Below, in pieces: positions 1-64,000 of a stretch of 64,000 nucleotides of DNA. Numbering within the stretch: the stretch's first letter is position 1; every line of letters starts with the position of its first letter. The position numbers and the translations under genes were made by a program. The stretch is taken from the NCBI RefSeq assembly GCF_001619985.1, contig NW_017264193.1, positions 1,307,726-1,371,725 of the forward strand, read 5' to 3'. The stretch is from Xylona heveae TC161 (lineage: Eukaryota; Ascomycota; Xylonomycetes; Xylonales; Xylonaceae). Under the pieces are notes generated by a model that saw only the letters and a program-made list of their open reading frames with translations, made no database searches and was not told the origin of the DNA.

Positions 1-3000
1 GGCCTGGAGGAACGATTCACTCATATCCGTCGTGCGGCAGGACTGGATAGTAAAAGCTTTTTCTATATTGCTGCTCTAGATACCTTGTTGTCAGAAGACA
101 AGGGTTTAGTGGCGAACATTTTATCCACATTGCACACCACATGTATGGACTATTATCGCGATCTTTCGAAGCATGCCAGGCGCAAAAAGAACCGGGCCGT
201 CATCCCTCCTCCGACATTGCCACCAACTTCCGGTACATCACAGATCCTTTCAGCCCAAGGATGGGGCGCACGGTATGACTTCAAGCTTGGCATATTCGCC
301 GAGTTTCGCCGAGACTTGGATGCTGCGGGTCGAAATTATGAATCTGCGTATGAAGGTCTTCTGAGTCCGGATGTTTTCGAAGCAATTGCATCGTGGAGCC
401 CGAGATTTAATGAGGCAAGGATGCTCGCAGATGTGATCGCAATCCGTATTCTCCGCTGTCTTCTCTGGACTAGGCAAACGACGTCTGCCGCTCGTTCGTG
501 GGGCAATCATCGGGCCAGGCTGCGAGAATTGGTTGATAGAAAAGGCAAAGGGTCATCAAACTATGGTTGGGAGGCTTGGGAGGCGACCTGGGCAAGGGTT
601 ATGGCAGAACTCGTGCAAGGCGCAAACTTGTCTATTTTTGAGGTCCCCTCTTCCTCTCTGAGCTTCCGGGATAAACCGGACGCAGTATTGGAAATCTTTT
701 CCGGCCCCGAGAAGGGTATATCCTGGAGTGACGTTCTTCCTTTCGAGCATTTACATCATTCTGGGTATTGGATGAAACTTTCGGCTGCGCGTCTTGGTCT
801 GCGAAAACTCCTGGCGGAGAAAATCCCAAAGGAAGATCGATTGCCACCACAGTCCCCCATGTCAAAAGCTAGCCGGACCACCTTTACCTACGATGATTAT
901 CTTTGCAATGAGCCGCATGTAGAAGCTACATTATCCGGCTGCGGTGGTGTCGATCATTCAGCGTTAATCTTGGATGCTCTTGGTCAGTGCCTCCCTGAAT
1001 TCAGCAAGCGGCACCAAGTGAGGGCAGCGGAGGAAATACAATTTTCAATGGCAAGGGAGCTTTTACTGCAGGAGAATTACGAGCCTGCGCACCAAATTTT
1101 GAAACCTCTGTATTCTCGCATGTCATGGCGGCAGGAGGGTTGGTGGGAAATGGTGTTGGAGGTTGGGTTGATGCTCCAAAAATGTGCAAAGCGGGTTGGT
1201 GACTCTGAAAGCATCATCATTCCAGAATTTGAACTTTGTCATCGTGGTGAGTATAGCCCAATTGTTAGGATTGCTTTATCTCAATATGTGTTCTGATACC
1301 ATTTGTTCACCTAAGTATTCGATCTCACCAGCGTGGCGGCGGATTTCCGCCCTAACGTTTCTCTTTGTCTGAAGGGCATGCCCCCTGAGCCGAGACCAGT
1401 CATTTCTATTGGTTCCCGGGATATTGTTTCATTTAGTAAGTCTACATGATATGAGAGAATTCGTCCTGGTCTAATTGATTTGCAGTGTCGACGGCCTTCG
1501 CTTTTGCGTGCGCAGAAGGACACGTTGGTGAGCCCTTGTGCTCACAGTTGACGATTCATTCCAGTGCCAATCCCAAGACGCCGTCGATAGTACTTTCCGA
1601 GATCATTGTGAACTTCCTGGGAGGTATCAAGGCATTCAGGATTCGACATCGAGCCGAAGAGGGCCGGGATCAATGTCAAATGAACACTAGCGCAAATGCC
1701 ATTGACGTTGTCCTCAGCCCACAAGATCATGGGAAAATTTACACTCAAAGGGCATCATCTTCTGTGCAAGCCCCACTTTGCTTCTACGGTCATGCCGACC
1801 TGACTCTCGGTCCAGGCGAGACGAAGGTTTTGGAGATGAAAAGTTTTCTCCGTGAGGCCGGGACCGTCTCGGCCTCTTCAATAATCCTTTGTCTCTGCGA
1901 GGAAAACTTTCAAGTGAATCATGTTTTCTCTTTAGAGGAGAGATATGGTCCAATGTTATGGTGGACCAAGGGACTGGCGGGTCTTACCAGCAAAGCAATC
2001 ATGCGTTCTAATCCCGGCGTTGTCAAAATATTGCCCCGGCCCCCAAAAATGGAGCTTCGTGTTGATGGCCTTCACGGGGAATTTTATACCGACGAATCCA
2101 TCGTTGTCGGTATATCTGTGCTGAATGAGGAGGAGGAAGACGCAGAAGTGGCCCTAGAAGTGCGCCTCCTCGGGCGCTCGGGGGTTGTCCCTGGATTCAG
2201 TTGGCTTGCATCACAGACCCCAGAGATTGAGTCTGAGTCAAAGCCAGCTCTATCGTCTCTCGAGCTTCCCCTGCATCGGATCGGACGACTTTCCGCGTCT
2301 GCGAGTGCTATTGAGAAAATCGAAATCGCTCCATTTTGCGATCCCGGGGAGTATGTTTTCGAAATCAAGGTGGTCTATCGACTAGTTTCAAATCTAGAAA
2401 CACCCATTTCCAAAATATTGCCAACATCTTTCACCGTTTCGAGACCGTTTGAGGCTAATTATGATTTCATGCCGAGGATTCACCCGGGCCCCTGGCCAAA
2501 TTACTTCGCGGGCGATGGTGGCCTAATGGGATCCGTGGAGTCATCCGTCCATCAATCAAATGGACTGGTACAGAGATGGCATTTGGCAGCTAAGGTTGCA
2601 TCGTTCGCCAAGCAGGCCCTTTTTATAGAAGGTTCAGACCTCGCGGACATTGGCACTGGTGGGCAGGCCAGCGTGTGCAGTATTTCTACGCTAGGTCCGG
2701 CCATAGCGTCGACCTCCGTCAAGCCTGGGGGCTTCCTTGTCTGCGAATTTGTGGCCGATGTTGCGGAAAGGAGCTTGGAGGATCGGCGTAGCCAATTTCT
2801 GGATTTTGAGTTAAAGATATATTGGAAGAGGAGCCAGTGCGACGGCGAAGAGAACTGCACCGCCTTGGCTGTTCCTCGAATGCAGATTCCTTTTGGTGAG
2901 CCTCGCGTTATTGTGACTGCTCGACCAACTTTCGCACCTACGCCTCTGATACACGTCGAATACACCATAGAAAATCCTTCGATGCATTTTTTGACATTTA

Positions 3001-3254
3001 CAGCGACAATGGAGGCAAGTGAGGAATTTGCTTTCAGTGGGCCAAAAACAAGTACTGTCCAATTGGTGCCAATTAGCAGGTCAACAATCAAATACCGAAT
3101 CTTTCCTTTTATCAACCGTGGATGGATCAGACCACGGCTACACGTTGTAGACCGTTATTTCAATAAACTCTTGAAGATGAGCGGCAATGAAGGCGTTCGA
3201 TCAGATAAAGGGGGCTTACTAGTAGCTACTGGTATAGGAGATAGTATGCACTAG
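1..3254 (+). CDS. TRAPP complex subunit TRAPPC11-like (foie gras/Gryzun), 5' end outside window
   Basis: Three exons can be placed: 1-1246, 1316-1435 and 1486-3254 (TAG stop). The introns are 1247-1315 (GTGAGT donor) and 1436-1485 (GTAAGT donor), and phases agree across both. The visible part is 1044 codons and is open from base 1, so the gene starts upstream; family members are usually about 1100-1250 residues. The first exon carries the helical foie-gras region (GARYDFKLGIFAEF and following, about residues 75-400). The last exon is beta-rich and matches the Gryzun-type C-terminal part. In the family, TRAPPC11 is a subunit of the TRAPP tethering complex acting at the Golgi in secretory and autophagy traffic. 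It has normal codon use with many CpGs and no internal stop. The AT-rich block begins about 50 bp after the stop. The identification rests on remembered family patterns, not on a search. Confidence 0.85.
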
Positions 3255-3676
3255 CTGAAATGTTCAGCAAAGAAAATGTATTTTATACTTATAATACTCT
3301 ATTCGTATTTTTTTATTGGATGAAATATGATACTATCATATATGGTTCTTATTAGCTACATTTAATTATAAATTTATATGATATTTAATATATAATTTAA
3401 ATTATAATATTATAATCAAATTAAATTTAAAAATAAAATTTGAACTTTAATGCTTCACATATTGCAAATAAATTATTTAAAAGGATATTATATATTTTTT
3501 AATATTATTTAATTTAATAAAAAAATTAATAGATATTAAATTAAACTATAAAAAGAATTATTATTATTATTAATATTTTAAAATTTATAAATTAAATGTA
3601 TAATAAAATATAAAAAATTATTAGTATAAATATTAAAAAACAACTATTAAAATATAATATAGCAAATAATTGTTAC
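3255..3676. other. AT-rich spacer after TRAPPC11
   Basis: The base composition changes abruptly here. The last CpG I see is near 3304, inside ATTCGTATTT. The rest is A/T homopolymers and TTAATAA-like words with no coding signal. The first tens of bases probably hold the TRAPPC11 3' UTR. The final 5 bases, GTTAC at 3672-3676, are the target-site copy of the first Ty3 element. Confidence 0.7.
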
Positions 3677-3830
3677 TGTAAGAACTGTAACTGAAGGGAG
3701 AATAGAAGCTTGATTCTCTAAGTGAGCTCTTGCTCTGAGCTATATACTATGATGATGCTCCTTCTATATCTGGAGGTCTATGCTATAAGCTACACATAAC
3801 ATGTGTACACTCTATACTAGTGGCATAACA
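3677..3830 (-). repeat. 3' LTR of Ty3 fossil 1
   Basis: A 154-bp repeat, TGTAAGAACTG to GTGGCATAACA, of the same length as its partner at 11125-11278. It lies at the downstream end of the minus-strand element, next to the chromodomain-like tail. Confidence 0.92.
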
Positions 3831-3949
3831 ATTGCCTGCCACAGAAAAACCATTGTCTGTGATGGGAGAAGCAATAAAGCAAAAGGATATATCTATATGT
3901 AAATGCCATGTAAGCAAAGTAAAGCAAAGCAAAGCAAAGATAAAAATAA

Positions 3950-4306
3950 CTAGTCATGAATGTTGTGATGGTTTTTGAAGTTGATTAGAAGTTCTTGTCC
4001 ACCATGTTCATTAACATAAGGCTTGTTATGCCACTTGTCTTGCTCAGGCCAGTGGTTCCCTTGATAGTGAATGAGATACAATCTTTGGGGCTGCCTTCTA
4101 CATAACCTCTTGGTGTTAAGTATATGAGAGATTTCTTGGATGGTGGGTTGGTTGGTTGTCTTGTATTCTCTAGGCTGGACTGGTTCTGGTTCTTGTAGCA
4201 TGTCACAATTGAATGGATCACTGCCAGGAGCTGGTGCTAGTACTAAATGCACTGTAGAGATTACTGGATGGATAAGAATCAAAGCTGGTAGCTTGAGTTT
4301 GAACAC
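3950..4306 (-). pseudogene. Integrase C-terminus and chromodomain-like tail of Ty3 fossil 1
   Basis: This minus-strand stretch carries the pattern of fungal Gypsy integrase tails: a hydrophobic FKLKLP...HPVISTVHLVLAP segment followed by a chromodomain-like module with ILNTKR and YLIHYQGNHWPEQDKW. Such tails are thought to direct insertion to particular chromatin. It is part of the broken element and is not a host gene. Confidence 0.75.
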
Positions 4307-4329
4307 AACCCCTTTCCCAACTTTCTAAA

Positions 4330-5330
4330 GAATCTTGAATGGACCAACTTGTTGTGGCCCTAGTTTGGCTTTCCTCACAGAAGGTAGGCAATACTCTCTA
4401 AGTCTTAGCATAGCCCATCCTGACTTGAAGTCTGTCTCTGGATCACAATGCCTTTGGTTGTGGTAGTAGGACATAGCATGCTTTGCCAAGGTGATAGAAT
4501 TGGTGGCTGATCTTTAAGTAATCTTGTGAAGGTCCAGTCAGTCAGCTGGAAAATGTAGGTTTGCTCCCAACTTGTCCACTAAGATGTTGTAAACTTGTCT
4601 TGTTATAACACTATAGAGTATTTCATTTGGTGTGCTTTCAGTTGTGGAAGAGGGGGAGTTATTGATTTGGCCCTCTATAGTTGGGAGCTAGTTGCCCTAG
4701 TTCCCTTGCACTGCATCTACAAAGTATCTCAAGGTAATCTTGATCATTTGATTTACCTGCTCATCTTGTCCATTAGCACTTGTATGTATAGTGGTTGTAC
4801 TTATGGAATGTGTTCTGGCATGTGTAAACATTGCATTCCAGAATCCCTCTAGAAAGTGTCTGTCCCTGTTGGTGACTATGATGAAGGGGATACCTCATTG
4901 TGTAACAACTAAATCCCAAAACAAAAAAGCCTATGTTATCACTAAGTAGTCTTTGTAACTGGGTATGAGTTGCATGGCCTTAGTAAATTTGTCAATGACT
5001 GTTAAGATTGTATCAATGGCATTTGGGGCATGGAGAGACTCAGTCTCTGGGAGATCAGTAACAAAGTCTAAAGACAAGGTATGAAAAGGCTCTGGTAGGA
5101 AATCTATAGGTCTGAGTGTTGAGTATGATTGTAGGTAATGTGTGTGATTTCTCAGGCAGTTTGGACAGTGATGTATATAGTGCTTGATGGTCTACTACAT
5201 CTTAGGCCAGAAATATTTGGAGGTAAGCTGAATGTATGTCCTTTTCAACCCATGATAAGATTGATGGTTGTGGGTAAGCTTGAGGAACCTCTTATGCAAG
5301 GCCTTAGATAAAGTAACATAAAGTTAGTAA
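4330..5330 (-). pseudogene. Integrase region of Ty3 fossil 1
   Basis: On the minus strand I recognise an HHCC-type zinc-binding arrangement (HNHQSYHG and then HCPNC) near 5160-5290. Downstream is an integrase core around LSLDFVTDLPE at about 5040-5070. Family order and sequence pattern support the call. The region is decayed. Confidence 0.7.
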
Positions 5331-5869
5331 TCAATGGGGTCTTCAAAGAATAACATGTCATTGTGTATAACATATTGACTTAGGTAGGTTCTTAAACAGC
5401 CATCTTCAGGGTTGAGTTCACCATGTGTTTGTACTATGCTCTTTGCATTATTTAAAACTCTGTCATTCAAAATCCTTTGCAAGAGTTCTTGCTTTAGGGA
5501 TTCTCATATCTCTACCATAACTACTAGAAATGTCTTGTCTTTGGCATTTGGCCATCATGATAGTGCATCAGGCACTGGCATATCTTTGCCTTGTTGATAA
5601 ACCAGGGATAGTTTATCCCAGTATTGGGAGAGAAATACAGCCCAGTTAACCAATTAGTTATTCATCTTTGTAGGAGATTTGGTACTTAGCAATTTCATTT
5701 TGACTATTGCTTTGTTAGCATAGTGGTCTGTCAGTATGATGACATGAGGAACTTGTTTAACAAAAGGAATTGCTTTTTTCATTGTCCAAATCACTCTAGA
5801 CATTTCTAGCTCAGTTGGCCAGTATCTCCATTTAGCAGTAGTTGCTTCTTGACTTAGAAAGAAAACAGG

Positions 5870-6955
5870 TCACAATGAAGTTGAGGGAGGTATATGTATA
5901 ACATCCTCTAGCTCTGTCTTGCTGTCCATGACTTGATACACTCCAATGCCAAACCTGTACTCCTTTGAAGCATCTACAAAGAGATACATGTGTTTGTCAA
6001 GGTCAAAATGGTTGACAGCAGCTATTGTGACTGCATCCTTGAGGTCCTCAAAAGCAAGCCTCTGTTTTTCATCTAGTGTTATGCTAGTAGCCATTGCTGC
6101 TGCATGTCTTCTACCTTTTGCTAGTGTATCCATGTTGATTTCCCTTAACTTGTTGGCTTTCAGTTGTGATAACAATTTCACTCTTTGGGAGTAATACAGG
6201 ATGAGATGGTGATGCCATCCAGTGGTACCCAGGAAATGTTCAAGACATTTGAGAGAGTTGTACTGCTCTGGGTGCCATGTGTGTATAGCCTTGACTTTCT
6301 CTTCTGTAGTTGCTAGGCCAAGCCTATCCACCTTTTGTCCAAGCACTGTAATAGACTAATACATGAGATTGCATTTCTTTGCTTTCAATGTAATACTAGC
6401 ATCAGAGAGAATGTACATAACCTCATCAAGATGGAGGAGATGCTCCTTGAACATTTTGCTATAGACAATTGTATCATTGACATAACAAGCAACAAAATGC
6501 CAGCTTATATCCTTGAATTTTCAATCCATGAACTTTTGCTAATGTACTACTGATGTTTTGTTTCCCATGGTGGTTACTGCCATCATGTAGTGCCCAAGGT
6601 GGGTAACAAACATGGTTTAGTACCTATCATCCAGATGAATAACTTGTTGATAGTATGCTAATGCCATGTCTAAAATACTGATGAACTATGTACCATGTAG
6701 AGTGTCCAGGATCTGGTCTTGATGAGGAAGTAGATAACTGTCCTCTCTTTGCATTGCATTCAGAGGTCTTATATCCATTACAGGGCATGGTTTCTTTCCC
6801 ATGATAATGAAGACTTGTATAGTGTAGGGTAAACCTTCTAGACCCACTGGTATAACATGTCTGGTTTTGATCAATGGTATGACTGTCTGCTTGATATATT
6901 TTCTAGCATTTACACTTACATTAAATAATACTCTTGTCTTCATTGTAGCTTCCAA
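5870..6955 (-). pseudogene. Reverse transcriptase / RNase H region of Ty3 fossil 1
   Basis: The segment at 6686-6955 resembles the Gypsy RT fingers (VIPLIKTRHVIP, GKKPCPVMDIRPLN). The segment at 5870-6346 resembles the RT thumb/RNase H junction (LEHFLGTTGWHHHLI and then LFVDASKEYRFGIGVYQ). The order agrees with Ty3/Gypsy pol. The region is decayed. Confidence 0.8.
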
Positions 6956-8203
6956 GGCTGGGTTAACTTGTATTCATAGCTACTCCTTAGGATCTTCCTG
7001 TACAATGCCAAGTTGGTCATTGAATAGTGTCTTGTGCTAGGTATAGAGTAATTCCAATGCATCCTTTTGCTTGGTTGTTAGATCAGGGTTGATGTCAACC
7101 TGCTTGTATGTTGTAGATGTTGGATCAGGCAGCTCAATCTCTGCTAGAGTGGGATACTTGTACTGGGGCTGATACTCCTTGTTGAGCCATGAAACATATA
7201 GCATTCCTGACAGCATTGTTCCTTTTGTTGCAGCAATAGAAGTATCATCAGGTACTGGTACATTGACACTCAGGTCAACATCTTGAGATAGAAAACCTAT
7301 CCTGGCCTCTTGAAGTACCTCAGAGAGGCTGCTACTAAGCAGCCCAATGGATGGAGGTTTGCTCTGGGTAGTGATTAGAATATATAGGACCAGATTTCTA
7401 GAGCTGCCTGGAATATTTGCTGCAAGCTCCCTGTTTTCCTGTAGTTCCAGTTGGAGGGAGTGTAGAGGAGATTTAAGTTGACTTGTGTTTACTTCTGGTT
7501 CTTGTGTTGGCTTTTCAATACTTGGCATTTGGGCTGCCAACATCACTACCAATGTGGTTGTGGTAGACACTACTATGTCTTTTAGCATTGTAGAATGCAT
7601 AAAATACACCATTGTTTCCTGGCTAGCTTCTGCCCATAGAGTAGCAATGCTGGTTATTAGGCTATAAATGGTGCTAACAACATAATTTCTTGCCAGCATG
7701 CATTTTTCATTGGAAAAATTTGTATAGTACACATGTGTTTGGTCTACTGACAAAATCATGTGTAGGGATGAGGTGTCAGCTGTTATGGTGGTGCTCACTA
7801 AAACAAACTCATAATCTTGTCTTAGCTCTACTCTTTTTGCAAACTTGATAGGTATAGCTTGTGTGGTCTAGGCAGGGATCTTAGTCACTCTTGTAACTTG
7901 TATAGGAACATTTTTATAGTTCCAGTTACATCTAATATACATAGGCACAATCATGTTTTTACAACTATGAACAAGTAGAACACTTTGGCTTGGGTCTGCA
8001 ACCATGCCCTCCATGTCTATGATGTCTACAGTGATCAACATATTGGTACCAAGATTTGGCATGATGAAGAATGAACATGTCATCACCCCAACCTGCTTGT
8101 GATCTCTTGAACACATAAAAAATTTAATGAGGGTATGCTTTGTAGACTGTGTACATCCCAAACCTACTCTTTACATGTCTCTTGTAAAAGAGAGGTCTTG
8201 GAT

Positions 8204-8683
8204 TTAAATGTTCTTAGGTAGAATGAGCTTTATAAACTCTTTGTCCATGCTTGAGCTGCCATAGCCTGTATCTACCACTGTCATGTAGATGTTAGACATT
8301 TGAGAATTAAAAGAAATGTTGACTTCCATGTAGGTATAAGAGACTAAGTCAAGCCTGGAGACTTGCTTGGCAGGTGGTGCTGATGACTCAATGACAGTTA
8401 TCTCCTTAGCCCTTTTAGAAATCTTCTCTTTATGCTTTGCCTTGTCTAGATGTTTGTATAAGGCATTGTGTGTAAGGAATTTTGTGTAGCATTTTGTACA
8501 CTCTAATTCCTCTTGAACAAAGTATGTAGTGTCTTGCTTGTTAACAATTTCAGCTTGATTGTCATTGTCCTCCAAAACATCAAAATCTTCTTTAGCACTT
8601 AGCATGACCAAAGAGACATTGTTGTTGGGGAGATTGTCTGCATCATCTGCATGGAATGCTTGACACTTGTCTTTGGGCATCAA
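8204..8683 (-). pseudogene. C2H2-like finger plus aspartic protease region of Ty3 fossil 1
   Basis: The minus-strand frame shows C-x2-C-x12-H-x5-H (CTKCYTKF...HLDKAKH). After it come a linker and a protease-like VVDTGYGSS motif with the catalytic DTG triad. I recall several fungal Gypsy pol proteins with a similar finger just before the protease. It is part of the broken element. Confidence 0.7.
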
Positions 8684-8710
8684 GGTATTTTCTCTTTTTA
8701 CTTACAGGTA

Positions 8711-9610
8711 CTAGTTGTGTGCATTGCAGGTATCCTTGGGATTAGATGTTACCAATGCATGATCTTTATCCCAATGCTCTTTATTACAATACTTGCAAGG
8801 ATGTATGCCATAGCCCACATCTCTAGCATCTCTCCATGAGATTCCAGCCTGCATCATGTCCTGCCATGACCTGTATTTTCTTGGTCTTGGCCTGTTTCTG
8901 TTGGGTCTTGAAGAGGACAGAGTGCTGGAGTACAATCTTGAAGAAGACACAGGTATGGTAGTCCTAGAGACTTGCTATTCTTGTCTAGATGAGGACTCCT
9001 TGTGTCCATACTCTCAAATTAGTACTTCTTGGATGCTAGCTAGTTTAGTATTATATGTTCTAATCATGTTGCTGGATGGTCTCATGATGTTGTCCATTTG
9101 TAGAAACACTAATGCTTCTCTGCTAAAGGAGTTATGCACTTGTTGGACTATTTCACTCTTGTCACTTATTCTAGCCAGGTGTAGGAGGTGAATTTTTTTA
9201 GTAATGTGTTCTGTAGGTTTGATGCCATTGTTCCAAGAGAAATGCAAAGCTTTAGCATCAATTCTAAGTTCTTCCTCTAAGGGCATGAACTTTGCATAGA
9301 TTTAGGTGTACTATGCAATAATACTTCTGCTCATTATGGCTCTATTGTCTTTTGATAGAGAGTACAGCCAGTCATGACCAAAGTCAAAAGTAACACACTT
9401 GTGGACTGAATGCAACACTCTCTCCTTGCCATAACTATTGACAGCATCTTTGAGGTTATCAATGAAGGTTTGAGCCACATAAGTGTCTGGGGTGTTGGTT
9501 GGACAAAACTCTCCAATGGAGTCTGTCTTGAGCTCACAAGTATCACTGGTAGTGTTCTGTGTCAATTGCTGTTGTAGCAGGTTGTTTTGTGACATTAACA
9601 AAGACATCAT
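8711..9610 (-). pseudogene. gag-like region of Ty3 fossil 1
   Basis: Minus-strand stretches at 9311-9610 and 9014-9286 look like a fungal Gypsy capsid region. A compact Cys/His knuckle (CKYCNKEHWDKDH) in the 8711-8950 stretch matches the PCRHCGxxHWD type seen in fungal gag proteins. It lies upstream of the protease in the element's own direction. It is decayed. Confidence 0.65.
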
Positions 9611-11124
9611 TTAATTCCAGTCTGGCTGCCCACTTGGATAGTAGCCACCTGATGGATTGGCTGGGTTTATTAGTAGGGGAGGAGGAGGTGGCATCCTACT
9701 ACTGGCACCCATTGGTGTAGGTATGGGATATGCTGCCAGTGGTATGCTGGTATGTGTTTGTAGTTGCTGATATTGATTTTGTACTTAGGGATACAACCCT
9801 GGTAGGGGTATTCCCAAGTTCTCCAGGACTGTTTGTTCTATTGCATGGTCAGACTGTGAATTTCATCTAGACTCAGGCACTTGATAATCTAGCATGTTGA
9901 TGTCACTGTTACTTGACTTAATCAACAACAAACTATTGGTAATGTCTTCTGTTAAGAACAGTGGCAAACCTTGGTTCACCAGTCCTGTTGAGGGCTTGGG
10001 CAGTAGGAGGTAATATGCAATCTCTTAATCTGCCAAAGACTCCTCAGGAGTTTCTTGTAATGCTATTGTAGTATTTGTATAGCCTGGTTGGTCTACCAGC
10101 AAAAGAGATTGTATTGTTCTCTTGCTTGGACCTGGTGTTGCAGGACCAATTCCTAGGGAATTGGCAGCAACTAACAATCCTTCTTGGTAGTAGAGTGAAG
10201 GATGCTCACAACTCTCTGGTGCTCATACCAAATCAGTAGAGGCAGGGACTAGAGCTAAATTATTGTCTGATCTTTGAGGATTGGTTGTGCCACTCTCAGT
10301 GGTGTTGGTTGGAGGAGTATTGATGTATTCTAGCCTGCCATCAACACAGTGTCATGTTGGTTGGCTCCAACTCCTCCCTGAACTTGAAGATTGTTTGGAC
10401 TTCCCTTTACACTATAATGAAGCCATGGTGAACATTGCTGTTTGTATGCTGATGGATTAGCATACAAGGCAACCTTTTGTACAAGAGGAAGGTATTAGGA
10501 GGTATCTTGTAGGTACTGGTACTTTGACCTTTGGTAGAGCTTGTTGCTCAGCCTAAATATTGCTAGTAGCTAGAAGTACCTTGGAGACTTGCAAGTTGCT
10601 CTTGCAACAAAGCTTGGGCAGTTATGTCAATTGATGGGGTGGATATGAGGATTTTGAGGTCTGTAAAGGGATAGTATGGAAAAGTGTCAGAAACACTAGA
10701 TTTCTGATATACTACTCAATATCACAATTTTTCTATTGTTCCTTACACAAGATTCCCAGGAGGAAGCTCAAGAGCAATACAACTCTGAATGAGAGAGTAA
10801 GTCATGGAAAGTTAGAGTGCTGTTTGGCCACTCTACCACTCCAAGGAGAATGAGCAATGTATACCAGGGAATCTAGGTACTGTTTTCCTGATGCCAGCTA
10901 AGCTCAGAAAATGTAATGAGATTCTATTGTTTGTGCAATAGGTTCAAAGGTTAGTTCTAACAACATCATGATGCTTGGTGTCTTGATGATCAGAACTTCA
11001 CCATCACCACAGTGAAATATGAATCATCAATGAAAGAGAACACAAAAAAATGGCTGCTGGGAAACCAAGTCAGCCTGGCTGGCCCAGAGGACCAAAGGAC
11101 ACTTTTGATAGTGTTGTTACCAAT

Positions 11125-11278
11125 TGTAAGAACTGTAACTGAAGGGAGAATAGAAGCTTGATTCTCTAAGTGAGCTCTTGCTCTGAGCTATATACTATGA
11201 CAACACTCCTTCCATATCTGGAGGTCTATGCTATAAGCTACATGTAACATACATACACTCTATACTAGTGGCATAACA
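11125..11278 (-). repeat. 5' LTR of Ty3 fossil 1
   Basis: The 154-bp partner of 3677-3830. Inside it, on the element's minus strand, the sequence directly after the LTR reads ATTGGTAACAACACTATC. The TGGTAACA start is a plausible tRNA primer-binding site. Confidence 0.9.
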
Positions 11279-12185
11279 GTTATAGTTACTTTATATTTCT
11301 ACTTATGTTATGTATTAATTAACATATTCTATTATATAGAGTCTTGATAACTATTAAATAACTTTATTTTTTAACTATCTATTTATTTATTTTATTTCCA
11401 GGCCTTTACTTACAATAATAATAAAAATAAAATTTATTATAAAATAATAGAATTTTATTTATTATTATTAAAATTTAATTTAATATTAATAATTATAAAT
11501 ATTTTTAAAATGAATTTCATTAATTATTGATAATTATAAATTATTACAAGGTAATAAAATTATATTTAGTTTTAAAATTTAAGCTAGTACTTAATATATT
11601 TTACAGATAAATTAATTATTATAAATAAATAAATTAAATATAATTTTTATATAAAAATATAATTTTATAAAATCTATATTCTAATAATAATTAAAGTGTT
11701 TAAATAACTATTTTTTCTATATAATTTAAAAAAATATACTAATTAGCTATTTTTTAAAAAAGAGTTATTTAAATTTTTAATTAAATTTTTTTTATATATT
11801 GTTTTTAATATTAAATATATAGAGTATAAAATATAAAATATAAAAATATTTAAATGATTTTAAAATAACTATAATGTATAAATATATTCTTAAAAAATAA
11901 AAATATTTAATAATTATTTAAAATAATAAAATTAAAATAATACTTTTTTGTATATAATTTTTATTTAATTAATCTATTTAAATAACTAATATACTTGTAA
12001 AATATATAATTTATTTAATTAAAGTTTATACAATATTTTATTTTTATATTTATATAATTTTTTTTAATAATTTATTTATTAGTTTTTTTATTATAATTAT
12101 AATTATAATTATAATTGTTATTTATATATAGATAGTATTGATTTTTAAATTATATAAAATATATTAATACTACTATAAAGTACTA
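11279..12185. other. AT-rich DNA without recognisable genes
   Basis: Very AT-rich, CpG-free and without an open frame of note. Around 12116-12170 a segment (GATAGTATTGATTTTTAAA) resembles the terminal repeat of MITE family A and is probably a truncated older copy. Confidence 0.6.
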
Positions 12186-13064
12186 TTTACATGCAGATAG
12201 TATAAATTTTTAATTTATTTAAAATTATTGTTTATTTAAAAAATATTTCTTAATTAAAACACTTAATATTTTATATTATATAAATAAATTTAAATTATTA
12301 ATCTAATACTACTAATTTTAAATAATTTTAAATTTTTTCAAAATAATTTTAAATTAATTTAAATAATTTAAATATAATGAAAAATAAAAAAATTTAAAAA
12401 TTTAAAAAAATAATTATAAGAATTTATTTCCTATTTGGGACTAGCTTACTTTATAAACTAGTCTAACTTCAGAGCTCAATATTATACCATTGAGCTAGAA
12501 GTACTTTTTTTTTTAAAAATAGTTTAAAATAAAAAATATATATAGTAGAAAAAAATAAAAAAAAATAAAAAAAAAAGATTTCTCAGCTAGAGATTGAACT
12601 CAGGTACTTAAGTACTTACAATATTCATATATTTTTTAATTAGGAAATAGCTTCTCAAATAGTATATTTTTTAAAATAAATTTTTTTATATGTCTTTTTA
12701 TTTTTATTTTTTCTTATTTTTAAAATAATTTTATACTATTTTAAATTAATTAAAAATTATTTTTAAAAAGTTTTAAATTTTTAAATTATTTTAAAAATAT
12801 TTTATAACATTTAATAAAATTTAATATTATTATAAAGTTTTTAAAATTTTTAAATATAAATATAAATAATTAAAGTATATTTAAAATTATTAAATATAAA
12901 ACTTTATATAAAAATTATATTTAATTATTTTAAATAAAATAAATACAATTATTAAATTAATATAAATTAGTTTAAATATATAAATATTTAAAATATTTTA
13001 AATTTAATTTTAATATAAAAATATATTTTATATAATTTAAAAATTTATACTATCTGTATATAAG
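12186..13064 (-). mobile_element. MITE-like element, family A copy 1 (TA target)
   Basis: The inverted ends are TTTACATGCAGATAGTATAA at the left and TTATACTATCTGTATATAAG at the right. They are flanked by TA on both sides (12184-12185 and 13065-13066), as in Tc1/mariner-type insertions. The element is 879 bp with no coding capacity. A tRNA-like core sits inside. On the minus strand it has a B-box-like GAGTTCAATCTC (12601-12590) and then an A-box-like TAGCTCAATGG (12497-12487). Both flanks match LINE sequence (near 36640-36670 in the larger copy), so it was inserted into a LINE. Confidence 0.7.
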
Positions 13065-13262
13065 TACTATTTTACTAATATTTATTATTAATATCTATAA
13101 TAAAGCTTAACAAAATACTATTTTTTTCTATAGATAATAAAAAAACTATTATATAATATATAACTATGGCCCAGAATACTTATTTATAAAAATTTCAATA
13201 TATATTATATATAATAAAACTCTATAAAAACTACTTTTATTAGAATAAATATACTAGTTATA
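13065..13262 (+). pseudogene. LINE fragment, endonuclease region
   Basis: This aligns by eye with 36657-36850 of the large LINE copy, in the apurinic-endonuclease part of ORF2, with many C-to-T and G-to-A differences. It ends where hAT-like terminal sequence begins. It is a scrap of an older LINE insertion that also received MITE A copy 1. Confidence 0.75.
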
Positions 13263-13735
13263 TAACAATCTAACTTGTAAGCCTAAGATATTATTTTAAT
13301 ACCTATCTAACTTATATAACTCAAACTATATTTATAAGTAGTCTAGAATTAAGTTAATTCTACTTAAAACCTTGATCTAACTACTTAAAATTATAAATAA
13401 ATATATAAAAATCTTTATAAATATTACTATAACTAGCATTAATACTTATTTACAAGTTAATAATATATATTATATTAGCTAAGTAATTAAATTATAAATT
13501 AACAAATATAAAATTATTTATTATAGCTACAATTATATAAATTTTAAATAGTAATTAAGATATTAAATAATATAAATTATTTTATTCTTGAACAATTATA
13601 ATTTTTTGTCTTTATATAAATAAATATATAATATATATATACTAACTAGTAAGTAATATAGTATATAAAATTCTTGTTTTTTAGATACTTTTATTTATAA
13701 TTTTTATCTCTATTTATATCTTGTCTAGTATAAAA
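13263..13735 (-). repeat. Diverged copy of the hAT-associated end sequence
   Basis: This is similar over its whole length to 19409-19870, for example at ACTAGCATTAATACTTATTTACA. Nearly all C and G in the 19.4-kb copy are replaced by T and A here. It is a heavily mutated fragment of the same repeat. Confidence 0.65.
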
Positions 13736-15746
13736 GCCTTATTTCATAACTGTATAGTAATACCTAGAATATACAGGATAATTACAAGCTGGAATAAAGT
13801 AGAGTAGAAGTAATATATTTTTCAAGCAACTTAATTATTCTAGTAGACTAATTACCTTATAATTCTATAGAACAATTAATTTAAATATTTTAACAACTAT
13901 AAGTTATATTAACTAGATATTAGGAATATAAATACTATAGACTATTTATAGGTAAAATATTTATTTAGACATACTATACTTTAATGATTTTCATTATATT
14001 ACATGATATAATAGAAATTTAATAGAAAGAAAGTTAAAGTACTTTTTATTCAAGTATAGCTTATCAATTATAATTTTTCTTTGATGAGTATTTTTTAATA
14101 TTAAATCCCTGCATATAAAATTATAAGCCAAAATATTCATTTGTTATAGAAATATAATATTGTAAAATTATTATATTTTGTATAAAGTTTATACTAATCA
14201 GGTTACTTGGATGATCAAGTTGCTTGAAAAATACATTAATAGCTAGATTCTATAACAAAAGTAGAACATTTATCTTTTGGTAGAGTATTTTACCTTATAA
14301 TATATATATAGTATATAACTACTAGACTATTTCATGGCTGTCATGCATGTAACATGCTAGACACTTATAAAGGTCTAGAGCAATACCATTATTAGCCAAG
14401 CTAGTCTAGACCTAGTAAATATAATAATTGCCTTTTTTTAAAGCAATTGTCTTCAATTATATAAACTAAATTATCCTTCAAATTTTATATTTAGTATGCT
14501 TGTAATGAGATACTAACCTACTCTATAACAGGTAATTAATAATATTTAACTAACTTCTCTAGTAAAAATTTCTAGAAGATATTTATTTAGGTCTAGTTTT
14601 GTCTTTGTCTAAGAAATTTTTATTTTTAATTTAATTAGTTTATAGAAAATACTATTTCTTTGACAAGTAGCTGTCTATGTTAGTATTCTGATAGTTATAT
14701 ACATTTAACAAAGTACTAGTACATTAGTTTATATATATCTTGAACTTTCTTTATTATTTCTATAGTTTAATGAAGCTAGACTAGATTTTAATTATATCTA
14801 TAGTAGGGCTAATGATAGATCTTTTCAATTAGGTAGTAGCATATACTTTTTTTATACTATAGTTTATATGGTTATTATATTTATTAATAGTTTGTAGTAT
14901 TTACTTAATTTTCTAGCATGGTTTGTTAGTTCTAATAGATTGTTCTTTGTTATATATACCATTTTAGATTAATAGAGTACATTTGGTATACATGAAACAG
15001 TTTGAAAGATGTTTGCTAGTGCATTATAGTACAGTTCATTGTATCTAGAGTCTTTTATTTATATTGTTTTATTAATAATAATAGTAATAGTTAGTATTAA
15101 ACAATATCAATAGGTAAATAGAAGTATCTTAGTATCTCTTTTAAGCAATTGTCTCTATTTATAAGAAGAGCTTATCTTGCCTGCCTTTTTCATTATATTC
15201 TATAAATTTCTTATTTTATCATTGTTTTCTAGTGAATTTTATCTTACAATGTATGTATAACATGCTATTTACTAACTGTATAATGCTTTTTTAGATAATA
15301 TTTTTCTTTAGTTCTTTCTTTTATTTTTTTTTCCCTATCTTTTTTCTACTCTTACAGTAAGTAGTTACTTTTTTGATTTAGTAACTACTACTAACATATG
15401 CTAGATGTCTGCTACTACTACTTTTATACCTCTATCTCTACCTTTAAATGATGGTAGTAGTGGTTGTTGCTAGCCCTACAATTAAATAGATTACACTAAG
15501 TAGGAATTATTAATTCAAGTAGATAATAAGTAGTACAAGCATTGTCTTTAGTACTTTGTTTAAGATTCTACTAGTCAATTCAAGTATATATAATTTGCTA
15601 GCAATAAAAATTGACTGTACTATGCCTCTATCAATTACAAGTATTATCAAGTAAGTTTTTATTTTTTTTTTATAATATTGTAGAGTAACATAAATGAAAG
15701 GTCAATTTCACAACTAGATTATATTTTTACTATCACAACAACAATG
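13736..15746. other. Unidentified AT-rich stretch before the mariner relic
   Basis: It is CpG-free but less extreme than its neighbours, with scattered mixed-composition words and no frame over 60 codons. It probably contains remains of one or more transposons and the 5' part of the Tc1/mariner element. I could not find matching inverted ends. Confidence 0.4.
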
Positions 15747-16810
15747 TTTCAAGCAATTAAGCTACAAAAATAAAGCCCTAAGCTATTTCTAGCTTTATAG
15801 AGTTAAATAATTAAAGCAAAAAAGTCTAGAAAGACTTACAAGCAAATTGCTTCATTACTTAGTATACCATATACTACTATTAAGTTTATACTTGTATAGG
15901 ACAAAAAACATGAAAATTCAAAGACTCTTCCATGATCTAAAAGATTTAAAAAAAATTTCTAACTGTATATCTAGACAGGTTTTATAATAAATTTTAAATA
16001 ATCTAAGCATAAAATTACAGGAATTACCTATAATATATGCACCAAAAGTGTCAAAAAGAATACTCTAATAAAAGCTCAAGAGAAACAATCTTTAGAAGTA
16101 AAAAAAGGTTGAAAGATTTCTTTTAATTAAAAAAGTTGCTATAGAGAGACTTGCATAGGCTTTTTAAACATTAAAACTAGACCATTAAAGAATAAAGGAA
16201 TTGTATTTTTAGTAATAAAACATAGGTTAAACAAGGGGTTGAAAAAAAGGCAAAATAGGTTTTCTAAAAGTCTGGAAAAACCTTTAAGAAATAAATTGTT
16301 CAAACTAAACAACATGAATCTAAAATTAATTAAATATTTTAGAGAGTCTTTGAATATAAGGTCTATATAGATTTTGTTATTATATAAGATGATCTTAGTT
16401 TTTCAAAGAATAGTTATATAGCAGCTGTTTACTACATTATTTTGAAAGAATACTTGCCAACAATTTTGGATTGAAAATCAATCTTTATTCAAGATAATGC
16501 TCATATATATACAGCTCAATTAGTTCAAAATTAGTTGAGCAATTACTTTATTCAGATAATAAACTAGCTTTATTACTTACCAGACCTTAACACTATAGAA
16601 AATATATAAGGAATGATAAAGGAATATCTCTATAAAGCTCATCTAGAGCTAGATTTTAAAAAAAGCAATGATACATACAATCATATGGTTGATGGAGTCA
16701 TTGAGGCCTGAAAAAATATGGATAATAATTTTTTTATCTAGCTTATTAATATAATGTCTTACAAAGTTTAAGCAGTAATAGAGGCAAAAAGATAGTATAT
16801 TAAATATTAA
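15747..16810 (+). pseudogene. Tc1/mariner-type transposase relic (DDE_3 superfamily)
   Basis: From ATG 15747 an N-terminal helix-turn-helix can be read (RKTYKQIASLLSIPYTTIKF). Near 16210-16290 an RQNRFSKSLEKP segment resembles the WVFRSPGK part of fungal Tc1 transposases. Near 16490-16620 QDNAHIYTA and LPDLNTIENIQGMIKEYLY carry the second D and the final D/E region. The C-terminal part ends at TAA 16808-16810. The N-terminal part is in the frame of 15747 and the catalytic part in the frame of 16490, so there is at least one frameshift. Many TAG/TAA stand where Q or W is expected, consistent with C-to-T change. A normal length would be about 350 residues. Confidence 0.8.
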
Positions 16811-17829
16811 TTTTTAATAGTATTATTTTATAGCAATTAAAAATCAATTATTTTAAATTTCAGCTAATTATTATACTTTATTATAGTGATAGAGTATTTT
16901 AAAGTATCATAAGTTGTAGTAATGCTATATAGTTAGACCTAAAATTTTTGTCATAGTACAATACTTTCAAGATACTAACAACTGTCTTTTAGTTAGTAAA
17001 ATACTTTCATAATGCTGTTTAAAAGCTTTGAATCTATACCACTCATTATCATGCTAGTCAAAAAAATGCTAAAAGCATTATCAAGCAGGCCCATGCCTTG
17101 GACAGCACTATGAAAAACATCAATAAGAAGAAGAAAGCTGCCAGCAATCTCCCTGCTACTAGTGCTCTTGCTACTACCATTTCTCCTCTTGCTCTCTACT
17201 TTTTCTATCTCAATTTATTACTAGCCTTGTACTATATTGTAGATGAGCTATATGTTTTTAATTTAGTATATCTTCTCTCATTGTCTCCTGTTCTGGATAC
17301 ATGCTAACTTGTATAAGCTAATTACTACTAGGGTAATTTATACAATTGAGGTACAAAAAAAATACCTACAAGGCTGACATTCTTGATACCAGTAACAAGA
17401 AGAATAATATAAAGCTTTCTATAGTTTATGATAAAGATAGCAGTATAGAGGAGGATGATGAAGAAGATAGAGATAGAAAATAGTTAGTTGCTTTTTCAAG
17501 TTTTTTTATCTGCATTTAGCCATTATGCTTGTTTTTCTTGTTTTGTTTTCTTTTAGTTTTATTAAAAGATTTTTCCATTACCTTTTTGTCTTGTAATTTA
17601 TATATGTGTACTTGTGCTTTTAGTATACTTATAGTTTTTTTTACCTTTTTAATTGTCTTATAGTATTCCATGATCATTTTCTAAATATTTTGTAGATTAT
17701 AGTATAGCTTCTACAAATTGTATTCTATGAAATAGCCTTTTTATTTTATTTTATATTGCTAGATGCCTCTCTTGATATATATATCTATTATACATTTGAT
17801 TAATTAATTAATTGTTCATTCTGCATGCA
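16811..17829. other. Spacer with an unidentified coding relic
   Basis: The stretch 17041-17307 is open on + and begins Lys/Ala-rich (KAASNLPATSALATT) before becoming hydrophobic. At 17430-17500 there is an acidic tail (EEDDEEDRDR) in another frame. Its composition is richer than its surroundings, so it is probably the end of a transposon protein. I do not recognise the family. The rest is AT-rich. Confidence 0.35.
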
Positions 17830-19340
17830 GCCTGAAAGCTATGGCAGGGTCTATAGTTTAAATACATAAAATGTATATTGAGCTTTTAAAGGTCACTCTA
17901 GAATCAGTCAAGCTGATACTAGATATTATCCATCAATATAAAAACAAAAGAAAATTAGGAAAATAATAAAAATAGACAAAGTAAGAGTAATAAAAGTAAT
18001 AAAAGAGGGTCAAAGTTTGGTTTTTTTTTGGTTTTGGTTTTTTGATTTTAGAAATTTCAAGAAGTATTTTTATCTTGAAGCCTACTCCAGTCCTATAATA
18101 TTTCTTGTTAATGTTGTCTTTCTTGATGTAATAACTATATTTTTAATACTATTTTAGTAGTATCTAGATATTCTAGTAAGTGGTTCTAGTTTTTTCCAGT
18201 ATATAATATTTTCAAAGTAAGAACTTTTTCCTTTACTTTTTGTAATAAAACTTTTTTAGCTTCTTTTGTTTGAGAGCAGGACAGTAATAAATGAGCTGAA
18301 CTCTGAGTAAAGTTGTAGATAAAGCTATATTATTTTAATTCATATATAGATAGCCTGTATAGGTAGGATTTAAAGTAACCATATCCTATCTTGAATTGAA
18401 TAGCAGTTGTAACTAGTTTTCTTCTAAGGTTTTAATATCCCTCAAATAGCTTCTAGTGTGGAAAGGTTCAAAACTGTTTATAATATTTTCCTTTAGAAGT
18501 AGTTTGCTATTGGTAAATCCATTGCTCAAGAATAAGCTTTTTCAACTTTCTTTTCAAGTAGCTATATGAAGTATATGCATCCTTGTGTAATTTGTTAGTA
18601 TATGTTGTTCCATGTTTGGTTGCTTTATCTGCTTTTTCATTTTCTAGTATTTCTTGATGTCCTGGAATCCATTGAAAGTAGATTTAAATATTATTGTCTT
18701 TGAAAACTTGAATAGCAGAAAAGATTTGTAGTAGTAGTTATTGTCTAGGTCCAGCTATAGGGTATTATATTGTATCTAAAATACTTTGATTGTCTGTAAA
18801 TATCTAGATAGCTTTAGAGTTTATAGTTGATTTATATACTATTCATTCTATTGCTTTAGTTAAAGCAAAGAGTTCTGCATTATAGATTTCTATATATGAG
18901 CCTAGATGCCAGGAAAAAGTATATATATCTTGATAGTATATAATATAACATTTTGCTCCTGCTGTTGTTTGTAGTGATCCATCTGTATATACTATACAAT
19001 TTTCTTCTAGAGTTTGCCTTTGAAGAGTGTTTAGCATTATTTAGTGTTTTTCTGTTATATTAGACTTGAAGTACTTGTTTTTGATAATAGATATAGCTGG
19101 AAATTGTTTCTATAGAGGCCATTTAGTTATTGTATAGGATTCTAGCTCTGGTGTAGTAGATAAAATAGTAGCTAACTTAGCTAGTATTTTTATATATTGA
19201 GTAGAATATGCTTTTGATTTTAACTGAGTAGGTTGTTGATTCCAGTCTAGGTACTTGGTAGTATCTATATCTTGTCCTATTTGTAATATTGGAAGAAATT
19301 TTTTAGGAGTTCTTTGTCTAAGTAGATGTAACAAGTAGGC
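17830..19340 (-). mobile_element. Tad-like LINE, 5'-truncated copy 3
   Basis: This is the reverse complement of the 3' part of the large LINE (about 38980-40510). It includes the 3' UTR words ACCATAGACTCTGCCATAG, the RNase H domain (18843-19037: VYTDGSLQTTAGAKC, SWHLGSYIEIYNAELFALTKA) and the preceding RT-RNase H linker (19110-19376). The RNase H part is better preserved than in the large copy. It is truncated in the 5' direction of the element at about 19342, where a hAT terminus abuts. 5' truncation is usual for LINEs. Confidence 0.85.
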
Positions 19341-19342
19341 TG

Positions 19343-22300
19343 CAGAATGGGTAAGGGTAGCCTGCCAGGCTCCCAACCTGGTCCTCTACCAGGGTCAGGT
19401 TTGGATAATGTTTTGACAACCTAACCCATGGACCTGGGTTACCATTTTGGCATCTACCTGACCTATGTAACCCAAGTTATACCCATGGGTAGTCTAGGAT
19501 TAGGTCAACCCTACATAAAAACCTAATTTAACTACTTAGTGTTATAAATAAACATAAGGATTGCTATAAATATCACTATAACTAGCATTAATACTTATTT
19601 ACAGGCTAATAATATAGATTATATTGGCTAAGTAATTAAATTATAAGTTGGCAAATGTAGAATCACTTATTACAGCTATGATTGCATAAATTATAGATGG
19701 TAATAAAAATATCAAATGATATGAATCATTTCATTCTTGGACAATCATGACTCTTTGCCTTTAAATAAACAAATATACAATGTATGTATACTAACTAGTA
19801 GCTAATACAGTGTACAGGATTTTTATTTCTAGGGTGCTTTCATCTACAATTTCTATATTCCTTCATGCCTTGTCCAAGGCAATGGTGTTGCCTTTTCATC
19901 TTGTGTTTAGGTAAACCAGTGTTTGGATCTTTTACTACCTTTGTAGCTTTCTTGGTTTTTTTGATCCATTCTTGGACCTTTTTAAGTATCATTATGTTTG
20001 AGTAATTTTTGTAGTAAATCATTAGTACAAGAGGCTGCTAGTAAAACTAGGGAATATTTTCTTACAAGACAAATTGAAAATGCTGGTGTGAAAAAATGAT
20101 ACTATTATAGTGTAGCTCAATTGTAGTAATCTTTGTAGTAATCTCTCAGTAATTAGTAGTAAATTCTTTACATATGTAGCTAGATTTACTTACTAAATAT
20201 CATTTTAAGTACTAGTAGAGGTTGTAGAAATTTGGAAAGCAGTTTTGCTCTATTATTAAATGCATGTTAGTAAAAAGTAAGAGCAGAGTAAGAGTAAAGT
20301 AAAACAAACATGAGAGTAAAGTAAGAGAAGGGTGAGGTAAGAAAGGTAATGTAGAGTGTATGATGAATAAAATGTGTAGAAATAAACTTACTTTCAAAAA
20401 TTATCAATGACATAAATGGTTTAGAGGTTTCTTTTGTTACAAAGGTTAAAAACTTCTAGCTAATTTTGTTGGCTTTAGAATAGATATAGATGGTAGTTAA
20501 GACAAAAAAGTAGGCTGTAAGTAAGTGGGAGTTACAAATAATATTGAATTATCAACATTAGTATTACAATCATTGCAATCCTGCAAAGCAATATTGTTTT
20601 CATGATCCTCATTACTCATTTCATTATTACTTATAAATGACTGTTCAAGAGCCTGCCTTAGTTTAGATTACTATTACTTTTCTTCTTTAATCTTATCTAT
20701 ATAATTTTGACTCTTAACAACCTTATTAGCTTCTTTTTAGATAACCTTATAGTAGTACAATAGTATAAGATTATGGATTGTTTCTGGTCTGAGCTATGCT
20801 CTGCAGTATGTACAAATGTCATAAGTAATATTAAATAATTACTCAATACCAATACCTGCTGCAGGCACTGCAAGTATATCCCTTGCCATTCTTGCTAGCC
20901 CAGGGAATTTGTTTTGCTTTTGCTTCCAGTACTAAAGTAGCTCTGTCTTTGCAACAACCCCTAAATCTTGATTAGTAGGATTACTACAATTATTACTACA
21001 ATTGTAAATATTACTTTTATAGAAATACCTAGTAATCTTACCTGGTCCCTGATTGCTCTTCTCTCTTTTCTAATACTTGTTGCTTCTAATTGTTGATGTA
21101 AAGTCATCTTCATTTAGAAGCTCTACAGGCTATGCTGGTTCTATACAGTTTGCATTAAAACTATACTTATCTTGATAAAGTTAAAAGAAATTTTTTTTGT
21201 ACACCTTCTTCTAACTTGGTTCCTAGTTTGCATTGTTGTAAAGAGACAGCTTATATTCAGAAGCTAGTATAGTTGTACAGAAATAGATTCATTTTCTATC
21301 ATTATAGATCTTTCTATAATAATGACTAAGTTTTTTCAATAGGCTTGAAGAGCATTAACTATATTCTGTTTCCAGGATTACTGCTTTTGTTGTAGAAGAA
21401 ATATGTAGTCATCTATATAGTTGAATAAATTATTATACATAGAGAAAGTATGATGAATTGTAGCACCTTTAGTTTTACCTAGCACCTGTGTATACTTTGT
21501 AAATAGCTTGAGCAATTCAATTACATACTTGATATGCACTCATTCATCAGCTGAAATAGACATACTTTGCATTGAATTATCATCACTTAGTAATCCAAAC
21601 CAAGCATTTAGAGGCTCTTATAGTTGGATTGTACAAGCATATTACAAGTAGAATTCTATTGTGTCTAGACATCTTGTGTTAGGTTGAGACAAAGATTGAA
21701 GCTACTTTATATTTTATAAAACTACTCATGTCTCTGAGGACTTGCTTTGAAAAACACAGCCAGTTTGTACAACTACATAAATGTCTCATTAGTGATTGCT
21801 ATAAATATTGCATCAAATGAGAATATTAGACCATACCTTGGAGATGGTTCTAGGAATGCTATACTGCTTATTGCTAACATCATCTATCATGTTTGTCTTT
21901 TACTCTGTAATTGTGTTGTCATTGATTAGTATTATACAAATGTTTTCAATTAATTCTTTAACTACATGTTAGATAACATGAAAAAGATAAAATAAATGAC
22001 CTGAAAATGCTTGAAATGACTGTTCCAGAAGCAATGTCTCCAAGTTCTAAGCAAGTATAGTGTTGTTACTTGTATTGTCTAAAACAACTACAAGTAGCCT
22101 ATCTTCAAGCTTATGCTTCTGTATTACTCTTGCAACTAGGACTGCTATATTTTGTCTAGTATGTCTTCCCTTGACCTACTCAAACCCAAGAAACACCTCC
22201 TGGAATTTCCAATTGTTGTCAATGAAATATGCTAGGATAGCAAAAAACCTATACCCATTGAGACTTGTCCAGCCATTAATTGCAAGTAAAACCTTTGAAG

Positions 22301-23768
22301 ACATGTTCTCCATGAATGTAGTTTCCAGTTCATCTACAGTATCTTTAAGACAGATTCATAGTATTTTTTTACTTGGTTTTGTACAGTTAGGATAAACCAA
22401 ATCCAGAAGTTCATAGAACTTTAGATGTTTAATAAATTAGAAAGAAAAATTTGATACTACAATGAGATTAAAGATTGTAATCTCCCATACTTTCTTGAAA
22501 AAGGATGTTGGTATCAAAAAACTTACAAGTATGGTTAATATCTAAATAAGGTGATCATTAGAGCAATCTTTTACTACCAAGAAATACTACTTATAGATCT
22601 AGTTGCTCATGTCTATAGGCTTTGCTATGTAACTCCTTTCTGCTTCTTTTTGCAAGTATTTGAGTTAAGATATTGTCCAAGAGCAGATGTTCCAGTGTTG
22701 TTAGATTAAAGGTACAAAAGTAATTGCTTGCAATGCTTGCAAAGAACTCTAGATGTACCCTCAATAGCATGAGCAACCTGAGAAAAGCTATTCTATACTA
22801 CAGAGGTACATGTTGTAGAGGTTTAACATATATTAACAAGTAAAGTTGTAGAATTTGCTAAGTGGCTAGCATTTTTAATTGCCCAAGGTGTATCATTCTA
22901 CCATGCTAGGAATTTCTTAGATGTTTTATATAAAAAGATAATGTAGTTACTATATTGATCAAGGTTGCTAATAATAGTATTTGATCTAGATGCTAAATAT
23001 AGTATAAGTATTAAAGGTACTAACAATGAAAGAAAAGAGCTACTAGCTTCATCATTAGATAGTAGTAGAGAATTAATTAATTAGAATAACATACTATCAA
23101 TATAATTATATATAAAAAGTATAGTATATTGTAGTATTTGTAAAAAATTCATGAAAAAAGAAGGGTTGGATTTGTACATATACATTAGTAGATGTATAAA
23201 TGTATAAATACCAAAAGAAGTAAATTAATATAATTATTAGTACAACTCTGCTTACAATATATGACAATTTTTTCTAACAAGGTATTTACTATTTATTATA
23301 AGTATATCATATAACATTCAAAGTATTAAGACTTAGAAAAAAATTTAATGCTAAGTTTATTAGTTTAAAATGTAAAGACTATAGTATTTCCAGTCATCTA
23401 TACATTTAGAAAATTTTTTAGAATTTTTAAAAATATTTTTCAAACAATAAAGAGTATTTTTAATTTAAAAGTTTAGAAAATAAATAACAACAAGAACATT
23501 TTACTATAGTATATAAATAATAGCAACTATAGAGTAGATGCATTACACTACTATTTTAGACCCTTGAAAATTCCATGTACTAATAGACAACTAATAGCTT
23601 AGTGATAGATAAAACATTAAATTATAGCTAATAGTAGGATTGCTACAATGATAGTACTAATTAGCTAAGGTCTTGCAATGTAACTAATAACTTCTAATAC
23701 TCTAAATGGTAAATTCAAGTAAATGATCCTTGACCTCCAACCACTTAGCAGGCATACTACCATTCTTT
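19343..23768 (-). mobile_element. hAT DNA transposon relic (right end tentative)
   Basis: The left end starts CAGAATGGGTAAGGGTAGCC, in the CAG-G style of hAT termini, directly against truncated LINE sequence. The coding part lies at 20640-22840 on the minus strand. The right end is uncertain. AGCAGGCATACTACCATTCT near 23748-23767 loosely mirrors the left terminus, but I could not find an 8-bp target duplication. About 4.4 kb would be a normal size for a fungal hAT. Confidence 0.55.
20640..22840 (-). pseudogene. hAT transposase relic
   Basis: Reading the minus strand from 22840, a BED-type zinc finger comes first (VLCKHCKQLLLYP, then GTSALGQYL, about 22680-22790). At about 22190-22290 follows the hAT core INGWTSLNGYRFFAILAYFI with KFQEVFLGFE, and at about 22060-22110 VVVLDNTSNN. 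The C-terminal dimerisation domain is at about 20740-20920 (FPGLARMARDILAVPA, then LRPETIHNL). The order and motifs match the Ac/hobo (hAT) superfamily. It is interrupted by many stops, mostly TAA/TAG where Gln or Trp is expected, so it is inactive. Confidence 0.85.
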
Positions 23769-25032
23769 AATTTCTTCTCTAATAATTTTACTAGCTCAAA
23801 AACCTGCTGCTAGCCATGATTCTCTCTATCCATCTTCTACTCATAACATTAATAGTCATAGTTCTCTGGCCACATATTGGCTGGTCCTGGCAGGGTAACC
23901 TATTTTTTGTTAAACTATGCTACTTAATTTGCTCAAATAGCAATCTTAGAAGTTATAAAAAAGTAATAAGGTTTGATACCCTTATAGATGCCAATACTTT
24001 TACTCTTTTCTGGCCAAGATTTATAAAGAATGGTAGATAGAATGTACTCTTTCTTTAGGAAAGTAGAAGTAGCATTTCTCTAATAGTTCTACCAGGTTTT
24101 AAAGATAATTATTTACAGAAATCTATCCTTAACTTTGTTAATATCTGTAGTACTTTCATTTTTCTCCTTTTTAGTTATCTCTACAGATAGATTTTTATCA
24201 TTTTCCAAATCATCATTCTGCCAGTGCTTCTCCTAAAAAAGATTATCTAGGTTGTCTTCTATATCTTCTTACACAGGGTTGCTGTTATCTGCCTGAGTAA
24301 ATAGGCTACTATCTTTGCTATATTCATATTTGACTAAAACTGCCTAAGTGCTAGTACTATTGACATATCTAGATTGCTAATTAGTAAACTACTTCAAAGA
24401 TTGCTACAATTCTAGCTTACCTTTTGTACATTTTTCTATCAATTGCCTGCTGCTTTAAATCTTCTTTTGCCTTATTTAAAGCTTGCTTGTATTCATTAAT
24501 TTGCTTAGTTTTGTTTACAGCCCTCAAGCATGTATTGTGATTGTTATTCTTGGCTTTCTTGATCTCAAGCTCAATTGAATTCATGTTCAAAAGGTGAGCA
24601 CAATGCTTTTGGGCAAAGCTACTTTGAGAGAGATTGACTTTTGCCTTGTACTTGTTTGCAGAGCCTTTAGAGTGTCCAACAAGGTAACAAGATGAAGATG
24701 GGCTTGATTTATCTATTCTGTAAGGTGGGTTAGCTTGCAGGTCAATTGTAGTAATTATTAAGGTGATCCAGTAGTAAGGAACCAGGAAATACTAACTTTA
24801 GCTACTCTATTAGGTGTTTTGTCAAAATTTTCCTATAGTTCAAGAGCTGTGATAATGTTATATACATGGCTAGATAGAGCTCATCATTAGTAACTAAATA
24901 ATATATTTTGCATAGCTATATAATCAAATTTAATGATTTTATACATACTTTCAAGATTTTGACAAAAGGTTATAGAGGTAAAAGAGAGAAGGTAAGGTAG
25001 AAGTAAAATATATAAGCACTTATTACCATCTT
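22841..25032. other. AT-rich DNA with an unidentified minus-strand coding relic
   Basis: From about 24760 down to 23780 the minus strand shows broken but composition-rich reading stretches. One is basic and Lys/Gln-rich, probably coiled coil (NYKAK-like, then LNKAKEDLKQQ), with others toward 23790. They are interrupted by stops and frame changes. I do not recognise the family; a transposon protein is the likeliest source. 22841-23780 shows nothing beyond AT-rich sequence and the possible hAT end. Confidence 0.4.
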
Positions 25033-25147
25033 ACATACTTACTTCTTACCATCTTATACACTTACTTCTTACTGTCTCATACACTTACTTTTTACTATCT
25101 CACACACTTACTTCTCACCATTTTACACACTTACTTATCACTCACTA
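25033..25147. repeat. 23-bp minisatellite, five units
   Basis: Five consecutive 23-bp units vary mostly by transitions. The consensus is close to ACACACTTACTTCTTACC plus ATCTT. A looser AG-rich sequence resembling its reverse complement lies at 20250-20390. It sits just upstream of the LINE 5' region. Confidence 0.8.
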
Positions 25148-25209
25148 TAAATTTACTTTTTACCTTACCTTTTACTTTACCTTTATATAACTAACTACTA
25201 CTAACCTCC

Positions 25210-25772
25210 TCCCTCTATCTCTACCAATAGGACTTCAAATCAAGTACAAATTGATTTAAATTAAAGAAAACCTCTCAGGCTCTTAATTTTATCTTGACTC
25301 TATTTAAGTTAAAATTGATGGAGTTATAAGAGTTTGAAATTTTCTTTATTTTGAAGACAAGAGAAGAAAGGTTTCTTTCCTCACTACTTAACCAAATCTT
25401 ATTTTATTTACTCTAAACTTGTTTTATATGTTTATCTACCCATTTTATTTAATTTATCCAAAATTCACAAAAGAATCACTAGTGGTTGTGGTTCTTTTGC
25501 ATCCTAAATTCTAGGTGCTAAGTACTATACTACTAAGTGAAAAATTTTCACCCCCCCTGCAACTCCACCAATCCTTATTGAATCTTCTTTAAAACTTGTT
25601 TACTGCTTTATACATGCAAGAGTATTGTATTTCATTTTGAATTTTGTTATTATCATTGTTTGATGTTAAGTTATTAAGTGTTGAAGTTTTTATACTTTTT
25701 GTATTACAAAATACCTACCCCTTCATAACACCATCAATTCTTTATCAATTCCATTTCTGCAAGTTGTTTCTG
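25210..25772 (+). mobile_element. LINE copy 1, first part of 5' region (before Ty3 insertion)
   Basis: This matches 47085-47530 of the second LINE copy nearly base for base apart from C-to-T and G-to-A changes (for example CAAATCAAGTACAAATT and AAATTCTAGGTGCTAA). The sequence ends in GTTGTTTCTG at 25763-25772, where the second Ty3 element is inserted. The LINE resumes at 33351. The start near 25210 is approximate and is where the two LINE copies stop being similar. Confidence 0.8.
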
Positions 25773-26285
25773 TGTAACAATGGTTACAAGGGTTAGTAAT
25801 GGATGGCACAGGGCCTACTTATGAAGTGCAGAGGCACAGTACACTGTATGATATCACAAGACAAGAGGTCATGTAATGATAAGATAAAAGAGCAGAGAAC
25901 AGTAGCAGAAATAGTGATTGTAGTGATCACAAGTGATCACAAGGTGATCAGGGTGATCAAATGCAATCAGCATGAAACAGATTGTCTATATAAGGAGGAT
26001 AGTTTTCCTATGTAACTAGAGTTGTTCTGTGTCATTCTTGACCTTATTGTTTTAGCATTACTGCTTTACAGTAATCAGTTATTAGTATTTAGATACTAGT
26101 ATGACAACAATATCTTATTGTTTACTTTATCTACCAGGCCTGAATTGTTACATCATTTTATATCACTCCTATCACTAAATAATATTGCAGGACATTATAT
26201 TACTAGGTGAGAACTCTTAATATACTGACAGAGAACTATCTAGGAAGATACAACCTGATGCCTATCCATAGATGTCACCATAACA
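25773..26285 (+). repeat. 5' LTR of Ty3 fossil 2
   Basis: A 513-bp repeat, TGTAACAATGG to TCACCATAACA. It contains TATATAAGGAGG near 25987-25998, a plausible TATA region for the element. GTGATCACAAG is repeated inside it as short direct copies. Confidence 0.93.
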
Positions 26286-26427
26286 GAAGAACTACTCAAT
26301 GTTAGGACAAAGGTGATACAAGCAAAGGCATTTTGCTATGTCTAGCAATTCAGGAACAACTACTACCAGGACAACCACAGTGGCAGTCACAATGCTCAGG
26401 GAGTAGATTGTAAGACTTCAAGCTCAA

Positions 26428-27294
26428 TTGGCAACACAACATCAACAGGCTAACATCAAAGTAGTAGCACTAGACAAATTTGATGGAAAGAGAGGAATGC
26501 TCAAAGCATGGCTTATTACTATGAAGCTATACCTAGAATTCAACACAACAACCTTTCCAGGCAAACTAGACAAGATCTTAGCAGCAGAAATGTACATGAA
26601 GGGAGAAGCCCTAGAGTGGTTCTAACCATACATGGATGACTACATGAGGAATGGACCAAACAAGCAAATGAAAGTAGAAACCACACTTATCTTCAACTAC
26701 TATGACAAATTCAAAAGATACATCAAGGAAGTCTATAGCAAAATTGATGAAGTATGAATGGCAGAATGGAAGCTTCAGACAATGCAACAGAAAGGATTAG
26801 CAGCTTCATATGTAGTAGAGTTTACACAGGTAGTATCAATTGTACTATAGGGACAAGTACCATTAAGCACAATATTCTATAATGGACTCAAGGAGTAAGT
26901 CAAGGATGAGATAGCTAGAGGAGATAGACCAGAGACCATGCATGGAATGGCAGAGTTAGCTGTGAGAATTAACAATTGCCAATATAAACAAGAGCAAGAA
27001 AAGAAGCATTAACACTCAGGACACAGGACCAACTACAAGGCAAATACAAAGAAGTATTAAAACAAGACACTGGACAAAGGTGACCCAATGAACCTTGATG
27101 CTATACAAAAACAAAGATATGAGAACCCCATTAGCAAGGAGGAAAGACAACAGTACTTTGATGAGAAAGCTTGTCTCAGATGTAGGAAGACTGGACACTG
27201 GAGAAAGGATTGCAACACTAAACAAAAGAATCATGGGAAATCCAAAGACATACAGACTCTTAGGATTAGATTCTTGGAACTTATCAAACCTTAG
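26428..27294 (+). pseudogene. gag region of Ty3 fossil 2
   Basis: The start at 26428 (ATG) gives a capsid-like N-terminus with FDGKRGMLKAWLITMKLYL and EMYMKGEALEWF, typical of fungal Gypsy gag. Near 27160-27220 is a CCHC zinc knuckle (CLRCRKTGHWRKDC). It is decayed. Confidence 0.8.
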
Positions 27295-27299
27295 GAATG

Positions 27300-28650
27300 G
27301 AAGAAAAGCAAACAAAACCAACTAGATCTAGACCTCAAATGGGTACAAAAAGCTCAAGAACAAACCCAATACCTGAAAACAGTCATAGAGACAACTATGG
27401 AATTCACAGAGGAACTGATAATCAACAAAATGGAAGAGGAAGCTAAAGTGGTAGTAATATTGATTATTGAAGCACACAAACAACCAAACAAGCTACTCAA
27501 CCAATATTAGCAGGACCAGAACAGGCAAAAGCACAAAGTCAATGCACAGTATGTGTTTAGAGAGACAAACATGCATTACCTAGGAACATCTAGCAGATTA
27601 GAACAAGAAAACAAGATCTGACAAGCAATCTATGAGAACCTGGTACAACAACACCTATACTTGCAAGAAGTAGTCATGGAACAACACTAGAACTATGTCA
27701 AATGGCTTGAGAAGGAAGTTGACAAGCAAACCAGAATAACCCAAGGGGAAACTACAAAATGGATTAGAGTACTACAGAGACAAACCCAGGAACTAGACTA
27801 GCCAGAAGAGGAACAGAAAGACAAGTTCCTAGCCCAATACAGGCAAATGACAGAATATGTAGACCTGATTGTCAAAGAGGTCAAGCAGACTAAAGAACAC
27901 TAGAATATTGTAGGTACAATATCAGAAGAAGCCATACTCATGAAGCTGAAGGAGGACCTCTGAGAGCAGAGTAAATGATATTGGCTAGATGACCCAAGGA
28001 TCAACAATGAAGATTGGCTTGCAGACATAGATTAACAATTTGTAATAATCAAGCACATCAGAAGAGTCTGAAGACAGATGGTAGAACAACATAACTTTTA
28101 CCAAGGAACAGAAGAAGAGAAGGTCATAAAACAAAACATCTGGAAAAATGCTATTGAGGGGTGGACCCTGGAGCACTAGCAACAACACCAAGACCTAGAG
28201 TAGTAGCTAAGGAGGTAACAAGAAGAGTAACAATAGCATAAACTAGAAACAAGAGAAACATCCATTTCAGAAGATGAGGAGTCTGATGGCTCAGAAACTG
28301 AAGTTACTGATGCTGAAGCTCATTATAAAGAGTACCTATTTTGCAAACTCTAAGAAGCTCAAAAGGAACATAACCAATGGAGAGACAGAGCTATCAAGGC
28401 AGAAACAATGGAGTGTTATCATCCATGGTATAAATGTCAAAGGATTGGATGCCTGAATTGGATTCAACAACAAGACAAACATCTGCATTGAACAAAATGG
28501 TATAATTGCTTAAAGAACAAGTGCTATCTACATACCCTAGAACAACAAGTAGCAAAGAATGATCCAAGGTATCCAGGACATTACTAGATACTAAAGCAAG
28601 ATTGCATGGCAAATGGATGCTTAGTACATGGCAAGGACATGAGACCTAGG
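27300..28650 (+). pseudogene. Charged spacer with Cys/His cluster in Ty3 fossil 2
   Basis: Between the gag knuckle and the protease lies about 1.3 kb of Glu/Gln/Lys-rich coding-like sequence. It is probably coiled coil, with an acidic patch near 28265-28320 (SEDEESDGSETEVTD). A cluster of Cys, His and Trp follows at about 28410-28530. I do not know a standard Gypsy domain that fits. It is decayed. Confidence 0.5.
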
Positions 28651-28759
28651 GGGGAATCTTAGTCAAAAAACTAAGAGGCTACCTGAATCCAGAGTGACAG
28701 AATGACATAGCTATATGCTCTGTGAACACAAACCTAGAAAACATAGTGTATGTACAGGT

Positions 28760-28880
28760 TCAAATTCAAGGAAAACATGTTAGTGCACTAGTAGACAATG
28801 GAGCCACAGAAAGTGTCATATCACCCAGGGTAGTGGAATGGCTGAATCTGCCATGGGAACTCAAGAAAGATCTGATTTGA
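28760..28880 (+). pseudogene. Aspartic protease region of Ty3 fossil 2
   Basis: VSALVDNGATESVISPRVVEWL-like coding lies here (LVDNGATESV is the flap-start motif region). The usual D-S/T-G triad reads D-N-G. The position between gag and RT agrees with Ty3/Gypsy order. Confidence 0.7.
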
Positions 28881-29559
28881 GTAAGAATGGCAGACAGGAG
28901 TTCACTAGCATATGGTGAAGGATTCATCACAATGTACACAGAAGAGCTCAATGTGCAGCTAGACAGGATGTCTTGGCATAGCTCTATCAACATTATCAAT
29001 ATGAAAACAAGGTTGGACCTCATTTTAGGAATGGACTGGTTGCAGGCAACCAACCTACAAATCAACTAGCATCAACAGACCATTCATTTTCCCACTACAA
29101 AGGTTGCAGAAAGTTAACAAACTGGAAGGCCCAGATCAGAAAGTCCTGAGTTGCTCAGAAAGGCAGGACACCAAGGACTCCAACAGGATAAGCAACAAAT
29201 GAAGATCAATCATAAGAAATTAATGAGAGACTCAAATATCAAGGTGATAAGTCTTAAATGCATGTAGAAAAAAATATTAGACACTAAGCACAGAGCTTAT
29301 GTGATGTAGATCTATAAGATTGAAGGGACACCAACAACTGAGATACCACTAGAATACAAAGAGTTCAGGGAACTTTTCAAAGATTTAAAAGAAATGGCTT
29401 TACTAAAACACAAGCTATGGGATCATGAGATACCTCTCAAGGAAGGGGCAATATTGAAACCAGGACCAATATATCTCAAAACATAGCAGCAAGCCAAAGC
29501 ATTAAAGGAATATCTTACAAAAAACATTGAGAGAGGATACATTAGACCCAGTGAGAGTC

Positions 29560-30530
29560 CAATGAGATCTCCAATACTGTAGGTACCAAAGAAAAACAGC
29601 AAACTACAACTATGTATAGATTATTAACAGTTAAACAACAAGACAATTAAGAACACATACCCATTACTACTTATTCAGGAACTCCAAGACCAATTGTCAA
29701 GAGCCAAGTGGATGACAACATTTGATATCCAGGAGGGATATTACCAAATCTATATGAAAGAAGGAGAAGAATGGAAAACAGCTTTCAGGACTTGTTATGG
29801 CCTATATGAGTACCTAGTAATGCCATTTAGACTTACAAATGCACCAGCTACATTCCAAAGCATGATCAACAATGTACTTCACCAGTATCTAGATGTTTTT
29901 GTCATAGCATACTTAGACAATATTATAGTCTACACAGACAGAATGTTAGAAGAACACAGAAGACAAGTTAAAAAGGTCTTAACTAAACTCAGGAAGTACA
30001 ATCTCTATGTTCAGCCTAAAAAGTACAAGTTTCATCAAGAAGAAGTAGAATTCTTGGGATTCATTGTATCTGGCAAAGGAATCAAGATGGACCTGAAGAA
30101 AGTCCAAGACATACAGAATTGAGAAGCACTGAAAAGCAAAAAGGGAATCAGGGAATTCCTAGGCTTTGCCAATTTCTACCAAAAGTTTATACAAAGATAT
30201 TCTGAAATTACAACACTACTTACAGAGTTGACAAAGGACAGTATACCCTTTAGTTGGACTAAGGAAGCTCAGAAATCATTTGAGGAACTAAAAGAGAAAT
30301 TCTTAGAAGAACTAGTATTAAAGATGTATGAACCAGGAAAGGAAGTCAAAGTTGAGATGGACTCATTGGACTTTACCATTGGAGCACAAATGACACAGAT
30401 AGGAGAGGACAGCAAGAGACACCCAGTGGCCTTCTACTCATGGAAACTATTGGTACTAGAATTGAACTACAACATCTATGACAAGGAACTACTCAGAGTA
30501 GTATTGGCAATAGAGTATTAGAGAGTCTAC
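29560..30530 (+). pseudogene. Reverse transcriptase and RNase H region of Ty3 fossil 2
   Basis: The 29694-30122 stretch carries the RT palm: TTFDIQEGYYQIYM, NAPATFQSMINNVL, and AYLDNIIVYT (the YxDD-type block reads YLDN), then FLGFIVSGKGI. The 30228-30521 stretch carries the RNase H start (VKVEMDSLDFTIGAQM, then YDKELLRVV). It is decayed. Confidence 0.9.
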
Positions 30531-30949
30531 TTGCTTGGAGCAAAAGGTACAACTACAATATACTCAGATCATAAGAATCTTACAACATTCACAACAACAA
30601 AGAAGTTGAATAGAAGACAAGTACAATGGGCAGAAACATTAGCTCAGTACAACTTCTGAATACACTACAAGAAAGGGAAAGAAAACAGAGTCACAGACAC
30701 ACTTAGTCAACAGGAAAAGTACAAGGAAGGCATGGAGCCAGTACAAGACATGATACTTAAACTCAATAGCAACAAAACCCTAGTGTATGGAGCAAAAACA
30801 ATTGCAGCATTACAGATCAAGAGTCACAATACTTGGGAACAACAGATACAAGAAGCAACCCAAGATGACAGAACTGCAAATCATGAAGCAAGAGAACTGC
30901 TTGAGGACAGACTCTTATATTACAAGGGACAAATCTATGTACTGCAGAA

Positions 30950-31710
30950 GTTATAAAAAGAATTAGTTAAGGAAATACATGAAGAACCAATGAGCAGACA
31001 TCCAGGAATTACAAAAACAGTTGCACAGATAACAGCAAACTACTATATACCAGGTATATGAAAGTTAGTTGAAGAAACAATCAGAGGATGCCATGTTTGC
31101 AACCAGGACAAGAAAAGCAGACATAAGCCATATAGGAATTTGAAAAATCCAGAAGTACTATATTGACCATAGGATTTAGTCACAATGGACTTCATTATAG
31201 ATTTACCAGAATTAACAGACCTAGTTATAGGACAAAAGTACAATGTGTTACTTGTAATTGTAGAATGACTTACAAAATACACATATTTTATCCCAATGAT
31301 GAAAGAGGCTACAGCAGAACAAACAGCATACCTAGTATTACAAACAGTAATAGCAAACCATCAGCTACTGAAAGAATTCATTACTGACAGGAACAAGCTA
31401 TTTACATTGAGATTCTGGAAGATGATGATAGCAAACTTGGGAGTAGAGCACAAGATATCAACTACAGCTTACCTACAAACAGACAGACAGACTGAACAAA
31501 TCAACCAAGTTGTTGAACAGTATCTACAACACTACATCAGCTACCAACAAGACAATTGGGTACCATTGTTACTAGTTGCTCAATATACATATAATAGCAC
31601 AAAGCAGGATACTATCAGAATGTCACCATTTCAAGCAAATTACAGATACAATCCAGTGGTTCAAAGAACAAAAATCAAGAATGATGGTATGTCACCACAA
31701 GGATTATAGT
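30950..31710 (+). pseudogene. Integrase region of Ty3 fossil 2
   Basis: A zinc-binding HHCC-type segment lies near 30990-31120. The integrase core follows at 31163-31709, with ITDRNKLFTLRFWKMMIANLG and then TAYLQTDRQTEQINQVVEQYL. This is the second D and the E of the DDE fold in the Gypsy pattern. It is decayed. Confidence 0.85.
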
Positions 31711-31802
31711 ACAGCCAAGAAATCAGGGAACTCCATGAGTCACTACAACAGGAAATCAAGTTCAGAAACCAGAAAATGCAGGAATACACTAATTAAGGAA
31801 GA

Positions 31803-32291
31803 TTGAACAGGCCAATCTTTAAGGAGGGGGGTAAAGTTTACCTACTCTATAGAAACTTGAAATCCAGGAGACCAAACAAGAAGTTGGATCATGTCAAGGC
31901 AGGACCTTTCAAAATCAAGAAACAAATCAACAAAGTAACATATCAATTGCAACTACCTAAAGGAACAAGAATACATCCAACATTCCATGTCTCACTATTG
32001 GAACTAGCACTAGAAGGTATACTACTCATAAAAGAACTAGATATTTCATCTGAAGATGAAGAATATGACATCAAAAAAATTCTAGATGCAAAAAAGGAAG
32101 GTCAGCAATGGAAATACTATGTCAAATGGCTTGATTACAGGGAAGAATCAAATTCATGGGAACCATGGACCAATTTGAATTGCCCTGAGAAGATTGCTGA
32201 ATTCCACTGGCAAAGGAAGAGGAAAGATCTGGGGGATTCAAGAAAGCAGACCAATCAAAATCAAAAGAAATTGGAGGAGAGAAAACAGTAG
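31803..32291 (+). pseudogene. Integrase tail with chromodomain, Ty3 fossil 2
   Basis: GPFKIKKQINKVTYQLQLP and HPTFHVSLLE form the usual integrase C-terminal fold. A chromodomain follows (DIKKILDAKKEG, YYVKWLDYREESNSWEP), then a basic tail. It resembles the chromovirus chromodomain closely, including the aromatic positions Y, W and W. Confidence 0.9.
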
Positions 32292-32832
32292 AAGCAGTGG
32301 CTTTGGACTCTTGTTCCAGATGCTCTAACTCCTTGATGGATTTAAGTTCTTGCTAAAACATCTCCTTGCTGTAATTATGGTTTTGAAGGAGTTGTTTGCA
32401 AAGGTGTGAGTAATGGGTGGAAAGCTGGGAGGCCTCTTTAACTAGGCAAGAAAACTCAGACTCCATTTCCTCTAAGAAAGCCTCAATGTAATGATGATCA
32501 GAATTGAGACACTGTCAATTGGCCTTGGATACTACTAGATTGTACTTCTGACTGTGGGAAATGCACTCAATGTAGTAACCAGATTCAAGAGAGACTTTAC
32601 AAATCTGACCAAAAAAATGGCAGGTAGAGCAAGGAGTTAGCATGTTATGAGAAAGTTGAGAAGCATGGTTGGCAAGGCAATGATGATGAATAGAACTGGA
32701 AACCTTTGGCATGATGGAATGAAAGGTTAATGAAGAAGCAACAAGAAGGGGGAAAGCCTCACCTTTTATAAGAAAACCAGGTGGTTACAGAATTGGCCTT
32801 TTGAGTCAAAAGGATGAAAAGAGAGGATCTAA
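32292..32832 (-). other. Antisense coding-like tract between chromodomain and 3' LTR of Ty3 fossil 2
   Basis: The plus strand has no further pol sequence here. The minus strand has an open stretch at 32515-32712 starting MPKVSSSIHHHC, with Cys and His at regular spacing (CLANHASQLSH, CSTCHFFGQIC). Coding-like, coiled-coil-type composition continues toward 32292. Such a block is not part of a standard Ty3 pol. It may be an accessory antisense frame of this element family. It is decayed with the rest of the fossil. Confidence 0.4.
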
Positions 32833-33345
32833 TGTAACAATGGTTACAAGGGTCAGTAATGGATGGCACAGGGCCTACTTATGAAGTGCAGAGGCATGGT
32901 ACACTGTATGATATCATGAGACAAGAGGTCATGTGATGATAAGATAAAAGAGTAGAGAACAGCAGCAGAAATAGTGATTACAGTGATTACAAGTGATCAC
33001 AAGGTGATCAGGGTGATCAGATGCAATCAGCACAGAACAGATTGTCTATATAAGGAGGATGGTTTTCCTATGTAACTAGAGTTGTTCTATGTAGTTCTTG
33101 ACCTTATTGTTTTAGCATTACTGCTTTACAGTAATTGGTTATCAGTATTTAGATACTAGTACAACAACAATATCTTATTGTTTACTTTATCTACCAGGCC
33201 TGAATTGTTACATCATCTTATATCACTCCTATTACTGAATAATATTGTAGGATGCTATATTACTAGGTGAGAACCCTTGATATACTGACAGGGAACTATC
33301 TAGGAAGATACAACCCAACACCTATCTGTAGGTGTCACCATAACA
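32833..33345 (+). repeat. 3' LTR of Ty3 fossil 2
   Basis: A 513-bp partner of 25773-26285, with the same ends TGTAACAATGG and CACCATAACA. It is preceded by a purine-rich run (GGATGAAAAGAGAGGATC) that fits a polypurine tract. Confidence 0.93.
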
Positions 33346-33785
33346 TTCTAATTCTATTTGCTTTACACTCTATTTTCCATTATCATTTGTATGGATGAAT
33401 CTCCTGGTTGCCTAGTTATAAGACATTCTCTTCAAAGTACTTTATACTAGAAGTTAGATAATTTCCCCTCATAATACCACTAATCCTTTGTCAATTCCAT
33501 TTCTACAAGTTGTTTCTGATTCTATCTGCTTTACACTCTATTTTCCATTATCATTTGTGTGAGTAAATCTCCTGATTACCTAGTTATAAGACATTCTCTT
33601 CAAAGTGCTTTATACTAGAAGTCAGGTAATTTCCCCTTATAATACCACTAATACCTTGTCAATTTCATTTGTATAAATTGCATTGTTAAGTTTTGATAAA
33701 AATTTGTATTTGGTTTTGTATTACCTCTCTGGACCTGGACCTGGACCTGGATTTTCTTTTGTTTTTGAACTATCTTTGTATTTAA

Positions 33786-34530
33786 TTTTGTACCTCCTAG
33801 GACCTGGAACAAACTGCCTTTGTAGATCCTGGAAAGAGTAAGTTTCTCATTTGTTTCTACTATTGATTATTTGCTTTATTTTCAAAAAAAAAAAAAAATA
33901 TACATACCAAGGACCAAGGATACAAAGTTAGGCTCTAAAAACACTATACTCTAGTGTTTTATCCTAGCTTTTAGCTATATTAGAGGCCTCTTTCCTTAAA
34001 GACCTAATATACCTAGTACTCTGTAAAGAGCAGGAGCCTTTATAGAGTACAGCTAGTAGCTACAAAATTAATTTAGTACTCCTTAAACTACTGTTTAAGG
34101 AAACTTCTTTAATCCCTACTAGCTAGGTAAAACTCTAGAAGTAAGAAACAAGTCTTNNNNNNNNNNTTTTGTACCTCCTAGGACCTGGAACAAACTGCCT
34201 TTGTAGATCCTGGAAAGAGTAAGTTTCTCATTTGTTTCTGCTATTGATTATTTGCTTTATTTTTTAAAAAAAAATTTATATCAAGGACCAAGGATACAAA
34301 GTTAGGCTCTAAAAACACTATACTCTAGTGTTTTATCCTAGCTTTTAGCTGTATTAGAGGCCTTTTTCCTTAAAGATCTAATACACCTAGTACTTTGTAA
34401 AGAGCAGGAGCCTTTATAAAGTACAGCTAGTAGCTACAAAATTAATTTAGTACTCCTTAAACTACTGTTTAAGGAAACTTCTTTAATCCCTACTAGCTAG
34501 GTAAAACTCTAGAAGTAAGAAACAAGTCTT
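33786..34530 (+). repeat. Duplicated block around assembly gap
   Basis: 33786-34156 and 34167-34530 are near-identical (371 and 364 bp). They differ by a poly-A length change and about a dozen transitions. The first copy runs to the gap and the second starts directly after it. This is either a real tandem 5' monomer or two contigs ending in the same repeat. Confidence 0.85.
34157..34166. other. Assembly gap (10 N)
   Basis: Ten N characters stand between two copies of the same LINE 5' sequence. The true distance and order here are unknown. Confidence 0.99.
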
Positions 34531-34943
34531 CTTGCTTTTAGAGGAAGAGGGATATTAATCTTGGCTAGACCCTTCTATATTTTGAATAGTAAATTCTTGG
34601 CAACCTTGACAATCAAGACCTAAGAGAACTATACCTAGTTATAAAAGGTAGATTGTAGACCAAAACCTGGACTGGATTTCCACTAGATTAAGTATAGACT
34701 AGGCTTGGTTTATACCATAATTTAGTAAAAAAGAGTAAGTATAATCTTGGTAGCAAGGAGTAAGGCTTGAAAGATACCTGTAAGTAAAGTCTTGCTTCTT
34801 GAGAGAGTAATTCAGGAAGGTAGCAAAGAGTAAGTCTAAAGGCAGGACTTGCTCTTTGAAAGAGTATGAGTTAGACACCTATAACAAACTTTTCATCTTT
34901 ACCACCATCTTTCATTGCTTTGATTGAAAATACTTTAGTCAAG

Positions 34944-36350
34944 ATGGCTTCAATTATCAAATCAATTGAGAAAGCACCAGATATAGATCCTCTAGTCCAG
35001 GTACTACAAGAATCTCTAACTCCAAAACCAATACAGCTACACTTAAAAAAGAGAAAATATTAAGCTACCAACACTACTATAAAGGAAAAAATCCAAATGG
35101 TAGTTAAACAAAACCAACAACTACTTCAAAGCTTAACTATACCAACTATTTCAAAAAACTTTCAATAACAAACAATTCAAGATATTTAAAACATCAACCA
35201 GCTACTACAAGCTATTCAAGAAAGAAAAAGTTTTCAAGTCATGGAACAAGATATTCTATCAATAAAAAGTCAAGAGCAAGTTTCAAAAGTAAAATTTCAA
35301 CAATTTAAAACTAAAATTACTACAAAGCTTGATCAAATACTTTAAACAGCTACTGAACAACAAGCAATTAAACAAACTATATTACCAACTACTTTTTAAT
35401 TCCAGCCTGTTAATCAAAAATCAAAGTCACCTACAACATATGCTTCTATAGCTAAAAGACCTAGCATAAAGGACAATTCATAGACTATAGTCTCAAAAGC
35501 TAAGATTCAAATTAAAGAAGTAATTAAACCAATTACTACTTTTAGAGATAGAAAAGTAATTGTTACTCTTAAACAGATGCCAAATCCTTTTAATGCTATG
35601 AAAATCAGGAACTAGATTAACAAAAAACTTAAAAAAGCAAAAATCAATGATCTGCTGGTAGCAAGTGTTACTCAATCTTAGTCAAAAACAAACATTGTCT
35701 TAACAACTTATCAAGATAATATAGCTTATCAACTATTATAACATAAAGCTATCTGGGCCTTTGAACTAGAAGTAACACAAATTGCAAAAGATGAAAAGTG
35801 GTACAAAATAGTTGCTCATGGAATTCTTACAAAAGTATTTCAAGAACCTCAAGAATTATAAGCAATTCAAGAAGAACTTGAAACATATAACAAAGGTCTA
35901 AAACTTGCATGTTTACCTACTTGGATTACATCTATAAAAACAAAACAATACAAGAAACACTCTTCTCTGGTACTAGCTTTTAAAACAGAACAAGAAGCCA
36001 AGCAAGTCTTAAGAAACAAACTTTTTATAGCTAGACTATTAGCTAGAACAGTTAAATATAAAGACAACAAACTAACAAACCAATGCTTCAAATGTTAACA
36101 ATTTGAACATCAACATACTAGATGTACTAAAGAAGCAAAATGTCAAATCTGTACAGAACTACATAATACAAGACAACATACATGTACAATATGTTCTCCA
36201 CCAACTATAGGCAAGACTTGTTTTCATAGCATTATTAAATGCAGTAACTACTTAGGAAGTTACAAGGCCAATGCAAAAGAATGCTCTATATACCAAGCCT
36301 TATTACTAACTACATTAACTACAAACCATCTTGTCATGAACTATCAATGA
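34944..36350 (+). pseudogene. LINE copy 1 ORF1 (gag-like, CCHC knuckles)
   Basis: From ATG 34944 (MASIIKSIEKAPDID) one frame runs to TGA 36348-36350, 469 codons, with no frameshift. About eleven internal stops are all TAA or TAG, mostly in Gln-rich context, as C-to-T change of CAA/CAG or G-to-A change of TGG would give. The N-terminal half is Gln-rich and probably coiled coil. The C-terminal half has a gag-like region and Cys/His knuckles from about 36090 (CFKC, HQHTRC, CQICTELH, HTCTIC). ORF1 proteins of Tad/I-type LINEs bind the element RNA. The stop overlaps the ORF2 start (ATGA). Confidence 0.85.
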
Positions 36351-39300
36351 ATAGAAATTCAACAGATATTTAAATAGTCCAATACAATTGTACTAGATCT
36401 ATTAATATCATATATACATGTCTAGATCTAGCAACATCCTTAACAGACATTCTTTTATTACAAGAACCCTGGATTGGACCAAACAACACTACTATATCAC
36501 ATCCTTCATTTACAACAATATTTTCTTTGTCATTATTAAAAAGACCTAGAGTATTAGCTTTTGTTACAAAGCTTAAACCAGACCTACAATGTACTGTTGA
36601 AACAATAATTCAAGATGAAGATTGTTTTATTTTACAAGTACAAAGTACTATTATTTTACCAACATTCATTATTAATATCTATAATGAAGCTTAACAAAAC
36701 ACAACATCTTCTCTATAGACAATAGAGAGACTATTACACAATATATAACCATGGTCTAAAATACTTATCTGTAGAGATTTTAATGTACACCATGCATGGT
36801 AGAACTCTATGAAAACTACTTCTATCAGAGCAGATGTACTAGTTACATGGCTTACATAACATTAATTCCTCTTAATAAATACTCTTAATCTAATAACTTA
36901 TCTTGGAAATCAAAGAAATACTTCTTCAGTATTAGATCTAGCATTTTCTATACCTAATCTTTATTTTTATATACAAGATTAGTAAATACTTGAAGACTGG
37001 GTAACAAGATCAGATCATAAAGCAATTAAATTTATATTAAAAGGAGCAAAATTAGAAGAGGTTATCCACCTTATACATACTTCTTTTAATGTTAATAAAG
37101 CCAATTAGAAGATCTTTCAAAATATAATTCAGGAGCAAGAAAAGTATCATCTAGATTAACTACAAAAAAATGTACTAAAAAATACTATTTTAACTACCAG
37201 GCTAGAAGAAATAGCATGTACACTACAACATGCTATTAAAATAGCATGTCAAAGATTTATTCTTCAATTTAAACTATTTCCAAGATTTAAACCATGGTGG
37301 AATGACCAACTATCATCTCAAAAAACTAAAGTAGCTTAAGCAAAGAGACAATAGAAGCAAAACAAAAGCCAAGCTCTATGGAAAAAATATACTACTAAAA
37401 GAAACAGTTTCTTCAAAAGTATTAGACAAGCTAAAGAAATATCCTGGACAAACTTTCTAACAAATGCTAAAAAAGCTAATGTTTTCAAAGCATATTACTA
37501 TATCAATCCAAGAAAAGTAAAAAAACTTCCTTTTATCCAAGAACTAGCTATCCTAGAAACTACTTTTGAAGAAAAATGTTCAGCTTTCTTAACTACTTTA
37601 TTTCCTACACTACCTACAAGTCAAGGAATTATAGGAGTTCAATACAAGACTCAAATATGCCCTTGGCCAAAGATTACTTAACAAGAAATCAAGCATGCCA
37701 TTCAAACTTCTGCTCCAAAAAAGACTCTAGAACCTGATTAATTATCTTTTGCAATCATTTAAAGAGCATTTCAATACATTCCAAGATGGTTTATTCTAGT
37801 ATATTAACTACTATTAGACTAAGGATATTATTCTATTAGCTGGAGACAAGGTATAGGAACAGTATTAAAGAAACCATTAAAGCCTGACTATACTTAATCA
37901 AAAGCATATAGGATAATTATACTCCTTAACTGCTTAGGCAAGATTTTAGAAAAAATTATAGCTACTAGATTATCCTATCTAGAAGACAGTCAAGACCTAT
38001 TACATCAAAAGCAAATGAGAGGTAGAAAACAAAAATTAGTTATAGATGCAGCTATGATACTTACCCATGATATTCAAGAAGCTTGGAATCAAAAACAAGT
38101 TTTATCCTGCTTATTCTTGGATGTAAAAGGAGCATTTGATCATGTTTCAATTATACAATTACTACAAGTTCTACAGCAACTTTAGCTACCAAAAGTAGTA
38201 CTTAACTAGATAAAATGCTTTATGATACAAAGACAAATCAGTCTAGCTTTTGATGGACAACAACCTATGACAGCTATCAATACTAGAATTCTACAAGGCT
38301 CACCTCTATTACCTATCTTATTTTTATTATACTTAAGATTTCTATTCAACTACATTCAGGATAGATTCCCTACAGTTAAACTACCTAGCTATATTAATGA
38401 TATAGCTATAGTAGTCCAAGAAACTACACCTATAGCTAACTGTTTAATCCTTAAGGAAATTACTAAACTAGCCTTTACTTGGGGAGAAGAAAATGTTATT
38501 GCATTTAATGATACAAAAACAGAGCTTATTCACTTTCAAAGAACAAAAACACCAAGCCAAGCTACATGTACACTATTAAATGAAACTATAATAGTTCTTA
38601 GTACCTGTGTTAAATGGTTAGGAATTTGGTTTAACTTCAAAATATCTTTCAAAGAACATATTACTAGAAAAGTAACAGCAGCAACAAGAGCCTTTCACAG
38701 TCTAAGTAGACTACTTGGATCAGAAAAAAGAATATCTGTTCCAGCTGGAATTACCTTATACAAAGCTTGTATTACATCTATTAGTGACTTTGGATCTCCA
38801 ATCTGGTAGAAACAACAAATAAACTACAAAAACCTCTTTCAAAAACTTCAAAATCAAGCCCTAAGAAAGATTCTTGGATGCTTTAAAACAAGTCCTATAC
38901 AAGCTATAGAGATAGAAGCATGTTTATTACCTGTTAACCTCAGGCTAGAACTTCATAGCTATAAATATGCATTGAGAATGACTATACTATGCCTGTCACA
39001 TCTACTTAGACAAAGAACCCCCAAAGAATTTCCTCCAATATTACAAATAGGACAAGATATAAATACTACTAAGTATCTAGACTGGAATCAATAACCTACT
39101 CAGTTAAAATCAAAAGCATATCCTATTCAATATATAAAAATACTAGCTAAATTAGCTACTATTTTACCTACTACACCAAAGCTAAAATCTTACACAATAA
39201 TTGAATGGCCTCTATGGAAACAATTTCCAGCTATATCTATCATTAAAACAAGCACTCCAAGTCTGATATGATAGAAAAACACCAAACAATGCTAAATATC

Positions 39301-40240
39301 CTTCAAAGGTAAATTCTAGAAAAAAATTGTATAGTATATACAAATGGATTACTACAAACAATAGCAGGAGCAGGATGTTATATTACATACTGTCAAGATA
39401 TATTTTTTCCTGGCATCTGGGCTTATATATAGAAATCTATAATGCAAAACTCTTTGCTTTAACTAAAGCAATAGAATGGATAGTATATAGATCAACTATA
39501 AATCCTAAAGCTATCTGGATATTTACAGACAATCAAAGTATCTTAGATACAATATAATACTCTATAGCTGGATCTAGACAATAACTACTACTACAAATCT
39601 TTTCTGCTATTCAAGTTCTCAAAGACAATAATATTTAAATCTATCTTTAATGGGTTCTAGGACATCAAGAAATACTAGGAAATGAAGAAGTAGATAAAGT
39701 AGCCAAATATAGAACAATATATACCAACAAATTACACAAGGATGCATATACTTCATACAGCTACTTGAAAAGAAAGTTGAAAAAGCTTATTCTTGAGCAA
39801 TGGATTTACCAATAGCAAACTACTTCTAAAGGAAAATATTATAAATAGTTTTGAACCCTTCCACACTAGAAGCTATTTGAAGGATATTAAGACCTTAGAA
39901 GAAAACTAGTTATAACTACCATTCAATTCAAGATAGGACATGGTTACTTTAAATCCTACCTATACAGGCTATCTATATATAAATCAAAATAATATAGCTT
40001 TATCTACAACTTTACTCAGAGTCCAGCTCATTTATTACTGTCCTGCTCTCAAACAAAAGAAGCTAAAAAAGTTTTATTACAAAAAGTAAAGGAAAAAGTT
40101 CTTACTTTGAAAATATTATATACTGGAAAAAACTAGAACCACTTACTAGAATATCTAGATACTACTAAAATAGTATCAAGAATATAATTATTACATCAAG
40201 AAAGACAATATCAACAAGAAATATTATAGAACTAGGGTAA
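36347..40240 (+). pseudogene. LINE copy 1 ORF2: endonuclease, reverse transcriptase, RNase H
   Basis: ATG 36347 starts MNRNSTDI, followed by IVQYNCTRS. The AP-type endonuclease follows (LLLQEPWIGPNN at about 36450-36490, SDHKAIKF near 37010-37030). RT blocks are at 37840-38420: VLKKPLKPDYTQSKAYRIIILLN, then FLDVKGAFDHV, LQGSPLLPILFLLYL and the catalytic region read as YINDIAI. RNase H follows at about 39330-39560 (IYNAKLFALTKAIEW, WIFTDNQSILDTI). A Cys/His tail with AHLLLSCSQTKEAKK is near 40020-40060. The 38222-38809 RT segment keeps the frame of the start. The RNase H segment is in another frame, so at least one frameshift is present, besides many TAG/TAA. Endonuclease-RT-RNase H order and fungal type point to the Tad1/I group. 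Confidence 0.85.
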
Positions 40241-40530
40241 ACTTTAAGATGAAAATACTCCTTGAGATTTCTAAAATCAAAAACCCAAAACCAAAAAAAA
40301 AACCAAACTTTGATCTTCTTTTATTACTTTTATTATTTTTTACTTTGTCTATCTTTATCATTTTCTTTATATTGTACTAATTTTCTTTTGTTTTATATTG
40401 ATGGATAACATCCAGTATTAGCTTGACTAATTCTAGAGTAACTTCCAAAAGCTCAACATATATTTTATGTACTTAAACCATAGACTCTGCCATAGCTTTA
40501 GGACTGTATATAGAATAAACAAACAAACAA
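40241..40530 (+). mobile_element. LINE copy 1 3' UTR and tail
   Basis: The 3' UTR is shared with copies 2 and 3, including ACCATAGACTCTGCCATAG at about 40477-40495. It ends in a short AAACAAACAAACAAAT-type tail near 40520, as LINE 3' ends do. Confidence 0.75.
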
Positions 40531-40603
40531 ATAAACCTTCAAGATCTATTGTTATAGTATATCAAGTTTTTTTTATGATAGCATATATATTAGACTATAA
40601 AGT

Positions 40604-41674
40604 ACTTAGTTACCTTTTTATAAAAATAAAAAATTAAATTTAACTAAATATAATACTTGAAAAATAAAATAAAACTTAAAATTTAAAGCTATTTAATTAT
40701 TAAAATTAATAGTTTATAATTATTAAAATTAATAGTTTATAATTATTAAAAATAATTATACTAAGTTAAATTTAGTTTAAAAAGTATTATAGCAAAGATT
40801 AAAAAATTATTTTAATTTGATTTTAAATTTTAAATAATTTTAAATAATTTAAAATAGTTTAATTTAGTTAAATTTAATTTAAAAAAATTAAAATTAAAAT
40901 AATTAAAAAAATATAAAAATAGTTTTAAAAGGCTATTTCCTATTTGAAACTAGCTTACTTTTGAAACTAGTCTAACTTCAAAGCTTAATATTATACCTTT
41001 AAGCTAGAAGTATCTTTTTTTTAAAAATAGTTTGAAATAAAAAATATATATAGTAAAAAAAATAAAAAAATAAAAAAAAAGATTTTTAAGCTAGAGATTG
41101 AACTCAGGTACTTAGATACTTATAGTATTTATATATTTTCTAATTGGAAAATAGCTTTTCAAATGATATATTTTTTTAAAATAAAAATTTTTTATTTTTT
41201 TACAAGTTTTTTTTATTTTTATATTTTCTAATTAAAAAATAGCTTTTAAAATTAAATTATTTTAAATTTTAAGATTTTTAATAATTTTTTTTATTTTTTT
41301 TTAAAATTTGTAAAAATAAAAAAAACTAAAATAAACTTAAACTTAAATTTAATTAAAAAAATTAAATAAAACTTAAATAAAATTAATATTATAAAAAAAC
41401 TCTTTTAAAACTATTTAATTATATTATTTTTAACTAAAATATTATTAAATATAATTAATTTAGATTAAATTAAATATTTAATTATTTTATAAATAATTAA
41501 ATATAATAGTTTTAATTATATTATTAAAAAAACCTATAACTATTTTTTATAATTTTAAATAATTTAAAGTAGTTTATTAATTATAAATTTTTAAATTATA
41601 ATTTTAAATAGTTTTTATATAATTAAAATTTTATTTAAAATTATTTATTAAACTATATAAAAGGTACTTAAGTA
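40604..41674 (+). mobile_element. MITE-like element, family B copy 1 (TA target)
   Basis: The left end CTTAGTTACCTTTTTATA and right end TATATAAAAGGTACTTAAG are imperfect inverted repeats, each flanked by TA. The internal part at about 40930-41130 contains the same tRNA-like core as family A (AACTAGCTTACTTTTGAAAC and AGATTGAACTCAGGTACTT). The rest is AT-rich and non-coding. Confidence 0.55.
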
Positions 41675-42889
41675 ATGTTTTTTTTTAATTATCTTAATTG
41701 TATAATCATAGGATCTATATAATAAAAGCAAAAGGTTACTATCTTTAAAAATATTTAAAAATTCTTGATACATATAAAAAAATTTAACTTTTTTTTTATT
41801 TTACTACTTTTTCTAGTTTTCTATTCTTTTTAACTTTTTTGAAATAGAGGCAAGGAAAACTCTAGTAAAAATATAAATTTGTTTTTCTTTTTTTACCTTT
41901 TACTAGAGTTTTTTTATTTGTTTAGGGTACTATATTATAGTAGTTAATAGTAAAGTTTGTAGTAGAAGTAGAAAAATTTTTGTTATTACTTAGTATTTAG
42001 CTATTAATATTTTTAATCCTAGTATTTTTATTTTACTTATCAAAAGCAAGAAGATTAATAATAATCTAATTATATATATATTCTTTAAATAAAAACTATA
42101 CAAAAGTATTTACCAAGAGCTTTTTTAAATGTTGTAATAAAGGCAGAGATAGAAGCAGTAACTATAACTTATACAGGTTTTTATAAGTCTAGAAGGAATT
42201 TAATATTGTAAAAGAATAGAATGAATTAAGAATTGATTAGTTAAAAACTATTAGTAGGCTTATTAAATTTATCTCTACTAAATAAAAAAGCAGGTATAGC
42301 TTCTTCTAAATATGTTTTTTAAAGCAAAAAAGTATAGTTTTATACAATACTTTTAGCAGAACCTACTAGATTTATTTATTCATTTCATTTTTAAAAAGGT
42401 GTTTAATAAAAAATAAGTCTTTATTAAATATATTATTGTTTATACAAATCTTGTACAAAAAGAGAGTGTAGTAGTTAATTGGCTTTTACTTTATTTTATT
42501 TAGATATAGATGTAAAAATATATAGTTACTACTTTATTTATCCTCAAGTAACTAGACCTAGATACTTGAAAGATCTAGTCCTTATAGCAAAGATTATAAT
42601 AGTAATTTTGCCTTTTTTTGTTAAAGTAGAATATAATTTTTATAAAGTTTATCAAAGTAAAAGATAAAAACTTTACTTTTTATTTATTTCTTAATAACTA
42701 CTTTATTAAGGAGTCTAAAAAAGTAGATAAAATATATCTAGTTCTTCTAAATTAACTCATCTAGGCTTCTAAAATCAGTCATTATTTTTGTCTAAAAGGA
42801 ATTGAAACTATAAAAATTAAATTAGTAAATACTTTTTAAGTCCTAGAAGACTCTTTACTAAAGCCTTTTAATAGTAGAAGTAGTTAATA

Positions 42890-43075
42890 AAAACTCCCTA
42901 GGCTATACAAAATAGTTAGCAAAAACTCTTTCAACTACATAAAAGTAGTTACTAAAGACTTTTTCAGTCATAAAGGTATTGATAAAGATTTTCCTAGCCA
43001 TGAAAAGCTATTGATACAGACTTTTTTGACTGTAAAAAAGTATTGACAAAGATTTTCTTGTAGTAATATAAGAAA
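42890..43075. repeat. Degenerate tandem array, 31-34 bp unit
   Basis: About five diverged units with the core AAAGACTTTTTCAGTCATAA then AGGTATTGATA, for example AAAGACTTTTTCAGTCATAA, AAAGATTTTCCTAGCCATGA and CAGACTTTTTTGACTGTAAA. The core is similar to the arrays at 45967-46150 and 51017-51245. Confidence 0.6.
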
Positions 43076-43319
43076 TTAAAGAAGTTGCAAGACTTACTAG
43101 TATATTTTTTTGATCTTGTACAAAATTTTATCAAGTTTCTAGACTAAAAACTAATTAGCAAAAACTTTTCAAAGTAGATATTAGAGTATCTACCTTGAAA
43201 AAAAATTGTATATTTAGTAAAAAAAAAGAAAAAAAAAAGTAGAGAGGAAAAAAAATATTTATAAACAAAAAAATAGAGGCAAGAAAAACTATCATCCAAC
43301 AGCTTATAGAGATAAATAA

Positions 43320-43400
43320 TAATTAAACAAAGTATATAAAATATATAAAGTATATAAAGTATATAAAGTATATAGAGTATAGAGTACATATAAAGTATAA
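43320..43400. repeat. TATAAAGTA-type microsatellite
   Basis: Repeated 10-11 bp units of ATATATAAAGT, giving a low-complexity Tyr/Ile/Leu frame on the minus strand. Confidence 0.75.
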
Positions 43401-43873
43401 ATAACATAAATAGTATGCAAACAAGTAAAAGAATTGCTAGTTGCTTCTAGTATAATGCATGGACATTTTAAAAAAAAAACTTCAATATATAAATATTTCA
43501 AAAAGTAAGTAGAAAAATAAAAGAAGAGAAAATAAACAAAATACAAATAATATACAAACAAAATTTTAAAAAAACAGTATAATGTATAAAGAAAAACATC
43601 TTGGCAAAACTTGTCCTAATACATTAGTGCTTAAATAATATATTAATATTGTATAAATATTAATAGAAAGTAAATAAGTAGTAGAAATTATTTGCTTCAT
43701 TAATAGCTATAAAGGAATTTTTTATTAGTATTTTATACTTGTAAAAACTCTGGGCAATTTAGAAAGCAATTTATATCTCAGCATGTATTTTTGCTTAATT
43801 TTAATTTTTTTTTCTAATACTATACTTTAGGCTATAAATTAAAATTTTTACTTATATTATATTTTAAAATCTT

Positions 43874-43971
43874 AATGGTAATAATTCAATAGTAATAATT
43901 TAATAGCAATAATTTGATAGCAATAATTTAAGAGTAATAATTTAATAATAATAATTTAATAATATAATAAT
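43874..43971. repeat. 14-bp tandem array, seven units
   Basis: Seven units of AATAGTAATAATTT with single-base variants. Confidence 0.85.
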
Positions 43972-44448
43972 AGAAAAATCTAGATAAGTACAGGTAAAAC
44001 TATCTTAATACTAATTAATAAAATATTTAAGGTAGCTACCTAAGCTAATAATATTTATATTCTTATTATTCAAAAGACTAGAACAAAATCTACTAATAAA
44101 TTAATACTTAGTTAACCAAACTCAAGATAAGTAAATATAATAAGCTTTACAAAAAAATGATCTACAGACATTTTGGAAAAAAACAAATACTTAAATAATA
44201 CAAAAAGTATTATTTTAATAGCTTGTAAAGTATATGATTTGTCTAATGTTTTATTAAATATTAATATTAAAATAAGGTTTTAAAAACATAATAATAATAA
44301 GACTGTTACTAATAGTAAGTATAATTCAGGTAATTAGATAAGTTTTATTTATCTTTTACATGTAATAATTAAAGAATGTTCTCTTATAAACATATCTTAA
44401 CTAGAAGTAAATGCTCTTGAAGACAGCTAAAAAAGATCTAGAATATTA

Positions 44449-44580
44449 AATTAAACTATTAATTAGACTGTTAACTAGACTATTAACCAGACCATTAACT
44501 AGACTATTAATTACCTTGTTTATTATGATTGTAATTATAACTACAATTATAATTACAACTACAACCATAACTATAATACT
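44449..44580. repeat. Adjacent 12-bp and 6-bp tandem arrays
   Basis: 44449-44514 repeats ATTAACTAGACT-like 12-mers, reading NSLV/NSLI on the minus strand. 44523-44580 repeats ACAATTATAATT / ACTACA 6-mers. They produce spurious open frames on both strands. Confidence 0.8.
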
Positions 44581-45788
44581 ATTTTTAGTCCTAGTTCCAG
44601 TTATAACTAAAACATTATTTTCAGTCCTAGACCTAGTTTTAGCTACAACTTGTATCCTTACAATCAATATTATTATGGGAGCCTTTAACTCTACTAGATC
44701 TAAGTTATAATAAAAATAATATTATACTTGATAGCCTACCTTTACAACTATTTTAATTTTTTAAAGCAATAACTTGACAGAAAAGTTTGATCAAAAGTAT
44801 ATATTTTAGAATAACACATGCATTCTAGCTTGAAAAAGAAGCCATTATAAGTAAATTATTTATTATATAATAAGCTAATATTGAGGCAAAATCTACTTTA
44901 GATAAAAATTTTAATATGCTAGAAGATATTGAAAAAAGTTACATAGGCAAATAATTCACTAGACAATCTACTACCTTATCTACTACCTCATCCACTAATA
45001 GATTTACATCTAAATCTAAATTTGAAATTAAAAGCAAGCAAAAACAACAGAAAAGCACTATAATAATAATATAAATTCTAGGAAACTATTTTAAAAGAGA
45101 ACTTCTGCTTTACAGTAAGGTTTTTTTTGTAAAGTTTTTCTAACAAGATAGTCTTAGAGTCAATTCTAGAAGTAATGCTTAGAATTGTACATATAAACCA
45201 GTTTTACATTAATGTAGCTAATGAAGTATAAAAGTACTACAAAAACTATAAATATAATATTTTGAAGCAAGCTATAAAGTAGATCAAGAAGTTTATTAAT
45301 ACAAGTGATAAAAACTAGCTAAGTAAATGTACAATATTTAAAATATTAAAAAATTACATTGACTAAAAATTTTAACAATAATGATTAGAAGTTATATTTT
45401 TTTTACAATATCTATAGTTAATTTTTACAAAATTAATGACTTTGGAATAGTTTTTTTATAATGTTAGTCCATGATCTAAGTTTTATATTATTTACTTATC
45501 AATTGTCTTTTAAATTTGTTTGTTATATTAATTATTACCTACTGTCTCAAGCAAATATATAAACATGATCCAGAAGTTTTTAGTCTTGAAAAATATATAT
45601 AAAATTATTTTTTTAACATATTATATGCTTTTTGTTGCAAAAAAGAGTTTTATACTTGCCTCTACAAGATTGATTTTTCAATAAAAAAATAGATACTGTT
45701 AGTATATTAAAAAAAACTACTAATTAACCTAAACAAAAACCTGGATATAGATATTAATAATGCATTTTTTAAGAAAGTTATTTGATAA

Positions 45789-45850
45789 TTTGTATACTTA
45801 TTTTTTGTACTTGTTTTTTGTACTTGTTTTTTGTACTTGTTTTTTTTTTG
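45789..45850. repeat. 13-bp tandem array, about four units
   Basis: CTTGTTTTTTGTA is repeated about four times, the first and last units being variant. Confidence 0.8.
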
Positions 45851-45889
45851 TATTTATCTTTTATGTAGCTATCAATATATATTAATACT

Positions 45890-46610
45890 TTTACTATTTT
45901 AGATACTCAAAATATTTATATACTTTGGCTTAAGTAATCTAGTTTTCTTTTATAACTATAATGAGATTTAGAATTTTAACTGCTAGCAATCATCTGGCAA
46001 AAACTTTTCTTGCTAGTTAATATAGATCTAAAGGTTTCTAGTAAAAACTTTTCTTGCTAGTCAATATAGATCCAGAACTTTTTAATAAAAACTTTCTTTG
46101 CTTTTTTAATCTAGATATAAGCCTTTCTGGTAAAGACTTTCTTACTTATAGATGAATTTTAAATTAAATTAATATTAAATTTTTTAATAATTTTAAAATA
46201 TTTTTAATTTTTAAATTAATTTTTTTAATATATAAATATTACAATTAAAGTAAACCTACAATTAAGTACTAAATTTAATTAATATTAATAAATTAAAAAT
46301 AAAATATAATTCAATTAAATTATTAAATAAAAAAACTTTTTTTATTAAATTATTTGTTATATTTAAAATTAAATTTAATATTTAATTATTTTATAAATAG
46401 TTTAAATACTATTTATAACTAAATATAATAGTCTTAAATATTTTAATTTTAAAACTAATAGATAATTAATTATAATATATTATTAAAAAAACTTATAACT
46501 ATATTTAATAATTTTAAATAATTTTTTTATAATTAAAATTTTATAATTAAAATTTTATTTAAAATTATTTATTAAATTATATAAAAGGCATCTAGGTATA
46601 TTTTAAATTT
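45890..46610. repeat. Dispersed AT-rich repeat with internal 45-bp array, copy 1
   Basis: This is similar over about 700 bp to 50935-51616, starting near ACTTTAGATACTCAAAATAT. Both contain 3-5 tandem units of about 45 bp with the core AAAACTTTTCTTGCTAGT then TAATATAGATC. The last 150 bp also match the right part of MITE B copy 1 (AAAATTATTTATTAAATTAT then ATAAAAGG). It may be a family B element, but the left end is not defined. Confidence 0.6.
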
Positions 46611-47084
46611 ATTTTAAGCTTTTTAAATATTTAATCATATTATTTAGACTTGTAAATACTTTAGTAATCTTTCAAGTATTAATTAACAAAACTCATGCCA
46701 AGTATTTATATGTTTTTTTACATTGCTTATATAGATAATATTTTGATTTTTAACTAAATGAAAAAAATATTAATAATATGTTACCTAACTTTTTAGATGA
46801 TTTTACAACTTTAATCTCTTTACAAAATTTATTAAATATATATTTTATATTATAGTAGTCATTTTTTTAGAATTTATTATCTCTAGTAAAAGTATTAGTA
46901 TAAAAAGTAAATAAGTTAAAATAATAAAATTAATTACTATTAAAAAAATTGAAATGTTTTTTTAAATTTACTAACTTTTACAAGTAATTTATTAATAAAT
47001 ATTTTTGCATTATTATATTCTTTTTCAAATATCTTACTAAGTTAAAGAAAAAAATTTTTTAAAGAAAAATAACTTAAATAAAGT
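46611..47084. other. AT-rich spacer, nothing recognised
   Basis: CpG-free AT-rich sequence with no open frame or repeat that I can name. Confidence 0.6.
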
Positions 47085-48840
47085 TCTTTATTTTTATTAA
47101 TAAAACTTTAAATCAAGTACAAATTAATTTAAACTAAAAAAAACTTTTCAAGTTCTTAATTCTATTTTGATTAACTTTGTTTAAGTTAAAATTAATAAAA
47201 TTATAAAAGTTTGAAAGTTTTTTTATTTTAAAAATAAAAAAAAAGGTTTTTTTCCTTACCACTTAATTAAATCTTATTTTATCTACTTTAAACTTGTTTT
47301 AAATATTTATCTATTCATTTTATTCAATTTATTTAAAATTCACAAAAAAATTACTAGTGATTGTAGTTTTTTTGTATTTTAAATTCTAGGTGCTAAATAC
47401 TATATTACTAAATAAAAAATTTTTACTCTCTCTATAATTCCACCAATTCTTGTTAAATCTTCTTTAAAACTTGTTTACTGTTTTTTGTATACAAAAACAT
47501 TGTATTTCATTTTGAATCTTGTTATTATCTCTAGTTTCCATTATTATTTGTATAAGTAAACTTTTTGGTTGTCTAGTTATATGACATTCTTTTTAGAGTA
47601 CTTTATACTAAAAGTTAGATGATTTCTTCTTATAACACTATTAATTCTTTATTAATTTCATTTCTGCAAGTTATTTTATTAAGTTTTGATAAAAATTTAT
47701 ATCTAATTTTGTACTACCTCTCTGGACCTGAATCTAGACCTGGATTTTCTTTTGTTTTTAAACTATCTTTGTATTTAGTTTTATACTTTCTAGAATTTAA
47801 AACAAACTACCTTTATAGACTTTGAAAAAAGTAAGTTTTTATTTGTTTAAGTTATTTATTTGCTTTATTTTCAAAAAATACCAAGGACCAAAGATATAAA
47901 ATTAGGCTCTAAAAACACTATATTCTAGTATTTTATCCTAGCTTTTAACTGTATTAGAGGCTTTTTTCCTTAAAAATCTAATATATTTAATACTTTGTAA
48001 AGAGCAAAAGCTTTTATAAAGGATAGCTAATAGCTATAAAATTAATTTAGTACTCTTTAAGCTACTGTTTAAAGAAATTTTTTTAATCTTTACTAGCTAG
48101 ATAAAATTCTAGAAGTAAGAAACAAGTTTTTTTGCCTTTAATAAAAAAAATATTAATCTTGGCTAGATTCTTTTATATCTAAAATAGTAAATTCTTGACA
48201 ACTTTAACAATTAAAACTTGAGAGAGCTATATCTAGCTATAAAAAATAGATTGTAAACTAAAATTTAGACTAGATTTTTACTAAATTAAATATAGACTAG
48301 GCTTGGTTTATACTACAATTTAGTAAAAAAAAATAAATACTATTTTGGTAGCAAGAAATAAAGCTTGAAAGATATTTATAAGTAAAGTCTTGCTTTTTGA
48401 AAGAGTAATTTAGAGAGGTAATAAAAAGTAAATTTAAAAACAGAACTTGCTTTTAAAAAAAATATAAGTTGAATATCTACAAAGAATTTTCTATCTTTAC
48501 TACTATTTTCTATTGCTTTGATTAAAAATATTTTAATTAAGATAGCTTCCACTATTCAATCAATAGAAAAAGAGCTAGACATAGATTTTCTAGTTCAAGT
48601 ACTATAAAAATTTTTAACTCCAAGACCTAGACAACTACACTTAAAAAAAAAATAACAAACTACCAACACTACTATAAAAAAAAATCTAAATAGTAGTTAA
48701 ACAAAACTAATAACTAATTTAAATTTTAACTATACTAACTACCTTCAAAAACTTTTAACAACAAACAACTTAAGATATTCAAAATATTAATTAACTTTTA
48801 CAAGCTATTCAAGAAAGAAAAAAATTTTATATCATAAAAC
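47085..48840 (+). mobile_element. LINE copy 2, 5' region and start of ORF1
   Basis: This aligns with 25210-25720 and 33540-35240 of copy 1. It has a single 5' monomer and many more C-to-T/G-to-A changes (for example GGACCTGAATCTAGACCTGG against GGACCTGGACCTGGACCTGG). The ORF1 start region is at about 48540. The match breaks at 48840, where MITE A copy 2 begins. Confidence 0.85.
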
Positions 48841-48842
48841 TA

Positions 48843-49800
48843 CTTACATGCAGATAGTATAAATTTTTAAATTGTTTTAAAATATTAAAAATAGTATTAA
48901 TTTTATAATTAATAGATATAAATTAATTTTAATTATTTTAATTATATATATATAATTAATTATTTTATATTTATATTAAATAATTAAAATTTAATTTAAT
49001 TTATATTTAATAATTGAAAACAATTTTTTAAATTTTTTTTAAGTTTTAAAAATATTTTTAAATTATATAAAATGTATTTTTATATTAATTTAATAATTGT
49101 ATTGATTTTATTTAAAATAATTAAATATAGTTTTTTATATAAAGTTTTATATTTAATTTAAAATTTTTAAAAACTTTATAATAATATTAAATCTTATTAA
49201 ATGTTATAAAATATTTCTAAAATAATTTAAAATTTAAAATTTTTTGAAAATAGTTTTTAATTAATTTAAAATAGTATAAAACTATTTTAAAAATAAAAAA
49301 ATAAAAATAAAAAGATATGTAAAAAAATAAAAATAATATTTTTAAAAAATATATCATTTGAAAAACTATTTCCTAATTAGGAAATATATAAATATTATAA
49401 GTATCTAAGTACCTGAGTTCAATCCCCAGCTGAAAAATCTTTTTTTTTATTTTTTTTATTTTTTTCTATTATATATATTTTATATCTTAAACTATTTTTA
49501 GAAAAAAAGTGCTTTTAGCTCAATGGTATAATATTGAGCTCTAAAGTTAGACTAGTTTATAAAGTAAGCTAGTCCCAAATAGGAAATAAATTATTATAAT
49601 TATTTTTTTATTTTTTTTATTTTTCATTATATTTAAATTATTTATATTTAATAATTTTAAATATATTTTAATTATTTATATTTAATTTAAAAATTTTGAA
49701 AAATTTATAATAATATTAAATTTTATTAAATATTATAAAATATTTTTTAAATAAAAAATAATTTTAAATGAATTAAAAATTTATACTATCTGCATGTAAG
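48843..49800 (+). mobile_element. MITE-like element, family A copy 2 (TA target)
   Basis: 958 bp with inverted ends CTTACATGCAGATAGTATAA and TTATACTATCTGCATGTAAG, perfect over at least 20 bp, and flanking TA at 48841-48842 and 49801-49802. The core on + has GAGTTCAATCCCC (49415-49427) and then TAGCTCAATGG (49516-49526), the reverse order of a tRNA promoter. It is non-coding. It sits exactly at the internal deletion of LINE copy 2. Confidence 0.8.
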
Positions 49801-50512
49801 TACTTGAATCAATAAAAAAAAATATTTGTTTTAGCTAAAATCACTTTATATAAAGCCTGTACTATATCTATTAGTAATACAAGGACTTTAAACAAAACTA
49901 GTTATAACTATCATTTAATTCAAGATAGGATATAGTTACTTTAAATCCTACTTGTATAGATTATTTATATATAAGTTCAAAAAATGTAGTTCTATCTACA
50001 ACTTTACTTAGAGTCCAGCTCATTTATTATTATATTACTCTTAAATAAAAATAGTCAAAAATATTTTATTACAAAAAGTAAAGAAAAAGTTTTTACTTTA
50101 AAAGTACTATATACTGGAAAAAACTTGAACTACTTACTAGAATATCTAAATACTATTAAAGTAGCATCAAGAATGTAATTACTATATTAAAAAAAACATC
50201 ATTAACAAGAAATACTATAAGACTAGGATAGACTTTAAGGAAAAAATATTCCTTAATATCTTTAAAATCAAAAAACCAAACTTTAACTCTCTTTTATTAT
50301 TGTTATTGCTTTCATTCTATTTATTTTTATTATTTTCTTTATATTGTACTATTTTCTTTCTTTTTTTTTCTTTTATTTTATTTTAATAGATGATATCTAA
50401 TATTAACTTAATTAATTCTAGAGTAACTTTTAAAAACTTAATATATATTTTATGTATTTAAACCATAGACTCTGCCATAGCTTTAAAACTATATATAGAA
50501 TGAATAAACAAA
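49801..50512 (+). mobile_element. LINE copy 2, 3' part
   Basis: The sequence after MITE A copy 2 matches 38720-38790 of copy 1 (RT C-terminal side), then jumps to about 39890-40510 and ends in the shared 3' UTR (CATAGACTCTGCCATAGC). It therefore lacks most of ORF2, with one deletion of about 3.5 kb at the MITE and a second of about 1.1 kb near 49878. Confidence 0.8.
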
Positions 50513-50930
50513 CAAATAATAATAATTTTTAATAATTTTAAATTTTTTTAAAATATATTTAAATTAATTTAAATCATTTAAATATAATAAAAAATAAAAA
50601 ATAAAAATAATAAAAAAATAATTATAATAATTTATTTCCTATTTGAAACTAGCTTACTTTATAAACCAGTCTAACTTTAAAGCTCAATATTATACCATTG
50701 AGCTAGAAGAGTTTTTTTCTAAAAATAGTTTAAGATAAAAATATATATAATAGAAAAAAATAAAAAAAATAAAAAAAAAATTTTTCAGCTAAAGATTGAA
50801 CTCAGGTACTTAGGTACTTATAATATTTATATATTTTTAATTAGAAAATAGCTTCTCAAATAGTATATTTTTTTAAAATATATTTTGTATAATTAAAATA
50901 ATTTAAAAATTTATACTATTTGCATGTAAG
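50513..50930 (-). mobile_element. MITE-like element, family A copy 3, left end missing
   Basis: The right terminus TTATACTATTTGCATGTAAG is followed by TA (50931-50932), and the tRNA-like core at about 50640-50800 is in the same orientation as copy 1. The left inverted end is absent. It begins directly after the LINE tail. Confidence 0.65.
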
Positions 50931-50934
50931 TAAT

Positions 50935-51616
50935 TTTACTACTTTAAATACTTAAAATATTTATATACTTTGACTTGAGTAATTTAGTTTTTTTTAATAA
51001 TTAGAATGAAATTTAGAATTTTAACTGCTAGCAATCATCTGGTAAAAACTTTTTTTGCTAGTTAATATAAATTTATAATTTTCTAGTAAAGACTTCTTTT
51101 AGTTTTTTAATCTAGATATAAATTACTCTGGAAAAAATTTTTATTATTAATTAATATAAATTTAAAACTCTTTGAAAAAGACTTTCTTTGGCTTTTAAAT
51201 CTAAATATAGGCTTTTTTAGCAAAGACTTTTTTTATTTATAGATGAATTTTAAATTGAAATTAAATTAATATTAGATTTTCTAATGATTTTTAAAATATT
51301 TTTAATTTTTAAATTAATTTTTTAATATTTAAATATTACAACTAACTTAAACTTATAATTAAATGCTAAATTTAATATTTAATTATTCTATAAACAGTTT
51401 AAATATTATTTATAAATAAATAAAATAGTTTTAAATATATTAGTTTTAAAACTAATAAATAATTTATTATAATATTAAAAAAACCTATAATTATTTTTAA
51501 TAATTTTAAATAATTTAAAGTGGTTTATTAATTATAAAATTTTAAATAATAATTTTAAATAGTTTTTATATAATTAAAATTTTATTTAAAATTATTTATT
51601 AAATTATATAAAAGAT
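50935..51616. repeat. Dispersed AT-rich repeat with internal 45-bp array, copy 2
   Basis: The partner of 45890-46610. The array at about 51017-51245 has four to five units. It ends AAAAGATACTTAAG followed by TA, like the right end of MITE B copy 1. Confidence 0.6.
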
Positions 51617-53700
51617 ACTTAAGTATTGATTCCATTACCTATACTTGATACAATACATGAGTAACAAATATCTTGAGCAGAATAAATGACTTAAAAAACA
51701 ATAACTTTTTAATATTTAAAAACTTCTATATAATTTTAAAATTCAATATAATATTAATAAATAAATATAACTATATAGTTATATTTTTTTTGCTTTTTAC
51801 TTTTATTATATATTATCAAGATTAATAATTTTTTCTATTTGCTAGCAATTATTATGCTTTTTTACTTTATAATTAAATATTAATAATATATATATCTAGT
51901 ATATACAGTATACTGGCTGGCTAAATTTTAAAAAAAAAATATAGATAAAATATATAAATTATATTGATAGATTATATTAAAAATCAAGCTTTTTTATCTC
52001 TTTATATTTGTATTATTGCTGGCATAGCAGGTTTATTTAGCTAAATAAAAAAAATAGATTCTGGTTTTATATATAATTAGATTTTTTATAGAAGTAACTA
52101 GTATTTAATTATAATCTTATTTGTAAATAAAATCTATAATATAATAAAAGTATAATATAAAAATAAATGGATCCTATTAAAAATTATACAATATTTATAA
52201 TTTTTTTACTATAGTTAGTTATAACTATAGTTATATTAAAAATTTAATTAAATAAGCTATTGAAAAAAGATATATAAATATAAAAATTAAGTATCTTTAA
52301 ATAAACTTTAATTAAATAATTTAAAAACTAGCTCAAAACTTAAAATAAAATAAAATTTTATTAATTTGTAATACTTTGTAATTATTGGTAATTAATATTA
52401 GTAATCAAAATTGATTTATAATCATAATTAATAGTCAATTTAAATCAATTTAAAAAAAATTTACAAATTATTAATATTAAGTTTAATTTTTAAAAATATT
52501 ATTTAACAATTGATTAATTTATTATTGTTTGGTTTTTTTATATAAATTATTTATTAAATATTTTTTAAATAAGATCAATACTTGTTTTTTATTAAATACT
52601 TTTATTATATTTAAATATTATTAATTAAGTTTGTATTAAATAAATATTAATAGCATAATTAAATATAACTTAATAAAAATTTAAATTAAATTTTTAATTA
52701 TAAAAACTATTTCAAATTGGTTTTTGAAATATTATAATTAAATAATCATTTTCAATTATTTTGAATTATTCTAATTTATTAAAAATAATAATAAGTTTTT
52801 TTTAATTATATTTTAGTTTTAAATAATATACATAATTAATTTTACAAAAGCTTTTTATGTTATTAATTTTATTTGATTTTTATTTGGTTTTTTTGATTTA
52901 ATTTAATTTCAATAATAATTATTTCTTAATTCAAAAAAATAAAAATAAAAAACTTATAAAAAAATTAAAAAATTAAAATCCAAAAAAAATATATCATTTA
53001 AAAAACTACTTTTTAATTAAAAAAATATATAAATATTGAAAGTATTTAAATATTTAATTTTAATCCCTAATTAACAACTTATTTTTAATACTTTTAGTAT
53101 CTATATAGTTTAAATTAAAAATATTTTTAAAATATTTTTTAACTATTATATTTTTTAATTTGAAATTTCTTAATTATTATTATTTTTTATTTAAAAAAAT
53201 TAATTCAATTTAAAATTAAATGTAATTGAAAATAAAAAAAAATAAAACAAAGCTAAATATATATAATACAAAAACTTTTTAAAAAAATTATTATAATTCT
53301 TATATTTATATATAATAATAAATTATATATAAATTAAAGACTTTACTATTAAAATAAATTTAATAATTAGAAAAAAATTTTATACTTAACCTTAATTTAA
53401 AATTATTTATTAAATTATATAATAAATTTTTAAATATTATAAGACTTTAAATTTTATGTTTTCTTGCTTACTATATTATAATTATAGTAATAATGAAGAA
53501 ATATATAACTAACTTTAATAGATTTATAATAATTATATACCCTAATATAAAATTATTATTATATACTTTTTAATAAATTAAATTTCATTATATTTATAAA
53601 ACCTATACATACTATCACATCATGATAATAAACATTTTTTTTATATTGTTCTGTCGTTTTATATCTACTTTTGAGTAAATCAAAAAAATATTTAATTGTA
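51617..53700. other. Extremely AT-rich stretch, nothing recognised
   Basis: There is no open frame and no CpG until about 53655. 52980-53110 resembles a decayed family A core (AATATATAAATATTGAAAGTA). 53270-53430 ends like family B. Normal composition returns between 53655 and 53750. Confidence 0.6.
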
Positions 53701-53864
53701 TTAAAATAGTATAGAGAGGGATGGTGGGTTGCTAACTAGTTAATCTAAGACGTTATCGATAGACCATAGTCTCGCTAGTGGGCAGCTATTGCTTCAGGGA
53801 CCCATTTCTCCGGGTGCCCGGTGTGGTCTCACATTAGGTGGTAGGTTCCACGGTGAATTACGAC

Positions 53865-56718
53865 ATGAATCCTGCGTCGGGCGCTCCAAAGCAAGGATCC
53901 AGATGGGGAAATTTATTCCAGCAAGCCGTTGCAGGCGTAGAATCCCGACTGGACACCATTCTTGCACCCGATGACGAGCGAGGGGAGCATTCTGCGTGTC
54001 AGCCTGGGGCGCTGGACAACGCCGAGCAGAGTCCCAGGGATGACGGACCGCCGTTTTTCACTACTTATGAAAACAAAGCAACTAGAGGTGGGTTATCTCC
54101 TTGATGGAAAGTATCTAGCTGCTCGAGAAGATCTAATTGGAATGTTCAGGAAATTTTAATGTATCACTGGGAGATCAACGGAACGATCGTCTCCAAGCCC
54201 GACTAGCTCGCGCAGTGGCAGCAAAAAACAGCCGTGCCTTTGGACCAGAAAGCTCACCGTCACTTTCAAGTGTAACATCCCGTGCCGCAAGTCCCAGTAT
54301 ACCGCGCGAAAACCTCATAAATGACACCGAAGAAACACATCGTAATGAACCTCAACCGTGGCTGAGCGAGACGGTTACGTTTGGGAACAAAGACAGCCAA
54401 CCATCCCCAGATGACGTGGAAAATTCATTACACCATGTAGGCGATTCATCAATCCAGGTACCAATTCCCAAGACAAGTATACAGCTTCCTGCAAGTTCGG
54501 CCTTGTCGCGCCAAGTTCCAGGGATGGGCGCCTCCAACATCCCCCAAAAGCCCGAAAATATGGAACAGGAATCGGACTTGCCAGGAGCTTCGCCGTCTGT
54601 ACACGCAGTGATGTCATCATTTTCCAGTACCAGCAATCAGACTGAGCATTTATACAACTTGCCTGAGGATTACGACGCCATTATTGCGCGGATGCGCGGA
54701 GATTACGAATCGTTGAAGCTAGAACAACAAGAAGAATCGGTCCGTTACCAAGAGCGTATCGATGCACTCCAGTCGAAGCTGCAGTATCTAGCCAAAGAGA
54801 GCGCGCAGTCTGCGAGACTGACCGCAGATTCTGCCCCACCCGGTTCTCTGAATCGAAAGCTGGCAGAAAGCGAAGAGCGAATCGCATTGCTCCTTGAGGA
54901 AGGACAGAAGCTCTCCATAGCAGAATTTCGCTATCTATCAACGATCAAGAAGCTTCGCGCGAAAATTGCGGAGCGCGAAAAACATATTTCTGAAGAACAC
55001 TTGAAGCTAGATCAGGCGGAGCGGAGGGCACGGGATGCAGCTGAAGCAGCCAGACGGGCAGAAAACGCCGAGAGAAGAGCACTCGAAAGACTCAAACGAA
55101 ACCCCACCACAGAAAAAGCCATTGATGAACTCAAAATCGAGCGAGATGGTGCCCTATCTACTCTTGCAGACGTCAAAGCTCAACTTACGGATGCCATGGC
55201 TCAGTTGAAACACACAGAATCTAGAGAGGAGAATTCAGAGCAACTGAAAGCGGAAAGAGAATTAATCTCCCAGCTCAGGGAGGATGTAGAGAGACTGAGG
55301 GCAGAGAAAGAAAAGAATGACCGGAAATTGACGACTGAAATTGATGAGCTGAAGGCAAGACTACAAGAACAAAAGACCATGGCCAGTAGCAAAGAATTCG
55401 AGCTGCGCCATGAGCAAACGGTATGTAACCGCTGAAGTTTAAAAGGAGGGCAACTAAGTGACTTACAGATCCTCGAATCAAAATTGGAAGCCAGTCGTGC
55501 CAGAGCAGAAGAAGTCTCCTCCAATGCCAATGGCGAAGGTCAAGCGAGTCTTTACCGCCAAATCGAAACACTCCAGACTCAATACGCCGTTGCTGGTGAA
55601 AATTGGCACCGAATCGAGGGGTCATTGCTTTCCAGAATAAGAGGTCTGGAAGAGGAAAAGGACGATTTTTCGAAACGAGAAATGGAGCTGAGACGGAAAG
55701 CCCGAGACGCGGTAGAGCTAATTCCATACATCCACTGAGTGGGAGGTGTACTGACATTATTTAGACCCTGAAGGCAAAACAGAATGACGAAAGACTGGAG
55801 CAGGCCATTGAACGATCACAAAAGTTTGAGCAGGACATCATTGAGCTGAAGGAACAAATAGAAAAGACTCAAAAGCGCGCGGCAGACTTCGAGACCCTGG
55901 CTATAGACCTACAAGAGAAGCTCAAAGAGGAACGACACATCCGAGAGCTGGAGAAATCCCAAATCGTCGGACAGGTAAAACTCGAGCTCGAAAGAGAGCT
56001 ACAGCGAAGTGATGAAACCCGCTCACCGATAGCCCAACCCGAATTACAGCCTGACCAACGCAAGGCTTCCGTGTACGATATCTTTCCCATCTCTCGTAAC
56101 TCTCTCAGTCGAGTGGCTTCAGGTGAATCAGTCTTTGGCCTTCGTGAACGCTCTCCCAGTCATCGAAATCTTGGACTTTTCGCAACTCCGTCAGTGCATG
56201 ACGGGATGCGCAACTCGAAAGGCCGTCAGCCGTCATCATCTTCTCAACCAGCATTGTCCCCAAAGTACGAAGATATATCATCTGCGCTTCCCATGGAACA
56301 TGAGGGAATTCCTGAGAGTGTTACTACCCAGTCTTCCCAGCAAGGAGGGTTGGATGATATTATCTCTGCCTCAACTCTCGGGGCTGGGCCATCTATCCAG
56401 CTCATGGAGCGCATGAGTGCCACAGTCCGAAGACTAGAAAGCGAAAAGGCGGCACAGGAGGAGGCTATGTTAAGAGTATCCTCACAAAGAGACACCGCAC
56501 GGGAGGAAGTTGTCTCACTCATGCGTGAAGTCGAGCAAAGGCGGCCTGCAGAGGCCAAAATTGCCAGTTTGGAGTCGGAACTTACTCAGATCAACGAGAG
56601 ATACCAAACTACATTGGAGATGCTCGGAGAAAAGAGTGAACAAGTTGACGAGCTCCAGGCCGACGTTGCCGATTTGAAGAAAATTTACAGAGAGCTAATA
56701 GACAGCACCATGCGGTGA
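53865..56718 (+). CDS. Golgin of the TMF1/Sgm1 family (TATA element modulatory factor-like)
   Basis: Four exons: 53865-54087, 54150-55420, 55469-55711 and 55765-56718 (TGA). The introns are 62, 48 and 53 bp, phases agree throughout, and the product is 896 residues. The start at 53865 (MNPASGAPKQGSRW) fits the conserved fungal N-terminus; an in-frame ATG at 53838 is a less likely start. Residues 8-33 (GSRWGNLFQQAVAGVESRLD) are the family N-terminal motif. A Ser/Pro-rich linker follows to about 175, then long Glu/Lys/Arg-rich coiled coil to about 590, a low-complexity linker, and the C-terminal TMF domain (MERMSATVRRLESEKAAQEE, EMLGEKSEQVDELQADVADL). TMF/Sgm1 proteins are peripheral Golgi coiled-coil proteins that bind Rab6/Ypt6. 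It is convergent with NAS6, with 92 bp between the stops. The AT block ends about 210 bp upstream. Confidence 0.88.
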
Positions 56719-56810
56719 CTCAACTGGCATACAGTATAGTTAACACAAGGCTTGGTATGCCAAGAGGCTTTCACCTTTTTGTCTTCGAAAGCATTCAAGC
56801 GCTCTTCAAT

Positions 56811-57971
56811 TTACTCTCGAGCCACATCTATACCCTCTCGACCGGCGCTTTGACAGATGAAATCTCGTATCTTATCTCGTCATTAGAAGACACCTTTGGT
56901 ACAGAGTGAGGAGAAAATGACTTACCTTGTTATCTGGTGCAAGGTCGATAGGAAGTTTCCCATCCGTATCCCGTTTATCAGTTTCTGCTCCTGCCTTCAT
57001 GAGGAGCAGTGCTGCATCTCCGTGACCTTCTGAAATTGCTAGACCGATTCATGAGCCGAAGGATAGAAATGAGACCGAAGAATGTAGCTTACCATGATGC
57101 AGAGCCGTTGAACCGGCAATGTCAGCCGCATTTACGGGACTGTTAGCCCCAATGAGCAGCTTGAGCATAGGCACTGAGCCGACCGCAGCAGCTCTATGAA
57201 TTGGCAGTTGTCCCCGCTTGTCCCGAATCCTGGCAGAAGCCTTCTGCGCAAGTAAAATCCGTGCTATGTCCAAGTTGTTCTTGGAAGCACAGAAGTGCAA
57301 TGCTGTCTTAAGACTAGTCAGAGACGAGGGAAACATCAATGACGGGACAGTTTTCATGCGAGCATTGCTATATCGAATTGTAAATCCATACCTGCCCGTT
57401 AAAATCTGTTCGCGTGATAAGCCCAAGCAGATCATGGATTTATGAGGCACGGATAGCTTACTTTTCATGTTCACATCCGCTCCTTTCTGAAGCAGAAGTT
57501 CAACTAAGTCCTCACTATCCCTCAGACTCGAGGCAATCATGAGAGGCGTCCAACCTGAGCCATCCTGATAGGTCATTAGTAAGTATGAGAAATTCGATAA
57601 TAATAGTATGAGTATTTGTTCTACCTGGACATCCGGATCAAAACTCTTCCTTTGCGCGAGCAGCTCAACAATGGGCATACGACTAAAAGAGACTGCCCAA
57701 TGAATCGGTAGACGATCGTCGTCATCTCGCTGATTGGCAAGGCGAGGATTCGCCTGGCGTAAGATTAGATAAAGTGCCAAAACAGAGTATCAGAAACACT
57801 AGACAACTAGTAAAGGATTATTGACATTTAGAATTGATTCAAATGTGTTTGCTGAATAATGTCAATTAGTATAATGTCGACGAAATTGATGATAGAGGGT
57901 AGCCTACTCCTTCCTTCACGTGCAGCTTCATGAATATGAAATTTAATTTCCAATCCAGCATTTTCCGCCAT
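56811..57971 (-). CDS. NAS6: 26S proteasome assembly chaperone Nas6/gankyrin (PSMD10), ankyrin repeats
   Basis: Eight exons on the minus strand: 57971-57908, 57851-57826 (26 nt), 57753-57625, 57564-57462, 57405-57392 (14 nt), 57306-57093, 57038-56926 and 56870-56811 (TAA). All boundaries are GT-AG and every phase agrees, giving 240 residues, near the usual size. The product starts MAENAGLEIKFHIHEAAREG and continues ANPRLANQRDDDDRLPIHWA, GSGWTPLMIASS, NGQTALHFCASKN, KRGQLPIHRAAAVGS, AGSTALHHAISEGHGDAALL and GKLPIDLAPDNK, ending REGIDVARE. Ankyrin repeats fill the protein. The fit of the C-terminus and of NGQTALHF supports the short exons. Nas6 binds the ATPase Rpt3 during assembly of the 19S regulatory particle. 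It is divergent from PRP46. Confidence 0.88.
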
Positions 57972-58354
57972 CGTTAGATTGCCTTATTCTGGTATCATGG
58001 ATATACAATATTCACCCTAAGAATGGCGGAAATTCACAGCAACAAGTGAATAGAGGCTCGAACTTTTCAGTCCTTACACTGTAGTAGAGACGATGTGAAA
58101 GCTCGGTCCTCACCAAAGCGCAGACAAGGTTGGAAGCTTTCGAGAGAAGGGTTCGGGGCGGTACTCTGTAGAGCCGAAGGCCAAGGCTTGATGGGGCAAG
58201 GGGAGTTACCGAGCCAAGGGACGAGGCAGGAGCGAGGAGGTACGAAGATAGAGTACTTGGCAGGTTGGCGAATCTAAAGTTTCCTATCGGTTAACCTTAT
58301 GAGTATGCAAAGGATACAGATACTTCGACGCCAGCTTTAGTCCAACAGGTAATT
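57972..58354. promoter_or_regulatory. Shared NAS6/PRP46 upstream region
   Basis: 383 bp separate the two divergent start codons and must hold both promoters and 5' UTRs. I see no clear TATA box and no GGTGGCAAA-type proteasome control element. A purine-rich G/A tract lies at about 58130-58250. A 60-codon frame at 58095-58277 is not gene-like. Confidence 0.55.
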
Positions 58355-60005
58355 ATGGGCGTCGAAGCTGAAACAAATAGATCGGTAAGATTTCTGCCGT
58401 GATTTATCATTTACATCCTCTAACCAAAGGCCAGTATAATCTCCTCCGCGGTTCAGCAAAGCGGACCCGAGAGCTCTTTGCCGCCGATTTTGGCCTTGCC
58501 ACCCATGACGCTCCCTCTGAAACAAATATTAGACACGAAGCGCAATTGTCGAAAGACGCTCCGGTGTTGATAGCTGAACGGGCCGGTATAGCATCACGAA
58601 TACGCAGCGAATATGAGACAGTCCAGACCTTACCGCCGTCGCTGGTAGCTAAGCAAAATCAGGCCGCCGCAGCTGCCCGCCGGAAAAAGCCTAAGCACCA
58701 GAAGCATGACGAACAAAATTCGGAACTTGGGACTGTAAAGATGATTGAAGGGATCACAGGGCAAAGCGAACATCCCAATCCTACGAACTCGTCCACAGCA
58801 CTGACGGTTCGAGGCAAAACCTCCGCGCATGTGCCTTTAGATGGCACCGCATCCACGGCTCAGCGCAACGTTCCATCCACAAGCCTTTCCAGAAGGCAAA
58901 CTGTTCAACAGATGAAGCCTGAATGGCATGCGCCATGGAAGCTGATGAGAGTAATATCTGGTCATCTAGGCTGGGTTAGAAGTTTGGCCGTCGAGCCGGG
59001 AAATGAATGGTTTGCAAGCGGCGCTGGTGATAGGACTATCAAAATCTGGGATTTGGCCTCTGGGTCCTTGAAACTCACATTGACAGGGCATATTTCAACA
59101 GTGCGGGGGTTAGCTGTCTCTCCGAGACATCCCTACCTTTTTTCTTGCGGTGAAGATAAGATGGTAAAGTGCTGGGATCTTGAAACAAATAAGGTCATAC
59201 GACATTATCATGGGCATTTAAGTGGCGTTTATACGCTTTCATTACATCCAACACTGGATGTTCTGGTTACAGGCGGCCGTGATGGTGTGGCTAGAGTGTG
59301 GGATATGCGAACACGCAGCAATATTCATGTCCTGGCAGGTCATAAAGGCACTGTCTCTGATGTCAAATGCCAAGAGGCTGATCCTCAAGTTATCAGCTCA
59401 TCCTTGGACTCAACTGTCCGCCTATGGGACCTAGCTGCGGGAAAGACCATGGGAGTCTTGACTCATCACAAGAAAGGTGTACGAGCCTTGGCCCTCCATC
59501 CTACGGAATTTACTTTCGCTTCTGGAAGCACTGGAAGCATAAAGCAGTGGAAATGCCCGGAGGGTGCATTTATGCAGAATTTCGAGGGGCAAAACGCAAT
59601 AATTAACACTATGTGCGTAAACGAAGACAACGTGCTTTTTTCTGGAGGTAAGAGATTCCCTTTCCCCCATATCATTTACTGAATTCGGCTGAGATTTGAA
59701 GGTGATAATGGTTCCATGAGCTTTTGGGATTGGAAGACGGGTTACAGATTCCAATCGCTTGAGACAACAGCGCAGCCAGGTTCTTTGGACGCCGAGGCTG
59801 GTGTGATGAGCTCCATGTACGACCGTACAGGTCTTCGATTGATCTGTGGCGAAGCTGATAAAACAAGTAAGTCAACACAATGTGTGTTTGATTGTACATA
59901 TAGACTGACGGATTTGAAGTCAAAATATGGAAGCAAGACGAGGATGCAACACCGGAGACGAACCCTCTAGATTGGAAGCCGACGCTTGGACGCCAGAAAT
60001 TTTGA
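58355..60005 (+). CDS. PRP46: Pre-mRNA-splicing factor Prp46 (PLRG1), WD40 protein
   Basis: Four exons: 58355-58384, 58435-59647, 59702-59866 and 59920-60005 (TGA). The introns are 50, 54 and 53 bp, phases agree and the product has 497 residues. The start at ATG 58355 gives [10 protein letters not shown] joined to [15 protein letters not shown], and the first intron has the branch site CTCTAAC. Residues 1-170 are a variable, basic N-terminal part. From about 180 seven WD40 repeats can be read ([98 protein letters not shown], and so on), ending [11 protein letters not shown]. Prp46 is a core member of the Prp19-associated complex of the active spliceosome. It is convergent with ORC1, with 105 bp between the stops. 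Confidence 0.93.
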
Positions 60006-60110
60006 ATTCTTTGCACGTTATCGTTTTCGGGAGAATCTGTACGAAGCCCGGCGAATGGAGTGTTGAGGAAATTACTCTGTTCTCTTTGATAGTCTATTGC
60101 TAGCTTATCG

Positions 60111-62630
60111 CTAAGTGGAAAAGCCAAGGTCTCGCACTTCGGGATCTTCACGGAATGCAAGCTTAATATCTTCATTGCCAACATTCAATCGGACCTTTCC
60201 TTTTCTATCCCCTTTGCGTGATTCTAGGCCAACGATGCCAGCCTCCATCAGTTCGATCGCCGCTTTGATCATCGTTTGAACTCTCGGAACAGTCACCGAA
60301 ATGTTGCGATACCTCAACCCGGTGGAATAACCACTTGTCCCTACCAGAAGCAGGGCCTGTATGTTCTGATTTTCGGACATTCGTCCAATCTTCCGAGCTT
60401 CTTCAATCACATCGCCCAAGACGCTTTCCCCAGTACCTGTTCTTCGTATGCGAGCTAGTAGAGCCGCCAAAAAGAGTTTAGAAGAAAGTGAGATACCTCG
60501 AAGATATTGTTGAAGAGGGCTCGTGGTTGCCTCACTTATCGCTTCCTTAATTGTAGTTATTGTCACTTTTGGCTGGTGTTCCATCACTTGCTCCGAAATG
60601 TTTGGGAATGCTTTTGTATCAGTCGTTGATTGAGTCGTTTGAATATTTGATTCTCTGGTCGCTTCTGCAAGCTCCACAGCCCTTCGGCAAATGTCAAGCG
60701 CTCGACGAGCGTCTCCGCTTACAGCCGCGACTTTGCGACTTGCAAACTGTACTGCGTCTGGGTCTACTATTTTCCCCGGAACTCCCTCTAATCTGGACTG
60801 GATGATTTTCATAAGCTGATCGTGAGTGTACCCTGGAAATGTGACTCGAACCAACCCTGGAGAATGTCAGCTGTAAAATATTTCATCCGCACCAGTCACT
60901 CGCACCTAATCGACTGCTTATTTTATTGCTGAGAGTTCGTTCAGGCAGGTCCATTGTATTAGCAACTGCCAATACAATCAATCGACTGTGTCGTAAGCCC
61001 GGCCAATTAAAGAAATTATACATAACGCTTTGGTTTTTGGTCACAAGCTGATCCAGTTCGTCCATTAGGACAACGCATGGTACCCTTCGTGGACTTGGTT
61101 TGCTGAACTCGCGCTCTAAGAGTTCGAGTGCATGGACTGGGCTCACCCTTTCCCCCCTTAGCGCCTCCCATAGAAGTGAATAGGACTGATGAGGGTCTGT
61201 CAATTTCATTCCATTGATCTCGACAAAGATGAAATCCTCAAGTTCCTCAGCAAGCACCGAAGCGTGAAGTTGTCTGATGATCTCCCTCATCGTGGCAGTT
61301 TTTCCGGTGCCCGGTGTTCCAGATATATAAATACACGCTCCTGACCCGTCGGATATTGCTCCTTCCAAGTGGGCAAAGACGATCGAAAATTCCTCTTCGC
61401 GGCACGGCATTGTTGCAGGTACTGCGGAGACGTGAAGTTTTGTTCTTGCTAATTGAAAAGGAGAGGAATCCAATGCAGATGGGGACAAAGTTCTTGTTCC
61501 TAAGGGTATGAACTCCAGAGGTTTCTTGACAAGGACCCTGCTTCTGTCAGACGAGGAAGTGTACATTGAATCCATTGAAACTGACCGTCTATTGCTCGGA
61601 GTGGTGAGATACTCGAAGTCACGCCTTTTTCTAGACGGGGTGGTAATTTCTGTATCAATTTTCCTTCTTTTCCTAGCAATCTTTGGTGTGGAAGGGTCGC
61701 AGTCAACGAATTCCTAGGCGTATGAGCTTAAGAACAGAGGCTCGTAGCGGGAAAAGCTTACTTGATCTTGATTCCGCAGTAGATCTTGTTTTCGAGGTCC
61801 GCTTTTCTTTCTTGCTGCCTTGGTCTCCGTCTTCACCTTTTCGATCAAAGCATAAATGTCCTCCTCTGAACCTTGATAGATGGAATTCCAATCGAACTCA
61901 TCGCTATACGTCGCTGTACGGGTGTTACAGGCTCGTCGACAGACAAAAACCTTCCCGAAGTCTGTAGAAGATCTCGATACTTTGCCATTTGGATAGTTTG
62001 TCAGAAATGACTCCAGTGAGCAAACCGTAGCCCTTCCATTGATAGATGTCAATGGATTGATATCCCAGGAGGGTGTAATGTACAGCTCATTCTAATTGGT
62101 CAGAGGGAGAAATAAAAGTTCTAACCACGTTGGCGAGATCATACCTGCAGAAAATCGGTGCGCTTCTTGTGCTTGTTTCTGATTTCCTTTTCTGTGGAAA
62201 ACCACATAAAATTAGCAGCTTTGCCTTCCTCATCATCCTCAAAAAACTCGGATATCAGGCCCACCCATGCTTCATTTGAGCTCTCAGCTTTTAGAAGCAC
62301 GCAATCTCCTATTTTGCAGTAGAAGTCCCCCATGCGAGCGCCGACAATCTTTCGATTTGGAAATTGTGGAGAATGATTCCTTTCCCGCGCGCTTCGTAAG
62401 GGTGTATTGATATCCTTTGAATTATCAGAGTGGAGCAAATTTCCTTCCGAGACCCTGGAAGCATTGTCGGGTTCAAAAGCTTTGGTGGAGCAATCGTCGT
62501 AGAGCCATTCCCAGGGATGATCTTCAACACCAAGTTCGTCATCGGAATCCTCTCGTTCAACACCACCCCCAGAAAGTAAACGCCGCGCACGGTTGATCCT
62601 TTCAGCACCGTTGGATGTATCTCGGCCCAT
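60111..62630 (-). CDS. ORC1: Origin recognition complex subunit 1 (BAH + AAA+ ATPase)
   Basis: Four exons on the minus strand: 62630-62145, 62091-61762, 61713-60906 and 60856-60111 (TAG). The introns are 53, 48 and 49 bp, all GT-AG with consistent phase, and the product has 789 residues. Residues about 90-245 form the BAH domain (FYCKIGDCVLLKAESSNEAW, WFSTEKEIRNK, SFLTNYPNGKV). A basic linker follows (KIARKRRKID). The AAA+ module has Walker A GTPGTGKT at about 403-410, Walker B VVLMDELDQL at about 486-495, the sensor-1 region AVANTMDLPERTL, and sensor 2 in SGDARRALDICRRA. The C-terminal part is the winged-helix region. Orc1 is the ATP-binding subunit of the origin recognition complex, which loads MCM helicase. 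All catalytic motifs are intact. Length and order match fungal Orc1. Confidence 0.95.
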
Positions 62631-62826
62631 ATTCAGATCTCCCCTTTGTCATTTATGCTGCTGCAGAATCTGTCCTCTGTCTGTTGAGTTTCGGTTCCTG
62701 CGCTCTGTTTACCCGCCGGCCGAACGTCGAATTCAGGCAAGAGCTCGGCCTGTCGGCCAAGCGGCGATTAAAGTCGCCTAACTTAACTAGGTTGTTCCGT
62801 AACTACCCTTCGTACTATGGTGGATT
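62631..62826 (-). promoter_or_regulatory. ORC1 proximal upstream region
   Basis: About 200 bp of ordinary, CpG-containing DNA lie between the ORC1 start and the MITE. CTGTTTACCCGCCGGCCGAA at about 62704-62723 and palindromic GGCC words stand out. No ACGCGT box is present. Frames over this region do not look coding. Confidence 0.45.
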
Positions 62827-62833
62827 TGAGCGA

Positions 62834-63340
62834 AGGGCCGTGGTGCGGACAGTATGAATCCAGCTTAATCACAGTACTTTAACACTAAGGAAAGAGACCT
62901 TTCTAGACATAGTATTCTAAGCGAGAACTTCAAGTACCTTTCAGTGTTCTTAGGCACTCCTGTGTTACATTTAGTTATAAATCTAGTTATACTTCAAACA
63001 TCTGTCAATTATATCTTTGCTTATCTATATGCTTTTCATAACTATATTTGTAAGCCTAGTTTCCATTAACTAGTTAAGAAAGTAGCCTTATGGAGTATTC
63101 TCATGTCTCATTTACTAGAAAAGCAAGAACCATTATTTTTTATTATATTTAAATAAATACTAGTAATTTTGAGAGTCTTTTCCTTGGTAAAGATTAAGAA
63201 GCTTCTACTACCATGTAAATAAGAGATTTGAATCTCTAGAATTCCAGTGTTAATATAAGGTAGTGTTCGATACCTTGTCTCGCACATTGAACTAGCGTCC
63301 TGTCATTAAGCTGGATCCATACTGTCCGCACCACGGCCCT
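62834..63340. mobile_element. MITE with 36-bp inverted ends, hAT-like target duplication
   Basis: The left end is 62834-62869 (AGGGCCGTGGTGCGGACAGT...) and the right end is 63305-63340 (...ACTGTCCGCACCACGGCCCT). They are reverse complements over 36 bp with one mismatch. TGAGCGA stands directly outside both ends (62827-62833 and 63341-63347). The match is 8 bp, TTGAGCGA, if the last T of the right end is counted as target. The 507-bp body is AT-richer than its surroundings and non-coding but still contains CpGs. A 7-8 bp duplication suggests a non-autonomous hAT-like element. Confidence 0.88.
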
Positions 63341-63347
63341 TGAGCGA

Positions 63348-64000
63348 ATAGAGCCGGAGACAAGGGGCACTGCATGCTTTACACAATATGTCCTGCCACC
63401 GGCAGGGCCGCAGTCGCTTGCGGAGTAGTAATTACCATATCACAAACTTTACGTTTTGCGCCGTGACAAACGCGTTGAAAATGTAATCCGGCTGTAATTT
63501 AACTTCTTTCGCACTTCACCAAAGGCAACTACCTAGTACCATTGAGATTCTCCACACAATCAAACGGAGCCTTCAGCTGTAAAACAATAGACGGAATATA
63601 TTGATTTATCTGTGCTCAATGGAAGAGCGCGTCTGATTCAAGACCTTCACCTGCAAATTCATGAATAATTGCCCCGTCATTTTACCTGTGGGTACAAGCA
63701 ATTAGGGTGACAACGTCAAATCACGTAGGAAAGCTATCAACAGCGCACGACAAGTGTTGTCATCATACCTCAAACGCTAGTCCGCAGACAGCCCCAGCCA
63801 TTCGAAAGGCAAATTACTGATATTGATTCAGGCAAGATACTTAAGGTGCAATCTTTTCCATGCCCTCGATGGTTTGTTTCTCGGTTAAATGTGATTTTAT
63901 TAGCATGGTATAAAGCAACTGTGCCCGAGCATCGATAACCCTTGTCGTGCGCATAGATTTTGCCTGGCGATCGAGATAATTCTAATCGCTTTTGCCTTTG
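63348..64000. other. Intergenic sequence, no gene recognised
   Basis: Ordinary base composition with CpGs and no long open frame on either strand. It could be the upstream or downstream region of a gene beyond the window. I found no tRNA, snRNA or snoRNA that I can support. Confidence 0.5.

What the first reader, a model, noticed from the sequence alone, without database searches (positions are those of the whole stretch)
3305..53655. A 50-kb block with apparently no CpG dinucleotide
Reading the window by eye I find CpG up to about 3304 and again from about 53655, but none in between, although TpG and CpA are common in the better preserved elements. RIP as known from Neurospora prefers CpA, so near-total CpG loss with CpA retained in the same elements is unusual. 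It suggests CpG-directed deamination: a CpG-preferring RIP variant, or methylation followed by deamination.
Basis: seen in the sequence. Interest (0 to 1): 0.85.

Follow-up and report, generated by a model that had tools for sequence, protein, structure and literature searches.

The report
Fungal retrotransposon block without any CpG
In the endophytic fungus Xylona heveae, the retrotransposon stretches examined, including a 50-kb block that may be a centromere, hold no CpG at all, apparently because a repeat-directed mutation process removed it, and one retrotransposon there seems to have kept multiplying in a form without CpG.

Summary
Confirmed: 3306-53654 holds no CpG (about 1,050 expected), while flanks and 20 sampled stretches keep observed/expected 0.82-1.01. 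The window is Xylona heveae. Nine further stretches on seven contigs hold none in 52,950 bases (about 1,480 expected). Six Ty3 copies show how: at ancestral CpG sites inferred from five copies, the sixth reads TG, CA or TA in 1,823 of 1,833 ungapped cases, CG in none. CpA is only 10-32% hit, CpC and CpT 2.5-10%. Loss was C-to-T on either strand, largely separate in each copy, and too complete for its few transversions to be passive 5mC decay. I read it as a CpG-first, RIP-like mutator; DIM-2, RID-like and DNMT5-like genes are present, none shown responsible. Against: a single-copy Ty3 is emptied, and five identical DDE_3 copies keep CpG. New here: LINE copies share a CpG-free ancestor (0 TG/CA doublets, about 38-66 expected), and changes on the open copy's side are mostly silent (18 of 23, against 14 of 66). 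CG-directed RIP is already predicted for Uncinocarpus; completeness and the LINE are the news.

The parts
3305..53654 (.). CpG-free block, transposon-rich, 9-42% GC per kb; candidate centromere or pericentromere (inferred, no CENP-A data)
   Evidence: 0 CpG, 943-1,052 expected; 32 reverse-transcriptase hits on 11 of 17 contigs, mostly clustered, three of them in this block.
3677..11281 (-). Ty3-type element A (terminal repeats 3677-3833 and 11125-11281, 93% alike); CpG-free, strong TpG/CpA excess; no second DNA copy found
   Evidence: repeats; RT at C1:1314057-1314497 minus = window 6332-6772; TG 1.39, CA 1.38; itself and two short hits on C5
25773..33132 (+). Ty3-type element B with RT, integrase SH3 and chromodomain matches; relatives on C2, C3, C4, C9, C10, C11 and at contig ends; stops in the pol frame of all six copies read
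37589..40306 (+). LINE copy (RT hit 37880-38629); 37589-38886 is 93% identical to an open copy on C11; differs from it mainly by C-to-T at CpA, CpC and CpT
18011..19440 (-). second, partial LINE copy in opposite orientation
   Evidence: (I1, I2)
25300..25772 (.). edge of an older repeated element into which Ty3 B seems to have inserted; the same about 470 bp recurs at 90-93% identity on C2, C4, C5, C11, C14 and C16 and at 87% on C3
47220..48840 (.). paralogue of that interrupted older element (matches 25345-25644 and 33346-35247)
   Evidence: D3, D7, D10-D12, D20
1479..3251 (+). left flank gene: TRAPPC11-like exon (Gryzun domain); flank has normal CpG
54137..56715 (+). right flank gene: TMF1-like (TMF_DNA_bd and TMF_TATA_bd domains in two frames); flank has normal CpG

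Best explanation
Xylona heveae has, or recently had, a RIP-like genome defence that mutates cytosine to thymine in repeated DNA and takes CpG first and essentially completely, then CpA, then CpC and CpT at low rates. Ty3 copies lost all their CpGs largely after they separated, each site falling on one strand or the other, so copies differ by TG against CA at the same site. Because top-strand and bottom-strand conversions are interleaved almost at random along each copy, the loss must have taken several rounds of partial conversion, or local repair, rather than one whole-strand event (inference). The likely agent is the RID-like enzyme, possibly guided by CpG methylation laid down by DIM-2 or kept by the DNMT5-like enzyme (inference; no enzyme was tested). 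A consequence is a ratchet: a transposon lineage that still works after losing its CpGs has no prime target left. The LINE in these clusters looks like such a lineage.
For: SHOWN: 0 CpG in the block and in 52,950 bases of nine other stretches; close edges (on C2 the last CpG lies about 260 bases before the Ty3 match begins). Six Ty3 copies: 93-98% of differences are transitions; TG/CA doublets 92-157 per pair, controls GT/AC 6-23 and AG/GA 9-41; leave-one-out, 1,841 cases: 1,823 TG/CA/TA, 10 other, 8 gapped, 0 CG; CpA 10-32%, CpC 2.5-10%, CpT 4-8%. Stops in the frame taken as Ty3 pol: 86 TGA of 221 over six copies, as expected from CGA codons. LINE: open frame reported as 941 codons; the 1,301 bases read have 0 CpG (38 expected), 433 codons without stop, Arg 13 AGA, 2 AGG, 0 CGN; 0 TG/CA doublets in 1,298 + 1,396 columns against about 38-66 at the Ty3 pair rates; changes on the open-copy side silent in 18 of 23, on the window side in 14 of 66 with 9 stops, Fisher p = 2e-6. 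Methyltransferases: DIM-2, RID-like, DNMT5-like.
Against: Ty3 A has no detectable second copy yet is fully CpG-free, so repetition may not be what is sensed, or its copies are gone. A DDE_3 transposon has five copies identical over 701 bases and still holds 19 CpG there (o/e 0.47), so repeated DNA is not always hit; it may be very recent, too short, or in other chromatin. The copies' TG or CA choices agree somewhat more than independence predicts in 15 of 15 pairs (0.52-0.66 observed, 0.46-0.54 expected, z 0.5-3.5), so part of the loss may be shared, or sites may favour one strand. Strand choice shows weak local clustering in some copies (z 0.4-3.1). No methylation or sexual-cycle data. Leptosphaeria maculans most likely encodes Dnmt5 (PMC12543289, passage) but shows a CpA signature (PMC4352252, passage), which speaks against DNMT5 setting CpG preference.
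Confidence: 0.72

Rival explanations
1. Passive decay: CpG methylation kept in heterochromatin by DIM-2 or a DNMT5-like enzyme, with ordinary slow deamination of 5-methylcytosine emptying CpG over a long time.
For: A DNMT5-like and a DIM-2 gene are present; losses are C-to-T on either strand; single-copy Ty3 A is also emptied.
Against: Transversion divergence between Ty3 copies is only about 0.3-1.1% (2-7% of 13-17% mismatch), or 0.002-0.006 per lineage, while CpG survival is under about 0.2% (0 CG against 1,823 converted). That asks for a CpG loss hazard over a thousand times the transversion rate, far above the tens-fold ratio that I recall for mammalian methyl-CpG. CpA is also hit at 10-32%.
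Confidence: 0.15
2. Position, not repetition: a heterochromatin-bound CpG mutator acts on anything placed in these blocks, whether repeated or not. This overlaps with the best explanation (an active CpG mutator) and differs in what is sensed.
For: Ty3 A is single-copy but emptied; the dispersed five-copy DDE_3 element keeps CpG.
Against: Chromosome-end Ty3 copies (L038, L039) are emptied, with CpG-bearing sequence starting within about 260 and 450 bases of the main match, so the domain would have to match the transposon closely.
Confidence: 0.25
3. The transposons never had CpG (chance, base composition or origin), so there is nothing to explain by mutation.
For: Holds for the LINE ancestor in the parts compared.
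Against: For Ty3 B, 92-157 TG/CA doublets per pair and 86 TGA of 221 stops show that CpGs were present and lost after the copies separated.
Confidence: 0.02
4. Sequencing or assembly artefact.
For: The assembly has gaps here: 10 Ns at 34157-34166 and 425 Ns in L038.
Against: Ten stretches on eight contigs are affected, different copies carry different TG/CA choices at the same site, and a 433-codon frame is open within CpG-free sequence.
Confidence: 0.01

Closest known systems
RIP of Neurospora crassa (RID-dependent)
   Same: C-to-T on both strands, in transposons, sampled gene-rich DNA spared, close edges; RID-like and DIM-2 genes present here
   Different: Neurospora prefers CpA (PMC4165359, passages); here CpG loss is complete and CpA only partial. 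Timing and enzyme untested here.
Predicted CG-directed RIP in Uncinocarpus reesii (reference 7 of PMC4165359, which I take to be Zemach et al. 2010; passages of PMC4165359 seen; original not read)
   Same: CG rather than CA marked as RIP site, in an ascomycete with RID-like and DIM-2 genes
   Different: Another fungus; the passages seen do not speak of complete loss or of a CpG-free functional transposon. Closest precedent.
CpG signatures in Tuber, Microbotryum, Rhizoctonia (PMC4352252; PMC4014442; passages)
   Same: C-to-T bias at CpG in transposons or genome-wide
   Different: Partial bias. In Microbotryum 37-40% of copies carry it, linked there to a Masc2-like enzyme; for Tuber another study found no enrichment of such changes (PMC4165359, passage); in Rhizoctonia genes are hit too.
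X. heveae in the Ascomycota RIP survey (PMC7882544, passages)
   Same: Same species, placed in Class 2 of that survey: a group of twelve fungi with RIP-positive windows making up 0.37-0.65% of the genome
   Different: The term CpG occurs 0 times in its held main text. By the thresholds quoted in PMC3828140 (passage), Ty3 A and B look unmutated on the substrate index, (TG+CA)/(GT+AC) 1.34-1.40, and only just mutated on the product index, TA/AT 0.90-0.92.
crapaud retrotransposon of Podospora (PMC10787394, passages)
   Same: Asks whether a retrotransposon evolved to escape RIP
   Different: The authors conclude against an arms race to escape RIP; no loss of target dinucleotides is described in the passages seen.

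Membership tests
RIP | C:G to T:A transitions in repeated DNA, both strands | tested here: met
   93-98% transitions, TG and CA outcomes in every copy
RIP | CpA as preferred site | tested here: not met
   CpG converted in 1,823 of 1,833 ungapped cases, none retained; CpA 10-32%
RIP | single-copy genes spared | tested here: met
   flanks and 20 sampled stretches at o/e 0.82-1.01 (a sample of 193,004 bases, not the whole genome)
RIP | needs duplicated DNA | tested here: inconclusive
   Ty3 B repeated but Ty3 A single-copy now; five identical DDE_3 copies keep CpG
RIP | acts before meiosis and depends on RID | not testable with these tools
   A RID-like gene is present; no cross or knockout data
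MIP (methylation without mutation) | repeats methylated but not mutated | tested here: not met
   sequences are mutated; methylation itself not testable
Passive 5mC deamination | CpG loss in proportion to neutral divergence | tested here: not met
   complete CpG loss with transversions only 2-7% of differences; the yardstick ratio is recalled
DNMT5 | methylase plus SNF2 domains in one protein | tested here: inconclusive
   C11 locus: PF00145 in one frame and PF00176 in the adjoining 1,119-aa frame; that they form one gene is inferred

The most novel reading that the evidence does not exclude
A LINE in Xylona heveae has evolved to contain no CpG, so that a CpG-first genome defence has no prime target in it, and has gone on multiplying inside the CpG-emptied regions. 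It would be a transposon that adapted to a mutational defence by losing the defence's target site.
Probability: 0.45. Interest if true: 0.8.

Novelty: new variant of a known kind. Interest (0 to 1): 0.6.

Why it matters
RIP surveys rest largely on CpA and TpA indices, and a recent kingdom-wide study concludes that RIP-like defences share a preference for CpA (PMC12543289, passages). A genome in which CpG is the first and exhausted target falls outside that picture and is probably under-counted by those indices (inference). It offers a clean natural readout: each ancestral CpG records which strand was hit, so rounds, strand bias and target choice can be read from sequence. A CpG-free LINE would show the transposon side of the arms race.

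Tried and rejected
Chance and base composition: rejected. CpG-free ancestor for Ty3 B: rejected. One-shot whole-strand conversion: rejected, since TG and CA alternate along copies (same-neighbour 0.52-0.62 against 0.50-0.56 shuffled). Full independence of loss between copies: not quite borne out. TG/CA counts in other window repeats were uninformative: short or heavily CpA-mutated pairs. Species identity from the TRAPPC11 exon failed; DIM-2 settled it. Sharpton 2009 on Coccidioides (recalled as reporting CpG-poor repeats) is not held; Zemach 2010 and the X. heveae genome paper were not read. Searches aimed at a CpG-depleted or RIP-escaping transposon (one search returned no paper) gave no such report in what I saw: listings, plus passages of PMC12542154 and PMC10787394. 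The library holds open papers only.

The Ty3 rate used (24 doublets in 1,300 columns) comes from one 1.3-kb comparison and gives about 50 expected; whole-element pairs give 1.4-2.4% of columns, or about 38-66. In one search the doublet list of the second LINE pair was cut at eight kinds; one search recounted it in full and found no TG/CA. The direction of the 23 open-copy-side changes is assumed from C/T asymmetry, without outgroup.
Full report
WHAT IS THERE. The window lies in a fungus of 24.3 Mb in 17 contigs. A DIM-2 protein read from contig C7 is 100% identical to one of Xylona heveae TC161, recorded on a contig of exactly C7's length, 1,440,092 bases; a second methyltransferase matches likewise with C9's length. 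Between a TRAPPC11-like and a TMF1-like gene sits a 50-kb block of transposons and AT-rich remnants. It contains no CpG between 3304 and 53655, where about 1,050 are expected. Flanks and 20 sampled stretches are ordinary.

HOW FAR IT GOES. Ty3 element B has relatives in inner clusters of C2, C3, C4, C9, C10 and C11 and at contig ends. The nine stretches summed, from C2 and C3 ends and from C3, C4, C5, C9, C10 and C11 (two), contain no CpG in 52,950 bases, with about 1,480 expected. At the C2 end, CpG-bearing DNA stops about 260 bases before the Ty3 match begins; at the C3 end it starts about 450 bases after the main match, and 114 after a further short LTR match.

HOW THE CpGs WERE LOST. I aligned six Ty3 B copies (C1, C2, C3, C4, C10, C11: the six matches over 6 kb; the C9 copy of 5.6 kb at 75% and the shorter ones were left out). 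Differences are 93-98% transitions. The telling class is a doublet TG in one copy against CA in another, as a lost CpG would leave when opposite strands are hit: 92-157 per pair, against 6-23 for GT/AC and 9-41 for AG/GA. Taking as ancestral CpG those sites where the other five copies show both TG and CA and nothing outside TG, CA and TA, the held-out copy has TG, CA or TA in 1,823 of 1,841 cases, other doublets in 10, gaps in 8, and CG in none. In the same copies, C-to-T rates at CpA are 10-32%, at CpC 2.5-10%, at CpT 4-8%. TA at former CpG sites (6-33%) runs roughly parallel to CpA conversion in that copy, so one strand seems to be hit first and CpA activity to follow (inference).

Strand choice is close to random from site to site: same-neighbour frequencies exceed shuffles by z 0.4 to 3.1. 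Copies agree with each other at 52-66% of sites, above the 46-54% expected from their TG shares in all 15 pairs, z 0.5 to 3.5: loss was largely but not wholly independent, or some sites favour one strand. A single event that deaminated a whole strand would leave long runs of one kind. I infer several rounds, each partial, or local repair. Passive decay is disfavoured because transversions are so rare.

STOPS. In the frame taken as Ty3 B pol (28500-32291), 86 of 221 stops in six copies are TGA, 83 TAG and 52 TAA; at the TGA codon columns the commonest other codons are CAA (89), TGG (37) and TAA (36), CAA being what CGA gives when the other strand is hit.

THE LINE. Not all of the block lost CpG in this way. 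LINE copies at 37589-40306 (+) and 18011-19440 (-) have no TpG/CpA excess (0.82-0.95), whereas Ty3 A and B do (1.25-1.43). Besides itself, 12 matches to the LINE stretch lie in the genome, 11 at 91-96% identity and one at 84%, near the RT hits by position. The copy on C11 has no stop in a frame reported as 941 codons. I read 1,301 bases of it: 0 CpG (38 expected), all 433 codons open, Arg only as AGA or AGG. Against the window copy there are 92 differences and no TG/CA doublet; between the two window copies, 135 differences and none. At the Ty3 pair rates about 38-66 would be expected. So the ancestor of these copies had no CpG in the compared parts. Changes where the open copy has T or A and the window copy C or G are silent in 18 of 23; the reverse kind are silent in 14 of 66, with 9 stops, close to the 83:305:60 (silent:replacement:stop) of all possible such changes. 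The simplest reading is that the open copy's lineage was under purifying selection while CpG-free. In the RT-domain hits, TGA is 3 of 46 stops in the nine mutated LINE rows (two of them, on C14, look like duplicates) and 7 of 22 in the six Ty3 B rows; this is a rough count on a short domain. Transfer from a CpG-poor source, a subfamily effect, or CpG in the unread part remain open.

MACHINERY. The methylase search found three loci: DIM-2 (methylase, BAH, DUF7893), a RID-like enzyme (the EQT motif I recall as typical of RID is visible) and a methylase frame next to an SNF2 frame, DNMT5-like. None is shown to act here.

AGAINST A SIMPLE REPEAT RULE. Ty3 A is emptied though no second copy was found. 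A DDE_3 transposon with five copies identical over 701 bases keeps 19 CpG there, half of expectation.

LITERATURE. CG-directed RIP was predicted for Uncinocarpus reesii (PMC4165359, passages). CpG signatures are reported in several fungi (PMC4352252; PMC4014442; passages). X. heveae was placed in a low-RIP class by a survey whose held main text does not use the term CpG (PMC7882544, passages). PMC12543289 (passages) concludes that RIP-like defences share a CpA preference. I therefore file this as a new variant of RIP-like mutation: CpG-first, and complete in the retrotransposon stretches read.

Noticed in passing
G000 C1:732200-732900 (L044), C1:1709334, C3:1448542, C3:2560633, C6:1028021: DDE_3 DNA transposon: five copies 100% identical over 701 bases, open frames 392-448 aa, away from the RT-bearing clusters, with 19 CpG in 701 bases (o/e 0.47): apparently a very recent amplification not touched by the mutator.
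   Followed up: partly
G000 C6:1544890-1547525, C3:93-2251, C8:93-1031: Ty3 B relatives lie directly against contig ends; on C6 the match ends 2 bases before the first telomere-pattern match. The element carries a chromodomain match.
   Followed up: no
G000 C14:646600-660319: Matches on C14 are mirrored around about 653,460 with equal scores (LINE and other repeat hits on opposite strands), suggesting a large palindrome.
   Followed up: no
33346-33670 and 33786-34530: Tandem duplications of 168 and 374 bases next to Ty3 B, the latter with 10 Ns between its copies, so possibly an assembly effect.
   Followed up: no
25018-25136: 23-base tandem array, 5.2 copies, 85% matches, inside the block.
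   Followed up: no
11300-13400 and 49000-53000: Very AT-rich parts (10-13% GC) with CpA also depleted: probably old, heavily mutated remnants.
   Followed up: partly
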